NCBI RefSeq assembly: GCF_900156045.1
Contig: NZ_FTMX01000005.1
Coordinates: 186,001 to 250,000 of the forward strand
Origin: Peribacillus simplex
GTDB lineage: Bacteria > Bacillota > Bacilli > Bacillales > DSM-1321
DNA: 64,000 nucleotides
Direction of reading: 5' to 3'
Each line of letters begins with the position of its first letter. Within the stretch, counting starts at the first letter, position 1. The notes beneath the pieces were generated by a model. That model was given only the letters and a program-made list of their open reading frames with translations. It made no database searches and was not told the origin of the DNA. This document shows, one piece after another, positions 1-64,000 of this stretch. The position numbers and the translations under genes were made by a program.

Positions 1-1019
1 ATCATGAAATCGAGATCGAATGTAATGATTCCATTATTGGTATTGTTTAAGATTTGATCTTTGAACGCTTCAGCATTAACAATGTTTTGCCTTTGTTCCT
101 CTAAATCCTTATTTAATAAATGTAATTTCAACGTCTGGTTATGAACGGATTTTTTTAGCTTTTGATTCCATATGTAAATGATTAGAAGGACAAGGGCCAC
201 GGCAGTTAGGATTATGATCAACCAGAATATGAATTGCTCCAGCCTGGCAATTTTTTGATTGGATTGTGGCATGACCCATTTATCGATTATCCCATTGATA
301 TTTCGGTTGGCTTTAAGTTCTGTGAGTGTATTATCCATCATGAAAAGAAGCGATTGATTCCCTTTTTTCACTGCAATCGTATAATCCGCTGGCTCAATGA
401 CTTCATCGAGAATGATATAATTCTTTTCTTGGCGGAACTTTTTCAAATAGAAATCTGCAGTCCATTTGTTTCCGATGAATACATCTGCACGGTTGTTCAA
501 TAATGTTAAAATACCCGAGTATTGATTCGAAACGGTCGTTAAATTTGTATTCCTCATATTTAGAAATGTGCTGATTACTTGAGTGGTTTGGTCAAGGACA
601 ACATGTGAATCACGTAGATCCGTTAACGTATGAATATCCTGTTTCCTTTTACTTGGAATGATTATGGATTGGGACATTGTAAAATAGGATTGAGTGAAAT
701 CAAGTTGGTTATCTTTTTCGGTATTATAGGTACTTCCAACAATAGCATCAATTGTTCCATTACTTAAAGCTTTTTCGGCTTCTTCCATCCTCATCGGAAT
801 ATATTTGAAATCCACGCCATTATATTTTGCTATTTCCTCCATTAAATCAATATTGATGCCTGTCAGTTCACCAGCTTCATTTTCAAATGAAAATGGAGGA
901 AGAGCACTTTCCCCAGCAATTATAAATGTTTTTTGTTCAGCAAAAACAGCGGGAGACCAAAACGTTTGAACAACGACTATCAAGCAAAATATACTTATTA
1001 AAAACAGCTGCTTTTTAAT
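1..1019 (-). CDS. Solute-binding-domain sensor protein with PAS region (3' end cut by window)
   Basis: 339 codons are visible. Residues 1-27 form a signal peptide (KKQLFLISIFCLIVVV core, cleavage after SPAVFA). Residues 30-250 read as a periplasmic-type amino-acid-binding domain (SBP_bac_3: FSFENEAGELTGINIDLM, AIVGSTYNTEK). Residues 264-284 are one membrane helix, followed by a linker and the start of a PAS-like segment (FKDQILNNTNNGIITFD). In Bacillaceae this layout belongs to membrane sensors ending in a histidine kinase or GGDEF output; the output domain lies outside the window. No ATG, GTG or TTG fits: the upstream in-frame stop lies close by, and the only codon suitably spaced from the strong GGAGG is ATT at 1019-1017, placed exactly before the signal peptide. 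The domain calls are sure; the ATT start is inferred. Confidence 0.8.
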   Translation of the reverse strand, partial: MKKQLFLISIFCLIVVVQTFWSPAVFAEQKTFIIAGESALPPFSFENEAGELTGINIDLMEEIAKYNGVDFKYIPMRMEEAEKALSNGTIDAIVGSTYNTEKDNQLDFTQSYFTMSQSIIIPSKRKQDIHTLTDLRDSHVVLDQTTQVISTFLNMRNTNLTTVSNQYSGILTLLNNRADVFIGNKWTADFYLKKFRQEKNYIILDEVIEPADYTIAVKKGNQSLLFMMDNTLTELKANRNINGIIDKWVMPQSNQKIARLEQFIFWLIIILTAVALVLLIIYIWNQKLKKSVHNQTLKLHLLNKDLEEQRQNIVNAEAFKDQILNNTNNGIITFDLDFM

Positions 1020-1246
1020 TAAGAGCCCTCCTTCTGTGTCAAAATCCTTGCAGTCAGTGTTTCTCGGCTAAAAACACCATGATAATATATTTCTCCAGTC
1101 AGGACTTGAACCCTTTAAAATGTAAAGAATTCTTATTATAATCTGACACAATCTAACAATAACCTACAAAAAGTGTGTGTGTTTCTGAAAGCATAACCTG
1201 TCCTAACCTAGTTAAGGTGCAGGAGCAAAATTAAAGTAGAAGAAGA

Positions 1247-1818
1247 GCCAATTGATTTCAGAAATCCAATAAGGATTACAGTAAAAAACATGAAGGATAA
1301 TCTAGTCTTGTTTTTTAGACAAATTCGAAAAAATCGCGTTTGCCTGCAGTTTTTTTCTTAAAAAAGATCCAGTTGATTTCAGAAATCCGCTCCCTTTCCG
1401 CCGACTGTCTGCCGAGCCTCCTCGACGCAAGCGTCTGTAGGGTCTCGGCTAGCCAGTTATTCGGCAGGAGTGTCGCAAATTTCTTCAATCCAATAAGGAT
1501 CACAGTAAAAAAAACATGAAGGATAATTTAGTCTTGTTTTTAGACAAATTCGAAGAAATCGCGTTTGCCTGCAGTTTTTTTCTTAAAAAAGATCCAGTTG
1601 ATTTCAGAAATCCGCTCCCTTTCCGCCGACTGTCTGCCGAGCCTCCTCGACGCAAGCGTCTGTTGGGTCTCGGCTAGCCAGTTATTCGGCAGGAGTGTCG
1701 CAAATTTCTTCAATCCAATAAGGATCACAGTAAAAAAACATGAAGGATAATTTAGTCTTGTTTTTTAGACAAATTCGAAGAAATCGCGTTTGCCTGCAGT
1801 TTTTTTCTTAAAAAAATT
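1247..1818. repeat. Tandem array of a ~225-bp palindromic repeat unit (2 full copies plus partials)
   Basis: The units 1268-1491 and 1492-1716 are almost identical (period 224/225), a third copy begins at 1717 and stops near 1818, and 1247-1267 is a shortened lead-in. Each unit has an imperfect palindromic core running from GATTTCAGAAATCCGCTC to GTGTCGCAAATTTCTTCAA, with the internal marker GGTCTCGGCTAGCCAGTTAT. The same core occurs at ~4290-4400 and ~6780-6895. Small ORFs here are by-products of the repeat. Confidence 0.85.
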
Positions 1819-1925
1819 CCATTTGATTGGAACGGGTACTCGAGAACCCTGCGGGAAAGGCGTGCCCAAGGGGGACAAAAAGGTGCATAGATCGCCCACG
1901 GAAAGCAAGTGCCTGGAGAGGAAAT
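1819..1925. repeat. Second module of the composite palindromic repeat
   Basis: A segment beginning TTGATTGGAACGGGTACTCG and containing GCGGGAAAGGCGTGCCCAAG, then ACGGAAAGCAAG. It corresponds to the right-hand modules of the composite elements at 4262-4622 and 6735-7130. Here it follows directly on the tandem array, so this locus is an expanded version of the same two-module element. Confidence 0.7.
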
Positions 1926-1948
1926 CATTTTAAAAATCCTCAATCTGT

Positions 1949-2002
1949 TTAATTATTTTTCTTTTCAAGGCTTTTTAACATTTGCCGTAACTCTTCATTT
2001 TC
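1949..2002 (-). pseudogene. C-terminal remnant of a DinB-family gene
   Basis: The minus strand reads ELRQMLKSLEKKNN then stop. The intact DinB gene at 4634-5101 ends ALRQMLKNLEISKID, and the nucleotide match around TTTTTAACATTTGCCGTAAC is nearly exact. No more of the gene is recognisable upstream. Both DinB ends directly abut a copy of the composite repeat, so this is likely what remains of a duplicated or rearranged segment. Confidence 0.6.
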
Positions 2003-2017
2003 CTGAATCGAAATTCA

Positions 2018-2063
2018 AAAAAGCCCAATTTCTCAGTATTAAAATTGAGAAATTGGGCTTTTT
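2018..2063. terminator. Bidirectional rho-independent terminator
   Basis: Perfect 15-bp stem AAGCCCAATTTCTCA / TGAGAAATTGGGCTT (2021-2035, 2046-2060) with A- and T-runs on both sides. It lies downstream of the minus-strand gene ending at 2365. The ~300 bases between them (2064-2364) hold nothing else I can support. Confidence 0.75.
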
Positions 2064-2364
2064 GCTGCTCCATAAAAGCGCCCTATTATGAAATAACACA
2101 TTATTTGTTGAAATCATTACTTAAACCTTTTTCAAGATAAGCACTCGTTAGTTCAAGAAAAGCGTACACTTTGTTGTGCAGTATTTTCTTTTGTTAGCTG
2201 CAACGAGTATGCCTGTTACACGGTTGTTTGCTTACACCCTGCGGATCTTTTTTTGTTTTTATTCATTTTTGGTTGAGTAGTTACTTGCAATCCATAAAAG
2301 AGGTCGATGAACATAAAGTGAGGTAATATCTTAAATTTGATTAATTTATTTTCTCAACGATATA

Positions 2365-2958
2365 TTAATCTTTTAATCCCTTTCCATTGAGAATTTTCTG
2401 CATGCATTTTTCAACTCTTGACTCTCGAGTTTTGGATTGTTTGGGTTGAGAAAAATGAAGAATGTATGCTCTTTGCCGTCCCGGGGTCAATGCTTCGAAA
2501 GCAGTTTTCAAGGCAGGGATTTCATCGAATTTGTTATGAAGTTCTTCAGGAATTATGAATTCATCGTTCTTTTTAAAATTGACTTCCAAACCGGCTTTTT
2601 CAACTTCAATCGCTTCATGAATATAGGCTTTCAGAATGGCTTCCGTTGCAACAATCTCCTGAACATTGGTGAACCGAATTTGGCGCGCTCCCTGTACATT
2701 CTCCGTTTGTTGGATTAGAATCCCGTGGGCATCCTGTAACAAGGCACCTTTGTGAAACAGAAGCGCACAATATTCTTTAAATCCATGTATTAAAACTATG
2801 TTTTTTTTCTCAAACGTGTAACAAGGATGCATCCATTTAAATTCTTCGGTAAGGTCACAGTCAAGGACGATATTTCTCAACGTCTCATACTCTTCCTGCC
2901 ACTTTTTAGCTTTACTTAAAAATTCATCAACCTTAGGATTCATTCTACTATTTGTCAT
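2365..2958 (-). CDS. YdeI/OmpD-associated (DUF1801-like) family protein
   Basis: About 197 aa from the ATG at 2958, chosen because GAGGAG lies 9 nt upstream; an earlier ATG (3003) lacks a ribosome binding site. The N-terminal half (KVDEFLSKAKKWQEEYETLR ... FKWMHPCYTFEKKNIVLIHG ... LFHKGALLQDA) matches the YdhG/DUF1801 fold, and the C-terminal half (IPEELHNKFDEIPALKTAFE, LTPGRQRAYILHFSQPKQSK, ARxxRVEKCMQKILNGKGL pattern) matches the YdeI/OmdA tail. Bacterial members are common, small, soluble and of unknown biochemical role; a link to stress resistance has been suggested for some. Single gene between terminators. Confidence 0.8.
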   Translation of the reverse strand: MTNSRMNPKVDEFLSKAKKWQEEYETLRNIVLDCDLTEEFKWMHPCYTFEKKNIVLIHGFKEYCALLFHKGALLQDAHGILIQQTENVQGARQIRFTNVQEIVATEAILKAYIHEAIEVEKAGLEVNFKKNDEFIIPEELHNKFDEIPALKTAFEALTPGRQRAYILHFSQPKQSKTRESRVEKCMQKILNGKGLKD

Positions 2959-3040
2959 CACGGAACACTCCTCTTTCCGAGCAGTTTGCTTTTTCTTATA
3001 CATTAGCTAAATACTAAAAAACAGGGTCAGAGGTTTGGTC

Positions 3041-3433
3041 TTACAATTCCTCTAACAATTTATTAAGTTCATCGCCCATTTTCGGCCAACCATATTTCGC
3101 ACCATTGAATGCTTGATCTTCTTTTTCAAATCCTGTTTGTTCGAGATTTAAGTAGGTTGTTCCATCCTCGTGCTTTAATGTCCATGTGACTGTAGTGTTT
3201 ATCCCGCCACCTACCCAAGTGTAAGATAACTTATAAGGCTCCTCCACTTCAAGAACTTCGGAATCAATAATTAAATTCCACTGTTCATTCCGAAACTGAA
3301 ATTTATGTCCGACGACAGGTTTAATATCATTAGCCATTACCCATCTCGCAAGAGTATTTGCATCCGTTAAGGCAAGCCATACCTTCTCGATCGGGCTCTT
3401 AAAATTAAAATCTTGTGATACTGTTAAATTCAT
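3041..3433 (-). CDS. AHSA1/SRPBCC domain protein
   Basis: 130 aa. It begins with the typical FKSPIEKVWLALTDANTLARW motif and ends with GWPKMGDELNKLLEEL, both hallmarks of AHSA1-type START-like domains that form a hydrophobic ligand-binding cup. The ligand is unknown. Its ATG follows directly on the stop codon of the ArsR-type regulator gene (TAA-ATG), so the two are co-transcribed and translationally linked. This ArsR + AHSA1 pairing is common in Firmicutes and suggests a self-contained, regulator-controlled unit. Confidence 0.85.
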   Translation of the reverse strand: MNLTVSQDFNFKSPIEKVWLALTDANTLARWVMANDIKPVVGHKFQFRNEQWNLIIDSEVLEVEEPYKLSYTWVGGGINTTVTWTLKHEDGTTYLNLEQTGFEKEDQAFNGAKYGWPKMGDELNKLLEEL

Positions 3434-3760
3434 TTATTGTTCCTCCTCTAATATTTGGTTTAAAAGTAACATTCTTTCACTCCAGAATCTCCTGTAAAAC
3501 GATACCCAATCCTCAATTTCTCTCAACGGGGCAGCATTTAGCCGATAACGCGTTTCCCTGCCGACCTTTCTGCTGATTACGAGACCAGCCTCTTTAAGGA
3601 TTGCCAAATGCTTTGAAACCGCAGTACGGCCCATTTCAAAATGTACGGTCAACTCATTGAGTGGCAATTCTTCCACGTCCGCCAACAAACGTAGCAATTT
3701 ACGTCTTGTTGGGTCAGCGATGGCTACATAAATATCACGATCTTGACTTTTCTCGTTCAA
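3434..3760 (-). CDS. ArsR-family winged-helix repressor
   Basis: About 108 aa. IADPTRRKLLRLLADVEELP and the recognition helix region MGRTAVSKHLAILKEAGLV are classic for ArsR/SmtB regulators. No metal-binding ELCVCDL-like cysteine motif is present, so it probably senses something other than a thiophilic metal. I prefer the TTG at 3760, placed ~9 nt behind AAGGGG; the GTG at 3766 overlaps the ribosome binding site. It heads the two-gene unit with the AHSA1 protein and has a textbook operator-promoter upstream (3783-3832), so autoregulation is likely. Confidence 0.85.
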   Translation of the reverse strand: MNEKSQDRDIYVAIADPTRRKLLRLLADVEELPLNELTVHFEMGRTAVSKHLAILKEAGLVISRKVGRETRYRLNAAPLREIEDWVSFYRRFWSERMLLLNQILEEEQ

Positions 3761-3782
3761 AATCACCCCCCCCTTTTAATTG

Positions 3783-3832
3783 GACACCATTTAGTGTCTT
3801 TTATTATATGACACCAAATGGTGTCCTGTCAA
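3783..3832 (-). promoter_or_regulatory. Promoter with two palindromic operators for the arsR-AHSA1 unit
   Basis: On the minus strand TTGACA (3832-3827), an 18-bp spacer and TATAAT (3808-3803) form a consensus sigma-A promoter. The spacer is filled by the inverted repeat GACACCATTTGGTGTC (3810-3825), and a second copy, GACACTAAATGGTGTC (3783-3798), lies just downstream of the -10. Two dyads on and behind the promoter fit repression by the adjacent ArsR protein. Confidence 0.85.
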
Positions 3833-3969
3833 TTTTATTATTGACACACGGTATTTGTTTTATTCTCTTATCATCAAGTATTATGGTTCCTTCAAATTTG
3901 TTCACTAGATTATACTTCAAACTTTTTAAATCCCTTTACAACTGAACTGCCCCGTTAGTTAATGCATTT

Positions 3970-4208
3970 CTTCATAATGGTAGCATTCGATATTGGAAGT
4001 ACATTACTCAAGCAGATATTGTGGTACTTGCTTTTTTATAGTAGGAAATCCAGAGGAATGGATGTTATTGAAAAATTATTGGAGGACCAAACTCTGCTTT
4101 CATATGTGGGTGAGTAAGAACGTAAAAAAAATAAGCAAACGACAGGCTGAAGGAATTGAAGTGGCAAAGAATAACGGCGTGAGATTCGGAAGACGTAAGT
4201 ATGAATGA
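3970..4208 (+). pseudogene. Relic of a serine recombinase (resolvase/invertase family)
   Basis: The end of the reading frame gives KISKRQAEGIEVAKNNGVRF GRRKYE, matching the signature that joins the catalytic domain to the DNA-binding part of Tn3-type resolvases (R-Q-x-E-G-I-x-x-A-K-x-x-G-x-x-x-G-R). Upstream bits consistent with the family (RGMDVIEKLLEDQTLLSY) appear in another frame and are broken by stops. No catalytic N-terminus and no complete helix-turn-helix remain. Evidence of an old mobile element. Confidence 0.65.
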
Positions 4209-4261
4209 ATTATGACTTCATTCAAGTATATGTAAATGGAAGTAATCGATAAGTTTTTACA

Positions 4262-4622
4262 AACCCTCCAAAAAAAGTTCCTGCTTGTTTTCAGAAATCA
4301 GCTTCATTTCGCAGACTGTCCCAAGCCTCTTCGTCGTAAACACCTGTAGGGGTCTCGGCTAGCCAGTTATTCGACAGCAGTGTCGCAAATATCTTCAATT
4401 CCTAGAAGGATTACAGGATAAGTTATTGAGGGTAACCTGGACTTGTTTTAAAATCATGCTTCGGGATGAGACCATTCCTACCCCCTATTGTCGACTAAAA
4501 GGTTTCTATCTAAATTTTTTAAACAAAGTTGATTGAATCGGGTGTACGAGACTCCTGCGGGAAAAGCGTGGCCAAGGGGGAATCTAAGGCGCAAAGAGTT
4601 CCGCGGGCGGGCTGCCCGCGGC
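4262..4622. repeat. Composite two-module palindromic repeat, copy 2
   Basis: Module 1 (~4290-4400) carries GGTCTCGGCTAGCCAGTTAT and the flanking imperfect palindrome. A conserved spacer (~4400-4530: AAAATCATGCTTCGGGATGA, then CTATTGTCGACTAAAAGG) leads to module 2 (~4535-4622: GATTGAATCGGGTGTACGAG, GCGGGAAAAGCGTGGCCAAG), ending in the self-complementary GCGGGCGGGCTGCCCGC. The spacer itself is shared with the 6735-7130 copy, so the whole ~360 bp is the unit. No target duplication was recognised. Confidence 0.75.
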
Positions 4623-4633
4623 ATATCCTTATG

Positions 4634-5101
4634 TTAATCTATTTTTGAAATTTCAAGGTTTTTTAACATTTGCCGTAACGCTCCAAGGTGATAAGCCGAG
4701 TGGGCAATGGTCGCATTTACATTTGTCAGCCATTTTCCTAAATCGATTGTATCGATTTCTTCGAAAAGAGATTCATATTCATTATGTAATCCCTCCCTGA
4801 TTTCCCCCCATTTCACCTCATCAACAGTAGCAATGGTCCAGCTTGCGTCCCAATCTTTTTCAAAGTCTGCACCACTGATCATTGTTCGGATCACCCATAA
4901 ATAATACCGAATGTGGTCTGAGTGAGCAGCAATGGTTGATCCATTTATGGAACGTGAAGCATCTTCAGCGGTTAAACCATCAAGTGTCCCAAAAATCCCT
5001 GTATTCGGTCTTGATTCAGTATAATAGCTCCCATCATTTCCCGGTCCTTCAAACGTTTCTTTCAAAAGCGTTTTTATCGAACTTGTCAACGTCTCGCTCA
5101 T
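4634..5101 (-). CDS. DinB-family protein
   Basis: About 155 aa from the ATG at 5101 behind GGGGG; an ATG 33 nt upstream has no ribosome binding site. Features of the DinB/YfiT four-helix bundle are visible: an early helix, conserved His (AAHSDHIRYYLWVIRTM) and a second His pair (ATIAHSAYHLGALRQML) that in this fold bind a divalent metal. Family members act as metal-dependent thiol transferases or hydrolases, but the substrate here is unknown. Its C-terminal coding end directly borders a composite repeat and is partly duplicated at 1949-2002. Confidence 0.8.
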   Translation of the reverse strand: MSETLTSSIKTLLKETFEGPGNDGSYYTESRPNTGIFGTLDGLTAEDASRSINGSTIAAHSDHIRYYLWVIRTMISGADFEKDWDASWTIATVDEVKWGEIREGLHNEYESLFEEIDTIDLGKWLTNVNATIAHSAYHLGALRQMLKNLEISKID

Positions 5102-5329
5102 CTCAATTCCCCCATGTGTTTTTATCGACTTCATTACTTAATAATACACTAAGACAAATTAATAATCGTTTATTATTTGTTAAATTAATCCAAAAATATC
5201 TCAGGTTTAATGAATTACCCGCTCAACTGGCATAAGATAATGGTTTCTATTACTTTCGAGTACAGTTAACAACCTTATATGGTATTGACGATGCTCTTAA
5301 CGTGATGAAATAAATAAAAATACATTAAA

Positions 5330-5362
5330 AAGGCCATTCCTTAAATAAAAATGAATGGCCTT
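5330..5362 (-). terminator. Rho-independent terminator of the 5400-5720 gene
   Basis: Stem AAGGCCATTC / GAATGGCCTT (5330-5339, 5353-5362), followed on the minus strand by a T-run. It sits 38 bp past the stop codon. Confidence 0.8.
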
Positions 5363-5399
5363 AATTATTTATCTGTCTGAAAATGCGAAGTCTAAAGTT

Positions 5400-5720
5400 T
5401 TAGTAGCTTTTCAAACGATCTTCCAGGGACACAATTCTAAACTTTAACTCTTGATTCGAGTCTAAGCCCCCTATTACAATTTGATTATCTTCCGTAATGG
5501 TGACACATCTGAAGGTTTCTTCTCCGTGGATCTTGATTTTTGTCTCCAATGTCGTTTCCATTTTTGCAAAAACTTGATCTGTGTATGTAAGCGGAAGAAG
5601 ATCATCTAAACCTTCTTCGGGGCTGCCGAGCCACTTAAACATGAAATCTTTCAATGAATATTGTTCAATCATCGATAAATGATCTTTAAAAATTAATTTG
5701 TCTACTGTTATCTCTTTCAA
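5400..5720 (-). CDS. Conserved hypothetical protein, 106 aa
   Basis: I do not recognise the family. I place the start at the TTG at 5720 (KEITVDKLIFKDHLSM), 8 nt behind GAGGAG; the GTG 9 nt earlier lies inside the ribosome binding site. The protein is soluble and acidic, with alternating strand-like stretches in the C-terminal half (TKIKIHGEETFRCVTITE, NQIVIGGLDSNQELKFRIVS) and no membrane segment or cysteine motif. It stands alone with its own terminator, so context gives no function. Confidence 0.65.
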   Translation of the reverse strand: MKEITVDKLIFKDHLSMIEQYSLKDFMFKWLGSPEEGLDDLLPLTYTDQVFAKMETTLETKIKIHGEETFRCVTITEDNQIVIGGLDSNQELKFRIVSLEDRLKSY

Positions 5721-5729
5721 CTTAACCAC

Positions 5730-6072
5730 TCCTCAATAGTATCTAAAGTTTATACGGATAAACTCCTAACATCAAGGGCATTCCAATGACAAACGATTAC
5801 AGTTTGATTACTTGCTGACTAAATAAACCCTTTTCTTCCCGAAAATGGAGTTCTTTTACCTAGAAAACGTATTGTAGGATGATTTTTTCTAAAGAATACG
5901 GCTTGGATTAACAGATAGAGGTTTTATTTTCTGGGGTTTATAGATGATTATCCATGATACAAGGAATCATTTCAGTCGAAAACAGCCTCCCTTTGCTTAG
6001 AAAATGAAGGCTGTTATTCTTATATGGATGTAATACAGCTTTCTGTTAAATGATAGTCCCTTAACTAAAATA
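5730..6072. other. Intergenic stretch with a weak hairpin
   Basis: No ORF, RNA gene or repeat was recognised. Near 5985-6020 AACAGCCT and AGGCTGTT form a possible weak stem-loop that could end transcription of the OsmC gene. Confidence 0.4.
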
Positions 6073-6498
6073 TTATAAGTCTTGTTTTCCTTTAACCCCA
6101 TTTATCGAATAGCTGATTTTAATGTTGGCATTTAATGAATGATATACTGAACAATACGTATTTTTGGATAATTGAATTGCACGGACCACTTTATCTTCAG
6201 GCAGATCACCCTCCAATAAATAGTGGATATGAAAATCGGTAAACCGCTTAGGGTGATTTTCTGATCGTGCCCCTTCTATTTCTATTTGAAAGGCCTTTGT
6301 TTCAAATCGCATTTTTTTTAAAATCATTACAATATCAATGCCTGTGCACCCGGCAAGAGAATGCAAAAGTAACTCAGTGGGTCTTGCTCCGCTATTTTTT
6401 CCTCCTACATCTTCGGCAGCATCCATCTTTATTTCATGTCCCGACGGAGTTGTGCCAGAAAAGGCCATTTCCCCTGTCCATGTAATCAATGTCTTCAT
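6073..6498 (-). CDS. OsmC-family peroxiredoxin-like protein
   Basis: 141 aa. Motifs fit the YhfA-type OsmC branch: GTTPSGHEIKMDAAEDVGGK, ARPTELLLHSLAGCTGIDIV with the first redox Cys, and the second Cys in SKNTYCSVYHSL. OsmC-like proteins reduce organic hydroperoxides using this cysteine pair in the cytoplasm. The ATG follows GGAGG. It is monocistronic; the composite repeat starts ~235 bp upstream. No peroxide-regulator box was recognised near the start. Confidence 0.9.
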   Translation of the reverse strand: MKTLITWTGEMAFSGTTPSGHEIKMDAAEDVGGKNSGARPTELLLHSLAGCTGIDIVMILKKMRFETKAFQIEIEGARSENHPKRFTDFHIHYLLEGDLPEDKVVRAIQLSKNTYCSVYHSLNANIKISYSINGVKGKQDL

Positions 6499-6734
6499 TT
6501 ATTTCAATTCCTCCCTATCTTGTTGTTTAGTTCAAAAATAGTCCACTTGTTTATTTAATGTAAGTACAGATCATTTAAGTCTTAAAATAATATTCCACCA
6601 AATATTGCGGTCATTACGCAAATCAACAGAAACTTGGTTTCAGGATTTGTAATATGATCCTAACTTGTGATGACTTTCCATTCCTTATATTCTTCCCACA
6701 AGTCCTACTTAGTTAGTCATGCTGTAAAATTTGA

Positions 6735-7130
6735 ACTTTGATTACCTCTTCAGGCTTTAAAACCCTCGAAAAAACATTCCAAATGATTTCAGAAATCCGC
6801 TCCCATTCCACCGAGTGTCTGCCAATCCTCATCAAAGCAAACGTCTGTGGGGTCTCGGCTAGCCAGTTATTCGGCAGGAGTGTCTCAAATTTCTTAAATA
6901 GATTCAGGAATTCATGCATTTAAAGTAATAAAAAAACAGAAGGATATTAAGTTTACTTTTAGAATCATGGTTGTGAGAGCATTCCGAACATCCTATTATC
7001 GACAAAAGGGTTCCTATCTTAATTTTAATAAAAAATTGATTGGTACAAGTGTTGAGACACATGAGGGAAAAGAGCGTCCAAGGAGGACCCCGCCAGGCCG
7101 AAACGCCGAGGGCGGAAAGCAAGTTTTTGA
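6735..7130. repeat. Composite two-module palindromic repeat, copy 3
   Basis: Module 1 (~6780-6895) shows GATTTCAGAAATCCGCTC, GGTCTCGGCTAGCCAGTTAT and GGCAGGAGTGTCTCAAATTT. The spacer shares AGAATCATGGTTGTGAGAG and TATTATCGACAAAAGGG with copy 2. Module 2 (~7035-7130) starts TTGATTGGTACAAGTG and ends GGCGGAAAGCAAG. It abuts the 3' end of the beta-amylase gene. Short ORFs inside it are not genes. Confidence 0.75.
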
Positions 7131-7162
7131 ACGATAATTTACTCATCGCCCTATATATCCAT

Positions 7163-8782
7163 TTACCATGAAGTTTTATAGTTTCCTTCTCCATTTAAAG
7201 GAGTTTTATAACTATTATTTTCCCCATCTTGCCAAGTAATATTGCCATTTTCATCTTTCAGGACGAACTTGAATTCATAGAATCGATCTGCGGCTAAACG
7301 GAATGTTCCACTCCAGTTGCCTTCTGTGCTTTGAGTGAGTTTATATTCGTAATCTTCAGGATTCCATCTGCCGATTTCGCCTCTATCCCCAATTAAGTAA
7401 ACTCCATGTGTGGGAGGTACATTTTCAACTGTGAATGTAACTGGAATCGACAAGCCTTCCAATTTATCAGCCATCATCCGGAACTCCTTTGTTGGATTTC
7501 CTTCATCGTCGAATAAATAGGACATCCTTAGCAAGGTAAATCCATCAAAATCATGGTTAAAAACCATTTCTGCTATATTGTCAAAGCCCCCTTCACTGTT
7601 GATCAGCGGCAGTGCGTTTTCCCCGTTTAATGAAATTCCTTTTTCATTAGCCAATGAGGCAATATGGGTAACCAACGTTTTAGGTGCGCTATAGGATGGT
7701 GCAGTATGTGCGTCTTGATCTCCCATTTCCAAACAGGTGAACGTGAGAGCCATATTCGATTTCTTAAACTGATTCAATAATTGGGAGTAGTTATAGTACC
7801 CTGCACTGTACTCTGCTGAATGCGGCAGTACTGGATCATTCATTTTCCAATGGACTCCTGAGATTTTAGCTCCAATTGGCACGCCAAATACTTCATCAAA
7901 ATGTTTATGGGCGAATTTAGAGATTTTTGCAAGATGCTTTTCGAGTGCTCCTTGGTACCACTGCATAAAGTCGTATCCAAATTGTGTATCGATTGCTCCG
8001 CCCCTTGTGAAGAATTCATCCCCGTTTGCTGGAGGCTGTATCTCATTCCAGTTTTTATACGCTTTGCCCCAAGCAGCATTTAATTTTTTTATCGTTGAAT
8101 ATTTTTCTCTCATGGTAAGCCTGAAATCCCGTTTTGCTCCTTCTGTATAAGCTTGAAGCTGTCCCCTTTCGGGATAAGCCCAGCCATCAGCATTCTGGTA
8201 TGAGGGATATCTAAGTTCCCCGGCAGGTCCTGCACTTAAATATATTTTAGCTATTAGCTCCTTTTGATCAGCAAAGTTATCTGCAAATGATTTGTACAAT
8301 TCGTTGTATTGATCAGCCGTACCTTCCCACCAAGGAGCAAGTACTTCCTTATTCCAGAAACCACTTTCACTCTTGAATGCCATGTTCTCTAGAGTGTCTT
8401 TATTCCAGAGCCAACTCGGGATGGAATAGTTACAATCATCCCCCACATTACCGCCGCATTGATGTGTAGACAAAATGGGCACCCATTTTAAACCGGAAGC
8501 TTTCACTGTTTCCGCATATTTTTTATAATAGGACCAATCAAACTGATTATCTTTTTTACTCTCGACTAATCCCCACCAAATATCTGTCGTTATTGCATAT
8601 ACTCCATTTTCCTTCAACTGGGTCAGCTCTGCTTCAAATGCCTCCCAATCTGTTATTTCGCCCAATGGGGCCATCACATAAAGCTTGTAATCTGGTTTTA
8701 CTTCTGCTATACCAGGTGAAGTACTCGATAAAGGAACAAAATACAGCATAAAAGTAAAAACGCCAACAGATAATTTGTTCAT
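7163..8782 (-). CDS. Secreted beta-amylase (GH14) with C-terminal starch-binding domain
   Basis: 539 aa, the length expected for bacillary beta-amylases. A signal peptide covers residues ~1-26. The GH14 barrel spans ~30-440: WWGLVES (70-76), the catalytic acid Glu189 in SAGPAGELRYPS and the catalytic base Glu388 in NGENALPL are all present, so the enzyme should release maltose from the non-reducing ends of starch. Residues ~446-539 form a CBM20 domain (PVTFTVENVPPTHGVYLIGD, GRWNPE, TWQDGENNSYKTP). It stands alone. The homologous enzyme of B. cereus is the best family reference. No catabolite-repression element was identified by eye. Confidence 0.95.
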   Translation of the reverse strand: MNKLSVGVFTFMLYFVPLSSTSPGIAEVKPDYKLYVMAPLGEITDWEAFEAELTQLKENGVYAITTDIWWGLVESKKDNQFDWSYYKKYAETVKASGLKWVPILSTHQCGGNVGDDCNYSIPSWLWNKDTLENMAFKSESGFWNKEVLAPWWEGTADQYNELYKSFADNFADQKELIAKIYLSAGPAGELRYPSYQNADGWAYPERGQLQAYTEGAKRDFRLTMREKYSTIKKLNAAWGKAYKNWNEIQPPANGDEFFTRGGAIDTQFGYDFMQWYQGALEKHLAKISKFAHKHFDEVFGVPIGAKISGVHWKMNDPVLPHSAEYSAGYYNYSQLLNQFKKSNMALTFTCLEMGDQDAHTAPSYSAPKTLVTHIASLANEKGISLNGENALPLINSEGGFDNIAEMVFNHDFDGFTLLRMSYLFDDEGNPTKEFRMMADKLEGLSIPVTFTVENVPPTHGVYLIGDRGEIGRWNPEDYEYKLTQSTEGNWSGTFRLAADRFYEFKFVLKDENGNITWQDGENNSYKTPLNGEGNYKTSW

Positions 8783-8952
8783 AAGAACGCCAACCTTTCC
8801 CCAATAACTTTATTCATTTGTTTATCATTGAAGTCGCTTTCATTCTTGTCGTTTTATAAAGGCACACCTTTACTGGAAATTATATTTGCTTTGGAAAAAT
8901 TTATCAATTATTTCGTCATGGTAATTTAGTTCATATCTCCTAAAAGAAAAAA

Positions 8953-8978
8953 TGGATAGTCCCATAAGAGACTATCCA
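8953..8978 (-). terminator. Rho-independent terminator of nirBD
   Basis: Stem TGGATAGTC / GACTATCCA followed on the minus strand by ATTTTTTC. It lies 22 bp after the nirD stop. Confidence 0.8.
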
Positions 8979-8999
8979 GAGCAGCGTTTTATCTACATT

Positions 9000-9317
9000 T
9001 CATAAAACAATATAAACATTGCCATCTTCTATTTCGACATTGAATGTCTTTACGCAACCGTTATCAGGTTTTTGGACTTCGCCATTCATGACACTGATTT
9101 TCCAGTCATGCATCGGGCAAAAGACGTGATCACCACTCACAATGCCTTCCACCAGAACTCCACCTTTATGCGGGCACCGATTTTCAATAGCTCGGAATTC
9201 ACCATTCGCTAAATGAAAAAGAGCAATTTCATGAGAGCCTATGGTTACTGTTTTCCCTAGGTTTTTTGGCATCTCATTTACTTTTGAAACCTTTATCTTT
9301 TGAAGAGTTTTCCCCAT
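9000..9317 (-). CDS. nirD: Nitrite reductase [NAD(P)H] small subunit
   Basis: About 105 aa Rieske-like small subunit that partners NirB in reducing nitrite to ammonium. The four Rieske [2Fe-2S] ligands are present: CPHKGG and CPMHDW give Cys-x-His and Cys-x-x-His. The ATG at 9338 overlaps the nirB stop (ATGA), but the ATG at 9317 has GGGGG 8 nt upstream and gives a length typical of NasE/NirD, so I prefer it. Last gene of the nirBD operon, followed by a terminator. Confidence 0.93.
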   Translation of the reverse strand: MGKTLQKIKVSKVNEMPKNLGKTVTIGSHEIALFHLANGEFRAIENRCPHKGGVLVEGIVSGDHVFCPMHDWKISVMNGEVQKPDNGCVKTFNVEIEDGNVYIVL

Positions 9318-9334
9318 GTTGGCTACCCCCATAT

Positions 9335-11752
9335 TCATTTATTTGATATAGCTGGAATTTTCACTTTTTGAAATAAACCGGTTTGAATCGCATTGCTCTC
9401 AATGATTTCTTTCCAAGGTTCTTGCAATACCGATAAGGCCTCATCTAAACGTTGATTAAGCTCAATCCGTTTTTGCTTATCGCCAATAATCGTCTTAATG
9501 GTATCGAATCCTACACGCTCAACCCAGACAGACGTTCTTTCTAAGTAATTGGCAGTCTCCCGATAATGTTGAATGTATGCACCTGTAATTTCAATTACCT
9601 CATCACTTGTTTTCACTTTGCATAATAATTCAGCAGCTCTTAAATGGGTTCCACCGTTGCCGCCAATATAAATTTCCCATGCACCGTCAACACCGACAAC
9701 ACCAAGATCTTTGATGCCGGATTCTGCACAATTACGAGGACATGCCGACACGGCCATCTTAACCTTATGCGGCGTGCCTACACGTTCAAACTTCTTCTCC
9801 AGGGCAATGCCCAGCCCGATTGAATCTTGGGTGCCAAAGCGGCAGAAGTTTTCCCCTACGCATGTTTTCACAGTTCGAAGGGTTTTTCCATAAGCATATC
9901 CGGAAGGCATATCCAGGTCGGCCCATACACCTGGAAGGTCTTCTTTTTCAACGCCGAACATATCTATTCTTTGCCCGCCTGTAACCTTAAGTAACTTAAC
10001 ATTATACTTATCGGCAACATTTGCTATTTTCCGTAATTGTTCAGGATTGGTGACGCCCCCATACATTCTTGGCACAACGGAAAATGTACCATCCTTTTGA
10101 ATATTTGCATGTAGTCTTTCATTGACATAGCGGGATTCTTTTTCGTCCTCATATTCAACAGGATGGATCATGCCTAAGTAATAGTTCAGTGCCGGTTTAC
10201 ACTTCGAGCATCCATCACTTGTATTCCAGCCGAGAACATTCATGACTTCTCGAGTGTGAGTCAGATTTTTTTCACGTATTTCAGCAACAACCTCATCTCT
10301 TGATAAAGTGGTGCACGTGCATATGGATTCCTTCTGATTTGACTTACTGAAATCAGCACCCAATGTCAGCTCGAGAATATCACCGACTAACGGCTTACAC
10401 CCCCCGCATGATCTCGAAGCACTTGTGCAGCCTTTTACTTCCTCAATACTTGTTAACCCTTTAGATTCGATAGCCGTCACAATATCGCCCTTCGTTACAC
10501 CATTACAACCACAGACGATTTCTTCATGTGACATCGAAGTGACAAGATTGACACTGGGTTCTCCACTGGTTCCAACTTTTAGATATTCGGAAACGTCGGC
10601 ATTTTTATTGATCATGCTCAATAGGTTATTGCTTTCCTTTGTATCCCCGAATAATACCGCACCAGAAATTTTCCCATTTCGGACCATTACCTTTTTGTAA
10701 GTACCATTCCATTCATTAAATTCCTTGATTGATTTAGCTTTTTCATCCTCGAAAATTTCCCCAGCCGAAAATACATCAACACCAGATACTTTTAACTTAG
10801 TAGACAGCACTGAACCCTCGTATGCTTTGCTTTCCTGCCCGCAAATCCTTTTGGCTAATACTTTGCCCTGTTCATAAAGGGGAGCGACCAAACCATACAC
10901 CATCTCTCGGTGCTCCGCACATTCACCAACCGAATAAATATTCGGGATTCCCGTCTCCATATAATCGTCCACGATAATTCCGCGATTTACAGGGATGCCG
11001 CAATTTTTGGCCAATTGAACATTTGGCTTAATCCCAACTGCCATGACCACTAAATCGGCGCTGATTTCCTCGCCATCACTAAAGCGTAATCCTTTAACAT
11101 CAATTTCACCTAAAACCTCCTGAGTCTGTTTCCCAAGATAAAAATTCATTCCCTGGCTTTCAAGTTCCCTTTGCAGCATTTTTCCTGCTGTTGGATCTAA
11201 TTGCCTATCCATCAAATATTCAGAAAGGTGAATAACATCTACCTGCATACCTAAATTTAAAAGACCCCTTGCCGCTTCAAGACCAAGTAATCCTCCACCA
11301 ATGACTGCAGCTTTTTTATTATTTTTTGAATATTCAATCATCTTTTCGCAATCTTCAATATTTCGAAAGGCTGTCACTCCTTTTTTATCAGCACCCTTTA
11401 TCGGTAGAATGAAAGGGATTGACCCGGTAGCTAAAATTAATTGATCATATTCTACTTCACGATTTGTGTCTGAGTATATGATTTGCTTTACGGTGTCGAT
11501 GTTCGTGACCGTTTCACCGGAAAAAAGTGTAATATTATTCTCTTTGTACCAGTTCCAATCATTTATTGTAATATCATCTATCGTCGTAGCCCCTTGCAAT
11601 ACATTCGATAGTTGGATTCGGTCATAATTCGGATGTGGCTCACTTCCGAAGACAGTCACCTCAAACCTATCTGGTTGAATTTTTAAAATTTCTTCTATAC
11701 ATCTTACTCCAGCCATACCATTTCCGATTAGCGCCAATTTCTGCTTAGCCAT
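9335..11752 (-). CDS. nirB: Assimilatory nitrite reductase [NAD(P)H] large subunit
   Basis: 805 aa, the same length as B. subtilis NasD. Order: FAD/NAD(P)H module (LALIGNGMAGVRCIEEI; second Rossmann AAVIGGGLLGLEAARGL), two BFD-type [2Fe-2S] regions (CGCNGVTKGDI, CTSASRSCGGCKP; CSKCKPAL), then the siroheme reductase half. The siroheme/[4Fe-4S] cysteines are Cys631, Cys637, Cys671 and Cys675 (TCVGENFC, SACPRNC), all intact. It carries out six-electron reduction of nitrite to ammonium in the cytoplasm. ATG behind TTGGAGG. A TnrA box centred 50 bp before the predicted start of transcription indicates activation under nitrogen limitation. Confidence 0.95.
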   Translation of the reverse strand: MAKQKLALIGNGMAGVRCIEEILKIQPDRFEVTVFGSEPHPNYDRIQLSNVLQGATTIDDITINDWNWYKENNITLFSGETVTNIDTVKQIIYSDTNREVEYDQLILATGSIPFILPIKGADKKGVTAFRNIEDCEKMIEYSKNNKKAAVIGGGLLGLEAARGLLNLGMQVDVIHLSEYLMDRQLDPTAGKMLQRELESQGMNFYLGKQTQEVLGEIDVKGLRFSDGEEISADLVVMAVGIKPNVQLAKNCGIPVNRGIIVDDYMETGIPNIYSVGECAEHREMVYGLVAPLYEQGKVLAKRICGQESKAYEGSVLSTKLKVSGVDVFSAGEIFEDEKAKSIKEFNEWNGTYKKVMVRNGKISGAVLFGDTKESNNLLSMINKNADVSEYLKVGTSGEPSVNLVTSMSHEEIVCGCNGVTKGDIVTAIESKGLTSIEEVKGCTSASRSCGGCKPLVGDILELTLGADFSKSNQKESICTCTTLSRDEVVAEIREKNLTHTREVMNVLGWNTSDGCSKCKPALNYYLGMIHPVEYEDEKESRYVNERLHANIQKDGTFSVVPRMYGGVTNPEQLRKIANVADKYNVKLLKVTGGQRIDMFGVEKEDLPGVWADLDMPSGYAYGKTLRTVKTCVGENFCRFGTQDSIGLGIALEKKFERVGTPHKVKMAVSACPRNCAESGIKDLGVVGVDGAWEIYIGGNGGTHLRAAELLCKVKTSDEVIEITGAYIQHYRETANYLERTSVWVERVGFDTIKTIIGDKQKRIELNQRLDEALSVLQEPWKEIIESNAIQTGLFQKVKIPAISNK

Positions 11753-11789
11753 GTTTTGTCCTCCAATAAGATTTTTTTGAAAGGATTAT

Positions 11790-11848
11790 GTGTTTGATTA
11801 TAGGTGAGGTCACTATTTATAACAACAAGTGTGTTATATAATCTTACA
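11790..11848 (-). promoter_or_regulatory. nirB promoter with perfect TnrA box
   Basis: TGTTATATAATCTTACA (11832-11848) fits the TnrA consensus TGTNANAWWWTMTNACA at every fixed position. On the minus strand it is followed by TTGTTA, a 17-bp spacer and TATAAT (11802-11797). The predicted start of transcription is ~11790, so the box centre lies near -50, the usual place for TnrA activation. Confidence 0.88.
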
Positions 11849-11872
11849 TGATTTTTGAAAATTAATAATTAA

Positions 11873-11914
11873 TGTTAGTTTTTATTACAAATATTCAGAA
11901 AATTAGGATATAAT
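11873..11914 (+). promoter_or_regulatory. tnrA promoter with second TnrA-type box
   Basis: TGTTAGTTTTTATTACA (11873-11889) matches the TnrA consensus with one deviation (T for A at position 7). A plus-strand -10 TATAAT lies at 11909-11914. It suggests that tnrA is also under TnrA control, as known for B. subtilis. Confidence 0.7.
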
Positions 11915-11947
11915 ATCCTTATTGATCTTGCATAAATCAAAAATGAG

Positions 11948-12283
11948 GTGATTTTCATCGTCCAGCAAAAAGAATCTTATATAGACAGAAAAGTAATTTC
12001 CATAGGAGTGGTCAGAGAATTAACCGGACTATCCGATAGACAAATTCGGTATTATGAAGAAAGAAAACTCGTCTTCCCCGAAAGGTCTAAGGGGGGTAAC
12101 CGTAAATACTCATTTTCCGACGTCAAGGCATTGGTGGAAATCGCCGATAAAATAGAGGATGGAGTGCAAACCAATGAAATCAGACAGGAAAAATTAAAAG
12201 AGAACAGAAAAATTGAACAGGAAAAAATGCGAAAAAAAATGCTGCAAGGCCAATTAAATGCACATTTTGGCTTACGTAATTGA
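11948..12283 (+). CDS. tnrA: Nitrogen-responsive MerR-family regulator TnrA
   Basis: Up to 111 aa. The MerR helix-turn-helix is clear ([32 protein letters not shown]). The C-terminus [16 protein letters not shown] matches the TnrA tail that binds feedback-inhibited glutamine synthetase and separates TnrA from GlnR. It activates nitrate and other nitrogen-scavenging genes when glutamine is low. It is divergent from nirB and sits inside the nas/nir cluster. The formal start is the GTG at 11948, but that GTG lies within the GAGGTGA ribosome binding site. Alignment with B. subtilis TnrA places the first residue at the ATC at 11957, so the true start is uncertain. Confidence 0.9.
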
Positions 12284-12406
12284 TTTTCGCCAAGCAAACG
12301 GAAATATTAACCGATTCAACAAGTACTATAATTTCCATATTTCAGACTTCGATAAAACAGGTCACAATTTCACCTTGCACCTTTAAAAATAGTTATTAAC
12401 ATTGTT

Positions 12407-12438
12407 AAACTGGACATGATGACTAACATGTCCAGTTT
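12407..12438. terminator. Bidirectional terminator between tnrA and sumT
   Basis: Perfect 12-bp stem AAACTGGACATG / CATGTCCAGTTT with an 8-nt loop, T-rich on the plus side, between two convergent genes. Confidence 0.8.
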
Positions 12439-12482
12439 TCCATTTTCGCTACAGTAAAAGTTTTCTAACTTTCATTCCTTTT

Positions 12483-13253
12483 CTAAGCGAATTCCTTTTC
12501 ATTTGTCTTCTCTGAAAACCATGATAATTTTGCGGATAAATTCACCACTTCTCCTATTACAATCATGGCAGGATTGGCAACCTGCTCTCTTGTAACAATC
12601 GCTACTATTGAATCGATGGTTCCTGTAAAAGTTCGTTGAAAACCTGTCGTTCCTTGTTCGATGACAGCAACAGCAGTTTCAGCTTTCTTCCCGCAGGAAC
12701 GTAGTTGTTTGCAGATATATGGAAGGTTTTTAATACCCATATAAATAGCAATGGTATCAACACCATGTGCCAAATGATGCCAGTTGATGTTTTCAGGCTT
12801 GCCGGTCACGCCGTGTCCTGTGACAATTGCGAAGGAACTCCCCCATTCCCTATGAGTCACGGGAATTCCCGCATAAGCTGGCGCAGCGATTCCGGATGTG
12901 ATTCCAGGAATTATTTCAAATTGAATTCCGTGCTTTACTAGCACTTCTGCTTCTTCACCCCCTCGTCCAAAGATGAAAGGATCTCCCCCTTTTAGACGAA
13001 CAATCGTTTTTCCTTCTATTGATTTACTAATTAACATTTGATGAATGTCCTCTTGATGTACACAATGCTTACCAGGCGCTTTACCGCAATAAATGTATTC
13101 AGCTTCAGGTTTACCGTATAAAAGCAATTCACGATTTACCAATCGATCATACAAGATGACATCCGCTTCCGCGAGGCATTTGGTTGCCTTAACAGTAATT
13201 AAATCTGGATCACCTGGTCCAGCACCAACAATATAGACCTTTCCTTTTTTCAT
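12483..13253 (-). CDS. Uroporphyrinogen-III C-methyltransferase
   Basis: 256 aa from the ATG at 13253 behind AGGGG; a GTG/ATG extension upstream is not supported. SUMT motifs: YIVGAGPGDPDLITVKA, YDRLVN, VRLKGGDPFIFGRGGEEAE, PGITSGIAAPAYAGIPVTHR and AIYMG. It methylates uroporphyrinogen III twice with S-adenosylmethionine to give precorrin-2, the precursor of the siroheme needed by NirB. B. subtilis NasF is longer; this is the single-domain form. It is the last gene downstream of nasC, ending at the shared terminator. The gene name could be sumT, cobA or nasF. Confidence 0.92.
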   Translation of the reverse strand: MKKGKVYIVGAGPGDPDLITVKATKCLAEADVILYDRLVNRELLLYGKPEAEYIYCGKAPGKHCVHQEDIHQMLISKSIEGKTIVRLKGGDPFIFGRGGEEAEVLVKHGIQFEIIPGITSGIAAPAYAGIPVTHREWGSSFAIVTGHGVTGKPENINWHHLAHGVDTIAIYMGIKNLPYICKQLRSCGKKAETAVAVIEQGTTGFQRTFTGTIDSIVAIVTREQVANPAMIVIGEVVNLSAKLSWFSEKTNEKEFA

Positions 13254-13371
13254 TCTCTTTCCCCTTTTGTTGTTAGTCATGTAAATTCCATTTGATATGG
13301 AATGCTGTGTGGTTGGGCTTACCCTTATTGAACCCAAAAAAAGTTATGATGAAAGGGAAGAAAACTTCCCT

Positions 13372-15522
13372 TTAATTGGACGTTAGCTCTACTAAAGGAT
13401 GTACTTTTACAGCACTGACTTTAAAGCCAGGCATTTTGCATGCGGGATCTAAATCCTGTGAAACGAGGCGATTGACATTTTGTGAGTCTGCCCAATGGAA
13501 AGGAACGAATATAGTATCGTTGCGTATGGTTGCTGACCATTTGCTTCTTACAACAATACTTCCACGCCTTGATTCAATTTTCACCAAAGTATTGTCTGGA
13601 ATATGAAATTTCTTGGCTGTCTCCGGATGAATTTCCATATATGATTCAAAATTCCTTGCGGATAATGATGAGCTTTTTCTCGTTTGTACTCCTGTTAAAT
13701 AATGTGACATGATTCTTCCTGTTGTTAAATAAAGTGGGAAATCCGTACATGGCTGTTCTTTTGGAACAAAAGGTACATTATTAACCACAACCATGGCCGC
13801 CTTTCCATCCGGGTGGGCAAAAGACGTTTCGAATAACCTTTTTGTCCCTTTATGGTCAATGGTTGGACATGGCCACAAAATGCCTCCTTCTTTTCTTAAT
13901 CGATCATACGTTATACCATAATAGTCAGCGGTTCCCCCGCGGCTTGCCACTCTCAATTCTTCGAAAATCTCATTTGCAGATTGAAAAGGAAAAAACTCCC
14001 CTTTTCCCAGAGCTTTTGCTATATCACAAATGATTTGCCAATCATGCTTCACTTCCCCAGGTGACGAAAAACTTGCTTCCCGCAATGTTACCCGTCCTTC
14101 TAAATTTGTCATCGTTCCTTCATCCTCTAAATAAGACGAAGTAGGTAAAATCAAATCAGCTATTCTAGCAGTTTCAGAAACGAACATATCCACTGCGACA
14201 AGAAACTTTAATTTTCCTAAAGCCTTTTTGACAAAGTTAGCATTGGGATTTGAAACAATTGGATTGGAACACATTAAAAACATGCCGGTAATTTCACCTT
14301 CATTTATCTTCTCTATCATTTCGTATGCTGAGACACCTTTTCGTGGTAAATCGGCCTCATCGATTCCCCATATTCTTGCAATATGTAATCTGTGTTCCTC
14401 ATTTTCAATCATGCGATAGCCTGGGAGCTGGTCTGCCTTTTGACCATGCTCTCTTGCTCCCTGCCCATTCCCCTGTCCTGTAATAGCTCCATAGCCCGAA
14501 TTCAACTTTCCGATTTTCCCTGTAATAATAAGAATATTAAGAAAATTACGAACGGCGGCAGAACCATCAGTTTGCTGCTCAACGCCCCTTGCTGTAAAAA
14601 TCATTCCTGATTCTTCTTTCCCGAACATTACAGCCGCTTTTTGAATTTGGTCGCTAGGAACACCTGTCATTTCTGCAATTTCCTCCAATTGTAATGATGT
14701 AACATACTCCTTAACTTCGTTATAGCCATTTGCACGTTCCCGGATAAATGCTTCATCAATAAAATCCTCTTCAATGATCACTTTCAATAATCCGTTTGCC
14801 AACGCGGCATCCATCCCTGGTTTTACTTTTAGATGTAAGTCGGCCATTTTCGTTGTAGTTGTTTCTCGTGGATCTATAGCAATAATATATGCACCATTTT
14901 GTTTCGCTTTCTCAAAGTACGGCATGATTGTCGGCTGACATTCCGCAATATTCGTGCCTGCCAAGATAATGCACTTTGTGAATGGAACCTCTGATAAGCT
15001 GTTGGTTATACCTCTGTCCATACCAAACGTTTGGCTTGCTGCCGAAGCAGCTGCGGACATGCACAAACGGCCATTATAATCTATATACTTTGTTTTCAAT
15101 GCTACTCTTGCAAATTTCCCAAGCAAATAAGCTTCTTCATTTGTAATGGATGCACTTCCATAAACAGATAATGCATTTACACCATCTTCTGCTTGAATCT
15201 TAGTGAAATTCTCCTTAATGTGGTTTAATGCTTCCTCCCATGATATTCGAACAAATTCACCATTTTTTTTAAATAATGGGTATTTAATTCGATCTTTGTG
15301 CAAAGCATGTTGGTGTGCATTCATTCCTTTAATGCATAAGCGTCCCTCTGAGGTTGGATTATCTTTTCCAATCGTCATATACTTTTTTCTTGTAACAATT
15401 GTTTGTTCCAACAGCTGCATCTTACATTGCATGCTGCAAAATGGACATTGTGTATCATAGCGTTTCTCTGATTGGACCTCTTGTTGCTTCGTGCGGAAAT
15501 ACTTTAATAATAATTCGGTCAA
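13372..15522 (-). CDS. nasC: Assimilatory nitrate reductase catalytic subunit
   Basis: 716 aa molybdopterin oxidoreductase. The N-terminal [4Fe-4S] ligands are Cys26, Cys29, Cys33 and Cys63 (CPFCSMQC, RLCIKG). The cofactor-binding core includes YGSASITNEEAYLLGKFAR, YNGRLCMSAAA, GTNIAECQP and ARGVEQQTDG. The C-terminal molydopterin dinucleotide-binding domain includes LTTGRIMSHYLTG and PFHWADSQNVNRL. It reduces nitrate to nitrite in the cytoplasm with electrons from NasB. Spacing of 90 bp behind nasB and ~118 bp ahead of the methyltransferase gene suggests one operon; a short hairpin (AAAGGGAAG/CTTCCCTTT, near 13353-13374) lies right at its stop. Confidence 0.95.
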   Translation of the reverse strand: MTELLLKYFRTKQQEVQSEKRYDTQCPFCSMQCKMQLLEQTIVTRKKYMTIGKDNPTSEGRLCIKGMNAHQHALHKDRIKYPLFKKNGEFVRISWEEALNHIKENFTKIQAEDGVNALSVYGSASITNEEAYLLGKFARVALKTKYIDYNGRLCMSAAASAASQTFGMDRGITNSLSEVPFTKCIILAGTNIAECQPTIMPYFEKAKQNGAYIIAIDPRETTTTKMADLHLKVKPGMDAALANGLLKVIIEEDFIDEAFIRERANGYNEVKEYVTSLQLEEIAEMTGVPSDQIQKAAVMFGKEESGMIFTARGVEQQTDGSAAVRNFLNILIITGKIGKLNSGYGAITGQGNGQGAREHGQKADQLPGYRMIENEEHRLHIARIWGIDEADLPRKGVSAYEMIEKINEGEITGMFLMCSNPIVSNPNANFVKKALGKLKFLVAVDMFVSETARIADLILPTSSYLEDEGTMTNLEGRVTLREASFSSPGEVKHDWQIICDIAKALGKGEFFPFQSANEIFEELRVASRGGTADYYGITYDRLRKEGGILWPCPTIDHKGTKRLFETSFAHPDGKAAMVVVNNVPFVPKEQPCTDFPLYLTTGRIMSHYLTGVQTRKSSSLSARNFESYMEIHPETAKKFHIPDNTLVKIESRRGSIVVRSKWSATIRNDTIFVPFHWADSQNVNRLVSQDLDPACKMPGFKVSAVKVHPLVELTSN

Positions 15523-15612
15523 GGCTCCTCACCCTTTACTCATGGATTTCTATAGATAACATTTACCCGATAGTTTAAGACGTGCATCAAAATATACTTT
15601 CCATTCCTTCCA

Positions 15613-17943
15613 TTATCTGACGTACGCCATTTCCAATCGTTGAGATAGTTGCTGACTAAGATCATTATCGAACAAAACTTCTCTAACATGAATTAAACCC
15701 ACTCGTTCAATCCATTCCCAAGTCCGTTCTAAGTAATTGGCTGTTTCCCGATAATATTGAATAAAGCTGATGATGATTTCAATCGCTTCTTCATTTGTCC
15801 CAGCTACACATAACAGTTCACCGGCACGTACATTACGCCCGCTGCTTCCGCCCACATATATTTCCCAGCCCCTGTCAATGCCCATAACACCTATATCTTT
15901 CGTTGTTGATCCTGCACCGTTATGCATACAAGCAGATATGCCCATCTTTAGACGGTAAGGTGTTGATACATGCTCCAATCTTTTTTCCAAGTCAACAGCA
16001 AGTAAAAGGGATTGCTTTTTATCACAAGAACAAACATGTTCACCGATACATGTTTTGACGTTTTGAACGGTGTTACCATATTTCGAACTTAACGGCATGT
16101 CTAAATCAGCCCACACACCTGGGAGATCTTCTTTTTTCACACCCATTAAATGAATCCTTTGTTCACTTGTTACCGCCACCTGGGATATATCATATTTATC
16201 TGCAACATTTGCAATTTTCCGCAAGTCTTTCGCATTCGTCATCCCGCCGTACATTTGCGGGATAACGGAGTATCGGTCATCACTTTGAACTGTTGCATTC
16301 TTTTGTTCGTTTATGAAAAGAGTTTGCTGTCTGATCTCGTACTCCGGATGAATCATCCCTAAATAATAGCTCAGGGCTGGCCGGCACGTTGAACAACCTC
16401 CTGTATTTTCCCATCCAAGAACATCCATCACTTCTTGGACGGATGTTAAATCTTGGAGCTGCATTTTATACACGACTTCATCTTCCGTTAATGTTGTACA
16501 TGAACACAATACAGTTTGTTCATTAGCCTGATCGGAAAGATTACCTAGAATATATGCTAAAAGCTCGGTCACTGCAGGCTTACATCCACCGCAAGAGCCT
16601 GAAGCCTTTGTGCATTGTTTAACTTGTTCCACGGTTGTTAATCCCTTATTTCGAACCGCTCCAATGATTGCCCCCTTTGAAACAGCATTACAATTACAAA
16701 TGATTTCATGATTTGCCATAGAAGCGATTAATCCCTCAGCCGTACTTGGTGATTGGAACAGTACATGCTTTTCCTCTGACGATACAACTTGCCGCTTTAA
16801 AATCATATCAAGTAATCGGGAACTGACCTTTGTATCTCCATACAGAACAGCACCTATGATTTTTCTTCCTTGAAAAACCACCTTTTTATAAACACCATCT
16901 AATTCATCAAAAGTTGTGATTGATTTCGTTGTTTCATCACCAAGGAAATCTCCAACAGAAAATAACTCAACTCCTGATATTTTTAACTGGGTCGAAAGGA
17001 CCGAACCTTGGTATCCGTTGCATTTCATCTCACAAATATGCTTTGCCAGCACTTCACCCTGTTCATATAGGGGTTTTACCAGTCCATAAACAATTCCGTG
17101 ATGCTCAACACATTCACCTACCGCAAAAATATTTGGGATGCTGGTTTCTAAATAGTCGTTTACAATAATGGCACGATTTGTATCAATTCCGCTTTCTTTG
17201 GCCAACTGAATATTCGGTCTGACTCCGGCAGCCATAACGACTAAATCTGCTTCCAGCTCCGTTCCATCTTTAAAACGGACGCGCTCTACACGATCGTTAC
17301 CGATTATCTCCTGAGTTTCCTTTTTTAAAAGAAAGTTCATACCCTGGTTTTCCAACTCTTTTTGCAGCAAAAGTGATGCCGTTGAATCAAGCTGCCTTTC
17401 CATTAAATGGTCAGCAATATGAACGACATTCACTTCCATGCCAAGGTTTAAAAGCCCTCTCGCTGCTTCTAAACCTAATAAACCGCCTCCGATGACGACT
17501 GCTTTTTTATACTTGCGCGAAGTATCAATCATCTTTTGGCAATCTTCAATCGTCCGAAATGCAATGACTCCTTCTTTATCAACACCGGTAACAGGGAGAA
17601 TAAATGGGCTGGAACCTGTGGCAATTATCAGTTTATCGTAGTGAACTTCCCGTTCTTTGTCTGTTATTATCTTCTGAGTCTCTTTATCGATTTTTACAAC
17701 CGTTTCCCCTGTGAACAATTGGATATTATTCTTTGTATACCAGTCCCTGTCATTTATCGCAATATCCTCAAACGAAGTGTTGCCTTGAAGCACAGTCGAC
17801 AATAAGATTCTGTTATAGTTAACGTGTGGTTCACTACCGAAAATAGTAATCTCAAATGCAGTCGGATCCATACTAATTATTGACTCAACACAGCGTAAAC
17901 CCGCCATTCCGTTCCCTATTAAAACCAGTTTTTGTTTATACAT
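15613..17943 (-). CDS. nasB: Assimilatory nitrate reductase electron transfer subunit
   Basis: 776 aa from the ATG at 17943 behind GGGGGGAG. It is a NirB paralogue: FAD/NAD(P)H module (LVLIGNGMAGLRCVESI, AVVIGGGLLGLEAARGL), two BFD-type [2Fe-2S] stretches (CNCNAVSKG, CTKASGSCGGCKP; GCSTCRPAL) and a C-terminal sulfite/nitrite-reductase-like region. In that region Cys632, Cys638 and Cys672 are kept but the fourth siroheme-cluster cysteine is Gly676 (SACMHNG in place of SACPRNC). It therefore cannot form the normal siroheme-[4Fe-4S] centre and should serve only to pass electrons from NAD(P)H to NasC. Its place between nasA and nasC supports this. Confidence 0.93.
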   Translation of the reverse strand: MYKQKLVLIGNGMAGLRCVESIISMDPTAFEITIFGSEPHVNYNRILLSTVLQGNTSFEDIAINDRDWYTKNNIQLFTGETVVKIDKETQKIITDKEREVHYDKLIIATGSSPFILPVTGVDKEGVIAFRTIEDCQKMIDTSRKYKKAVVIGGGLLGLEAARGLLNLGMEVNVVHIADHLMERQLDSTASLLLQKELENQGMNFLLKKETQEIIGNDRVERVRFKDGTELEADLVVMAAGVRPNIQLAKESGIDTNRAIIVNDYLETSIPNIFAVGECVEHHGIVYGLVKPLYEQGEVLAKHICEMKCNGYQGSVLSTQLKISGVELFSVGDFLGDETTKSITTFDELDGVYKKVVFQGRKIIGAVLYGDTKVSSRLLDMILKRQVVSSEEKHVLFQSPSTAEGLIASMANHEIICNCNAVSKGAIIGAVRNKGLTTVEQVKQCTKASGSCGGCKPAVTELLAYILGNLSDQANEQTVLCSCTTLTEDEVVYKMQLQDLTSVQEVMDVLGWENTGGCSTCRPALSYYLGMIHPEYEIRQQTLFINEQKNATVQSDDRYSVIPQMYGGMTNAKDLRKIANVADKYDISQVAVTSEQRIHLMGVKKEDLPGVWADLDMPLSSKYGNTVQNVKTCIGEHVCSCDKKQSLLLAVDLEKRLEHVSTPYRLKMGISACMHNGAGSTTKDIGVMGIDRGWEIYVGGSSGRNVRAGELLCVAGTNEEAIEIIISFIQYYRETANYLERTWEWIERVGLIHVREVLFDNDLSQQLSQRLEMAYVR

Positions 17944-17997
17944 TTTCTCCCCCCAAACAAGTACTGTAACAAGCAAATATAACCAGTAAACAAAGAT

Positions 17998-19203
17998 CTA
18001 GATCTTAACTGAATTTTTTCCGAGTACCCACGTTTTTTTCCACGAAAGCTGAGCAAGGCCCAGGATAAGCAACGCCACGATTCCTACTGCGGAAAATACT
18101 AAAAATCCCGTAGCATATGTCCCAGTAATCTGTTTTAACGTACCTAGTATGTTTGGAACCAGGAATCCGCCAACACCTCCGGCAGCTCCTACAATTCCTG
18201 TGATAAAACCAATTTCTTTAGAAAATCGCTGTGGAACTAATTGAAAGACAGCTCCATTGCCCATACCGAGAAATAGCATCCCGATGAACAGCAGGATCGT
18301 AACCACAGTTAGAGAATAAAGAAAACTAATCCCAAACATACATATTGTGAGTCCGACGAATAAAAACATAAGCAGTTTAACTCCACCTATTTTATCGGCA
18401 ATAAATCCTCCGACAGGACGAAAGAAACTTCCGGCGATGACACATAATGTAACAAATTCCCCTGCCCTAATCCGTGTTAACCCATACTCATCAACAAAAA
18501 AGATGCTTAAAAAGCTAGTAAATCCGACAAAGCCCCCAAATGTCACACTGTAAAGAATACAGAAATACCAAGTGTCCGTTATTTTAAATACGTTGAAATA
18601 TTCCTTGAGCGGTTTTGCAGGCGGTTGAGATGGTGCGTCTTTTGCGATTAAAATATAAATGACGAACACGATGGTTAAAGGAATCAAAGCTAATCCCATA
18701 ACATTATGCCAGCCCAGTGATTCTGCAATACGCGGTCCAAACAATGTAGCAAAAAGAGTTCCGCTGTTACCTGCTCCAGCAATGCCCATCGCAAGACCCT
18801 GCAAATGCGGGGGATACCAGCGACTAGCCATAGGAAGTGCTGCAGCAAAACTTGCGCCAGCCACTCCGAGTAAAATCCCAATTAAATAGAGCTCGGCTAA
18901 ACTTCCTCCGAATAACCATCCCCAAAAAAGCGGAATCATCGTAACAAGCATTCCGCCGATTGCTGTTTTCCGCGGACCGATGCGATCAGTCAAATAACCA
19001 AGGACGATTCGAAAAAACGAGCCTCCCAAAATCGGAATAGCTACAATCAAGCCTTTTTCGGCCGGGGAAAGTCCGAAATCCTTTGTAATATAGACACCGA
19101 GTGCACCTAATAGTACCCAAATCATAAAACTGATATCAAAATAAAGGAATGAGGCTAATAATGACGGAGCATGACCGCTTTTTTTCAATTCAGATATTTT
19201 CAT
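17998..19203 (-). CDS. nasA: Nitrate/nitrite MFS transporter
   Basis: 401 aa, the same length as B. subtilis NasA, with 12 predicted membrane helices. The nitrate signature is visible twice: [20 protein letters not shown] and [16 protein letters not shown]; also [12 protein letters not shown] between helices 2 and 3. It imports nitrate (possibly nitrite) across the cytoplasmic membrane for assimilation. It is first in the nasA-nasB-nasC-SUMT run; nasB begins 54 bp downstream. A TnrA-type box lies ~85 bp upstream. Confidence 0.94.
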
Positions 19204-19278
19204 TTTTCATCTCTCCAATACTTTATTAATTGAATATTCGTTTATTTTACTCTTATAAAAGGAAGATTTCTTTGTTTA

Positions 19279-19295
19279 TGTAAGAAAACATCACA
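19279..19295 (-). promoter_or_regulatory. TnrA box upstream of nasA
   Basis: TGTAAGAAAACATCACA matches the consensus except C for T at position 11. On the minus strand it is followed by a -10-like TAAAAT (19249-19244) with no clear -35. With a start of transcription near 19237 the box centre is at about -50, as in TnrA-activated promoters. Confidence 0.75.
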
Positions 19296-19554
19296 CACTT
19301 TTTTTAAAAGGTTATTAAATTTGAATACTTTAAAGGAGTTATTGGTCTAAATTTAATAATTTCATTTCCTTTTTCTTATATTAATTGAATGATATTGTGG
19401 TTTACTTAGGTGATGTAAGGTTTAACTTTTCAGTTATGGAAGGGGATATGCCAAAGCAAATAAGCTTTTTCGTAATATTCTCCATACAAAAAAAAGAGAA
19501 ACCTGATGAAATAGCTTCTCTTCGCTACAAACTCCACATTTTTAAATTTATGGC

Positions 19555-19698
19555 TTATATAACATGTATACTAGGAATCAATAGGGCACCGAAAATAATT
19601 CTTTTATTAATGATGACTGCACCTTCTTTAGCGGGTTCTTCCCACGGCACAAAACAAGGACCCCCTTCATATGATGTGTTATGAGCGGCAAGAGATAT
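19555..19698 (-). other. Possible coding remnant between nasA and ykuK
   Basis: A 47-codon open stretch without a start codon reads protein-like (AAHNTSYEGGPCFVPWEEP, KEGAVIINKRIIFGALLIPS). I do not recognise it. Beyond it on the minus strand a weak stem AGAGAA/TTCTCT with a T8 tract (19487-19521) could be its old terminator. Otherwise 19296-19741 holds nothing I can support. Confidence 0.3.
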
Positions 19699-19741
19699 TT
19701 AATAATCTGATTATATCCGGGGAAAGGTTGGGTGCAATAAT

Positions 19742-20284
19742 ATGAAGCAATATCCATTTCAGAACATCCCATTTCAAAATCTTCAGAAAAAAGACATGTC
19801 ATTTGAAGAGGTATTTGTTCATATTGTTGAGTTCATGGAATTAAATCCTTCCGGTAACTATCAATTAATGGTCGGGACAGATTCGCAAGTACATAAAAAG
19901 CATACCGTTTTCATTACAGGCATCGTGATACGGCAGGTCGGAAATGGTGTATGGGGTTGTATAAGAAAAGTGATGATCCCTAGAAGGATGCTGCATTTAC
20001 ATGAGCGCATTTCCCAAGAGTTGTCGTTAACAGAGGAAATCGTATCCATGTTTACGGAAGAAAGAAAAAATCAGTTAATCGATATTGTCCTGCCTGCTGT
20101 ATATCAAGGGGCAACGTTCACAATGGAAGGGCACATTGATATCGGGATTGGAAAACGGAACAAAACCAGTGAGTTTGTCAAAGAAATGGTGGCCAGGATG
20201 GAATCCATGGGCGTGGAACCAAAAATCAAACCCAATGCTTTCGTCGCTTCAAGTTATGCCAACCGGTATACAAAAAAAGAGTGA
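19742..20284 (+). CDS. YkuK family (DUF458) RNase H-like protein
   Basis: 180 aa. LMVGTDSQVHKKHTVFITGIVI carries the acidic start of an RNase H-like fold, with further conserved parts at LHERISQELSLTEEI, HIDIGIGKRNKTSEFVKEMV and KPNAFVASSYANRYTKK. This matches B. subtilis YkuK, whose function is not established. ATG behind GGGGAAAGGTTGGG. Monocistronic. In B. subtilis abbA follows ykuK; no abbA-like gene is seen here. Confidence 0.85.
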   Translation: MKQYPFQNIPFQNLQKKDMSFEEVFVHIVEFMELNPSGNYQLMVGTDSQVHKKHTVFITGIVIRQVGNGVWGCIRKVMIPRRMLHLHERISQELSLTEEIVSMFTEERKNQLIDIVLPAVYQGATFTMEGHIDIGIGKRNKTSEFVKEMVARMESMGVEPKIKPNAFVASSYANRYTKKE

Positions 20285-20403
20285 ATGTCTCCAAAACATG
20301 TAATTATCAAATGGTTTCAACACTGGATCCTGTTAAGCTGACAGAACAATATGGTTAGGAAATTTCCAGACTGCAATAAGGTACATACATTTTGAAAAAC
20401 AGC

Positions 20404-20631
20404 AAAAAACCGGCCTCAGAAAGAGACCGGCTTGAACATTTAAAGATATAAGCCGCCATTGCCGTATTCAGTAAGAAAGTTTTAAACCACCACTCCTCAA
20501 AGTGGGTGTTTGCAGAAAAAATCCTGTTGTCCAAGTCAGTGACGAGGCATAACATTCCTGTTTCAATATAAAACTCCCTATTACAGCTTAAAGGTTAAAA
20601 CTTTATTATCATTACGAACAGTGCAGCTTGT
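20404..20631 (-). ncRNA. Candidate orphan transcript (small RNA or tiny mRNA)
   Basis: A well-formed minus-strand promoter (20638-20666) would start a ~225-nt RNA ending at a strong terminator: AAGCCGGTCTC, loop TTTCT, GAGGCCGG, then six Ts (20404-20433). Inside, ACCCACT/AGTGGT forms another stem. A 32-codon ORF beginning with TTG (MKQECYASSLTWTTGFFLQT...), 7 nt behind GGGAG, could be translated. No known RNA family was recognised. It converges on ykuK. The evidence is structural only. Confidence 0.45.
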
Positions 20632-20637
20632 ATTGAT

Positions 20638-20666
20638 ATAATACCTGAATTCCTCATAAGTTACAA
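20638..20666 (-). promoter_or_regulatory. Sigma-A-type promoter of the orphan transcript
   Basis: TTGTAA (20666-20661), 17-bp spacer, TATTAT (20643-20638). Confidence 0.6.
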
Positions 20667-20745
20667 TGTTAATAATCACCATATGAATAGCCTATGGCTG
20701 TAGAAGGAAAAGACTCCTAAAAGGCATTCGTTAGACTAAAGCTAT

Positions 20746-20896
20746 GGCTGTTTTCGCCTACTTTGTTGCTATTTACCAAGTAAAGCGGTGTGGTTGATTT
20801 CCCCTCCAGATGCTCGCTTTCCGCGGGAGTCTCGCACTTGCGCTCCAATCAACCTTAAATCGTTTAGTACTAAAAACAATCTTTACGAAAAGAGCC
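20746..20896. mobile_element. MITE copy 1 (151 bp, internally deleted)
   Basis: Ends GGCTGTTTTCGCC and (reverse) GGCTCTTTTCGTA are terminal inverted repeats. A perfect 8-bp target duplication AAAGCTAT flanks it (20738-20745, 20897-20904). Relative to the 219-bp copies the central G+C-rich hairpin is shortened. The right duplication contains the stop codon of the murE-like gene, so the element inserted exactly at the gene's end. Confidence 0.85.
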
Positions 20897-20900
20897 AAAG

Positions 20901-22382
20901 CTATTGATCAAAATAACCGATAAAATCCCCTTGGTCTTTATTTTGCAGATATAGTACCGTTTCTTTGTCAGAAATGGTAGGCAGTCCGAAATTTTTCTCA
21001 TACCTCTCAATTCCTTTTCCTGTAATGATAATCCAATCCCCTTCCTTTCCTGCTTGTAACGCCTCCTGTATAGCAAGTGTCCGATCTGGAATAACCTTCC
21101 CATTTCCAGCAAAGTAATCGTTTTGGAGTTTATTTAGGGCCGATTCCATCTCCTCTAATCCCTCCGAATTCAGATCATCCATCGTCAAAATCGAAACATC
21201 ACTATGTTCCGATGATACTTTAACCATTTCAGCCCTTTTGGTTGTATCTCGTCCACCTCGGAAACCAAAGATATGATAAATTTTTTTGGCCCCGCATTCT
21301 TTGGCAGTTTGAAGCATATGTTGAATGGCATCTGCAGTGTGTGCATAATCGATGACTATTGTCGGTCCAAATTCTTTCTTATACATTTCAAATCTTCCTG
21401 GCACACCGGAAAATCGTTTCAGTGAAGTGAGGATTTCCTCTTTTGAAATTGGAAACATCTTCGCTACGGAATACGCAGCTGTTGCGTTATATAAATTATG
21501 AAGTCCAGGTAAAGGTAACTCAATTTTCACAAAATCATGATTCTCATTCAATAAAATAAAGGGGTTTATGGCAGCATTATAATTGGTGATGGTTAAATCG
21601 CAGCGATTGGATTTTCCAAATACAAAGGCACTGACACTCTTCTCACGTAAGTATTCTTGTAGTCTTTCTCCCCAGAAATCATCCCCATTGATAATCGCAA
21701 GACCATTTGGTTTCAATTTTTCAAAAAGCAGTAATTTTGCAAGGAAATAATCCTCCATGGTACCGTGGAAGTCGAGATGGTCATGATACAAATTCGTGAA
21801 GACACAGAAATCAAATTCAATTCCTTCTAATCGGTATTGGGCTAATCCATGAGAAGACACTTCCATTATGACAACCATGTCCTGACTGGCTGCCAGCAAG
21901 GAATTCAGTTCCATGGTACCTGGAGTCGTATTATGGGAATCGACTTTGATTCCGTTGATAATATGCTGTATCGTACCAATGACGGAACAGGTAACCCCAT
22001 TCTCTTCTAATATTTGCTGAAGCATATAGCTCGTTGTGGTTTTTCCATTTGTGCCCGTAATTCCTATCATTATTTTTTGATTGCTGGGATCTCCATAAAA
22101 CCTTTTGGCGATTAGCCCTAATGCTTTTCGACTGTTCTCCACTCGTAAATAGGGAACATCCAATCCCTTAATATCGCGATTGCCAATCACAGCCGATGCC
22201 CCTAAACGAATTGCATCTTTAATGTAATTATGGCCATCGGACGTATAACCGGTTACGGCAACAAAAAGGAATCCCTTTTTAATTTCTTTAGAATTATCGG
22301 TTACACCTGTGATGGATATATGTTCAACGTCCTTCGGCAAATTCCCGTTTATTGCTTCTTTCAATATATCTTTAAGGATCAT
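20901..22382 (-). CDS. MurE-like UDP-N-acetylmuramyl peptide ligase (paralogue)
   Basis: 493 aa from the ATG at 22382 behind AAGGAG. Mur-ligase features: GVTDNSKEIKKGFLFVA at the N-terminus, P-loop TGTNGKTTT (109-117), VSSHGL, the HDHLDFHGTMEDYFLAK block with the carbamylated-Lys position (Lys216), VPGRFE and DYAHTAD. MurE adds the third residue to UDP-MurNAc-L-Ala-D-Glu. The DNPR motif that marks diaminopimelate specificity is replaced by DDLN (402-405), so the acceptor is unclear. It is a lone gene, not in a mur operon, hence probably a second copy beside the housekeeping MurE. A MITE abuts its stop codon. Confidence 0.85.
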   Translation of the reverse strand: MILKDILKEAINGNLPKDVEHISITGVTDNSKEIKKGFLFVAVTGYTSDGHNYIKDAIRLGASAVIGNRDIKGLDVPYLRVENSRKALGLIAKRFYGDPSNQKIMIGITGTNGKTTTSYMLQQILEENGVTCSVIGTIQHIINGIKVDSHNTTPGTMELNSLLAASQDMVVIMEVSSHGLAQYRLEGIEFDFCVFTNLYHDHLDFHGTMEDYFLAKLLLFEKLKPNGLAIINGDDFWGERLQEYLREKSVSAFVFGKSNRCDLTITNYNAAINPFILLNENHDFVKIELPLPGLHNLYNATAAYSVAKMFPISKEEILTSLKRFSGVPGRFEMYKKEFGPTIVIDYAHTADAIQHMLQTAKECGAKKIYHIFGFRGGRDTTKRAEMVKVSSEHSDVSILTMDDLNSEGLEEMESALNKLQNDYFAGNGKVIPDRTLAIQEALQAGKEGDWIIITGKGIERYEKNFGLPTISDKETVLYLQNKDQGDFIGYFDQ

Positions 22383-22538
22383 TAACTTTTCTCCTTTTTC
22401 ATGTAAGCTATTCACCTGACTTATGAAAATAAAATTCATAAGTAACAATAAGCCCATTTTTAGTATTTACCAGTACTCTAAAAATAATTGTTAATCCAAA
22501 TTTTGTTAGTTGTAATAAAGGTCAGAAGGAAAAAAGAA

Positions 22539-22568
22539 AGAAAAGCAGCCAAAATTGGCTGCTTTTCT
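22539..22568. terminator. Bidirectional terminator
   Basis: Perfect stem AGAAAAGCAGCCAA / TTGGCTGCTTTTCT downstream of the MFS gene. Confidence 0.8.
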
Positions 22569-22611
22569 TATGGATATAGCTGTATTTAGGTGTTGGCACA
22601 CTGCAAGATAA

Positions 22612-23865
22612 TTACGATTGAATTTCCAGGGGTTTGGTTTCGGCCTTTTGATTGTACAATGGCAAAATGAAAAACATCCCTAGAATAAAAAAGAAAGCGG
22701 CTGTTTCAAATATGGCGACGAGTGAAAATTGCTCTTTCAGTACACCTGCTGCACTCATGGTCAACACCATCGATCCAGTGAATAGCGGGCTTAAAATTCC
22801 ATTGACCCTTCCGATGAACTCGCCTTCGGTCCTCTGTAATATCAATGTATTGATCCCGATTTGAATACAAGGCAGCATTAGCCCATTAAAGAACTCGGCT
22901 GTAAGTGTAATCCAAAGATTTGTTGAAAGCCCCATTACCGCTAATCCAATGGCATTCACAAGCATTCCGAAAGCTAATAATCTTTGAGGTGCCACTTTTT
23001 TAGCAAAAATCATCACACCGGCACCACCTAAAATCATGCCAAACCCATTCACCATAAATAACCATTGCAGATTTTCCTTAGGCAGTTCCAGTTGTTCCGT
23101 AACAAGGAATATAGAGAGCGGCTGAATGAAACCCAGTCCGAGCCCGGCTGCCAGAAAACATAAACCAAGTAAGCTTAGTTCCTTTTTTCGCAACACATAC
23201 CTCACTCCGCTTTTCATTTCCTGCCATATCGTTGTTTTTGCGGTCTCTTCATTCAGTTTACGATCTTTTGGAAGAAAGGCGAGTGCACCAGCTGAAAGTA
23301 AAAACGCCAGGCCAGTAATCGCAATCGATATGTTTATCCCGAATGATTGGAAGGCGAATGTACCGAGAATCGGACCTAAAACCATAAATACTGCAAAGAC
23401 GGTCTGATAAACAGACATCCCTGTCTGAATTTGGCTTTCTGGCAAATGCATCTTAAAAAGCTTCATGCCTGATGGCTGAGAAAACTGAGAAAGTATCGCC
23501 GAAATCAAAGTTGCGAAGAATACCATTTTCCAACTGCCGAAGATAAGCGAGATGAGCACAGCAAATACGGATAGTGCACTTAATATATCACACCAAACCA
23601 TCGTTTTTTTCGGACTCCAGCGGTCAGCAAACGTCCCTCCAATAAATGAAAAAATAAAAATGGGTGCGAATTCCGCTACTGATATCATGGAAATGGCAAA
23701 GGCATCTCCATTTGTCTTTTCCATGACGAATAACAAAACGGCAAAATTCCGTACCCATATCCCTATTTGCAAAAACAAGCCTGATAAGATAATGGCCCGG
23801 AATACTCGATTTGTAAAAATGTTAGGTTCCTTATTAATTAACGTTTCAGATGTGTTATTCGCCAA
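22612..23865 (-). CDS. MFS transporter, drug/siderophore exporter type
   Basis: 417 aa with 12 predicted helices. FIGGTFADRWSPKKTMVWCD is the loop 2-3 MFS motif, and the general pattern (FQPSG-like segment, TEGEFIGRVNGILSPLF) resembles the EntS/Tet(V)-like MFS_3 exporters. The substrate is unknown. The TTG at 23865 is 8 nt behind AGGAGG and gives LANNTSETLINKEPN as the N-terminus. A TTG start 57 nt earlier in the same frame lacks a ribosome binding site. The ribosome binding site itself lies in a hairpin (see 23874-23900), suggesting control of translation. Monocistronic. Confidence 0.85.
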   Translation of the reverse strand: MANNTSETLINKEPNIFTNRVFRAIILSGLFLQIGIWVRNFAVLLFVMEKTNGDAFAISMISVAEFAPIFIFSFIGGTFADRWSPKKTMVWCDILSALSVFAVLISLIFGSWKMVFFATLISAILSQFSQPSGMKLFKMHLPESQIQTGMSVYQTVFAVFMVLGPILGTFAFQSFGINISIAITGLAFLLSAGALAFLPKDRKLNEETAKTTIWQEMKSGVRYVLRKKELSLLGLCFLAAGLGLGFIQPLSIFLVTEQLELPKENLQWLFMVNGFGMILGGAGVMIFAKKVAPQRLLAFGMLVNAIGLAVMGLSTNLWITLTAEFFNGLMLPCIQIGINTLILQRTEGEFIGRVNGILSPLFTGSMVLTMSAAGVLKEQFSLVAIFETAAFFFILGMFFILPLYNQKAETKPLEIQS

Positions 23866-23873
23866 TATAAAAA

Positions 23874-23900
23874 CCTCCTGTGAAATATCTGGACAGGAGG
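23874..23900 (-). promoter_or_regulatory. Hairpin sequestering the MFS ribosome binding site
   Basis: CCTCCTGT (23900-23893) pairs perfectly with ACAGGAGG (23881-23874) across an 11-nt loop in the mRNA leader. The 3' arm contains the whole AGGAGG of the exporter gene. It could gate translation as in drug-induced attenuation. Confidence 0.6.
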
Positions 23901-24172
23901 CAGTACAATACAAATTCAACAAGGAAAAATATCCCTAATCTAAGGAACACAATGATCTTTGTTTGTATTTTAATGTACAGACTAATCCTATCCAGAAAAA
24001 AAGTTCGTTTTAAGCACGCATTTTTTCTTAAAAAATAGGATTAAATGATCATTGTTTAAAGGTCACCCTTCCATTTTATGTTATTTTCATAATAATTTAT
24101 TTAATCTGATAAATCAAGGGCAAATTAATAAAACTTTTTTTTGATGGGTTTGTTCTATTTTCTTGTATAAAA

Positions 24173-24201
24173 AAAGGACTTCCTTTAAAAGAAAGTCCTT
24201 T
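24173..24201 (-). terminator. Terminator of the mscS-family gene
   Basis: AAAGGACTTTC / GGAAGTCCTTT stem followed by seven Ts on the minus strand, ~117 bp after the stop. The rest of 23923-24317 shows no gene. Confidence 0.7.
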
Positions 24202-24317
24202 AATATCCTTAAGCTTCAAAGGACTTTCACTAGTAAAGCTTCTGCCCTTTGTTACCTTATCCATCATTTTTTCATGACCTTTTCCTGGATTATCTCAAGC
24301 TAATGTGTTTCTTCTTT

Positions 24318-25199
24318 TCAGTTCTCCAATAAACGTTCTTGATTAGGATTGCCCTGAACAAACAAATGGGAAGATGGCATTAGAATTTGATTCTCATGTA
24401 AAGCAGTCATCATTTCAAACCTCACGCTTCTCGATGTTTCAAAGTAATCATCAGGTTTCACAAGTCCCACTATACATAGTTCATATCCAACATATTTAAG
24501 ATTCGGATTTAAATCCGTAATGCCAATGTACCTAAAATCCTCTTCAGGTGTATCATCTTCTAGTCTTAGAAGGCTTTCACCATACTTCTCATTACAGATA
24601 ATACATATATTCTCCAACAGCCGTTTTACCCTTTCGGGATTTTCTTGATAACTTACTGTGATGCGTTCAATGATTCGCATTCTTCCTTTATTAAAATTTT
24701 GAATCGTCCTGATTTCACTGTGTGGGATGGTCAGCAATTTTCCTGACCATTCCCTGATCTGCATGAACCGGATACCGATTTCCTCAATCGTCCCGGAACT
24801 TGTCCCATTAAAGGTCACAAAATTCCCTACCCGGAATTCGTTATCTGAAAGCCTTACGAATCCCAATAAGATATCCTTAAGCATTTGCTGAGCCGCAAAT
24901 CCGATCACGACCCCTACAATCCCAGCTCCAGCCATGATTCCTTTTATGTCTATAAACTGGCCAATCAGATAAATGAGGAAAAGTCCTGCAAGGCCGTACC
25001 TTAGAGCAGAACGAGTAACCCCCTGTATCGTTCTTTCGACTTCTTCCACAAAAAAATCAGATCTCTTAAAGAACCATTCAACCATTTTATTCAAAATATA
25101 ATAAACGGCCAATAACAGTAAAGCTAATATAAAAAGCCTCAATACTAAAAATTCTTCCAAATAATCCATAGCCTGTTCTGTAAATTTCAAGACATTCAT
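24318..25199 (-). CDS. MscS-family mechanosensitive channel
   Basis: 293 aa. Helices at ~15-35 and ~65-85, then the pore helix with the Ala/Gly pattern (IMAGAGIVGVVIGFAAQQML, KDILLGFVRLSDNEFRVGNF) and a beta domain (GTIEEIGIRFMQIREWSGKL, TIPHSEIRTIQNFNKG). These are hallmarks of YkuT/MscS-type small-conductance channels that release osmolytes on hypo-osmotic shock. The ATG follows TGGAGGTGG. It lies 21 bp downstream of the Spo0M-like gene on the same strand, so they are probably co-transcribed. Confidence 0.92.
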   Translation of the reverse strand: MNVLKFTEQAMDYLEEFLVLRLFILALLLLAVYYILNKMVEWFFKRSDFFVEEVERTIQGVTRSALRYGLAGLFLIYLIGQFIDIKGIMAGAGIVGVVIGFAAQQMLKDILLGFVRLSDNEFRVGNFVTFNGTSSGTIEEIGIRFMQIREWSGKLLTIPHSEIRTIQNFNKGRMRIIERITVSYQENPERVKRLLENICIICNEKYGESLLRLEDDTPEEDFRYIGITDLNPNLKYVGYELCIVGLVKPDDYFETSRSVRFEMMTALHENQILMPSSHLFVQGNPNQERLLEN

Positions 25200-25220
25200 G
25201 TTTCCACCTCCATTTCCACT

Positions 25221-25613
25221 TTATTCAGAATCGATTAAAATCCAGTCATCATCCTTGCCTATTATCCCTTTATCAAGGATAAGTCTCGTTTTAAGGCGAT
25301 AGGAAACCCCCCGCTTATAAGGCTCCTTTAATATAGGCAGACAAAAGTTAAAAGGAATTTCATTGCTTTCCCCTGAATTAATCTCTCTTGAAGACAAAAT
25401 GGTGCTCGTTTTAAGGATTTCTTCCATTCCCGTAGAATGAGTATCCATGATCAAATCACATTCAATCCTTCTTATTCTTTGCGCAAGGGTACCACCCTTA
25501 ATCAAGAAATATCCATTTATGCATTCACCAGATTTATACGTATTTTTCGGAAGGATTAAATCTATTTGTGCAGAACCTATCCCTAAAAGTAACAAAGATT
25601 TTCTAAGTATCAA
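25221..25613 (-). CDS. Spo0M-like (sporulation-control, arrestin-fold) protein
   Basis: About 130 aa from the TTG at 25613, 8-9 nt behind TGGAG. It starts LRKSLLLLGIGSAQIDLILP and continues GECINGYFLIKGGTLAQRIR RIECDL, SREINSGESNEIPFNFCLPI; these match the N-terminal half of Spo0M/SpoOM family proteins. Full family members are ~255 aa with two arrestin-like sandwiches; this one is a short, single-domain form. Spo0M controls early sporulation and interacts with the envelope or cytoskeleton in B. subtilis; the role of the short form is unknown. Confidence 0.8.
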   Translation of the reverse strand: MILRKSLLLLGIGSAQIDLILPKNTYKSGECINGYFLIKGGTLAQRIRRIECDLIMDTHSTGMEEILKTSTILSSREINSGESNEIPFNFCLPILKEPYKRGVSYRLKTRLILDKGIIGKDDDWILIDSE

Positions 25614-25703
25614 AGAATACACTCCATTTATATTTATTTGTTTTTCTATTAAACCCACATGTTTATACATTTCCTTAAGGGCTGCATGATCCGGACTACA
25701 AAA

Positions 25704-25870
25704 AAACCTTTACCATTTTGGTAAAGGTTTTCTAAAAATAAATAGACCTTTACCAATAGGTAAGGTCTGGCTAACAACAATATGCTGCCAACAACACCGA
25801 GAGCAAAGAGCTCCGTAATGACGACATTGTTGTAAAAGCTACTCCCCTTTGGAGAATGTATTAAAGTATA
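25704..25870 (-). ncRNA. Candidate small transcript with twin hairpins
   Basis: A strong minus-strand promoter lies at 25877-25906 (TTGACA, 18 bp, TATTAT). The predicted RNA carries AAAGGGGAG, a short hydrophobic reading frame without a clear start (ITELFALGVVGSILLLARPY), and two stem-loops. The last stem, AAACCTTTACCA/TGGTAAAGGTTT (25704-25730), is followed by T-rich sequence; the first is AGACCTTACC/GGTAAAGGTCT (25744-25768). It could be a regulatory RNA or a small membrane-toxin message. No known family recognised. Confidence 0.4.
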
Positions 25871-25876
25871 TAATTT

Positions 25877-25906
25877 ATAATACGGTAGGATTAGAAAGTT
25901 TGTCAA
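25877..25906 (-). promoter_or_regulatory. Consensus-like promoter of the orphan small transcript
   Basis: TTGACA (25906-25901), 18-bp spacer, TATTAT (25882-25877) on the minus strand. Confidence 0.65.
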
Positions 25907-26268
25907 ACCTTTATATTTTATTATTTTCAAGCTCTTCCCGGAAAATTCGGGTTCTTTGTACATATCTTGATATTAATGAAAAATATAATGAATTAACTTG
26001 TCCCTTTATTGCAAAAGTATTAAATGCTGGGTTTTAAATAGACCAGTTGGTGGAATAAGTATGTAACAGCCAAGTCCTTACAAATGGATGAACGCTCCTT
26101 TCAAAAAGAATAAAGTGAACAAACTATGTATATATAAAATTTTATTTAAAAATTATCAAAATTTCTCTTTTACTTACGCCAATCATGTTGTAATATAAAT
26201 GTAACAATTGTAATATTAATTAAACTTTCGTTACATAAGTATCCTATTAGGGATTGGGGAGATAAAAT

Positions 26269-26802
26269 ATGAAAAAATTTTCAAGTATGCTATTATCCAT
26301 TATCATTTTATTTTTCACATTAAGCGGTCAGGTTACCGCAAAAACGACATCACAGAATTTGTCTGACGCAAATGCATTAAAGATAGCCGATAATGCCAGC
26401 AAACATTTTTGGAATGCTTTACATGGGTACAAAACCCGTTCATGTTCACAAAAAACTTTCAATTATAAAGGGACAGCGTATTCATACCTTTGCCAAGAGT
26501 TTAATACAAAAGATAAATTGACTTCCTACTTAGCAGAGACATTTACTAATAATGCTGTTGAAAAAGGGCTGAACAAATATAGTTACATTACCCATAAAGG
26601 GAAATTAGCCCGTCCAATCGGAGACGGCGACAGCATGTTAGAGTGGAGAAAAGCAAAAATTAAACTGGTCTATCAAAAAACTAACGTTAGATCCTACAAT
26701 TTAACTGTACCTACTGTCGACGGTGACTCAGTAAAAAGAACAGTTACCTTTTATAAGTCCGGATCCACTTGGAAAGTTAATCAGTTCGATGCAGTTCAAT
26801 AA
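26269..26802 (+). CDS. IseA-family inhibitor of DL-endopeptidases
   Basis: 177 aa with a signal peptide (residues ~1-24, cleavage after VTA). Conserved IseA (YoeB) features: ASKHFWNALHGYKTRSCSQK, FNYKGTAYSYLCQEFNTKDK, THKGKLARPIGDGDSMLEWR, RTVTFYKSGSTWKVNQF; the paired cysteines (SCS, LCQE) are present. IseA is secreted to the cell wall and inhibits LytE/LytF-type endopeptidases, moderating autolysis. ATG behind GGGGAG. Single gene with its own terminator. In B. subtilis the gene responds to envelope-stress two-component control; no such site was identified here. Confidence 0.9.
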   Translation: MKKFSSMLLSIIILFFTLSGQVTAKTTSQNLSDANALKIADNASKHFWNALHGYKTRSCSQKTFNYKGTAYSYLCQEFNTKDKLTSYLAETFTNNAVEKGLNKYSYITHKGKLARPIGDGDSMLEWRKAKIKLVYQKTNVRSYNLTVPTVDGDSVKRTVTFYKSGSTWKVNQFDAVQ

Positions 26803-26818
26803 TAAAATGGTTTAAATG

Positions 26819-26877
26819 TAACGCCTCATGTGCTGTATAGTTAGTTAAAAACTATATTTCATATGAGGTGTTTTTCT
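26819..26877 (+). terminator. Terminator of the iseA-like gene
   Basis: ACGCCTCAT / ATGAGGTGT arms with a long loop that itself contains TAGTTAGTT/AAAAACTA, then TTTTT. Confidence 0.65.
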
Positions 26878-26979
26878 GTTTTCCGTTGAAATTCGAGAAA
26901 TAATCTTACAGACTTGTAACAGCTCACTTTTCACTTCAGGGAACTTTTAATCAAAAAAAACACAGCTAGATGCTGTGCC

Positions 26980-27969
26980 TTAACGGATTTTTGCCTTACG
27001 GAAGCCTTGATAGGAATCGTAGGCGGCAAAAAAGATGGAGATGAGTATGAGCCCCCAGTAAATCGAGGTTTTCCATTCATCGATTGAAAATAGTGTTTTT
27101 TGGTAGGCAATGAATTCAGGGTTCAATAAATCAGGATTACTGATGATGATGATGAAAGTCAGAGTGGATAACAGCTGGTATATGGCATGAATTAAGGCTA
27201 GTTTCAGGGTCCATCGTCTTAAAAATAATTTATAAATCGCCAAGAGCACCCCGATGATGACGACGCATGATACCAGCAGCCAATAGGAATTCAATACTTC
27301 TTGATTGAAAGAAGGTGTCACGAAAATGAGACTGCCATTTCTTTTTTCATAGACTCCTAAGAGGTTTGCTGCATTGAAATAAAGGGCCGCGAAGACAGAA
27401 AGACCTAACAAACTCGCAAAAATTTCGATCATAGGAACCGCTTTTTTCTTTGAAATGTTCGGAATATCTTTTAGGTTTTCCGGTGTCCATGGTTTCAAGT
27501 CTTTTGTTAAAGGCGACTGGTCTTTTGAAGTATCCACGCGTTCTAAAATGGCAAATGAAATCGTTAACCAGAAAAACACTTGGATACCTGTACTGATCAT
27601 ACCCGAAATCCCTTTCCCGATTATTATCAAAATTGCGTCAACAACCGTATTACCCATATCCCGAAAAGGATTATCCCCTACTAATCCGATTAGTGAAATG
27701 ACTGCAGCGATTGGTAAAATCATTTTCAACAGACAGATATAAACATCAAAATAACGCGGTCCAATCAGATGCATCGGCCGATCGCGATAACGACTTGCAA
27801 GTGTAACCGGATCTCCTAATTTTAAAAGGACGGCTTTCACGTCTTGCTCCGTATGATCCACCGGAAGCATATCTTCGATTGTAGATTGAAGTTCAAGCGC
27901 AATATCCTCCCGGCTTTTTTCTGGCAGCCTGCGGGTCACTTCCTGAATATAAAGTTCAATCAGCTCCAT
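26980..27969 (-). CDS. HAAS-domain membrane protein, partner of PadR
   Basis: 329 aa. Residues ~1-65 (MELIELYIQEVTRRLPEKSR EDIALELQSTIEDML ... LGDPVTLASRYRDRP) form the HAAS helical domain typical of proteins encoded next to PadR regulators. About six membrane helices follow (e.g. LLKMILPIAAVISLIGLVGD, SYWLLVSCVVIIGVLLAIYK). Its start overlaps the padR gene by 14 bp, so translation is coupled. HAAS proteins are thought to act in membrane-associated signalling with PadR; the signal is unknown. Confidence 0.85.
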   Translation of the reverse strand: MELIELYIQEVTRRLPEKSREDIALELQSTIEDMLPVDHTEQDVKAVLLKLGDPVTLASRYRDRPMHLIGPRYFDVYICLLKMILPIAAVISLIGLVGDNPFRDMGNTVVDAILIIIGKGISGMISTGIQVFFWLTISFAILERVDTSKDQSPLTKDLKPWTPENLKDIPNISKKKAVPMIEIFASLLGLSVFAALYFNAANLLGVYEKRNGSLIFVTPSFNQEVLNSYWLLVSCVVIIGVLLAIYKLFLRRWTLKLALIHAIYQLLSTLTFIIIISNPDLLNPEFIAYQKTLFSIDEWKTSIYWGLILISIFFAAYDSYQGFRKAKIR

Positions 27970-28303
27970 CTTCTCCCTCTCCTTTTAATAATATATAAAG
28001 CTCTTGAGAAGTTTTTTCCCATTCTTCCTTTAACTGAGTGAATATTTCTCCCCCATAATCGCTTAAAGCATAGTACTTGCGCGGTCTACTTTCAGAAGTA
28101 TCCCAGCTGCTGGTGACCAATTCTTGTTTTTCCAGGCGGCGAAGCAAAGGATATAAAGTACTTTGATCAATGGTAATTCCCGACTTCTCTAAACGCTGGA
28201 CAAGCGAGTACCCATACTGAGGGGTTTTGAGCTGACTTAGAACAGCTAACGTCAAAGTGCCTCTGCGCAGCTCAGTGGTTAATGAATTCAGTAAATTGCT
28301 CAT
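27956..28303 (-). CDS. PadR-family transcriptional regulator
   Basis: 115 aa. LRRGTLTLAVLSQLKTPQYG YSLVQRLEKSG, STLYPLLRRLEKQELVTSSW and SRPRKYYALSDYG are the defining PadR winged-helix motifs. No extended C-terminal domain, so it belongs to the short PadR-s2 type. It is first in a two-gene unit with the HAAS protein. ATG behind GAGGTGATT. Repeated sites upstream suggest autorepression. Confidence 0.92.
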   Translation of the reverse strand: MSNLLNSLTTELRRGTLTLAVLSQLKTPQYGYSLVQRLEKSGITIDQSTLYPLLRRLEKQELVTSSWDTSESRPRKYYALSDYGGEIFTQLKEEWEKTSQELYILLKGEGEDGAD

Positions 28304-28319
28304 CCAATCACCTCTTCTC

Positions 28320-28354
28320 TATACTATGTGACGTACACCATACCTTATACTATG
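28320..28354 (-). promoter_or_regulatory. Repeated motif upstream of padR
   Basis: TATACTATG occurs twice (28320-28328 and 28346-28354), 26 bp apart, just ahead of the padR ribosome binding site. PadR regulators often bind such spaced repeats at their own promoter. Assignment is inference. Confidence 0.45.
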
Positions 28355-28423
28355 CATCATACACTATTTAAGTTCTTACAACACCATGAAAATGAAAATA
28401 TATTTTATTTAAAGCATAAAAAA

Positions 28424-28451
28424 GAGAAGCGTTTCACGCCTCTCCGTTTTG
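28424..28451 (-). terminator. Terminator of the FAH-family gene
   Basis: GAGAGGCGTGAAACGCTTCTC hairpin followed by TTTTTT on the minus strand. Confidence 0.75.
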
Positions 28452-28575
28452 CTTTATTAATATCACACAAGAATGACACATAATATCATCGTCCAGATAA
28501 TTGGACCACTCCTTGTATTAAGGTTGCCATCTTTTGAGTTTTCTGGGCATCCGTCACTTTCAAATTCTGAAAAAC

Positions 28576-29373
28576 TTACTGAACCTCATTACATAATTGA
28601 CCGATGTTCTCGACTTCAACTACGACCTCATCCCCCGACTTGATCGGGCAGCTGCCAGATGGTGAACCCGTGGCCAAAATGTCACCGGGCTCCAGTGTCA
28701 TTACCTGTGAAAGCCAGCTGATTAGAAACGGAATGCTCAGAGACATTTCATTGGTATTTCCGTCTTGGACAACGCGGCCGTTTAAAGTGGTCACAATCCG
28801 CAAATTAGTCGGATCTACCCCGGTAACGATGCAAGGTCCCAAAGGTCCGAATGTATCAAATCCTTTGCCCCGCGTAAACTGTGGATCTTTTTTTGTAAGA
28901 TCTCTTGCTGTGACGTCATTAAATATCGTGCAACCGAACACATAATCAAGCGCATCTTCTTCTTTGATGTTTTTTCCGCGCTTTCCGATCACCAAGGCTA
29001 CTTCCCCTTCAAGTTCCACTTGGTTGGATAGCTCGTTTGGAGGAAGGATAATTTTCTCCTTGTCTGCAATAAGCGAAGATAATGGCTTTAAGAAAAGAAA
29101 TGGTTCTACAAGGTTCGCCTCTCCCCCTGTTTCCTTTGCATGACCTGCATATGTCCAGCCGAAATTAACAACTTTCGAAGGTTTTACAGGTTCCAGAATT
29201 TTCACGTCACTATATTTCAGCTCTACCCCGTCATACTTTATTTCCTTGTTGACAAGTTCAGCAAAACTGCTGGACAGTTGTAATATCATCTCATCCTCAA
29301 CAATACCGTAATGTATCTTGCCCTGTTGATTCTGATAGCGAACTATTTTTTGTGTTTTTTGTAGCACATGCAT
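28576..29373 (-). CDS. Fumarylacetoacetate hydrolase family protein
   Basis: 265 aa from the ATG at 29373 behind AAAGGAG (10 nt); the 26 codons before it are not supported. Core motifs: NFGWTYAGHAKETG, FLFLKPLSSL, VELEGEVALVIGKRGKNI with the metal-binding Glu residues, FNDVTARDL, KGFDTFGPLGPCIV and DILATGSPSGSCPIKSGDEV. Members hydrolyse or decarboxylate oxo-acids (acylpyruvate, fumarylpyruvate, homoprotocatechuate intermediates) using Mg2+/Mn2+; the exact substrate is not deducible. No catabolic neighbours. Confidence 0.88.
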   Translation of the reverse strand: MHVLQKTQKIVRYQNQQGKIHYGIVEDEMILQLSSSFAELVNKEIKYDGVELKYSDVKILEPVKPSKVVNFGWTYAGHAKETGGEANLVEPFLFLKPLSSLIADKEKIILPPNELSNQVELEGEVALVIGKRGKNIKEEDALDYVFGCTIFNDVTARDLTKKDPQFTRGKGFDTFGPLGPCIVTGVDPTNLRIVTTLNGRVVQDGNTNEMSLSIPFLISWLSQVMTLEPGDILATGSPSGSCPIKSGDEVVVEVENIGQLCNEVQ

Positions 29374-29644
29374 GATGAATAAACTCCTTTGATAAGTAAG
29401 GTATACTGACCTTAGAAAATTTAAAAGCCGGGTCTCCACCGAAGTTTCCAACTCTATAACAGATAGCTCAACAATGTGCTCAGAAAGTGCAGCCGTGGTG
29501 GTAGATTATTTTATTCGATTTCATAGAAAAGTTCAATAATGAGCAATGAAATGTAGTTGAAGCACTGACACTTACTTTAAAACAATAAGTCAGACGAAAC
29601 GTATGCAGTGGATCGTTCATATGTCTAAAAATTTTTTTATATGT

Positions 29645-31078
29645 TTATATGGTCTTTTTTTTAATAAAAGGGACAGTATCTTGAGAGTGTTCCCAACATT
29701 CAAGATTTTCAAGCCCTTTAATGCTGTCTTTATAAAAAACAGGATCTTGACCAGCTTTTTTCTGTTTCATATAATCACTTAATGCTGCAAAAGCTACTTT
29801 TGATAATAAGAAAACAGCAATTAAGTTTACGATAACCATCAAGCCCATAAATAAATCTGCTAAATCCCATACAAGCTCTACCTTTGCAATCGAACCGAAT
29901 ACAATCATTGCGAACGCGCCTATTCGATAAAGAATCAACCATACTTTACTTGAGTGTAAAAATCGAATATTTGTTTCCCCATAATAATAGTTACCAATTA
30001 GCGAACCGAATGCAAATAGGAAAACAAAGATCGCAAGACAACCTGATGCCCAGGAACCGATGTGTTCACTTAATGAAGTTTGTGTAAGTGCAATGCCAGT
30101 TAGCCCTGGTTGTTTATAAGCATCCGAAAGTAAAATAATAAATGCTGTGCTTGTACAGATAATCAGTGTATCCGTCAATACGCCAAATGCCTGAATCAGT
30201 CCTTGTTTCACCGGATGACTTGTTTTTGCAGTTGCGGCAACGTTTGGCGCACTCCCCATACCAGCCTCATTCGAGAATAAACCACGTTTAACCCCATTCA
30301 TGAACGCAGCGCCGATTGAACCGCCTGCAAGTTGTTCAAAGCCAAACGCGTTATTAATAATAAGAGAAAGAATTTCCGGCATTTTGGTAATGTTCATTGC
30401 TACGACAAATAATGCCATTCCAAGGTATAACACACCAAGAATCATAACCTTATATTCAGAAATTTTTGCAATACGCTTTACACCGCCAAAGATAATCGCA
30501 GCGAAAGCAAGTGTCATAAGAATCCCTACAGTTAAACGATCTGCACCAAATGAGTTCTCAAAAGCAATTGTAACGGTATTTGATTGTACAGAATTGAATA
30601 CAAGACCGAAAGAAAGCGTAATTAAAATGGAGAATAATACTCCCATCCAACGTTTGTTCAATCCTTTTTCCATATAATAGGATGGACCACCTCGGAAACC
30701 AGTTTTATCTTTTACTTTATATACTTGTGCTAACGTACTTTCAATAAAGCTGGTTGCCGAGCTAATAATTGCAATAATCCACATCCAGAAAATAGCTCCA
30801 GGACCGCCTAATGCAATCGCAATCGCAATTCCTGTGATATTGCCTGTTCCAACTCGAGCGGCCATACCGATACAGAACGCTTGAAAGGGAGAAACGCTGT
30901 CTTTAGAACCCTTTCTTCCTTCCATTAATACACGGACCATTTCCTTTAACATTCTAACCTGTACAAATTTCATTTTATATGTGAAATAAATCCCACAAGA
31001 AACAAGCATAATAATTAATAATTTTGACCAAAGGAAATCATTCGTTACGCCAACTACATCATGTAATAATTGTTGCAT
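29645..31078 (-). CDS. AGCS-family sodium:alanine/glycine symporter
   Basis: 477 aa, ~10 membrane helices. Family signatures: GSKDSVSPFQAFCIGMAARVG, GTGNITGIAIAIALGGPGAIF, FRGGPSYYMEKGLNKRW, and NGVKRGLFSNEAGMGSAPNV. It imports small neutral amino acids with Na+ (alanine, glycine or glutamine in relatives). It lies 153 bp downstream of the asparaginase gene on the same strand, so uptake of amino acids and deamidation may be linked. Closest B. subtilis relative by pattern is AlsT/YrbD type. Confidence 0.92.
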   Translation of the reverse strand: MQQLLHDVVGVTNDFLWSKLLIIMLVSCGIYFTYKMKFVQVRMLKEMVRVLMEGRKGSKDSVSPFQAFCIGMAARVGTGNITGIAIAIALGGPGAIFWMWIIAIISSATSFIESTLAQVYKVKDKTGFRGGPSYYMEKGLNKRWMGVLFSILITLSFGLVFNSVQSNTVTIAFENSFGADRLTVGILMTLAFAAIIFGGVKRIAKISEYKVMILGVLYLGMALFVVAMNITKMPEILSLIINNAFGFEQLAGGSIGAAFMNGVKRGLFSNEAGMGSAPNVAATAKTSHPVKQGLIQAFGVLTDTLIICTSTAFIILLSDAYKQPGLTGIALTQTSLSEHIGSWASGCLAIFVFLFAFGSLIGNYYYGETNIRFLHSSKVWLILYRIGAFAMIVFGSIAKVELVWDLADLFMGLMVIVNLIAVFLLSKVAFAALSDYMKQKKAGQDPVFYKDSIKGLENLECWEHSQDTVPFIKKKTI

Positions 31079-31149
31079 TTAAACACCTCTTATTAAAATT
31101 TACTAACTTAGAAGATACATATGGCTTTTTCTCTGTAAAAAAAGATCAA

Positions 31150-31172
31150 CTTCATCAACTGATGAAGTTTGT
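31150..31172 (-). terminator. Hairpin between ansA and the symporter gene
   Basis: ACTTCATC / GATGAAGT stem, then TGATCTTTTTTT on the minus strand; may attenuate read-through from the asparaginase gene. Confidence 0.55.
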
Positions 31173-31231
31173 CCAAAATCAGGAGTTTATAGCCCCCAAA
31201 TATTTGTGTTAATAGACTAATTAGCATTATT

Positions 31232-32227
31232 TCAAAAATATAAGGAAATATCTGCTGCAATCGTTGTTTCCATCATTTCTTTTACCTTTTTAGGATCTGT
31301 TGTTTTTCCTAGCACCCACATCAATTTCGGCACGATTGCTTCTGTGTTCATATTTTTAGAACGTACTACACGATCATGGTCAATTTTCCGACCAACTTCA
31401 TATATACCCATGTCTTCTCCTTCTTCTAGACATTGAGTCGTAATGACAACCGATACACCGTGATCTGTCAATTCAATTAATTTAGCTAAAATGTTGCGCA
31501 CTTGAAAAGGTACACCGCCACTTCCATAGCTCTCCACAACCACTCCTTTATACAAACCTTTTAGGCAGTCAAAAAATTCTGGTTTTATCCCAGGATGTAA
31601 TTTCACAACCGCCACATCTGTACAAAGTGATGTATCTAATTGAATGTGTTTCCTTTTTTTGAATTGAATGGATTTATTATATTCAATATGGTCATCATGT
31701 ATCGATGCAACATACGGATAATTAATACTTTCAAAGGCATCATAGCTTTTCGTTCTAAGCTTAATCGCTCTTGTCCCTTGAATGACTTTGCCGTCAAATA
31801 CAATATATACCCCACCTATTTCTTCACAAGCAAAACGAATGGCATCTGAAATGTTTCGTTTTGCATCTGTTTTACTATACGAAATAGGAATTTGCGAACC
31901 TGTAATTACAATCGGTTTTGATGCATCTTGTAACATATAAGAAATTGCAGCTGATGTGTAAGCCATTGTATCGGTACCATGCGTAATAATGAAGCCATCG
32001 TACTGATCGTAATGTTCGTAAATAGCATTCGCCAAGTCTATCCAAAACTCTGGTTGCATGTTGGTGCTATCAATGTTCATTAACTCCTTCGTATCAATAC
32101 GGCAACGTACATTTAATTCAGGTATGTAACTTAATAAATCATCGGCGTGCAGTTCAGGTGCCAGTCCGTTTTCTCCTTCAAGTGAGGCTACTGTTCCACC
32201 AGTCGTAATCAACATTAATTTTTTCAA
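31232..32227 (-). CDS. Type I L-asparaginase
   Basis: 331 aa cytoplasmic asparaginase. Active-site Thr motifs are intact: [20 protein letters not shown] near the N-terminus and [20 protein letters not shown]; also [31 protein letters not shown]. It hydrolyses L-asparagine to aspartate and ammonia. The start is a TTG at 32227 behind GGGGAG. A promoter with paired direct repeats lies upstream. No aspartase gene follows, unlike the ansAB operon of B. subtilis; the next gene is an amino-acid symporter. Confidence 0.92.
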
Positions 32228-32266
32228 TGATAATGTCTCCCCTACTACAATATGTTTTCAAAAAAG

Positions 32267-32340
32267 TATTCAATTCGCATGCATTTATTCAATTCGCGTA
32301 CATTCCATGTAATTATATTAACATAAACATAATAATTCAA
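32267..32340 (-). promoter_or_regulatory. Asparaginase promoter with two 12-bp direct repeats
   Basis: Minus strand TTGAAT (32340-32335), 17 bp, TATAAT (32317-32312). Just downstream TATTCAATTCGC (as read on +) occurs twice, at 32267-32278 and 32286-32297, 19 bp apart. The position behind the -10 fits a repressor site, perhaps for an AnsR-type protein. Confidence 0.65.
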
Positions 32341-32648
32341 GATAAAAATTTTCAATTTTTGTACACTACTTTTTTTTGAATCCACAGAATGATTTTTACT
32401 TCCTGAATAATCTGAGCTGAGTTCTATTACTATACGTGAACCATTTCGTGAAATGACGTACAATAATATTCTTCTGCACGCAAAAAAAGCGATCCATCAT
32501 CTAAGAATCGCATTTGTTCTATTTAACTATTTCTGATTCAACTAAACTGCCTTAAAGACAGTTCTGATTTCATGATATCAAAAAAATTTCCCATAACAGC
32601 GTTATCGTAACAGAGACATACTCTGTGTAATGCCATGCTCCCAAAGGA

Positions 32649-32805
32649 TTATGGTTTTAAAACGACTTTTATACAATCATCCTCACGATTATTAAAAATT
32701 TGATAACCATGACTTGCGTCTTCAAGGGACATTTTGTGTGTGATAATTTCCCTTGGGTCAAATTTTCTTAGTTGTTTAGGATATAAACCCAGAACAATTA
32801 TAGGT
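32649..32805 (-). pseudogene. 3' fragment of a zinc-dependent alcohol dehydrogenase
   Basis: The minus strand reads RKFDPREIITHKMSLEDASH then GYQIFNNREDDCIKVVLKP and stop. This is the C-terminal end of class III-like / formaldehyde-dehydrogenase-type medium-chain dehydrogenases. No Rossmann or zinc-binding parts remain; the fragment begins 18 bp after the GTP cyclohydrolase gene. The remaining intergenic bases (32341-32648) hold nothing else recognised. Confidence 0.8.
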
Positions 32806-32822
32806 GTAGAAGCAGGATGAGA

Positions 32823-33578
32823 TTAGTCATTTGGACAAATCTTCTCTTCCTCTAAATGACCTGAACGTTTTATCTTTGTCTGGAGATAATTCTCATTAAA
32901 CTCCGAAATATCTCCCCATAAAGGCTTTCTACCTGCAACCTCCAAACCGGCGTTTTTCAAAGCTTCCAACTTTTTGGGGTTATTGGTCATAAGTGTAACC
33001 GGCTTGGATCTTAGTGTTTTCAATACTAATATCGCGTCATTATAGTTTCTGGAATCATCAACAAAACCCAGTTTTTTATTAGCATCAACTGTATCATAGC
33101 CATTTTCCTGAAGGATATAAGCCAGTGCCTTACTAAAGAGGCCAATTCCTCTTCCTTCATGATTGGCTAGATAAAACAACGCACCCACACCATGTTCCAC
33201 TATCATTTTCATGGATTTTTTCAATTGATAACCGCAGTCGCATCGCTTACTGCCAAATATGTCACCTGTATGACAAATGGAATGCATTCTGATAATGGCA
33301 TCATCACCATTTGAAAAGTCACCATATACTAACACACTTGATTGCTGCAATTCAGCTAAATTAACAGAAGATAATTTCTCAATAATTCTCTCATAGTTTT
33401 CTGTTACTTCGTCACAATTTAGCCAACAATACCATTTAAACACTACCGTCTCCCCATATAAGTTAACTGGTAGTCGAATGGGACCAACTAAATAAATTGC
33501 CTTTTTATCTATTTTAATTAACCGAATTTTATCTTCTATAACTGAAAGAACTTTCGAATCAAACTTTGTTTGGGTCAT
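32823..33578 (-). CDS. GTP cyclohydrolase II (RibA-like)
   Basis: 251 aa from the ATG at 33578, 8 nt behind AAGGAG; the GTG 9 nt upstream overlaps that site. Key motifs: MHSICHTGDIFGSKRCDCGY with the three zinc cysteines, YLANHEGRGIGLFSKALAY, DSRNYNDAILVLKTL and VTLMTNNPKKLEALKNAGLE. It opens GTP to the first riboflavin precursor. It is a single-domain form without the RibB (DHBP synthase) half and stands outside a rib operon, so it is probably an accessory copy. The N-terminal ~60 residues are atypical for RibA, leaving room for a variant reaction. Confidence 0.88.
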   Translation of the reverse strand: MTQTKFDSKVLSVIEDKIRLIKIDKKAIYLVGPIRLPVNLYGETVVFKWYCWLNCDEVTENYERIIEKLSSVNLAELQQSSVLVYGDFSNGDDAIIRMHSICHTGDIFGSKRCDCGYQLKKSMKMIVEHGVGALFYLANHEGRGIGLFSKALAYILQENGYDTVDANKKLGFVDDSRNYNDAILVLKTLRSKPVTLMTNNPKKLEALKNAGLEVAGRKPLWGDISEFNENYLQTKIKRSGHLEEEKICPND

Positions 33579-33669
33579 GAGTTTCACTCCTTTTTTGAGT
33601 TAGTTTAAGCATCGATGCAAAATTTATCCCATTAGAATTTTTCTCAGCTTCTATGAACTATTTTACTTT

Positions 33670-33843
33670 TCATTCTTCCTTTAACTCTCCATTTATTCTT
33701 ATGGATACTTCAAGAAAATGATATGGACAGAATAATTGATTATCCCAAATGACTTTAAACGCTGAGATGTTATCATCAACATTCCCACTTGTTTCTTTCT
33801 GTCTTCTTTCAAGCTTGTCAATTTGAATAATTAATATACTTGT
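33670..33843 (-). other. Coding-like remnant, unknown
   Basis: An open stretch with no start codon reads IIQIDKLERRQKETSGNVDD ... SAFKVIWDNQLFCPYHFLEV and ends INGELKEE-stop. It looks like the end of a protein, but I do not recognise it. Elsewhere in 33844-34272 no feature is seen except a small stem near 34085-34105 (AGCTGCCTTAAAGACAGCT). Confidence 0.35.
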
Positions 33844-34280
33844 TCCTTATTTTCATTATGTATACCTATGCTATTGGGGATTGTATGTTTTGTTCGTCAG
33901 TAATTAAATAAATTAGGATAAGTACCTGTCTTAAAACAACTACAATGAATTTTGATAAATGGTGTTAAAGATAGGAATTCAAGGAACATTTGATAAGTAA
34001 ATCGAGTTAATTTACTATACTCATTCACCTTCACCACTTTTCAATTCTTTGAACCAATCTGCCCCGATAGTTGCATAAAGAAAAAGCTGCCTTAAAGACA
34101 GCTCCAAATTACAGAATTTTATAAAATGCCCACCGTTAACTAAATAGGAATTCTCATAAACCTTGAGGACTAATCTCTTAGGCTAATCATTTATTTCGAA
34201 CCCCTTCAAAAAGTATCCAATCGTTTCAAGTCCTTCTTCTATTTAGTTCCCTTTCTTTAATCTTTAAGCTCTTTTAGAAA

Positions 34281-34499
34281 GGCTGTTTTCGCATACTTTA
34301 TTGCTATTTACCAAGTAAAGCGGTGTGGTTGATTTCCCCTCCAGATGCTCGCTTTCCGCGGGGCGGGCGGTGAGCCTCCTCGCCGTAAACGCCTGTGGGG
34401 TCTCACCTGTCCCGCTGCTCCCGCAGGAGTCTCGCACTTGCGCTCCAATCAACCTTAAATCGTTTCGTTTTAAAAACAACAATCTTTACGAAAAGAGCC
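34281..34499. mobile_element. MITE copy 2 (219 bp, full length)
   Basis: Terminal inverted repeats GGCTGTTTTCGCATACTTT... and (reverse) GGCTCTTTTCGTAAAGATTG. Perfect 8-bp target duplication TTTAGAAA at 34273-34280 and 34500-34507. The centre is a G+C-rich palindromic block (TCGCTTTCCGCGGGGCGGGC ... CCCGCAGGAGTCTCGC). It carries no protein-coding capacity. Inserted just past the glycerate kinase stop. Confidence 0.9.
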
Positions 34500-34511
34500 T
34501 TTAGAAAACAA

Positions 34512-35660
34512 TTAATTACCTCTATTTTTAATCGCTCCCAAAAAAGTCCGCATTACTTGTTCGGCTGAAGCTTCCAACAATTCAGCTCCTCTTTCCATAG
34601 CTTCCTTTAACGGCATAGGGGCGCTCACTAAACTATGAACACTAGTTACTCCATGTTGATATAAAACTTCAATACCGGTTCCGATCGATCCAGCTAAAAC
34701 AAATACTGGAATACCGTGCTTTTTGGCTTCTTGTGCAACTCCCATTGGTGTTTTGCCCGAAGCTGTCTGGTAATCGATTTGGCCCTCACCGGTAAAGACA
34801 CAATCAGCATCGGGCAATCTTTCACCCATTTTCGTATGCTCCAATACAATATCGATCCCCCTTTTTGTTTCTGCTGGGAAAAAGGCTTGAAATGCACCTC
34901 CCATTCCACCTGCAGCACCCGCACCCGCTTTATCATGCAAGTGTATGCCTGTCTTCATTTCCACTAAATCCGCCCATGATGATAATGCTTTATCAAGCAA
35001 TTCAGCCATGGCAGGAGTGGCACCTTTTTGAGGTCCGAAAACACTTGATGCCCCATTTGGACCGACTAACGGATTCTGGACATCCGAGGCAATCATAAAC
35101 TCGGAATCTGCAATTCTGGAATCAAGATCTTCGGTATTAATTTCTGATATCCGTGATAATTCGGCACCCCCGAATCCCAGCGGTTTACCATCTTCATCAA
35201 ACACCCGCATCCCCAAAGCCTGGAGCATCCCAACACCCGCATCATTGGTAGCGCTTCCGCCCACCGCTAAAATGAACTTTCGACAGCCATCATTCAATGC
35301 CTTTTGAATAAGCTCCCCTGTTCCGTATGTAGTAGTGATCAATGGGTTCAACTTATCTGGATCGACTAGGCACAGTCCGGATGCACTGGCCATTTCAATC
35401 ACGCATGTTTCCTGATCACCCAAGATTCCATATGCTGCCTGAACGTCTTCAAGTAAAGGTCCTTTAACAGTCACTTCAACTTTTCGACCATTCGTAGCTG
35501 CCACAAGGCTATCCATCGTACCTTCCCCGCCATCCGCTACAGGAACCAATTCTGTCCTCGCATCCGGCAGTGCCTTCCTGATCCCTCGCTCGATTGCTTT
35601 GGAAGCTTCTAATGCTGACAGACTTCCCTTATAGGAATCTGGCGCAATAACAATTTTCAT
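34512..35660 (-). CDS. Glycerate kinase
   Basis: 382 aa from the ATG at 35660 behind AAAGGGGGC. Family motifs: KIVIAPDSYKGSLSALEASK, VPVADGGEGTMDSLVAATNG, FILAVGGSATNDAGVGMLQA LG, SDVQNPLVGPNGAS, AGAAGGMGGAF and CVFTGEGQIDYQTASGKTP. It phosphorylates glycerate (2-phosphoglycerate in GarK/GlxK-type enzymes). A broken regulator gene of the CdaR type, usually partner to such kinases in sugar-acid catabolism, lies divergently at 35900-36683, so the local regulation has been lost. Confidence 0.92.
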   Translation of the reverse strand: MKIVIAPDSYKGSLSALEASKAIERGIRKALPDARTELVPVADGGEGTMDSLVAATNGRKVEVTVKGPLLEDVQAAYGILGDQETCVIEMASASGLCLVDPDKLNPLITTTYGTGELIQKALNDGCRKFILAVGGSATNDAGVGMLQALGMRVFDEDGKPLGFGGAELSRISEINTEDLDSRIADSEFMIASDVQNPLVGPNGASSVFGPQKGATPAMAELLDKALSSWADLVEMKTGIHLHDKAGAGAAGGMGGAFQAFFPAETKRGIDIVLEHTKMGERLPDADCVFTGEGQIDYQTASGKTPMGVAQEAKKHGIPVFVLAGSIGTGIEVLYQHGVTSVHSLVSAPMPLKEAMERGAELLEASAEQVMRTFLGAIKNRGN

Positions 35661-35899
35661 GCTCATGCCCCCTTTGAAAATATTTTTAATAATCTTCGGA
35701 AATATTTTAATCACCGTTCATTCTATACGAAAATTAGTATGGAGTGCTGTTTGTTTTTTGGGGGCTATTATATAGAAAAATGATCTAAAGTCAGTATTCT
35801 GTTTATTTTCCCACCTCCTTAAGTAAAAGAGTGCAAAAGGCTTAAACTATAGACCATCCCCTATTTCATTATAAGTCATCGCTTGTTTGCATGGGGGTG

Positions 35900-36683
35900 A
35901 TGGAAATCAAATTAAATACGTTAAATAAAAGTGAGCTGGTCAACACACCCTTGTTGGGTTCCTGATCGGGTTTCATTCTCACTACTGCACTTGCTGAAAA
36001 TGATATCGACCAAAGACTGGATACAGTCATCAAACAATTAGGCTATTTTCGTAAAGATTGTTGTTTTTAAAACGAAACGATTTAAGGTTGATTGGAGCGC
36101 AAGTGCGAGACTCCTGCGGGAGCAGCGGGACAGGTGAGACCCCACAGGCGTTTACGCCGAGAAGGCTCACCGCCCGCCCCGCGGAAAGCGAGCATCTGGA
36201 GGGGAAATCAACCACACCGCATTACTTGTTAAATCGCAACAAAGTATGTGAAAACAGCCAACAATTAAAAGCAAAAAGCTTTGTTATTCGAATCGGTTTG
36301 GGCTCAATTGTGGAAAAGGTATCATACAAATGCCACTTTTTCCGGGAAGCTGAATCAGCACTTTTACTAGATGAAGCCAATCAAGCTTTAATATACTGAT
36401 GTGGAAACAAAAGCACTCTTGTAAAGGATAGATGAGCGGGCGAAACGGCAAATTCAGGAAAGAATACTAGGCTGCTTATCTGAAAAGTTGATCAAGACAC
36501 TGCAACAATTTTTCCTTAGTAACTTAAAGGGTTTATGCAAAAAGAATATATATCCATCGTAATGCCCTTATATACCGATTAAATAAAATCAAGGTAATTA
36601 CCGGGTAAAATCCACAAGAGCTGCATGATGACATAACTTTGCAGTTAGCCAGTCGGGTAAGACAATCGAAAAGGAGAAATTGA
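35900..36683 (+). pseudogene. CdaR/PucR-type sugar-diacid regulator, broken by a MITE and frameshifts
   Basis: Removing the MITE (36041-36259) and one target copy restores one frame: DIDQRLDTVIKQL joins KAKSFVIRIGLGSIVEK, then CHFFREAESALLLDEAN, as in the GGDEF-like central part of CdaR. After further frameshifts come RQIQERILGCLSEKLIKTLQ and, in another frame, YIHRNALIYRLNKIKVITG, the PucR/CdaR helix-turn-helix signature. An internal TGA lies near 35962 and the sensory N-terminus is missing. Divergent from glycerate kinase, a classic CdaR neighbourhood. Confidence 0.8.
36041..36259. mobile_element. MITE copy 3 (219 bp, full length, opposite orientation)
   Basis: Same element as 34281-34499 but inverted. 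Perfect 8-bp target duplication AACAATTA at 36033-36040 and 36260-36267. It interrupts the cdaR relic. ORFs within it are an artefact of its palindromic sequence. Confidence 0.92.
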
Positions 36684-36827
36684 AGATATTTTTAAAACAA
36701 GACGGTCTATTTAAATTAACTCATTCTATCCCTATTAAATCCTTGCTTTGGAAATCTGTATAATTGATCGAATTACCGAGTAGATTAACAATACATGATT
36801 TTTTTTGCATATCAGGAGGGATTTTGA

Positions 36828-38435
36828 ATGAGTGGCATCGCAAATATTTTAATTATCCTTGGATTTACCGTTATTTTCATCGTTATCATCGTCTTGGTTT
36901 TCCTATTACTTTATATGGTTTTCTTTGACCGCACGCAGAAGCACCATGCAATTTTAAGAAATTACCCCGTGCTCGGGAGAATACGTTACTTTCTGGAAAA
37001 AATCGGGCCTGAAATGAGGCAATATTGGTTTAACAGTGATAACGAAGGAAAACCCTTTTCCCGGGATGACTATGAACATATGGTGAAAAGTTCAAAATAT
37101 TTACGGGATGTAATAGGTTTTGGTTCAAAACGGGATTTTGATGAAGAAGGCTTCTTTGTTAAGAATAGCATGTTCCCCAAATTGGCCGAAGAAGAAAAGT
37201 ACGATCGAGAAACAAAAGTGACGACTAAAAGATACATTCTAGTGAAAGACCCGCTTTTCTCACAACGAGAAGAAAAATGGGGTGATGAAGTGTCCTCTGC
37301 ATTCTTATTGGATGATGAAGATGCCGTGATCATCGGCCCAAACACTAAGCATCCCTTTCGAGTAAAAGGTCTTATCGGCATGTCAGCCATGAGTTATGGT
37401 TCTTTGGGGAAGAACGCAATCACTGCCCTTTCTGAGGGATTGGCTGCAGCAAAAGGCACATGGATGAATACAGGGGAAGGCGGACTTTCTCCTTATCATT
37501 TAACCGGCGGTGTCGATATAATCATGCAAATCGGGCCGGCCATGTTTGGGGTTCGTGATAGCAAGGGCGAAATGGATTGGGATGAATTAAAAAGAAAAAG
37601 TGAAATACCAGAAATCAAAGCATTTGAAGTCAAATTGGCTCAAGGTGCCAAAACTCGCGGAGGGCATATCGATGCTGAAAAAGTGAATCCGGAAATTGCT
37701 GAAATCCGTAAGGTCGTTCCGTACAAAGCGATCGATAGTCCAAATCGGTTTCATCAATTCAATGACGTAAAATCCATGTGCGATTTTATTGAAAGAATCA
37801 GGGAACAAACAGGCATCCCGGTCGGCATCAAAATGGTGATCGGCGGCAATGACAGTGTCGAAGAGCTTGCTAGCTATATGAAAGAAACCGGGAAAGGTCC
37901 GGATTTCATTTCATTGGATGGCGGTGAAGGCGGCACGGGTGCTTCTTATCAGGAATTGATCGATAGCGTAGGATTGCCGCTAAAATCCGCGTTGCCGATC
38001 TTAGTATCGACACTGGAAAAATACGGCGTCCGAGATCGGGTTAAAATCATCGCCTCCGGTAAATTGTTCACGCCTGATAGAATCGCCATTGCCCTAGCCA
38101 TGGGGGCCGACCTTGTTAACATAGCGCGTGGTTTCATGATTGCGATAGGATGTATCCAGACGATGAAATGTCAATCCAACGCTTGTCCTGTCGGGGTAGC
38201 AACCACTGATCCGGAACTGCAAAAGGCACTTGTCATCGATGAAAAGAAATTCCGTGTGGTCAATTTTCTTGTTACCCTTAGAAAAGGATTATACCGAATC
38301 TCAGCCGCTGCTGGTTTGGATTCACCTATCCATTTTCAACCTAAGCACATTAGCTATAAGGATGATAAAGGAATTGTCATATCCCTTGAAGATATCATGA
38401 AAGAAGTAAAGGGACATATAGGTGCCAGACAATGA
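36828..38435 (+). CDS. FMN-binding glutamate synthase family protein
   Basis: 535 aa. One N-terminal membrane helix (residues ~7-33). The rest is the GltB FMN barrel: GLIGMSAMSYGSLGKNAITA, NTGEGGLSPYHLTGG, EVKLAQGAKTRGGHIDAEKV, VGIKMVIGGNDSVEELA, ISLDGGEGGTGASYQELIDS, ALAMGADLVNIARGFMIAIG and the cysteine stretch CQSNACPVGVATTDPEL. It lacks the glutaminase domain of glutamate synthase. This is the YerD type; the physiological substrate is not known. ATG behind CAGGAGGG, strong terminator behind. Monocistronic. Confidence 0.9.
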   Translation: MSGIANILIILGFTVIFIVIIVLVFLLLYMVFFDRTQKHHAILRNYPVLGRIRYFLEKIGPEMRQYWFNSDNEGKPFSRDDYEHMVKSSKYLRDVIGFGSKRDFDEEGFFVKNSMFPKLAEEEKYDRETKVTTKRYILVKDPLFSQREEKWGDEVSSAFLLDDEDAVIIGPNTKHPFRVKGLIGMSAMSYGSLGKNAITALSEGLAAAKGTWMNTGEGGLSPYHLTGGVDIIMQIGPAMFGVRDSKGEMDWDELKRKSEIPEIKAFEVKLAQGAKTRGGHIDAEKVNPEIAEIRKVVPYKAIDSPNRFHQFNDVKSMCDFIERIREQTGIPVGIKMVIGGNDSVEELASYMKETGKGPDFISLDGGEGGTGASYQELIDSVGLPLKSALPILVSTLEKYGVRDRVKIIASGKLFTPDRIAIALAMGADLVNIARGFMIAIGCIQTMKCQSNACPVGVATTDPELQKALVIDEKKFRVVNFLVTLRKGLYRISAAAGLDSPIHFQPKHISYKDDKGIVISLEDIMKEVKGHIGARQ

Positions 38436-38469
38436 AAAACCACCGCCCTCGTTTATGGGCGGTGGTTTT
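38436..38469 (+). terminator. Terminator of the glutamate-synthase-like gene
   Basis: AAAACCACCGCCC / GGGCGGTGGTTTT stem right after the stop codon. Confidence 0.88.
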
Positions 38470-38514
38470 CACTTTATCAATAAGTGAAGTCATTTTAGGC
38501 TGCTCCAAAATGTA

Positions 38515-39741
38515 TCAGGCATGTAAACGAATATCCCCTGTCTGCTCTTTTCCTTTACCCATCAGCTTTCCATAGCGATAATAAACATAAACTGCAGCTA
38601 TAAATCCAGTTACAGACAGGAATGCATCAAATATGAAGATGATTGATATATTCCCGCTTTTCGACATCCAACCCGTTACAAGCGGCATGACTATAGAAGC
38701 CAATCCAGCAGCTGTTGCTACGATCCCTGTCACTGTTCCTTTTTTTCTCCAGAAAAATTCCGTCATTATCGTAATGGCTAATTGAAAGATACCCGCAGTG
38801 GAAAGTCCGATGAAAAATGCGGTAATGGAAACGATGATCGGTACCTTAACCAAAAGGATCGTAAGGATTGAAATTAAAGTTATGATCGGATAAACCATGA
38901 TAACCGTTATTGGCCGGACGATCTTTTTTAATAAAATGGATAAAACCAATACAGAAATAAGCGCCCCTAAACTATAATAACTCAGTAATTTGATGGAACT
39001 GGCCATCGTCATACCCACAGCTTGCTGCCCATAAGTCGGAAGCCATATCTGTGAAACGGTGAATAATCCTGTTGATGTGAAACCGATTATCACGAGGGCA
39101 AGTCCCTCTTTACGTAATACCGGTTCTGAAATGAATTTCATTCTACCGGTACGATCGTCCATATGTTTTTCCTTATACATATTCGTACCAGGAAAAGAAA
39201 CGGTAAATAAAAAAATCAAATTCAATAGATAAATGGCAGCAGGAATAAAAAAGGCATATCCATAAAACATCTCATGATTCGAGAAAAACAATATCATGAA
39301 CGGAAGAAGAAATGCTCCAGCAGACATGAATGCTTTCACCAGTACACTTGCAGAACCGGCGGCTCTTGGGAAAAGCTCTGTTAAACCTGGATAAGATCCT
39401 GCATCCATTGACGAATTAGCGACACCTGCAAGGATAGCAAAAACAAAAGCCATATGATAATTTGGTGATAATGGAATACCGATCAAGAAAATACCCATTC
39501 CCAATGATGAAGCAATAATTAATGGTTTTCGCCCGATTTTATCTGATAAATATCCTGTAAATGCATATGTAAGTAATTTCCCCACCCCTATAGCTGCGAT
39601 GATATAACTTACCCCGGCATTATCTGTATCCCATTGCTCCGTTAAATACGACATATTCGATGCGAGCATGATATTGACCATACCTAACAGGAAATAATTA
39701 ATATATACTCCTGATGCTGTTTTCATATACGTGTTCTTCAT
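38515..39741 (-). CDS. MFS transporter of unknown substrate
   Basis: 408 aa, 12 predicted helices. TGYLSDKIGRKPLIIASSLG is the loop 2-3 MFS motif; LAGVANSSMDAGSYPGLTEL F and FFWRKKGTVTGIVATAAGLA are further conserved parts. It resembles sugar-acid or aromatic-acid MFS permeases, but no substrate can be named. ATG behind GGGAG. It is convergent with the glutamate-synthase-like gene and upstream of the MBL gene in the opposite reading order, so there is no operon partner. Confidence 0.85.
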   Translation of the reverse strand: MKNTYMKTASGVYINYFLLGMVNIMLASNMSYLTEQWDTDNAGVSYIIAAIGVGKLLTYAFTGYLSDKIGRKPLIIASSLGMGIFLIGIPLSPNYHMAFVFAILAGVANSSMDAGSYPGLTELFPRAAGSASVLVKAFMSAGAFLLPFMILFFSNHEMFYGYAFFIPAAIYLLNLIFLFTVSFPGTNMYKEKHMDDRTGRMKFISEPVLRKEGLALVIIGFTSTGLFTVSQIWLPTYGQQAVGMTMASSIKLLSYYSLGALISVLVLSILLKKIVRPITVIMVYPIITLISILTILLVKVPIIVSITAFFIGLSTAGIFQLAITIMTEFFWRKKGTVTGIVATAAGLASIVMPLVTGWMSKSGNISIIFIFDAFLSVTGFIAAVYVYYRYGKLMGKGKEQTGDIRLHA

Positions 39742-39908
39742 CTCAAAACTCCCAACCTGTCTTCAGTAAACGTTCTCCGCCGATTCAATATTCATAAGAA
39801 TCTAAAAATAATCATAACATTTTTTCCTTTTAAGTAAACAAAGCCGTTAAACTTATTCATTAACTAGTATATTTAAGACAGTGTGACTTGCGTTTTGAAT
39901 GTAAAAAA

Positions 39909-39926
39909 AGCTCATATACATGAGCT
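39909..39926 (-). terminator. Terminator overlapping the MBL gene stop
   Basis: AGCTCAT / ATGAGCT stem followed by seven Ts on the minus strand. Confidence 0.65.
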
Positions 39927-40883
39927 AGAATCAATGTTCAATATATCAATGGATTGATAATACCATTTGCCATCACGTTTAAACTTTCTGCATTGGTCGT
40001 TCAAAAGAAGGTATTCAAGGTGAGCCAATGTTTCACCAACAGCAAACCTGGTTTCGTGAATGGGCAGATTTCCAAATAAGATATGGCAAGCCCTTTTTAC
40101 AGAAATCGGCTCTTTCATGTTTTCATGAATCACATGCAGCCTGTCCTGATGGTGGTCCAACAATTCAACAATTCTTTTATTGGCATTTTGAAACGGTTTC
40201 CCATGTGAAGGGATGACATATTCAACGTCCAGCTTTTGTATTTTTTTCAAAGAAGTAAAAAACTCTTCCAATGGGTTGCAGAAACCTTTAAACCAATACG
40301 AAATATTTGGAGATACCCTGGGCAATATATGATCTGTAGAGAAAAGGACACTTTTTTCCTTATTGTATAATGATATCAGGCCATCAGAGTGCCCCGGCGT
40401 GAAAATTACTTCATACTCATATTTGCCAAAATGCAGATTCATACCTTCTTCAAGATGATGGTTTACGGTAGGATAGGGTTTTACTTGGGGCATGAATCCA
40501 CTTTCGTCACTGGATAAGGCGACGGCTACCTCGTTTTCCATACCACATGCCTTATAATTTTCTTTAAGCAGGTTCAGCGAATCCGTTTCCCAATACGTAG
40601 TTCCCGCATGTTCATCCACTTGTGTCATCCAAACATCCGCCCCGGTTAATTGTTGTAATGCCCCGGCATATCCGAAATGGTCTGGGTGATAATGGGTGAT
40701 GATAATATCGGTAATATCGTGTTTTTCGATAATTGGGTTCCATAGATCCTTTGTCGTTTTGTTATTTAATCCCGTATCAATGATTGTCCACCCTTTTTTA
40801 CCTTCTGCTAGGAAACAATGGACATGATCCAACCTAAAAGGCATTGGAATGGTAACTTGAGTAACTTTCAATTCATTCAGCAA
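39912..40883 (-). CDS. MBL-fold metallo-hydrolase
   Basis: 323 aa. The metal-binding motif is THYHPDHFGYAG (HxHxDH), followed by TPGHSDGLISLY, STDHILPRVSPNISYW and IPSHGKPFQNANKRI, giving all histidine ligands of a glyoxalase II/lactonase-like enzyme. The C-terminal domain (HVIHENMKEPISVKRACHIL, AVGETLAHLEYLL) is the helical extension common in YqgX/YtnP-like and MBL thioesterase proteins. Substrate unknown. TTG start behind AAGGGGAAG. Single gene; the terminator overlaps the stop. Confidence 0.88.
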   Translation of the reverse strand: MLNELKVTQVTIPMPFRLDHVHCFLAEGKKGWTIIDTGLNNKTTKDLWNPIIEKHDITDIIITHYHPDHFGYAGALQQLTGADVWMTQVDEHAGTTYWETDSLNLLKENYKACGMENEVAVALSSDESGFMPQVKPYPTVNHHLEEGMNLHFGKYEYEVIFTPGHSDGLISLYNKEKSVLFSTDHILPRVSPNISYWFKGFCNPLEEFFTSLKKIQKLDVEYVIPSHGKPFQNANKRIVELLDHHQDRLHVIHENMKEPISVKRACHILFGNLPIHETRFAVGETLAHLEYLLLNDQCRKFKRDGKWYYQSIDILNIDSSSCI

Positions 40884-41066
40884 CTATAACTTCCCCTTCC
40901 GATGTAACTTTAATTACATGAACAAAAAACAAAACATTTAAGTTTATTAAATAAAGGTTATCATTAATCAATTCGACGAAATCTTTCAAGTTCCTTTAAT
41001 CGATATCAAGAGCCATTCGGTTAAAATAGAGAACCCATGGCCTAGGGCATTGTTAACTCAAGAAAT

Positions 41067-41100
41067 AAAAAACTGCCATTAAAATTAATGGCAGTTTTTT
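41067..41100. terminator. Isolated terminator hairpin
   Basis: AAAAAACTGCCATT / AATGGCAGTTTTTT stem with no gene immediately upstream on either strand; may belong to a lost gene. Confidence 0.7.
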
Positions 41101-41127
41101 TGTGGGTGTAAAAATATGACCGTTTAT

Positions 41128-41184
41128 TTACACTACAGGCACTCGCTTTCCGAGTGAGTCTGCCCGTTCCAATCAACTTCGTTT
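41128..41184. repeat. Decayed relic of the MITE core
   Basis: ACTCGCTTTCCGAGTGAGTC ... CCAATCAACTTCGTTTTA reproduces parts of the MITE centre and right arm with most of the element missing. The younger copy 4 lies just behind it. Confidence 0.5.
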
Positions 41185-41192
41185 TAACAATA

Positions 41193-41365
41193 GGCTGTTT
41201 TCGCATACTTTGTTGCTATTTACCAAGTAAAGCGGTGTGGTTGATTTCCCCTCCAGATGCTCGCTTTCCGCGGGGCGGGCGGTGAGCATCTGGAGTCTCG
41301 CACTTCAGCTCCAATCAACCTTAAATCGTTTCGTTTTAAAAACAACAATCTTTACGAAAAGAGCC
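41193..41365. mobile_element. MITE copy 4 (173 bp, internally deleted)
   Basis: Ends GGCTGTTTTCGCATACTTT and (reverse) GGCTCTTTTCGTAAAGATTG. Perfect 8-bp target duplication TAACAATA at 41185-41192 and 41366-41373. The central hairpin is shortened relative to the 219-bp copies. The bases 41374-41608 beyond it hold no supported gene. Confidence 0.9.
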
Positions 41366-41609
41366 TAACAATAAGAAAGAACGCAAAAAATTTTTAATAA
41401 TTGTATCTAAATGTATAGGCACAAATAAACTCGACTTGAAAGGATTACTATAGATCAACCGGTGCCATCGAACCATTTGGTTGTAAACTGGAGACGGCCT
41501 TTGTTTTATCTTACATGTATGACTTGGTGGAAGATATGTATTCAGAGGTAGGACACCCAGGTATGATCCATTTATATTCTCTATTACTGCTTCAAATCCC
41601 AAAAAAACC

Positions 41610-41647
41610 AAAAGGGTTTCGGAATAAGAGCATTCCGAAACCCTTTT
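41610..41647. terminator. Strong bidirectional terminator
   Basis: Perfect 16-bp stem AAAAGGGTTTCGGAAT / ATTCCGAAACCCTTTT; minus-strand T-run follows the gene ending at 41691. Confidence 0.85.
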
Positions 41648-41690
41648 GTCCACAAACTGACGTCATTAAAATTAATGGCGGCACCTCGTT

Positions 41691-42284
41691 TTACATATCT
41701 TCCTCGATTGTTTGAACAAGGATAAAAAGAAAATGATAGATTAAATTAAAAGCTTCTTGTAATGACATGTCTTCTCTAAACCCTTTTAAGTTATCTAAGG
41801 CAAAATTCACGTCCCATAGCCCGTCGCCCTGATTAAACATCAAACTGAACGAGCCAATTCCTCCTTGAAGTTCCTTAGTTAAATACGTTTTTAAAACTTC
41901 ACCCATTTTTTTCTGGAATTTCAATCCGAACATCGCGTTATATGTACCGAAAACATCATCTACTTCTAACGAAAGTGCCTCAACGCCGATTAATTCGAAC
42001 CATTGTGATTCAAAGTAAAGGAATTCATCTTTGTTTTTTTTCAAATACTCGATAGGTTGTGCTAAAAATGCAGAGTTCTCTTCAGAGATTAATTCTTCGC
42101 TCTCTTTGTTACTGCGCTCCATATAAGCATCTGTAAAACGGGATGCATTTTCTTTTTCCACTATTATCATATCGTCGGCAATTAATTTATGCTTTTCTAC
42201 ATAATCCTTTTCTTCTTTAAACAACTCAACCTTTTTTTCGATTACGGATTTTGATATGTATGATTCCATTTGTTTTTTTAACAT
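41691..42284 (-). CDS. Conserved hypothetical protein, 197 aa
   Basis: From the ATG at 42284, 7 nt behind AGGAGG; 14 codons upstream are not supported. Soluble, acidic, with helical N-terminus (KKQMESYISKSVIEKKVELF) and a conserved-looking middle (YFESQWFELIGVEALSLEVD DVFGTYNAMFGLKFQKKMGE). Similar proteins occur across Bacillus, sometimes labelled branched-chain aminotransferase without basis: no PLP-binding Lys motif is visible. I cannot assign a function. Divergent from the FAD oxidoreductase gene. Confidence 0.75.
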   Translation of the reverse strand: MLKKQMESYISKSVIEKKVELFKEEKDYVEKHKLIADDMIIVEKENASRFTDAYMERSNKESEELISEENSAFLAQPIEYLKKNKDEFLYFESQWFELIGVEALSLEVDDVFGTYNAMFGLKFQKKMGEVLKTYLTKELQGGIGSFSLMFNQGDGLWDVNFALDNLKGFREDMSLQEAFNLIYHFLFILVQTIEEDM

Positions 42285-42447
42285 GAGATGTCCTCCTAGT
42301 ATCTTTTCAAGCGCTCGCAATTTCAATCATAGCATATTCCCTATAGATAAAATAATTTTGTGAAAGAAATTACAATGTCGATTGTAGCAATCAATTCGTG
42401 TCTTCGATATAGTAGTGGTAAGTGTTTATACATATGAGAGAAATGAG

Positions 42448-43575
42448 ATGTTGAATATGCAAAAAATCATTGTAGTTGGTGCAGGAATTTTGGGAGCTTC
42501 AACTGCCTATCAGTTGGCTAAAAATGGGGCTGAAGTGATCATTATTGACCGTCAAGATGTCGGTCAGGCAACATCTGCAGCTGCAGGAATCGTTTGCCCG
42601 TGGATATCACAAAGGCGCAACCAAGCTTGGTATCTCCTTGCCAAAAATGGTGCGGCTTTTTATCCGGGTTTAATTGAAGAACTTGAACGGGACGGCGAAA
42701 CAGAGACTGGTTATGCCCAAGTAGGGGCCATAAGTTTACATACAGATGAAGCTAAATTGAATGCCATGAAGAACCGGGCGGCAAAACGGAAAGAAGATGC
42801 ACCGGAGATTGGGGCGATCACATTACTTTCCGCAGAAGAGACTCGTGCCTTATTCCCGCCTCTTTCCAGTGAATATGCAGCCGTTCACGTGAGTGGTGCC
42901 GCGCGGGTCGATGGACGCGCACTTCGTGATTCCTTATTGCGGGCATCACAAAAAAACGGTGCAAAACTTTTGTATGGTGAGGCCATACTTTCACATAACG
43001 GTGCACAAGTGACAGGTGTAACACTTGGAAATGAATTCATACCTGCCGATAAAGTGATTGTTTGTGCTGGAGCTTGGGCACCGGAATTACTGAAGCCACT
43101 GGGCGTGAATTTTCAAGTCACCTTCCAAAAGGCTCAAATCATTCACCTGGAAACGCCAAATGAAAATACGAATAACTGGCCTGTAGTCATGCCTCCGAGT
43201 GATCAATATCTTTTGGCTTTCGATAATAACAAAATCGTTGCTGGGGCGACTCATGAAAATACGGTAGTTTTCGATAACCGAATGACCGCAGGAGGGCTGC
43301 AGGAAGTTTTCAACAAAGCCTTGCAAACCGCTCCCGGTTTAACAGATAGTACGTTTGTTGAAGCAAGGGTCGGATTTCGTCCCTTCACGCCGGGATTCCT
43401 TCCGGTCATGGGTCCTTTACCTGACTGGGAAGGCATAATCGTAGCAAATGGTCTTGGAGCTTCCGGTTTAACAATGGGCCCATATTTAGGCTCCCTATTG
43501 GCAAACCTCGCACTTGATAGAAAAATCGAAATCGATATAGAAAATTATGATGTAAGAGGTGCACTTTTCACATAA
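42448..43575 (+). CDS. FAD-dependent amino-acid oxidase (DAO family)
   Basis: About 375 aa. The N-terminal FAD motif is IIVVGAGILGASTAYQLAKN; then DRQDVGQATSAAAGIVCPWI SQ, VICAGAWAPELL-like VIVCAGAWAPELLKPLGVNF, ARVGFRPFTPGFLPVMGPLP and GLGASGLTMGPYLGSLLANL. These fit the glycine-oxidase / D-amino-acid-dehydrogenase branch. It probably oxidises a D- or small amino acid, but the substrate is not certain. Starts at 42448 and 42457 are both possible. Monocistronic with its own terminator. Confidence 0.88.
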   Translation: MLNMQKIIVVGAGILGASTAYQLAKNGAEVIIIDRQDVGQATSAAAGIVCPWISQRRNQAWYLLAKNGAAFYPGLIEELERDGETETGYAQVGAISLHTDEAKLNAMKNRAAKRKEDAPEIGAITLLSAEETRALFPPLSSEYAAVHVSGAARVDGRALRDSLLRASQKNGAKLLYGEAILSHNGAQVTGVTLGNEFIPADKVIVCAGAWAPELLKPLGVNFQVTFQKAQIIHLETPNENTNNWPVVMPPSDQYLLAFDNNKIVAGATHENTVVFDNRMTAGGLQEVFNKALQTAPGLTDSTFVEARVGFRPFTPGFLPVMGPLPDWEGIIVANGLGASGLTMGPYLGSLLANLALDRKIEIDIENYDVRGALFT

Positions 43576-43640
43576 CTTCCAAATCATTCATTTGATTTGA
43601 AAATTCACCACCAGTTTTTTTCAAATGGTCCATATCATAA

Positions 43641-43674
43641 AAAATCAAGGACCTTTAATGTGTCCTTGATTTTT
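43641..43674 (+). terminator. Terminator of the DAO-family gene
   Basis: AAAATCAAGGAC / GTCCTTGATTTT stem followed by TATTCTTT. 43675-43939 holds nothing I can support. Confidence 0.75.
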
Positions 43675-43939
43675 ATTCTTTAATTTTTCCAACAGGACAT
43701 TTTTGTTGAAATATGACAAATTTAAATATCTATGTACCATGAACAATATTTACATAATCATCAAATAACGCTGTTATCAGTTTTTCTCTAAAGGAAATTG
43801 TTGAAGCCACAAATAACCATCATCAACAATACATACCTTTTTTGTCCCATACTTGACTGTTGATGGTTAAGTTCCTTAAATCGTATTCAATAAAGTAATG
43901 AATCCATTTACTATTCTGTTCTTTTAAATGAAAAAAAAT

Positions 43940-44032
43940 TTATTGATTAATATCAGGTCCACTCACTTCTTCATAGATAACTTTTAACTCTTCAATGGTA
44001 AGTGATTTTAAAAATTCCTCTAGTTCATCCAT
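43940..44032 (-). CDS. Putative SOS-controlled 30-aa microprotein
   Basis: An ORF too short for usual gene calls: MDELEEFLKSLTIEELKVIY then EEVSGPDINQ and stop. It is acidic and should form one or two amphipathic helices. Support for it being real: AGGAGG exactly 7 nt before the ATG, a good sigma-A promoter (TTTACT, 17 bp, TATAAT) and a near-perfect dyad with the GAAC-N4-GTTC core of Bacillus LexA sites just behind the -10. Next gene upstream is a uracil-DNA-glycosylase-like gene. I do not recognise the peptide; SOS-induced small proteins in bacilli include division inhibitors, but this one has no membrane helix or LysM. Confidence 0.65.
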   Translation of the reverse strand: MDELEEFLKSLTIEELKVIYEEVSGPDINQ

Positions 44033-44051
44033 GTTAATGCCTCCTATAATA

Positions 44052-44096
44052 AAGAACATTTGTTCTTATTATAATCTCCAAAATATCACTAGTAAA
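44052..44096 (-). promoter_or_regulatory. Promoter with LexA-like operator
   Basis: TTTACT (44096-44091), 17-bp spacer, TATAAT (44073-44068). Directly behind it AAGAACATTTGTTCTT (44052-44067 as read on +) has 7-bp inverted arms AAGAACA/TGTTCTT around TT. The core GAAC-N4-GTTC fits LexA/DinR sites; the outer bases are A/T rather than the consensus C/G. Confidence 0.65.
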
Positions 44097-44184
44097 TAGT
44101 TAATTTTACTTTTAACACTATTAGATGAATTAAAGACCTAATCAAATGTTTACCATCGTTTCAGTGAGCATACAGCCCTCGTCT

Positions 44185-44946
44185 TTAACCAACGGTCATT
44201 TCCTTTGAAAAATAGTGCTGTAACATTATTTTCATTTGCTCTTTATTTGCTGCAAATTGCTTATGACGATGACCATTTCCTCCAGATGGATGAGGAAATC
44301 CTAAAAGTATGTTGTTAGCATCCAAATAATCTTGACTCGCTAAATAGTTTAAGACCTTGGAAACATTAACGCCTAAAGGAATAATAAGCGGGCGTTCAAT
44401 GGTACCTATTTCGGTAGCAAAGCCTTCCATAATATTTTTTTTAAGCAACTCGGTCTTTAGCATATTCGGAGTCGTTCCACTGTAGTTTTTCCCTTTATAA
44501 AAGACTGGATAGGTTAAAACAGAGGTAGTATGAACGAGGTGACTAGCTTTGTTAAAAAGATCCAGTGTGGACGATATATTAAAGTATGTGTTTAATCCAA
44601 GCTCATCTAACATTTGAACCAAATTTTTTCTCATCGTTCCTTCAAAACTGGAATTCTTTTTTACTTCGTGCAGGATCTCTTCATCGCTATGTAAGTGCCC
44701 TCTTGCATTAATTACGGTAGAATACGATTTTTTCATTTGATGTAAACCAGGAGTGATTCCGACAATCACCACTTTGGCCCGTTCATTTACATATTCAAAA
44801 GGAGCGTAATAGATTTCAAGCTTTTTCTTTTCATCTCTTTCAAGCAAAAATTGTTCGCTCTGTATCATTTCATCTGTATAGGCAACAGGTAAAGCATTAA
44901 TTAAGTCCTTAAATTTCGTAAAACTAGAAAAATTAGCGATCCCCAT
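44185..44946 (-). CDS. Uracil-DNA glycosylase-like protein
   Basis: 253 aa. VVIVGITPGLHQMKKSY carries the GxxPG motif of the uracil-DNA glycosylase superfamily, and NILLGFPHPSGGNGHRHKQF carries the HPSG-type second motif; between them lies a typical alpha/beta core (RPLIIPLGVNVSKVLNYL). Substrate and partner are unknown; such proteins may remove damaged bases or have lost catalysis. ATG behind GAGGGG. The microprotein gene with a LexA-like box lies 150 bp downstream on the same strand, but no LexA site was seen in front of this gene. Confidence 0.75.
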   Translation of the reverse strand: MGIANFSSFTKFKDLINALPVAYTDEMIQSEQFLLERDEKKKLEIYYAPFEYVNERAKVVIVGITPGLHQMKKSYSTVINARGHLHSDEEILHEVKKNSSFEGTMRKNLVQMLDELGLNTYFNISSTLDLFNKASHLVHTTSVLTYPVFYKGKNYSGTTPNMLKTELLKKNIMEGFATEIGTIERPLIIPLGVNVSKVLNYLASQDYLDANNILLGFPHPSGGNGHRHKQFAANKEQMKIMLQHYFSKEMTVG

Positions 44947-45213
44947 AAAATACTATCCCCTCTTTCTAACTTCCATTTATTTTGGCCATATCAGTATATC
45001 AGAAATTCAGATTCCCAACCGAATATAGGCTACATTATGAATCTTTTTGAATCCGTATGTTCATTAACGGAAATTGAGAAAATACTAGTTTTCTTTATAG
45101 TGCTGTATTAACTCTCCATAATAATAAAAACGTAATGAAGTATGCTTTATGGTACCTATACAAAAAGGGAAAAAAACGCATATTTACAAGTCAAAATAAT
45201 TAAAGGGGAAAAA

Positions 45214-46038
45214 ATGAGTTATCTAGGAAAGTACATGAAAATGCCGCCGACATTTGAAAAGCTTCAGAAATTGGAAAAGGTTATTGAAAAAGAAGGATAC
45301 TCATTAGCTGATTTAAGTCTTTACTTACAAGTAAACTTCCCGCATTATGAAATCACTCCCTGCGATGTCATTCCGTTTGCAAATATAGGTTGTGACGGCA
45401 TTCATTATGGCTTCCTATCTGATTTTGGAATGGTATCTGACTTGGAGAATGCGTTTATTGTTTGTATCAGTCCAATGGATGATTTTGATGAACACATAAA
45501 GATTGTAGCAAGGAATATTAGGGAGTTTGTTAACTTGGTTTGTAAGATGAAAGATGCCACTACAATTTCTAACATAAATTTAATTAAAGAAGAGGAACAG
45601 TATATTAGTTTGCTCAAAGAACTGAAAAAAGAAGAAATTGAGGAATATGAAGAACAAGCAAACTATATAGTAGAAAAAATAATATCGACATTTGGATGCG
45701 AAATAATAGAGGATGTATATCAATATGTGGAAAAAGATGTAATGACAGCAAGAGAGCAACAAACAATGTTACCAACTCTGGATGGTATTGGTATAGTATC
45801 TTTTGACAGTATTAATAGCAACCATAACATATATAAGCTTGAAAAAATTATGGAGATTGACTTGGACGACGTGAAATCCTTTTTCAATTCAGCAAATACA
45901 GAAAGTAAACTGGCTTTCATAAGTGGTGCACAATTTACTTACTTAATTTCAGACGAGATAGAGTTAAAAGAATTGGTCATTAATGAATTGATCAAATTAG
46001 GTTTAAATGATGAAGCAGGAAGATTAAAAAGAATATAA
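45214..46038 (+). CDS. Orphan hypothetical protein, 274 aa
   Basis: From the ATG at 45214 behind AAAGGGG. The region IPFANIGCDGIHYGFLSDFG ... ENAFIVCISPMDDFDEHIKI VARN is reminiscent of SMI1/KNR4 (SUKH)-type folds used in immunity and signalling, but the match is by eye and weak. The middle is a charged helix (LLKELKKEEIEEYEEQANYI VEK). No signal or membrane segment. The gene is markedly A+T-rich compared with its neighbours and stands alone, so it may be acquired. Function unknown. Confidence 0.6.
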   Translation: MSYLGKYMKMPPTFEKLQKLEKVIEKEGYSLADLSLYLQVNFPHYEITPCDVIPFANIGCDGIHYGFLSDFGMVSDLENAFIVCISPMDDFDEHIKIVARNIREFVNLVCKMKDATTISNINLIKEEEQYISLLKELKKEEIEEYEEQANYIVEKIISTFGCEIIEDVYQYVEKDVMTAREQQTMLPTLDGIGIVSFDSINSNHNIYKLEKIMEIDLDDVKSFFNSANTESKLAFISGAQFTYLISDEIELKELVINELIKLGLNDEAGRLKRI

Positions 46039-46245
46039 AATAGAATAATTTTTGCACACTGGTAGGCTAGATCAAGATATCAGGTGCGGACCCAATGTTT
46101 AAGGTCCTCCTTTTTCATACCATTAACAACTTTAAACTGAACCCTTTCAAAAAAAAGATAAATTGCTTTCCACCCCTTGGGATGAAAAGAATTTATCTTA
46201 AAATGGTATTTGGGGATGAAAAAAATTTGGGTTTACAAAATGAAA

Positions 46246-47184
46246 CTATTGATTGAATCTTCCGCGCTGGCGAAGTAATTCACGGTTCAGGTTCGGATCT
46301 TTTTCAAAAGCAGCTCGTCCGTGAAGCCAGAATATATTATTTACGACAACTAAATCTCCAACAGGCAGTTCAAGTTCAAGGACACTTTCATCGCTTTCTA
46401 ATGAATCGGATAATTCGCGTAAGTATTTGGCTTGTTCGATTGATTCAGGATAAACGAATTGATCGATATAACATATACCAGGTTTGTTATTATGATTGAA
46501 GAATGTCAATCTTTCAATCTCCTGATCAATGTTCTTGCTTTTTGGAGCCTTATACGTGAATTTGTGGCTGGATAATGGATGATTCACATACATATCAAGC
46601 TCTTTCCAATCATCTAAGTGCAATAAACGTGATTCGCCACCGCGTGCATTTTGTTCGATCATCTTCATCATTAGTAACCAATCCGTCGGTTCGTCTACAA
46701 AGGTGCCGTCCGTATGAAGGGTAAATAAACGATAAGCCTGACGCAAATACGAATCACTGCTATCCGTGTCTTGAACACTAAAACGGGCATAATATTTTCC
46801 TGACATTGCATCATGGTTTGGAGTTCCCAGCAAGTATGAAATGGCCGTTGCAAAAATGACGTATTCATCCGTATTTTCCGTAACACCCTCCAAGCCTAGG
46901 GTGAAGCCGCCGGATTCCCGATCATGAACAATGTTCCGAAGAACTTCACCAAAATCTTCACCCACTTGATCCAATAGATATGAAGCAATGATAAGTCGTG
47001 CATATGGTGTATATTCCAGATGCTGAACAGACTGATTATCCTTCGATACGGTTTCTAAAAAAGCGGCAATTGCCTCTTTAGAAATTTCTATATGATATAA
47101 ACGGCTGGATTGAGGGTGAACTTTCACCTCATATTTTTCTGTTTTCCTTTCGAACTTAGCTCTCTTTTTTTCTGCAATGCTCAT
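46246..47184 (-). CDS. glaH: Glutarate 2-hydroxylase (CsiD/GlaH)
   Basis: 312 aa Fe(II)/2-oxoglutarate dioxygenase. The 2-His-1-carboxylate triad is visible: His and Asp in LFTLHTDGTFVDEPTDWLLM and the distal His in NIFWLHGRAAF. NARGGESRLLHLDDWKEL and RLYHIEISKEAIAAFLETV fit the CsiD family. It converts glutarate plus 2-oxoglutarate to L-2-hydroxyglutarate and succinate. It is in line with lhgO, whose product removes L-2-hydroxyglutarate; together with the GntR regulator they make a glutarate module of lysine catabolism. ATG behind AGGAGG. Confidence 0.92.
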   Translation of the reverse strand: MSIAEKKRAKFERKTEKYEVKVHPQSSRLYHIEISKEAIAAFLETVSKDNQSVQHLEYTPYARLIIASYLLDQVGEDFGEVLRNIVHDRESGGFTLGLEGVTENTDEYVIFATAISYLLGTPNHDAMSGKYYARFSVQDTDSSDSYLRQAYRLFTLHTDGTFVDEPTDWLLMMKMIEQNARGGESRLLHLDDWKELDMYVNHPLSSHKFTYKAPKSKNIDQEIERLTFFNHNNKPGICYIDQFVYPESIEQAKYLRELSDSLESDESVLELELPVGDLVVVNNIFWLHGRAAFEKDPNLNRELLRQRGRFNQ

Positions 47185-47512
47185 GAATAATTCCTCCTGT
47201 TATTTGTAATATAGGTGACAAAGTTAACGGGAAATATAAAAAGCCAGTCGCACATGATCCCCAAATAAAATAGGAATCTAACTGTACAACTGGCTTATAT
47301 TCACTTCACTGCTCTATGCGAATAGAGTCACAGCGAATATGCAGTTTATGTAAGATTTATTTTTCCTGTTTCCAATCATTATGATCTTTACACGATTCTG
47401 AAAAGGTATTTTCCAAAAGGTGTTAATGTCATAATATTGGCTTAATTCCATTAAAACGTTTTTTCGTAAAATTGTCAACACTTTTAACATATTATTCTGA
47501 TAAATCACTTTC
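47185..47512. other. Gap inside the glutarate operon
   Basis: 328 bases without a supported gene. A long imperfect stem AGCCAGT...ACTGGCT (47243-47297) could act as an attenuator between the DUF3870 gene and glaH; no clear promoter seen. Confidence 0.35.
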
Positions 47513-47854
47513 CTAACTTGATAGTTTCGATTTATCTCCTGCTTTAATTTGCTGAAAATGGAGATCCAGGTCCTTCAAGGCAGCAATCAATGCATTAGCC
47601 GCCTTTCCCCGATAATAAGATTGAATGGATTCTATTGCGTCATCAACACCATCATTTAAACTGATCCCTTTTAATAAACGCCCAATAAATTCCCTGCCAT
47701 GCTCTGTTGCCAGTGTACAGGAAGCTTCCAGGACAACCCCATATTTAGCATCGACTTCTGCCGTGATGGTCAGTGTTTCAAAGACACTTTTCGCTGCCAT
47801 CCCTTGAGGTAAACGCGCATGACCTGCAATAAAAATTGTTTTACCATTGAACAT
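47513..47854 (-). CDS. DUF3870 domain protein
   Basis: 113 aa. GKTIFIAGHARLPQGMAAKS, EVDAKYGVVLEASCTLATEH GREF and the GISLNDGVDDAIESIQSYYR GKAANALIAAL tail match the DUF3870 family. Function unknown. It sits between lhgO (30 bp upstream) and glaH, so a supporting role in glutarate/hydroxyglutarate catabolism is the best guess. Confidence 0.8.
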   Translation of the reverse strand: MFNGKTIFIAGHARLPQGMAAKSVFETLTITAEVDAKYGVVLEASCTLATEHGREFIGRLLKGISLNDGVDDAIESIQSYYRGKAANALIAALKDLDLHFQQIKAGDKSKLSS

Positions 47855-47883
47855 AAGGCTTCTTCCTCTCTCTTTAACGAATT

Positions 47884-49101
47884 TTATTTTGTCAATACTG
47901 CTTCCAATAAGTGTGATTGTTCCGGAATGCGGTTAACAACCTCTTTACCAATTTCAATTGAGGCCGTTGCAGCAGGTGACGGTGCATTACATACATGGAT
48001 GGTCCGTTTCCCCATTATAATATGAAAATCATCCACCATATTACCATCATCCTGTAATGCCTGGGCACGTACTCCAGCAGGTGCAGGGATTAAATCATCT
48101 TCTTGAATTTCCGGAATTAACTCCTGCAGGCTTTTTGTAAATTGCTTTTTACTAAAAGAACGGACATATTCATCCATTCCTTCCTTCATGAATTTACTAG
48201 CCAGCTTCCAAAAACCTTTATAGCTTAAAACTTCAGTTAAATCTTTCGCATTGAAGTCCGTTTTCTTATAACCTTCCCGTTTGAAACTTAGTACAGCGTT
48301 TGGACCGGCATCCACTTCACCGCTAATCATCCGCGTAAAATGGACTCCCAAAAATGGAAACTTCGGGTTCGGTACCGGATAAATTAAATGATTGACAAGG
48401 AAGCGCTTTTCGGGCTTCAGTTTAAAATACTCACCGCGAAACGGAACAATTTTCATATCAGTCTTATACCCAGCTGCTGCTGCGATACGGTCACTGTGCA
48501 ACCCTGCGCAATTAATGACCATTTTTGCCTTAATGGTACCGTTGTTCGTATCGATGATGACATCATCAAAATTCTCGTCAATCTTCTCGACCTTTGTTTT
48601 CAGCTTAATTTCACCGCCGTTGCCCCGGATGATATCCGCCATCTTTTCACTTACCTGACGATAATTGACGATGCCGGCTTGCGGGACGCGAATCGCACCA
48701 AGCCCATTAACATGTGGTTCGATTTCCTTTAACTCATCCACGCCGATTCTTTGTATAGCCAGTTCATTTTGCAAACCGCGAGAATATAAATCATCTAATA
48801 GGGGCAACTCTTCAGGCTTTGTTGCAACAATGACCTTTCCGCAAATATCATGTTCAATTCCATGCATCTGGCAAAATTCCGTCATTGATTTGCTTCCTTG
48901 ACGGGCAAACCGTGCCTTGAAACTGCCCGGTTTATAATAAATGCCTGAATGAATGACGCCGCTGTTATGTCCCGTTTGATGATCTGCAACAACAGCCTCT
49001 TTTTCAATGACTACCACTTTAGCATTAGGAAAACGCTGGTAAAGTGCCATTCCCGTCGATAATCCTACAATTCCTCCACCAACAATTGCGAAATCATACA
49101 C
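47884..49101 (-). CDS. lhgO: L-2-hydroxyglutarate oxidase
   Basis: 405 aa from the GTG at 49101, 8 nt behind AAAGGAG. N-terminal FAD motif DFAIVGGGIVGLSTGMAL; HQTGHNSGVIHSGIYYKPGS with the family's conserved His; MVINCAGLHSDRIAAAAGY; PFRGEYFKLKPEKRFLVNHL IYPVP; VGAGPNAV-like DAGPNAVLSFKREGY; and ICNAPSPAATASIEIG-like HVCNAPSPAATASIEIGKEV. It oxidises L-2-hydroxyglutarate, the GlaH product, to 2-oxoglutarate and passes electrons to the quinone pool. Second gene of the operon, right behind the regulator. Confidence 0.93.
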   Translation of the reverse strand: MYDFAIVGGGIVGLSTGMALYQRFPNAKVVVIEKEAVVADHQTGHNSGVIHSGIYYKPGSFKARFARQGSKSMTEFCQMHGIEHDICGKVIVATKPEELPLLDDLYSRGLQNELAIQRIGVDELKEIEPHVNGLGAIRVPQAGIVNYRQVSEKMADIIRGNGGEIKLKTKVEKIDENFDDVIIDTNNGTIKAKMVINCAGLHSDRIAAAAGYKTDMKIVPFRGEYFKLKPEKRFLVNHLIYPVPNPKFPFLGVHFTRMISGEVDAGPNAVLSFKREGYKKTDFNAKDLTEVLSYKGFWKLASKFMKEGMDEYVRSFSKKQFTKSLQELIPEIQEDDLIPAPAGVRAQALQDDGNMVDDFHIIMGKRTIHVCNAPSPAATASIEIGKEVVNRIPEQSHLLEAVLTK

Positions 49102-49115
49102 AATTAACACTCCTT

Positions 49116-49790
49116 TTATTGATGATTTTTAGTATTCAGCAACTCCATATACGTAATTAAATTGTTCTTAGTCCGTAAGATGTGAAATTCTACTGCTGCC
49201 CTTAGTTCTGCAGGATCTCCTCTTAGTGCCGCTTCATATATCATCCGGTGTTCCCGTTGCGTTTCTGGGTAATAATCAATCAGCAAATTCGGCGCAATGG
49301 GTGAGATCCCCAGCGTTTCTACCATTTTTTGAACCCTTGGCCATGGGCACCCTTTTCGGAGGGTTTCATGAAAAGCCGCATTCAAAAGGATATAATGCTC
49401 ATTGGTTTCGTCAGATAACTGAATTCCTTCCATTTCAATCAATATTCCCTTTAGTTTTTCTTTGTCCTCCTTTGTTAAGTAAGGAAGTGATTTTTCTACT
49501 GCAAGTCCTTCAAGCAGAGACCTGGTATGATAAATTTCTTCAATATCATCCCGGGTGATCGGTGTGACGATTGCTCCTTTATGGGGAACCATTTCCACCA
49601 ACCCTTCCAGTTGAAGTTGTGTAAGGGCCTCACGAATGGGCATCCTGCTAACTTCCAGGCGATCGGCCCACTCCTCTTGGATGAGTCGCTCCCCCTTTTT
49701 CAACGTCCCATTCAAAATCGCTTGCCTAAGACTTTTCGTTACATTTTTAACGATTGTAGATTTATCTCTTTTAGAATTAGCATTATCCAA
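49116..49790 (-). CDS. GntR-family (FadR-type) regulator of the glutarate operon
   Basis: About 224 aa from the TTG at 49790 (DNANSKRDKST), 8 nt behind AAAGGTGG; the GTG upstream overlaps that site. Winged helix: VTKSLRQAILNGTLKKGERL, IQEEWADRLEVSRMPIREAL. C-terminal FCD ligand domain with metal-binding His positions (YILLNAAFHETLRKGCPWPR, YPETQREHRMIYEAALRGDP, AVEFHI). Like E. coli CsiR it most likely represses the operon and responds to glutarate. Inverted and repeated operator sites lie just upstream (49811-49905). lhgO starts 14 bp behind its stop. Confidence 0.9.
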   Translation of the reverse strand: MDNANSKRDKSTIVKNVTKSLRQAILNGTLKKGERLIQEEWADRLEVSRMPIREALTQLQLEGLVEMVPHKGAIVTPITRDDIEEIYHTRSLLEGLAVEKSLPYLTKEDKEKLKGILIEMEGIQLSDETNEHYILLNAAFHETLRKGCPWPRVQKMVETLGISPIAPNLLIDYYPETQREHRMIYEAALRGDPAELRAAVEFHILRTKNNLITYMELLNTKNHQ

Positions 49791-49810
49791 TTCAGCGTCC
49801 ACCTTTCGAT

Positions 49811-49905
49811 ATTGGATACAATTTAAACTATATCAACTTAATAAAGCGATTACAATACTGAAAATTAAATAAATTGTATCCAATTTAAAAAACACCGGAT
49901 ACAAT
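49811..49905. promoter_or_regulatory. Operator array for the GntR regulator
   Basis: ATTGGATACAAT (49811-49822) and its exact reverse complement ATTGTATCCAAT (49873-49884), plus a third partial copy CGGATACAAT (49896-49905). The TTGTATCCAA type resembles FadR-subfamily operators. One copy lies ~20 bp before the start codon, fitting autorepression. Confidence 0.7.
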
Positions 49906-50012
49906 ACATAAGGTAAACATCTCTACTCATATACAAATAATTTATTGCATTCGTTTATAAATAACTAAGGTTATACTTTAGCTATAGCCGCCGAAACCCC
50001 TGTCTCGAATGA

Positions 50013-50201
50013 AAAGTTTATCATACAAATCAAGAATACGCTGTGTTTGAATGTTTACAAGATGAACATTCAATAGGTGAAGCTTGGAAAAAGATATGGC
50101 AGCTGGAAGAAGAACAGAAATTGAACAGAAAATATAGTGTGGATTTTGAAATGTACTATCCTGATGGAAAAGTGGAAATACATATGCGGAAAAATAATTA
50201 A
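50013..50201 (+). pseudogene. C-terminal remnant of a GyrI-like effector-binding domain
   Basis: The frame reads YAVFECLQDEHSIGEAWKKI WQ, then KYSVDFEMYYPDGKVEIHMR and stop. This fits the end of GyrI-like/AraC effector-binding domains (xxWxxIWxW ... DFExYxPxxxVEIxxxx). No start codon and no upstream part remain. The remaining bases 50202-50546 hold no gene; a small stem CCGGTCACCCACCGG lies near 50265. Confidence 0.55.
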
Positions 50202-50546
50202 TAATAAGAACCTATTATGTTAAGTGATCCATAAAGGTAGGCTATGCTGGCCATAAGGGCAAGAACCGGTCACCCACCGGGGACTCATTCCTTTTTACTT
50301 TGCCTGTGTTCATTAGAGATGTGAAAAATCCCTCCTTTTGCAATATGACTTATCCCGTTCAGTTCATTTTGTAGTAGTTTCTTTGAGATGAACTTATTTT
50401 TATTCATTATTTTTTGGTGTCAGGATACATTAATATTTTATCTGAAAGCTACAACCGTGATAAAATCAAACAAATATAGTTATGAAAATTCATCTATAAA
50501 ATATGAAATTTGGCAAAAAAATCATTAGAATAAAGGGGAAAATTGC

Positions 50547-51257
50547 ATGGCGGTATTAATCGATTGGAAAAATAGTGCTCACGGGCATAAATTCATAGCA
50601 TCTTTTAGCGGAGGAAAGGATAGTGTCTTAGCCTTATATAAAGCAATGAAGGATGGGGAAGCTGTAGGACTGATTGTCATGCTGGAGGAGGAAGGAAAAC
50701 GTTCCAGATCCCATGGAATGCCTCCGGAACTTATAAAAGCCCAAGCTGAATCAATAGGTTTGCCTGTATATACAGCAGCTGCCAGTTGGTCTGATTATGA
50801 AAAAGTATTTATGCGCCTTTTAGAAAATGCTAAAAATCAAGGAGCAGAAGTGTTGGTAACTGGAGACTTGGATATGCCCGCTCATGGCTGTTGGCATGAT
50901 AAGGTTACGAAGAATGCCGGGTTGAAACTTGGAATGCCTTTATGGGAAATGAACCATCGTGAAGCTGTCGAAGAGTTCATGAATCTAGGATTCGTAACGA
51001 TCATTGTAACCGTTAATTTATCATTGGGAATGCGAGAAGATGATTTAGGGCGAACGTTAACCCATGAATACATGAAGGAACTTGAAGCTCGCGGCATTGA
51101 CCCCTGCGGAGAAGGTGGAGAGTTTCATACAACAGTATTAGATGGGCCTATTTTTAAACAGCCAATACCCGTTCGTAAATGTGAGATTATTAAGGATGGG
51201 GAGTATGCTTTTTTACCTTTGGAGTTAGATCATATAACGAATAAGAGTACCTTATAA
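50547..51257 (+). CDS. Dph6-like ATP pyrophosphatase (diphthine-ammonia ligase family)
   Basis: 236 aa. SFSGGKDSVLALYKAMKDG is the PP-loop (SGGKDS) of N-type ATP pyrophosphatases; GDLDMPAHGCWHDKVTKNAG and GIDPCGEGGEFHTTVLDGPI F are the Dph6/TIGR00290 signatures. The eukaryotic and archaeal relatives amidate diphthine on elongation factor 2; bacteria lack diphthamide, so the bacterial product must act on another substrate, which is unknown. ATG behind AAAGGGG. Single gene. Confidence 0.88.
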   Translation: MAVLIDWKNSAHGHKFIASFSGGKDSVLALYKAMKDGEAVGLIVMLEEEGKRSRSHGMPPELIKAQAESIGLPVYTAAASWSDYEKVFMRLLENAKNQGAEVLVTGDLDMPAHGCWHDKVTKNAGLKLGMPLWEMNHREAVEEFMNLGFVTIIVTVNLSLGMREDDLGRTLTHEYMKELEARGIDPCGEGGEFHTTVLDGPIFKQPIPVRKCEIIKDGEYAFLPLELDHITNKSTL

Positions 51258-51766
51258 CCGAACTAATAACCCAAATCCCTTGCAAGCATTCTCTACTTCA
51301 CCCCGATTATTACATGTTCTCTAACAATTGGGGTGAAGTTCATTTGGTGGAATCCTTTTTTGGACAGGAGGATAAACCGCCAATTTTAGTTACCATAATA
51401 TTATTATAGTAACAACATTGTTTGGCCCCCTTTCATTCTTGATAACTTTTGTAACATTACTTTTTCAAAAAAGTAGAATAACAGATTTTCAGAAGTCTAA
51501 ATGTTTCTAATATATTGTTTGAAAACAAATTGGAATTTTTTACAGAATCGCTACTGGATGATATCAACAAAAAAAGACTATATTCTAGTCTTTTTTTGTT
51601 GATCATTCGATTGTGTTTAGGCCCTGTCCAATTACCAGTAATACCAGTTACCTCTAGCATACAGATATATTTTAATAATGTCCGGATTGGAATAATTATT
51701 CATTACAAAACTGTAATATCAATAATTAAATAATGAGTAATACAGGAGTTGTCTTCGTTCTTTCTG
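51258..51766. other. Intergenic stretch with an 18-bp inverted repeat
   Basis: No gene is supported. ATCAACAAAAAAAGACTA (51563-51580) is followed after 5 nt by its exact reverse complement (51586-51603). Its inner part makes a bidirectional terminator; the unusually long perfect arms beside a recombinase gene could also be a recombination site. Confidence 0.5.
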
Positions 51767-52339
51767 TTAATAATAGAAATCCATTAATGTTTCGTCCATT
51801 AAATCCTGTGTGAGCCCTATGTAAATCATCGTATCTTTGGGATTGGAATGATTAAGGATTTGTTGCAATAAAGCGATATCCTTGAATTTTTGGTAATGCA
51901 AATAGCCGAAAGTTTTTCGAAGGGTATGTGTACCGACATCCGGAATGTCTGCCATTTCAGCCGCCTTGTTCAAGACCCGATAGGCCTGTACCCTAGTGAT
52001 TGGACCATTGCCTTTTCGACTTGGAAATAAATACTGTTCATTTTTCAGGTTCAATTTTCGGACATACTTCCTAACTTCCTTACGAAGTTGAGGATTGACA
52101 AGGAACCGCTTAATTTTCTCTGTTTTTTGCTCCACAATAACTATATGCGTACCCTCAAGAATGTCTTTCACTCGTAATTGTAAAAGATCCCCTATACGTA
52201 ACCCGATGTTTATCCCGATTGAAAACATCATATAATCCCTGTAGCTGCAATATTTTAATAATGATTTCTTCATCTTTTCTATGTGATCCAACCGGCGTAT
52301 CGGCTGGACATTCTTTATTTTTTGAGAGGCTGCTTGCAT
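51767..52339 (-). CDS. Tyrosine recombinase / integrase, short form
   Basis: About 190 aa. Catalytic residues: Arg in NIGLRIGDLLQL, Lys in VEQKTEKIKRFLV, His-x-x-Arg in GTHTLRKTFGYLHYQKF, His in LQQILNHSNPKDTM and the nucleophile Tyr in IYIGL. The N-terminal arm-binding and full SAM-like domains of phage integrases are missing, so it is a core recombinase as found in many bacilli. The ATG at 52339 is preferred although its spacing to GGGG is long; a TTG at 52399 has no ribosome binding site. It borders the gene graveyard at 52.4-55.5 kb. Confidence 0.85.
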   Translation of the reverse strand: MQAASQKIKNVQPIRRLDHIEKMKKSLLKYCSYRDYMMFSIGINIGLRIGDLLQLRVKDILEGTHIVIVEQKTEKIKRFLVNPQLRKEVRKYVRKLNLKNEQYLFPSRKGNGPITRVQAYRVLNKAAEMADIPDVGTHTLRKTFGYLHYQKFKDIALLQQILNHSNPKDTMIYIGLTQDLMDETLMDFYY

Positions 52340-52399
52340 GAATGGCTCATTCCCCTTTCCTCTTCTTTCATTGTACGTGAACAGGTGAAAAGAAGGCAA

Positions 52400-53040
52400 G
52401 TTTTATAAATTTCGATACCCTTATAAACCTTGATTTAATGCGTTTTCGAATGTATCAATAGAGGTCCTTTGTTACATTCGGAATATTCTTATAAAAATGA
52501 CTGAGAATCATGATAAATCTAGTATTCTTCATTAACGGTATTTACAGCCTCATAGCGCGTTTTTATATCATTCTTGATGAATGACTCTAATGATTTCAAA
52601 GAATGCCTTTAAAAGTTAAATATGGAGCTCGTTTTTTATCTTTTCTATATTTTTGTACGAAAAGTATCATATTAAAATTCACTTTTTTAAACATTTTCTA
52701 AAATTGTCTATTACCCATTTATATAGAGGCCATACAAACAAAACGCGGAAAACATACGTTAAGGGAATTTATGTTTAAAAAAGCCGGTTTTCCCTGTACT
52801 AAGAAATCATCGGCCTTTAATATTATTGAATGTAACTCTAGTACCTTGATCCAACCAATTACACTTTGACCAATCCAAAAAAATTCCAGAACCTGAGCTA
52901 TAAGTACGCCCATTAACAGACCATTACCGATAAGGGGACGAATATATATATAGGAATCATAGCGAACACTTCCGTAGGAATGTTAATAATAAAGATACAA
53001 AAAGTGTCGGAGTAGCAAATCAGTATATCGTTTTAGAATT
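52400..53040. other. Degraded intergenic region
   Basis: No reading frame with recognisable domains. Two arms AAAGCCGGTT and ATCGGCCTTT near 52780-52820 could be an eroded terminator. It continues into the permease relic. Confidence 0.4.
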
Positions 53041-53050
53041 AAATTGAATA

Positions 53051-53289
53051 TTATGCAGCGGTACCGAATAATTGTATATAGGCCATAAATAAAGCAGCAC
53101 TTTCTTTCCTAACAGGAATTGTCGAAAATAAGGCTCTTAACGCAGGCACAAATCCAAGTAAAGTGAAAATCGCTCCTCTGATAATTAATGCTACTCGAAC
53201 TAATATTTTTGTATTTTCTAAAAAACAATAGTCGTAGAATACGATCCATACGGGATTAAACCATGTGCAGCACCTATAATTGAAAACAT
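53051..53289 (-). pseudogene. Relic of an NCS2-type purine/xanthine permease
   Basis: Two frames give MFSIIGAAHGLIPYGSYSTT IVF and, after a frameshift, RVALIIRGAIFTLLGFVPAL RALFSTIP ... ESAALFMAYIQLFG then stop. These match the last third of NCS2 nucleobase permeases of the YwdJ/uracil-xanthine kind (gallop of G-x-x-P-x-x-x-x then the fPxlxalxxxIP helix). The other two thirds are absent. Confidence 0.65.
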
Positions 53290-53309
53290 CCTGTTAGGAG
53301 AAGCGTACT

Positions 53310-53752
53310 TTTATACATCTTGGAAGTTGTGTTTTGATAGAGCTTCTCTTGAGCTAACAGCTGCAATCGTATTGGTCATATTGATCAGGCCATCTAGAAA
53401 AACAATGATGGTATTTCCTATTTCCAAGTTAGGTGTCTCCAAGGGAACAATGAAAGAGATGAATCCTCTTTCTTTTTGCACAGTGAATAGGAAGCTATAT
53501 GCGATCAGGGTAGGGGACGGGCGGACAGTTTAGTTCACTGGATCATGTCCCATGAACCCATACGACCTATCCTGGCTTTTGACATCACAATCAATTCAGC
53601 CGTTTCAGATAGTTACGACAGTTATAATAACTGCAATCGCATTAAACACAGCACTTCCTGAATTATGTAAAATATTAGGATGGAATAGGGAAATTGCTAT
53701 TGATGGTTCGAAAAAAATAAATTATGAAGTTCGTTTATTTGCTAAAGAATGA
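53310..53752 (+). pseudogene. Frameshifted relic of a membrane protein gene, unknown
   Basis: Plus-strand pieces FDRASLELTAAIVLVILIRP, PISKLGVSKGTMKEMN and, after a frameshift, QIVTTVIITAIALNTALPEL CKILGW ... DGSKKINYEVRLFAKE with stop. Two hydrophobic helices are visible. I do not recognise the family. An upstream stop and the shift at ~53540 leave no intact ORF. Confidence 0.45.
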
Positions 53753-53794
53753 ATTGTTCATTCATAAACTTTCAGGGATAGAGGTTTAATAAAA

Positions 53795-54715
53795 ATGGAG
53801 AGTATAATTACGAATAAGTGGACAGTGAAAGGCAAGTACGTCGTGATTACCGGGGCAACTAGCGGCATTGGGCTGGCCACAGCAAAAGAGCTCGCAATTC
53901 GAGGCGCAAACCTGGGACTCGTCGCACGTAATCAGACCAAAGCGACTGAAGTAGTGAATCGAATTAATACATTAACTGGAAATAGCACCACAGTGGATGT
54001 GTTCCTAGCAGACATGGCTTCTCAGCAGTCCATACGTCAGGTTGCTGCCGAAATTCTGGCTAGGTGCCCGAAAGTGGATGTCTTAATCAACAATGCCGGC
54101 GCCTTGTTCGAAACTCGACAGCTAACTGTCGACGGATTGGAGATGACCTGGGCGGTAAACCATCTAGCACCCTACCTGCTTACGACACTGCTCCTTGATC
54201 GGTTAAAGGAAAGTGAGCAATCACGAGTAATCACAACCGCATCCCACGGTCACAAGATGGCTAAGAAGGGGATTGATTTTGACGATCTCAGCGCCGAGCA
54301 TCTCTATAGCTTTCCCAAAAAGTTCTTTGGCGGCCCTACATTTCGCTATGCGGAAACAAAGCTCGCAAACATCTTATTCACCGCTGAATTGGCGGGGCGA
54401 CTGGAGGGAACCGGAGTCACAGCTCATTGCTTCGATCCTGGGCTAGTTTCCACGAACTTTAACCAGAACAACGGACTATTGGCCCGGTTGACCATGTCCG
54501 TGATGAAGATATTCTCCCGAAGCCCTGAGAAAGGCGCCGAAACTTTGATATGGTTGGCAGACTCAGACGAAATTACCATTCACAATGGCAGTTATTACAC
54601 CGACATGCAAATTACGATCCCATCTGTACCCGCTCAAAACATGGAAGCGGCAAAGCGTTTGTGGGAAGTAAGCAAGGAACAGATCCAGTACTCGGACACA
54701 ATTAATAAAGAGTAG
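53795..54715 (+). CDS. SDR-family oxidoreductase
   Basis: 306 aa classical/retinol-dehydrogenase-like short-chain dehydrogenase. VVITGATSGIGLATAKELA (NAD(P) motif TGxxxGIG), VLINNAGALFETRQLTVDGL (NNAG), Ser region VITTASHGHKMA and the catalytic YAETKLANILFTAELAGRL (YxxxK) are all intact. It reduces an unknown carbonyl compound. Base composition is clearly more G+C-rich than the surrounding DNA, pointing to recent transfer. A frameshifted TetR regulator gene follows at once, probably its former regulator. Confidence 0.9.
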   Translation: MESIITNKWTVKGKYVVITGATSGIGLATAKELAIRGANLGLVARNQTKATEVVNRINTLTGNSTTVDVFLADMASQQSIRQVAAEILARCPKVDVLINNAGALFETRQLTVDGLEMTWAVNHLAPYLLTTLLLDRLKESEQSRVITTASHGHKMAKKGIDFDDLSAEHLYSFPKKFFGGPTFRYAETKLANILFTAELAGRLEGTGVTAHCFDPGLVSTNFNQNNGLLARLTMSVMKIFSRSPEKGAETLIWLADSDEITIHNGSYYTDMQITIPSVPAQNMEAAKRLWEVSKEQIQYSDTINKE

Positions 54716-54751
54716 TCCTATATTACCTGAAAATTGGAGAGTGAACAATCG

Positions 54752-54910
54752 TTGACGCAATTAGATGAAACTCTACATAATAACATTCATGATGAATGCA
54801 GAGAACAGATTAACATTGCAGGCTTAAAGTATTTACACACCGAGGATTCGCAGGAACAAAAATGAGTATGATTGCTGCTGAGGCTGGTATTAGCAAGGTC
54901 TATCCTCCTT
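54752..54910 (+). pseudogene. Frameshifted TetR-family regulator, N-terminal part
   Basis: A TTG start behind TTGGAGAG gives LTQLDETLHNNIHDECREQI NIAG; after a one-base shift the frame continues RLKVFTHRGFAGTKMSMIAA EAGISK, the TetR helix-turn-helix. The remainder is lost. It lies 36 bp behind the SDR gene, a common regulator-enzyme pairing. Confidence 0.7.
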
Positions 54911-55074
54911 TTTTGAAATTCACTTGATAAAGCAGAATGTTTTAAAAAAAGCAAATAACGCTTGTATAGATAGTAAATGGCTACTCATCATTACCGTATA
55001 GGTCTCATCTCTTAAGAATCAATCAAAAGAGGAGCGACAATAATAGTCGTACTATAATTATTAATTCTCAGAAA

Positions 55075-55482
55075 GGATATCTTCTGTAATGGACCATTGG
55101 GTAACGTAATCGTAATCGCGCAGGATTACCTTAATCTTTATTTCAAGATCCTGCTCCAATAATTCCTTTAAAGATCTAAGACATGCGAAAGTCAACTTCT
55201 CGTTTTAGTGAAGGAAGCTCACTTTCTAAAGCAAGAGATTGTGCTGTCCGTCTATGTTTCCGTACGAAAAGTAATAAACCGTTCATTAATCTCTATTTTT
55301 AAAAAAGTAGTACCAGCCCCAAACAGACCTTTGCATACCTCTTTGTATAAGTTGGTTAGCTTCTTCTTGCTCTCATTCGTATCAGTAAGGTCAGTAAGGT
55401 ACATGCTATCACCCAAAAAGAGTATTTTTGTTATAAGCGTTTCACTTGGAACATTATGCCTACAACATGTACTTTTTTGCAA
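55075..55482 (-). pseudogene. Likely DUF2294-family relic
   Basis: Minus-strand pieces in successive frames: LTNLYKEVCKGLFGAGTTFL KIEINERFITFRTET-stop; LALESELPSLKREVDFRMS; RSLKELLEQDLEIKIKVILR DYDYVTQWSI. The order and spacing resemble DUF2294 (Na-translocating decarboxylase-like) proteins, which start with K-E-x-x-G-x-G-P and end with a K-I-x-x-x-x-x-D stretch. Two frameshifts or stops make it non-functional. Assignment is by eye. Confidence 0.4.
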
Positions 55483-55540
55483 TAACTTTTCACGACTTTT
55501 TTACCCCTGTTCTTTTTAAACAATTTCTCAATGATAACGA

Positions 55541-55585
55541 AAAGCCCATTCTGGATAGCGACCAAGCAGCAATTGGGCTTTATTT
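55541..55585. terminator. Terminator hairpin
   Basis: AAAGCCCA / TTGGGCTTT arms around a ~22-nt loop, followed by ATTTTATTT on the plus strand. Confidence 0.55.
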
Positions 55586-55737
55586 TATTTAAGGATTTCT
55601 AATGTATGCCCCAGAATTACTTTTACTCGTTTACTGTAGGAATCATCCATATTAACAATAATCGCGTTATGTAAACTAATGATATTGGATAGTGAGAATC
55701 TTATTTACTTCCCTATGTCAAATATAACCCCAAACAA

Positions 55738-56709
55738 TTAATGAATATAAAAATTGGCATCATCGATGATCTCTATTTCTTTGTATGCTTTCAGCTGATC
55801 CATCAATTGGAAAAGTGCTCCATCCTTTTGTTTTGCTTCAATCATGCAATCCAGCTGTGGTAAACTCCCTTTTATTTGTTGCAAAAATTCCATGAACATT
55901 CCTGTATCCACAAAGTCAGCGTGTGCTCGAAATTCTTTATCTGACCTTGGACTCGATATATGCATTTTAGGAGGTAGCTTCGAATTACTCCAGGTATTTA
56001 ATATTCGATCCCAATGATCTTTCCAATCTTCACTTGGTAACTGATGTGCGAGGTAATGATGATAATCAAAAACCATTGGAATCCCTAATTTCTCACATAA
56101 ATAAAGGGTTTCAGACAAGGTATAAGTAGTATCATCATTCTCAAGAATGACCATTCTTTGAATCGATTCAGGAATCAAACCCCAATTATGGATGAACTGC
56201 TCTAATGCCTGTACATGCTCTCCATAACCGCCACCAACATGCAGAACACAGCGATGCTCTGGATCCAATCCCATTTTTTTCAATAACGTATGATGCATCC
56301 TTAATGTTTTTAATGATGTCTTCAGAATATCGATATTTGTACTATTCAAGATGACGAAATGATCTGGGTGAAAATCTATCCTTATTTTTGGGTGGTTCGT
56401 TATGAATGTTTTTAATTTAGCCAGTTCTTCTGAAATAGGATCAATGTAATCCCATTCTGGAATTTCAGGATGATTGGCTAAAGGGATAAGTTTTGAAGAA
56501 AGCCTGAAGAACTGAATATTATTAGCTTCGTTATGAATCAGTAAACGCCAGCAATTATGAAGATTGGATATTGCAATGCGTTCAAGCTTCCTTATCGCTG
56601 CAGCCCTTTCCTTAATTTTCGAAAACTGAGCAAAAGTCATCGTTTGGGATGGTGAACAGTTTGGAACATGATTACTCATGGCTACATAACCAAGGCGGAT
56701 TAATGTCAA
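55738..56709 (-). CDS. uvsE: UV damage endonuclease UvsE
   Basis: 323 aa UVDE, a metal-dependent TIM-barrel endonuclease that nicks 5' to UV photoproducts. IRLGYVAMSNHVPNCSPSQT MTFAQFSK is the typical N-terminus; metal ligands appear in SSKLIPLANHPEIPEWDY, RIDFHPDHFVILN, VLHVGGGYGEHVQALEQFI, LENDDTTYTLSETLYLCEKL, MVFDYHHYLAHQ, MHISSPRSDKEFRAHADFVD and CMIEAKQKDGAL. The start is a TTG behind AAAGGAG. Found in spore formers for UV resistance. No LexA box recognised upstream. Confidence 0.94.
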   Translation of the reverse strand: MTLIRLGYVAMSNHVPNCSPSQTMTFAQFSKIKERAAAIRKLERIAISNLHNCWRLLIHNEANNIQFFRLSSKLIPLANHPEIPEWDYIDPISEELAKLKTFITNHPKIRIDFHPDHFVILNSTNIDILKTSLKTLRMHHTLLKKMGLDPEHRCVLHVGGGYGEHVQALEQFIHNWGLIPESIQRMVILENDDTTYTLSETLYLCEKLGIPMVFDYHHYLAHQLPSEDWKDHWDRILNTWSNSKLPPKMHISSPRSDKEFRAHADFVDTGMFMEFLQQIKGSLPQLDCMIEAKQKDGALFQLMDQLKAYKEIEIIDDANFYIH

Positions 56710-56801
56710 TGGGATAGCTCCTTTACGGTTTTATGGTTATTGGAAGTATTCCCCTTTGCAATCAATATTATATATGTAAGTAACCATCCCTTCAAAAAAT
56801 T

Positions 56802-56847
56802 AAAAAATGGCCTTTTTCCGAATGAATATCGGGCAAAAGCCATTTTT
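56802..56847 (-). terminator. Terminator of the PCYCGC lipoprotein gene
   Basis: AAAAATGGC / GCCATTTTT arms around an A+T-rich loop, 40 bp past the stop at 56888. Confidence 0.6.
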
Positions 56848-56887
56848 CCAAATATCATTTTCTCGCTAGAATTTCATTCTTTTTCCC

Positions 56888-57391
56888 TTACACTTCAGGG
56901 GTTGGGGTCGGTTTGGCATATCCACTTTTATATTTTTCATCGACTTTATTCCGAATCTCTTTGATGCTCATACCATCATTTAAGTCCAATATGGATTGTG
57001 CAGCTATTTCTAAACAAACTCCACATCTCGTCCCGTGGTCATCCCAAACCACTTCACCATTTTTTTTATTCTCATGGATAAAGCAATCATAATTATTTTT
57101 ATGATTAGCTGATTCCCCGCAACCGCAGTAACAAGGTATTTTTTCTAGTAAATCCTTGTTTTGAGCAACAGCTAAATAGATTGTCTTCATATCCTCAGGT
57201 TTATCTGCTAAGAAATCCGGTGCTATTTCCTTGCTGCTGGTCTCCTCCTGAAGATCTCCGGATACCGTATGCTCTGAATGTCCTTCATGACTGCTTTCTT
57301 TTTGTACAACACTTTCCTCTTCACTTGAACAACCTGAAAGCATTAAAGAAGTACAGATTCCCAAAGAGATGGTCATTAATTTTAGCTTCAT
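56888..57391 (-). CDS. PCYCGC-motif lipoprotein
   Basis: 167 aa. Lipobox LMLSGC at residues ~17-22 makes it a membrane-anchored lipoprotein. A low-complexity His/Glu/Ser linker (ESSHEGHSEHTVSGDLQEET) follows. The C-terminal domain has the naming motif IPCYCGCGESANHKNNYDCF, then TRCGVCLEIAAQSILDLNDG. The cysteine/histidine set suggests metal or heme-copper handling, but no function is established for the family. ATG behind AAGGAG. Single gene. Confidence 0.88.
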   Translation of the reverse strand: MKLKLMTISLGICTSLMLSGCSSEEESVVQKESSHEGHSEHTVSGDLQEETSSKEIAPDFLADKPEDMKTIYLAVAQNKDLLEKIPCYCGCGESANHKNNYDCFIHENKKNGEVVWDDHGTRCGVCLEIAAQSILDLNDGMSIKEIRNKVDEKYKSGYAKPTPTPEV

Positions 57392-57592
57392 TTATACACT
57401 CCTTGATCAATTTGATACTCCCATTTTATGGCACGCAAGGTATTTCCACAAGCATTAGGTTCCATAATTAGTAGGGTTAGAAATGCCAAGTATCCATCCC
57501 ACGAATAACAAAATCCTTCCTGGTAAAGATTTTGTGCATATATTTAAAGTATTATCCACACTTTAAGAAAAAAAGAATGAGGTGATATTGTC

Positions 57593-57817
57593 GTGAGAGC
57601 GCTACAATCATTGTTAATTTTGTTAGGTACGTATTTACTTATTATCCTCATCGATTACCTACAGGGCTTAAATATATGGCATTCCTTCTATAGCATCAAA
57701 CAATATTTCACAGTGGCTCGCGGAGAAGATTACTTTCTGCTCATTTCATTCATGTTAATCTTTCTATATTTGATCATATTCTCAGCAATCAAAAACCGAC
57801 AGCCTCCCTCATCATGA
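57593..57817 (+). CDS. Small two-helix membrane protein, candidate germinant-receptor D subunit
   Basis: 74 aa with two membrane helices (LLILLGTYLLIILIDYL; YFLLISFMLIFLYLIIFSAI). GTG start behind GAGGTGA. Its 3' end overlaps that of the gerB-type gene (convergent, 6 bp). Small ~75-residue two-TM 'D' proteins encoded beside gerA-type operons, sometimes on the opposite strand, are known in Bacillus to modulate receptor function. Size, topology and location fit; sequence similarity could not be tested. Confidence 0.65.
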   Translation: MRALQSLLILLGTYLLIILIDYLQGLNIWHSFYSIKQYFTVARGEDYFLLISFMLIFLYLIIFSAIKNRQPPSS

Positions 57818-58915
57818 AACTGCTGGTTTTAATTTTTGTTTTATATAGGCGGTAAGCAATAATAGAAAGGGAATGCCTATGAGCAACGGTAGGTGCAAAA
57901 GGTAAGGGACGACTTTTAGTCCTTCATCTACATGAGCCTGATAGCTAGGTGCAATCATAAGCGAAGAGAAAAAAATAACACCGCCAATCAGATAAATGAA
58001 TACAGGGGGAGATTTCATTTGAAATAAGTCCGCTGAGCCAATAATGGCACAAAAGTAAAAGATCGAAATCTTTATGAAGCCTAAAATGATCATTAGAACT
58101 AGTATGAACGAGTCCAGTCTTTCAATAAAATCAGCGATATTAATATAACTGACAGCTGTAAGAGCAGGGAAATTAGACCTTAATAATGCCTCTGGTCCCA
58201 ATACAGACAAAAGAATGATCGAATTAAGTGTTAAAGAAACTCCACCTATTATTATCGCCAAGAGGCCAACCTTCACAGGAGAAGTCTTTTTATTCAAATA
58301 CGGAAGAATCATCGTAAACGTAATCAATTCTCCAAAAGGCACGGTGATACCAGTAGGAACCAACTCTTTCCATACCTTTCCCCATCCATTGCCTAAGACT
58401 GGTTGAAGGTTTTCCAATCTTGTATATCCTCCTAATACAAACATAAGATTCAAGATCAGAAGGCTAATGATAATAATTGCGAAGCATAAACATGTAACAC
58501 GTGCAAATGCTTCCACCCCTAGGTGAACTCCATAAATCAAAACAAGTATCATGCATATCCCAAGCGTTATAATCGAAGTGTATCTATATGTGGAGCTAAT
58601 TAATAATTCTTCAAAATCCCGTAACACTCTTGAAGCCAGATAAACAAAATAGATGATATAGCAAAAACTGATTAAACTGCCGAAATATTTACCCCAAATT
58701 TTTCGGACATAACCGGTCATCGGTAAGTCAGGGTATTTTTTATATAATGAAATATACACGAAATACAGTACACAACCAAAAATAGTTGATAAGAGATTCA
58801 CAATCCAAACATCCTGCTTGGCCCCTTTTCCTATATCAAGCAGTAAATTGCTGCCAAACATAAAAATGATCATCATACAAAATAACTGAAATCCATCAAT
58901 TTTTATTTTAGGCAA
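57812..58915 (-). CDS. Spore germination permease, GerB family
   Basis: 367 aa with ~10 membrane helices, APC-superfamily type. FQLFCMMIIFMFGSNLLLDIG KGAKQDVWIV at the N-terminus (first helix with the small-residue break), LVPTGITVPFGELITFTMIL PYL in the middle and LPLLIGIPFLLLLTAYIKQK at the end fit GerAB/GerKB. It is the germinant-binding permease-like subunit of a Ger receptor in the inner spore membrane. TTG start behind GGAGGTGAGGAG. Third gene of the A-C-B operon, 22 bp behind the gerC gene. The germinant is unknown. Expression is normally by sigma-G; no sigma-G promoter was firmly identified. Confidence 0.9.
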   Translation of the reverse strand: MPKIKIDGFQLFCMMIIFMFGSNLLLDIGKGAKQDVWIVNLLSTIFGCVLYFVYISLYKKYPDLPMTGYVRKIWGKYFGSLISFCYIIYFVYLASRVLRDFEELLISSTYRYTSIITLGICMILVLIYGVHLGVEAFARVTCLCFAIIIISLLILNLMFVLGGYTRLENLQPVLGNGWGKVWKELVPTGITVPFGELITFTMILPYLNKKTSPVKVGLLAIIIGGVSLTLNSIILLSVLGPEALLRSNFPALTAVSYINIADFIERLDSFILVLMIILGFIKISIFYFCAIIGSADLFQMKSPPVFIYLIGGVIFFSSLMIAPSYQAHVDEGLKVVPYLLHLPLLIGIPFLLLLTAYIKQKLKPAVS

Positions 58916-58937
58916 TGTCTCCTCACCTCCTCCTACA

Positions 58938-60131
58938 TTAATTCGATTTATATGGTTCTATTCGCATTCCGGAATTAATAATGTCAACGTTTACCTTCAT
59001 AGATATCTCCGCATCTGAAAATAGGTTATCCCAGTTTTTTTTATGCAGACGCCAATAGTCCGGATTTGTTCGGGACAAGGCATCACCAAACCCAAAAATG
59101 TCCGACTTTTCTTTTTGAGCGATGCTAATCGTCCTTTTAATTTGCTTTTTTAGTTCATTTTCCATTTTTCTTTCGAACTCTTTTAACAACCTCGGATTGC
59201 TCATATCCAGGTCACAAGATGTTTCCATAATTTCTCCCATCACATTCAAACTAGTTTGAATAACAGGTTTTTCATGATGAATTTTGGTTTTCATTTTGCT
59301 TTTTACTCTGATTGCCGTGATCGTTACAATTCCCTTCACACTGCAAGGTATCACAACATCTGTCCTATTTATATCCGATGTGACAAACTGAGCAGCTCTG
59401 GCCGTTTCTCCATCAAGCCATCTCACCATTTTCCCTTTTCTGAATAGGGCTATTCCTTTTGCCTCTATATATGCTGGGGAAGTCGTCTCAAAATTGCTTA
59501 TTTGCTTTGCCTTCTTTGAATCATTCCTTATACTGATTCCAGGAAGTAATACATCCTTCCCTTCACTCATAAGTGCTGAAATGGTATCATATACATACAC
59601 TTCATTTGTGGATCCATAGTCGCTTTGCTCACTTTTAGTTGTGCTAATGATATTTTTACCTGGAGTCATTTCAAGTGGTTCAATTATACCAAGCAAATAC
59701 TCAGCAGTATTTCCTCGAGCAATATAGACAGGGACACTCACCCTTTGATTTTTGCCTCTTTCGATAGCATCAAATAATAAATCAAGACCATTTCGTGCTA
59801 ACTCTTCCCCGATAATAATGACTGAAAGGTGTGAAATATTGTTTTCTCTGGGAATAATGGCTGATGCCTTTGCATAAGCGTCAACTAGCGTTTTTGCTGA
59901 TACGGTATAGTTGATGACGGCAAGACCTTTACCTCCGGAAGTGCTGGTTTGAGCTAACCCGCTTGGATTAATGACTTGATAGGTTACTTTATATGGGTTG
60001 TCTGGATCGTCGTTATGGTCGATTCCCATCCCTATAATGACCCCAAGCTCGTTTAATTCCCGATAATTTGAACATCCTGAAATCAATAAGCAAATGGCTG
60101 CTATCCTTAAAAGCGAAATACTTATTTTCAT
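58938..60131 (-). CDS. Ger(x)C-family germination lipoprotein
   Basis: 397 aa. Signal peptide with lipobox CLLISGC (lipid-modified Cys20). Family motifs: YRELNELGVIIGMGIDHNDD, PYKVTYQVINPSGLA, NISHLSVIIIGEELARNGLD, AKGIALFRKGKMVRWLDGET ARA. The C-terminal part RTNPDYWRLHKKNWDNLFSD A is typical of GerAC/GerKC. It is the lipoprotein subunit of the germinant receptor, anchored outside the inner membrane. Middle gene of the operon, 27 bp after gerA. Confidence 0.92.
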   Translation of the reverse strand: MKISISLLRIAAICLLISGCSNYRELNELGVIIGMGIDHNDDPDNPYKVTYQVINPSGLAQTSTSGGKGLAVINYTVSAKTLVDAYAKASAIIPRENNISHLSVIIIGEELARNGLDLLFDAIERGKNQRVSVPVYIARGNTAEYLLGIIEPLEMTPGKNIISTTKSEQSDYGSTNEVYVYDTISALMSEGKDVLLPGISIRNDSKKAKQISNFETTSPAYIEAKGIALFRKGKMVRWLDGETARAAQFVTSDINRTDVVIPCSVKGIVTITAIRVKSKMKTKIHHEKPVIQTSLNVMGEIMETSCDLDMSNPRLLKEFERKMENELKKQIKRTISIAQKEKSDIFGFGDALSRTNPDYWRLHKKNWDNLFSDAEISMKVNVDIINSGMRIEPYKSN

Positions 60132-60158
60132 TTTTCGTCCCCCGTATTTAGCCGAGTT

Positions 60159-61646
60159 TTATTTTCTTGATGGTTTTTTCAAAAGTGATGGTAGTGGGAA
60201 ACGAAAAAAACCATCTTTTTGCTCCTTGAAACGAAATGGAGCAAATGGTGCAAAATATGGTACCCCAAAAGACCTTAGGCTGCTCATATGAAGCCAGATA
60301 CATAAGGTGAAAAGCAATATGCCATATAAGCCTATAAACGCTGAAATAAAAATCAGCATAAATCGAATTCCACGGGTTACATTGACTAGACTGGTATTCG
60401 GAAGTGTAAAACTGCTTATTGCAGAAATGGCCACAATGATGACCACTGCCGCCCCCACAAATCCCGCTTCAACAGCTGCCTGTCCTAAAATGAGTGCTCC
60501 TACAATTGATACTGCCGGCCCAATCGCTCTTGGCATCCGAATTCCTGCCTCACGCAAAATCTCAAAGGCCATTTCCATTACCAGTATTTCGACAATTGCT
60601 GGAAAAGGAACATTTTCCCTTTGGGCCATTAGACTAACGATTAAAGTTGTAGGGATAAGCCCCTGGTGATGAGTAATCAGTGCCAAATATATAGAGGATG
60701 CATACATCGAAAGAAAAAAGGCTCCAAATCTTAACATCCTTAAAAAGGAGCCGATATATTGATTTTGATAATAGTCCTCCGGAGATTGGAAAAATTGAGA
60801 AAACACCGCCGGGACGATTAAAACAAAAGGAGTTCCTTGAATAATGATGACGACTCGACCTTCCAATAAATTCCCAACTACTGCATCAGGACGTTCTGTA
60901 TTCATAAGAAGAGGGAAAATCGTCGCTGAATCATCTCCGATTAATTCCTCAATGTAATTCGACTCAAGCACACCATCAATATCAATGCACTTTACTCGTT
61001 CTTTGACTTCCTTCACAATACTCTCATCCGCAATTCCCTTAATGTACATGATTCCAATATCCGTTTGAGTGACGCTTCCGACTTTCAAGCTCTCTAAGCG
61101 TACGTCAGGATTTTGAATCCTAGCACGAATTAATGACGTATTGGTTCTTAAATTCTCAGTAAAACTATCTTTTGGTCCTCTAATGACTGTTTGACTTGTC
61201 GGCTCGGTTATCGCGCGGGATGGCTGACATTTCGTACTCGCGATGACTGCTTTTGCACTCCCATTCATCAATACAACCGTATCACCTGTCAAAACCGCTG
61301 ATATGAATTCCTGCCAACTTTCTTTAACGGTTAACTGAGATACCGTTAAAATATGGCTAGCTCGTTTTTCTATCTCTGTTATTATCTGATTATTTTCTTT
61401 AAACCACTCTAATAATGGGTCCACTATGTTTTCATTAATAATGTTAGCATCAGCCAAACCGTCAAGGTGGATTACAGCTGCCTGTACCGATTTTTGGTGT
61501 GGAGATTCGATCATTCGAATAGATAAATCTGAACTGTGCCCGAGCTCGTTCATTAATCTCTCTACATTTTCATTCACATCGCCCGATAAGATGCTATTGG
61601 AAGTAGGTTTTTCTTTAGCTCTTTTAGAAGAACGTCCTATTCTCAC
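60159..61646 (-). CDS. Spore germination protein, GerA family
   Basis: 495 aa. The N-terminal soluble domain (SDLSIRMIESPHQKSVQAAV IHLDGL ... VLMNGSAKAVIASTKC) is followed by the family block REPTSQTVIRGPKDSF-like AITEPTSQTVIRGPKDSFTE NLRTNTSLIR, LKVGSVTQTDIGIMYIKGIA and membrane helices in the C-terminal half (e.g. AVSIVGALILGQAAVEAGFV). It is the ion-conducting A subunit of a Ger receptor. GTG start behind AAGGGGCGG. First gene of the A-C-B operon. Confidence 0.93.
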   Translation of the reverse strand: MRIGRSSKRAKEKPTSNSILSGDVNENVERLMNELGHSSDLSIRMIESPHQKSVQAAVIHLDGLADANIINENIVDPLLEWFKENNQIITEIEKRASHILTVSQLTVKESWQEFISAVLTGDTVVLMNGSAKAVIASTKCQPSRAITEPTSQTVIRGPKDSFTENLRTNTSLIRARIQNPDVRLESLKVGSVTQTDIGIMYIKGIADESIVKEVKERVKCIDIDGVLESNYIEELIGDDSATIFPLLMNTERPDAVVGNLLEGRVVIIIQGTPFVLIVPAVFSQFFQSPEDYYQNQYIGSFLRMLRFGAFFLSMYASSIYLALITHHQGLIPTTLIVSLMAQRENVPFPAIVEILVMEMAFEILREAGIRMPRAIGPAVSIVGALILGQAAVEAGFVGAAVVIIVAISAISSFTLPNTSLVNVTRGIRFMLIFISAFIGLYGILLFTLCIWLHMSSLRSFGVPYFAPFAPFRFKEQKDGFFRFPLPSLLKKPSRK

Positions 61647-61791
61647 TTTTCCGCCCCTTTTTGATTAACAGTGTGTATATGTTCGTTTCACTAATAATTA
61701 ACTTTATTATTTGTATCCAAAATAAATATATGTAATAAAAGGCTGGTGAGAAAAAATTTGATAGTAATTTTACCGCAGTCCGCAATCGGAA

Positions 61792-61828
61792 AAAGCCGAT
61801 GATTCCATACAAGGGAATCATCGGCTTT
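61792..61828 (-). terminator. Strong terminator behind the DUF1641 gene
   Basis: Perfect 15-bp stem AAAGCCGATGATTCC / GGAATCATCGGCTTT, 100 bp after the stop at 61929 and ahead of the germination operon. Confidence 0.85.
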
Positions 61829-61928
61829 AATATGTTGGTGAAATTGGTCACCCCTATTCAAGAGAAAGTCAATATTGTTCATCCTAGCGTTTGCAATCAA
61901 AATTACGAAAACGATCGAGCTAGGGACT

Positions 61929-62618
61929 TTACTTCTTACTTTTCGATAAAGTTAGCGGAATAGTTATTAGCGAAACTCCTGCAGCGATCCAAAACCAGCT
62001 GGCATTTCGTTTTTTTCCTCTTCCGCCTTCACTGGGTATACTTGATCCGTATGATTTTCTGGTGGTCGGCCGTTCTATGTCTGCTGTTTCATTCGCTTTA
62101 TGCAATTGCTGATTCTCTGGTAGTTGGGTTGTTCTTTCTAAATCGCTTGTATCTTCTCCCATTCCTTTCAGGAAAGTCATCAGAAAAGTCATGGCTTGTT
62201 TTACTTCTTGGTCATTCAAGGAACGCAGCAACGTTAGATAGCTTGGCTTTTCAGGCGTTTTATCAGCTTCGGCCACACGGGCAATCCCTGAATTGACTTT
62301 GAGGATAAGCGGTTCAAGCTGCTGAACATTAAGTGTTCCTAAAGTGCCGAGTATGAGAAGGAGATTTTTTAGCGTATTTGCCGTTTCAGGGGTGTCTGCT
62401 GTCTTGACCAAAATGTTCAGCACTTTGTCCCCTTCCTTCAATAAACTGTTAACCATTGATAATATCCCACGATCCTGCATGCCTTTCATAACTTCAAACG
62501 TTTCTTTAATCACTTCTTTATTTTCCAAAAGGGTACGTTCTATATCCTCGAGTTCAATTCTTTTTCTTTCTTCATCGCTTAAGTTGATTCGATTGATCAA
62601 TTTTGTCGCTTTAGCCAC
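61929..62618 (-). CDS. DUF1641 protein associated with formate dehydrogenase
   Basis: 229 aa, GTG start behind GGAGGAGAGG, overlapping the end of the formate dehydrogenase gene by 8 bp (translational coupling). The helical N-terminal part ([40 protein letters not shown]) and the DUF1641 core ([22 protein letters not shown]) match YrhD/YjgD of B. subtilis, always found beside fdhA-like genes. The C-terminus adds a basic linker and a hydrophobic tail ([20 protein letters not shown]), so it is probably membrane-attached. Role in the complex unknown. Confidence 0.85.
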
Positions 62619-64000
62619 GGTTCCTCTCCTCCTTTTTGATTTTCAAGAGGTCACCAGGGAATATATAATCTTCACGGGCCCATTTTTTTTGTACTTGAAC
62701 ACCTATCTGTGGTTGTGGATTACCATTACGATGGTTGATGCTCGGCAATGGATTATCTCCTTTGACCCTGAGCACTTCCATTTTTGCCTGAACTTCCTTA
62801 TAGGCAGGGGTATCAGTATCTTTATCAGAATGACTGCTTGTCAATTGGTTGATTGCCCCGTCACCTGAATCGTTCATTGGCAGATAAACCTCTTTACCTT
62901 TTACACGATCTGTAACCAGGCATTGCACTTTTGCATTTCCATATGGTGAAGTAAGCCGAACAAGCGTGCCATCCTCAAGCCCTCTATCTTTTGCCAATTC
63001 CCGGGATACCTCAAGGAAAACTTTTGGAGTTTTGGAAGTGATGCCTTTTGATTTATAAGTCATGTTTCCTTCGTGGAAATGCTCCAACAGTCGGCCATTA
63101 TTCACATGGATATCAAACTCATCCCCAAAGTCAATCGGTTTGGTCCATTCGACTGGAAATAACCTTGCTTTTCCATCAGGGAAAGGAAAAGCTTCCATGA
63201 ATAAAAGCGGCGTATCTTTACCATCTGGTGCCACTGGCCATTGAAGACTTTTATAACCTTCCAAGCGTTCATAACTTACTCCAGCATATAATGGTGATAG
63301 TTTAGCTGCTTCGTCCATGATTTCACTTGGGTGCTCATAATTCCAACCTGCTCCTAACGAATTAGCTACATTCATAATGATTTGCCAATCAGGTTTAGAG
63401 TCACCCAATGGTTCAAAGACTTGATAAAGACGTTGAATACGGCGTTCGGTATTCGTGAAAGTACCTTCTTTTTCAAAGCTTGGGCTTGCAGGGAGGACGA
63501 CATCCGCGAATTCTGCCGTTCTAGATAAGAAGATATCTTGTACCACAAAGAACTCCAGTTTTTCAAATGCTTCATGAACATGATTAATATTGGAATCGAC
63601 CAGCCCCATATCTTCACCTTTTAAGTACATTGCTTTGATTGTACCTGCATGAATCCCTTCGACCATTTCATGATTATTAAGGCCAGGGTTTTCAGGTATT
63701 TTGGCACCCCAGATGTTTTCATATTTTGTGCGTACGTTTTTGTCCGTTACTTTTTCGTAGCCTGGCAAGCGATCCGGCATACTGCCAAAGTCGCTGGCTC
63801 CTTGGACATTGTTATGTCCGCGTAAAGGATAAGTACCTGTTCCATGTTTACCGTAGTTGCCTGTTATGAGCAATAAATTGGAAATTGCAGTACTCGTATC
63901 GCTTCCTCCGCCATGCTGGGTAATGCCCATGGCCCAAAGAGTTGCGACGCTCCCCGCTTCATGAATGGCCTCTGCAAGCGTAATTAAATCTTCTTTAGCT
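62611..64000 (-). CDS. Formate dehydrogenase alpha subunit (N-terminus beyond window)
   Basis: The frame is open from the window end, giving ~463 residues of the C-terminal half. Molybdopterin oxidoreductase features: [91 protein letters not shown], and the cofactor-binding tail [20 protein letters not shown] then [16 protein letters not shown]. This fits YjgC/YrhE-type FdhA that oxidises formate with NAD-linked or quinone-linked partners. The C-terminal extension [20 protein letters not shown]-like stretch is typical of bacillary members. Followed by and overlapping DUF1641. Confidence 0.92.

What the first reader, a model, noticed from the sequence alone, without database searches (positions are those of the whole stretch)
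20738..41373. Undescribed-looking MITE family with ISL3-like ends and perfect 8-bp target duplications
Four copies: 20746-20896, 34281-34499, 36041-36259, 41193-41365. Each begins GGCT[G/A]TTTTCG, ends with the reverse of GGCTCTTTTCG, and each has a different perfect 8-bp direct repeat (AAAGCTAT, TTTAGAAA, AACAATTA, TAACAATA). Ends of the GGCTCTT type with 8-bp duplications are characteristic of ISL3-family insertion sequences, so an ISL3 transposase probably moves them. Two copies are 219 bp; two are internally deleted within the central hairpin. The related G+C-rich core is a widely seen intergenic repeat in bacilli whose mobility is usually not recognised.
Basis: partly seen in the sequence, partly recalled or inferred. 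Interest (0 to 1): 0.75.

Follow-up and report, generated by a model that had tools for sequence, protein, structure and literature searches.

The report
MITE family moved by IS1595-type transposases
A bacillus carries many copies of a 219-base "hitch-hiker" transposon that inserts with 8-base target copies; its ends match IS1595-type insertion sequences, not the ISL3 type first proposed, and its middle is a GC-rich hairpin also found inside an unrelated transposon type.

Summary
The four copies, their coordinates and their perfect 8-bp target duplications are real. The family is a true MITE. In this genome 36 of 47 sampled copies have a perfect 8-bp duplication and none a 9-bp one; re-paired flanks give about 1. 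Related genomes show empty sites. The ISL3 attribution fails: no ISL3 match in this genome, and intact ISL3 elements of one genus member differ at 12-15 of 23 end positions. The ends match IS1595-family elements: 36 of 69 scanned loci are complete elements with GGCT[G/C]TTTTCG-type ends and perfect 8-bp AT-rich duplications of the same signature; 32 of their 36 left and 33 of 36 right ends lie within 3 of 23 bases of a MITE end. The only IS1595 trace found in this genome is a decayed copy bearing such an end. The G+C-rich core was not found in those IS1595 elements. It is a separate hairpin module, also found in IS1182 elements, possibly recruited more than once (p 0.08). Two window copies differ by core deletions from the copies at the same sites in a same-species genome. 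Verdict: a new MITE family of a known kind, with a chimeric core of some interest.

The parts
20738..20745 (.). left 8-bp target duplication AAAGCTAT of copy 1
20746..20896 (+). MITE copy 1, 151 bp, core internally deleted; the copy at the same site in same-species genome G020 is 216 bp
20897..20904 (.). right 8-bp target duplication of copy 1; contains the stop codon of the Mur-ligase gene 20901-22457 (-)
34273..34280 (.). left 8-bp target duplication TTTAGAAA of copy 2
   Evidence: single copy at the empty site in G020 and G001
34281..34326 (+). left arm of copy 2: its outer 25-30 bp are an IS1595-type left end, the rest is specific to the MITE
34327..34454 (+). G+C-rich hairpin core (GGTTGATT...AATCAACC); module shared with IS1182 elements and stand-alone repeats
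34455..34499 (+). right arm of copy 2; its terminal 30 bp are 29/30 identical to the right end of an IS1595 element in Bacillus sp. SG-1 (L181)
34500..34507 (.). right 8-bp target duplication of copy 2
36033..36040 (.). left 8-bp target duplication AACAATTA of copy 3
36041..36259 (-). MITE copy 3, 219 bp, reverse orientation; present in G020, empty site in G001
36260..36267 (.). right 8-bp target duplication of copy 3
41185..41192 (.). left 8-bp target duplication TAACAATA of copy 4
41193..41365 (+). MITE copy 4, 173 bp, core partly deleted; the G020 copy at the same site has a different deletion (181 bp)
41366..41373 (.). right 8-bp target duplication of copy 4

Best explanation
These are copies of a non-autonomous transposon (MITE) of the IS1595 family, in a bacterium whose genus includes Peribacillus huizhouensis. 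An IS1595 transposase made elsewhere (by an IS copy in another strain, or a transient or now decayed copy) recognises the 23-30 bp ends GGCTGTTTTCGCATACTTTGTTGC... and GGCTCTTTTCGTAAAGATTGTTG..., and inserts the 219-bp element at AT-rich targets, duplicating 8 bp. Between the ends lies a G+C-rich hairpin module that also occurs inside IS1182-family elements and on its own. Shown: the ends, the duplications, the target signature, insertions present in one genome and absent in another, and different core deletions at the same site in two strains. Inferred: that an IS1595 transposase acts in trans, and that the hairpin was captured rather than inherited from the IS.
For: Ends: 36 of 69 IS1595 loci scanned (69 of 77 fetched, themselves the best 80 of 202 confirmed matches) have both ends within 3 of 11 bases of GGCT[G/C]TTTTCG and a perfect 8-bp duplication; two of the 36 (L174, L175) are one insertion in two Niallia records, so 35 are independent. 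Over 23 bp, 32 of 36 left ends and 33 of 36 right ends are within 3 mismatches of a MITE end, three right ends with none. Over 30 bp the right arm matches L181 at 29, the left arm L174/L175 at 27. MITE left and right ends correspond best to IS left and right ends. Targets: 93% AT in MITE copies against 66% in flanks, 94% AT in IS1595 elements; in both sets only A or T at positions 1, 2, 7 and 8, T favoured at 1 and A at 8. In this genome the only IS1595-type match is one decayed gene at C11:350.3-351.1 kb; its left border is GGCTGTTTTCGTATAGATTGTTG, 3 of 23 from the MITE left end; one open piece scores 76.8 bits for NF033547, cut-off 75. Mobility: of 13 elements in 400 kb of this genome, 3 sites are empty in G020, 6 filled, 4 not mapped; of 10 in G020, 3 are empty here, 6 filled, 1 other. 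Copy 2 is absent, with a single TTTAGAAA, in both G020 and G001, so it most likely inserted in this lineage. Published: IS1595 members usually make 8-bp duplications and the related Merlin elements end in GG (PMC8101967, passages); an IS1595-family transposon duplicated an AT-rich 8-bp target in the laboratory (PMC7835479, passages).
Against: No intact cognate transposase was found in this genome or in G020, so the current source of activity is unknown; the own assembly has 31 contigs and could lack a multicopy IS. The exact parent was not found: beyond about 30 bp no IS1595 element seen resembles the MITE. 33 of 69 loci did not pass the end-plus-duplication filter (contig ends, decay, other ends), and the filter chose the best-scoring pair per locus, duplication included. 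Pfam finds no family in the open piece of the decayed gene, which also has a weak, far sub-threshold match to an ISL3 model (20.5 bits, cut-off 180). The genus's two intact transposase frames (G001) lack matching duplications: one has a single recognisable end, the other both ends with unlike flanks. 11 of 47 MITE copies lack a perfect duplication, and 2 of the 6 empty sites have imperfect duplications. Trans-activation was not tested.
Confidence: 0.93

Rival explanations
1. The MITE is moved by an ISL3-family transposase.
For: ISL3 elements also begin with GG and make 8-bp duplications, mostly AT-rich: 10 of 10 G012 copies. 11 of 36 genus genomes have ISL3 matches, including G010 and G033, which hold divergent MITE relatives.
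Against: No ISL3 match in this genome, in G020, or in eight relatives with MITE copies about 95% or more identical. G012 ISL3 ends differ from the MITE at 12-15 of 23 positions without gaps, against 2-3 for two common IS1595 left ends and 3 or fewer for most of the 36 elements.
Confidence: 0.03
2. A static palindromic intergenic repeat (REP/BOX-like RNA or DNA structure) whose copies only look mobile.
For: The core is a hairpin with compensated pairs (8 pairs changed on both sides against 3.1 in shuffles) and occurs widely without these ends.
Against: Exact 8-bp duplications in 36 of 47 copies, and empty sites.
Confidence: 0.02
3. The core itself is the mobile unit and the IS1595 ends are flanks carried along.
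For: The core has its own 8-bp inverted borders GGTTGATT/AATCAACC and occurs in other contexts.
Against: Duplications and empty-site boundaries sit at the IS1595 ends, not at the core borders.
Confidence: 0.03

Closest known systems
IS1595 family insertion sequences (ISXO2-like; NF033547, PF12762), the clade of the G001 transposase (L145)
   Same: 23-30 bp ends, left/right polarity, 8-bp AT-rich duplications with the same signature
   Different: The MITE is 219 bp, has no transposase, and has a G+C-rich hairpin core that none of the 36 complete IS1595 elements matches at E 0.05; those elements are 1370-2289 bp
Bacterial MITEs in general, e.g. MITEPye1 of Paracoccus yeei (PMC11578231, passages)
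   Same: short, inverted ends, target duplications, mostly intergenic, folds into a stem-loop, assumed by its authors to be moved in trans
   Different: MITEPye1 is assigned by its authors to IS1182 and has 1-3 copies per chromosome; this one has IS1595 ends and very roughly 90 copies by pattern count
G+C-rich core repeat in IS1182 elements and other contexts of Bacillaceae
   Same: the window's core is 80-85% identical to six IS1182-context cores and 79% to a Priestia core, same hairpin
   Different: there it lies upstream of the IS1182 transposase or, in two Priestia plasmids, away from any annotated transposase

Membership tests
MITE (non-autonomous DNA transposon) | short, no transposase, terminal inverted repeats | tested here: met
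   219 bp; imperfect inverted ends, 36 nt at 72% counting the duplication
MITE (non-autonomous DNA transposon) | target duplications and presence/absence polymorphism | tested here: met
   36 of 47 perfect 8-bp; 3 of 13 own elements have empty sites in G020 (4 not mapped), 3 of 10 G020 elements have empty sites here; copies 2 and 3 have empty sites in G001
IS1595-derived | ends match autonomous IS1595 elements | tested here: met
IS1595-derived | 8-bp AT-rich duplication with the same target signature | tested here: met
   literature passages PMC8101967, PMC7835479
IS1595-derived | intact cognate transposase in the same genome | tested here: not met
   only a decayed copy with internal stops; G020 has one 150-bp match at E 6e-4. 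Usual for MITEs, not required of them, but it leaves the source open
IS1595-derived | mobilised in trans by an IS1595 transposase | not testable with these tools
   needs a transposition assay
ISL3-derived | ISL3 transposase in the genome or in close relatives with the MITE | tested here: not met
ISL3-derived | ends match ISL3 elements | tested here: not met
   12-15 of 23 ungapped mismatches against the G012 ISL3 ends, the only ISL3 ends delimited here
Known Rfam RNA family (core) | match to a curated family | tested here: not met
   one match at gathering in the window, 6S RNA, outside the MITEs; best in the MITE is E 0.81, below its gathering score

The most novel reading that the evidence does not exclude
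The G+C-rich hairpin is an independent module that unrelated transposons of Bacillaceae (IS1182 elements and IS1595 MITEs) have picked up repeatedly, perhaps because it benefits them (for example by shielding the element from transcription or replication, or by helping it spread), so that one short structured DNA is passed among several transposon types.
Probability: 0.35. Interest if true: 0.6.

Novelty: new member of a known kind. Interest (0 to 1): 0.4.

Why it matters
It assigns an abundant, recently active bacillus repeat to its transposase family by ends, target signature and empty sites, and corrects a plausible but wrong ISL3 label. It also gives a short structured module shared by two unrelated transposon types, and an orphan MITE that is polymorphic within a species although neither genome examined shows an intact cognate transposase, which makes the questions of source and of core function directly testable.

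Tried and rejected
ISL3 partner: PF01610 searched in the own genome and in 36 genus genomes (own included); ISL3 ends determined from 10 G012 copies; rejected. Core inside the autonomous IS1595 elements: no match at E 0.05, in 34 elements and in all 36. Rfam identity of the core: none. Promoter or terminator around copy 2: none by consensus scan. RNAalifold on the core alignment gave an unfavourable covariation term (+0.21) and 1 of 22 predicted pairs changed on both sides, whereas a structure that I named from the single-sequence fold gave 8 of 18 pairs changed on both sides against 3.1 in shuffles; since that structure was read from one of these sequences, this is moderate evidence only. Two separate captures of the core: G010/G011 MITE cores group with IS1182-context cores (98/98), but an AU test does not reject a single clade (p 0.08); L310 was dropped before that tree, leaving 23 of 24 rows. 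Phage collection: no match. Literature for a prior description: (search listings), with passages found in PMC3852290, PMC8101967, PMC7835479 and PMC11578231 and a term search of PMC10969869 that found none of IS1595, Bacillus, ISL3, IS1182; no description of this MITE or of an IS1595 MITE in bacilli was seen. ISfinder could not be searched, and the founding paper of the IS1595 family was not read.
Full report
Observation. Copies 2 and 3 are 219 bp and 96% identical; copies 1 and 4 are shorter versions.

Family size and duplications. A BLAST search of the own genome (G000, 6.08 Mb, 31 contigs) scored 40 of 208 candidates and listed 41 matches, 40 of them nearly or fully full length at 97-100%. 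The pattern GGCTNTTTTCG occurs 101 + 100 times against 11 + 12 for the reversed control, which suggests very roughly 90 copies with two exact ends; 28 of these 201 ends lie in 400 kb of the window's contig, so that stretch is rich in copies. Among the 30 copies fetched by BLAST 22 have a perfect 8-bp duplication. In a sample of 47 distinct copies (13 from 400 kb of contig C29, the rest from 35 of the 60 loci; not the whole genome) 36 are perfect at 8 bp, none at 9; of the other 11, three differ at one base and eight at two to seven. Re-pairing flanks among copies gives 1.0 perfect on average, at most 5. The perfect targets are 93% A+T against 66% in nearby flanks, with only A or T at positions 1, 2, 7 and 8.

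Movement. The same-species genome G020 (one contig) was compared over 400 kb. Of 13 elements here, 3 sites are empty in G020, 6 are filled and 4 could not be mapped to the stretch fetched. Of 10 in G020, 3 are empty here, 6 filled and 1 unclear. Of the six empty sites four show an exact 8-base overlap of the flanks and two a 7-base overlap, the latter at copies with imperfect duplications. Copy 2 of the window is absent in both G020 and the more distant G001, each with a single TTTAGAAA, so it most likely inserted in this lineage. Copy 3 is present in G020 and absent in G001 with a single AACAATTA. Copy 4 is present in G020 and absent in G001, where the target itself is not cleanly readable. 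For copy 1 only G020 could be read on both sides. Copy 1 is 216 bp in G020 and 151 bp here, and copy 4 is 181 bp there and 173 bp here with a different missing segment: parts of the hairpin have been lost in place, for copy 4 differently in the two strains.

Which transposase. ISL3 was tested first and fails. There is no PF01610 match in G000. Among 36 genus genomes 11 have one, but not G020 or the eight relatives with MITE copies of about 95% identity or more; G010, G022 and G033, with divergent or partial relatives of the MITE, do have short or broken ISL3 matches. The intact ISL3 elements of G012 have 8-bp duplications in 10 of 10 copies but different ends. Looking at lone ends in this genome led to C11:350185, where GGCTGTTTTCGTATAGATTGTTG borders a gene fragment whose longest open piece scores 76.8 bits for the IS1595 family (NF033547, cut-off 75, E 2e-21); it also has weak sub-threshold matches, one to an ISL3 model (20.5 bits, cut-off 180), and no Pfam match. 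The gene has internal stops, and its right end was not identified. G001, of the same genus, has two 345-residue open frames without stops; the protein scores 201 bits for NF033547 and 53.7 for PF12762, cut-offs 75 and 27. A scan of the collection of 84,980 species genomes gave 202 confirmed matches, of which the best 80, 77 loci, were kept. Of the 69 that I scanned for ends, 36 are complete elements (1370-2289 bp) with both ends within 3 of 11 bases of GGCT[G/C]TTTTCG and a perfect 8-bp duplication, none with 9; two of these are one insertion in two Niallia records. Their targets are 94% A+T with the same position signature. The pair chosen per locus was the best scoring, duplication included, so the count is not blind. 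The other 33 include loci cut by contig ends, decayed copies and elements with other ends. Over 23 bp, 32 of 36 left and 33 of 36 right ends lie within 3 mismatches of a MITE end. The MITE's terminal 30 bp match L181 at 26 (left) and 29 (right), L174/L175 at 27 and 26, and MITE left and right correspond best to IS left and right. Six distinct sister IS1595 elements of the genus, whose transposases are 38-43% identical where listed, have other ends, such as GGCTATGTTAAAG and GGCTCTGTTAAAG, again with 8-bp duplications; of the 15 loci tried 6 gave no ends, and three pairs are the same element. So the end match is specific to one clade of transposases.

The core. Bases 34327-34454 form a hairpin with 8-bp inverted borders. 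This module matches none of the 36 complete IS1595 elements. It is found in plasmids or genomes of Peribacillus, Priestia, Bacillus badius, Cytobacillus, Paenibacillus, Niallia, Metabacillus and others. In two plasmids of one Peribacillus strain it lies just upstream of an annotated IS1182 transposase, and the homology of the two copies starts some 80 bases before the core, at a hairpin that I take for the left end of the element, and runs at 98% through core and the part of the gene fetched. An alignment of 24 cores supports a conserved hairpin (8 of 18 pairs with changes on both sides against 3.1 in shuffles, and 1 to 6 when the partner strand is slid), with the reservation that the structure was read from one of the sequences and that RNAalifold's own consensus showed only 1 of 22. 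MITEs of G010 and G011, with the same IS1595 ends and perfect 8-bp duplications, hold cores closer to Peribacillus IS1182-context cores (83-84% and 79-80%) than to the window's core (72% and 71%). A tree groups them accordingly (98/98), but a single origin of MITE cores is not rejected (p 0.08). So the module is shared by two transposon types; repeated recruitment by IS1595 MITEs is only suggested.

Setting. The genus includes Peribacillus huizhouensis: contig C1 of G010 has the length of its record (715,094 bp) and the same match. The own species was not identified. Copy 1 lies between the 6S RNA gene and a Mur-ligase gene, its duplication spanning that gene's stop codon; copy 2 ends 12 bp beyond the end of a glycerate kinase gene.

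How it most likely works. An IS1595 transposase supplied in trans cuts at the GG ends and joins them to an AT-rich target with an 8-base stagger. Since neither this genome nor G020 shows an intact cognate gene, while 3 of 9 (own) and 3 of 10 (G020) comparable sites differ between them, the enzyme is probably present only at times or in some strains. This last step is inference.

Novelty. In the papers searched I saw no IS1595 MITE in bacilli and no description of this one, but ISfinder and most subscription papers were out of reach. It is a new member of a known kind.

Noticed in passing
window 1414-1477 and 1639-1702: Tandem remnants resembling the G+C-rich core, without IS1595 ends; further fragments at 1895-1927, 4324-4356 and 4525-4568.
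   Followed up: no
window 41150-41192: Copy 4 is inserted directly beside what looks like the end of another core (CCAATCAAC), with IS1182-like upstream sequence on its other side in G020 and G001.
   Followed up: partly
L148 (G016) 868-2670; L166, L169, L173, L174, L180: IS1595-type elements carry a second open frame besides the transposase, by eye acetyltransferase-, metallophosphatase-, DinB- or HAD-like (recalled resemblance, not scanned).
   Followed up: partly
window 20446-20632 (-): 6S RNA gene (Rfam RF00013, 80.6 bits), about 113 bp from MITE copy 1.
   Followed up: no
L263, L311 (plasmids of B. subtilis and P. frigoritolerans): A core variant preceded by GGCTCTGTTAAACTTGTCTGTTG, resembling the ends of the sister IS1595 clade; possibly another MITE type with the same module.
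   Followed up: no
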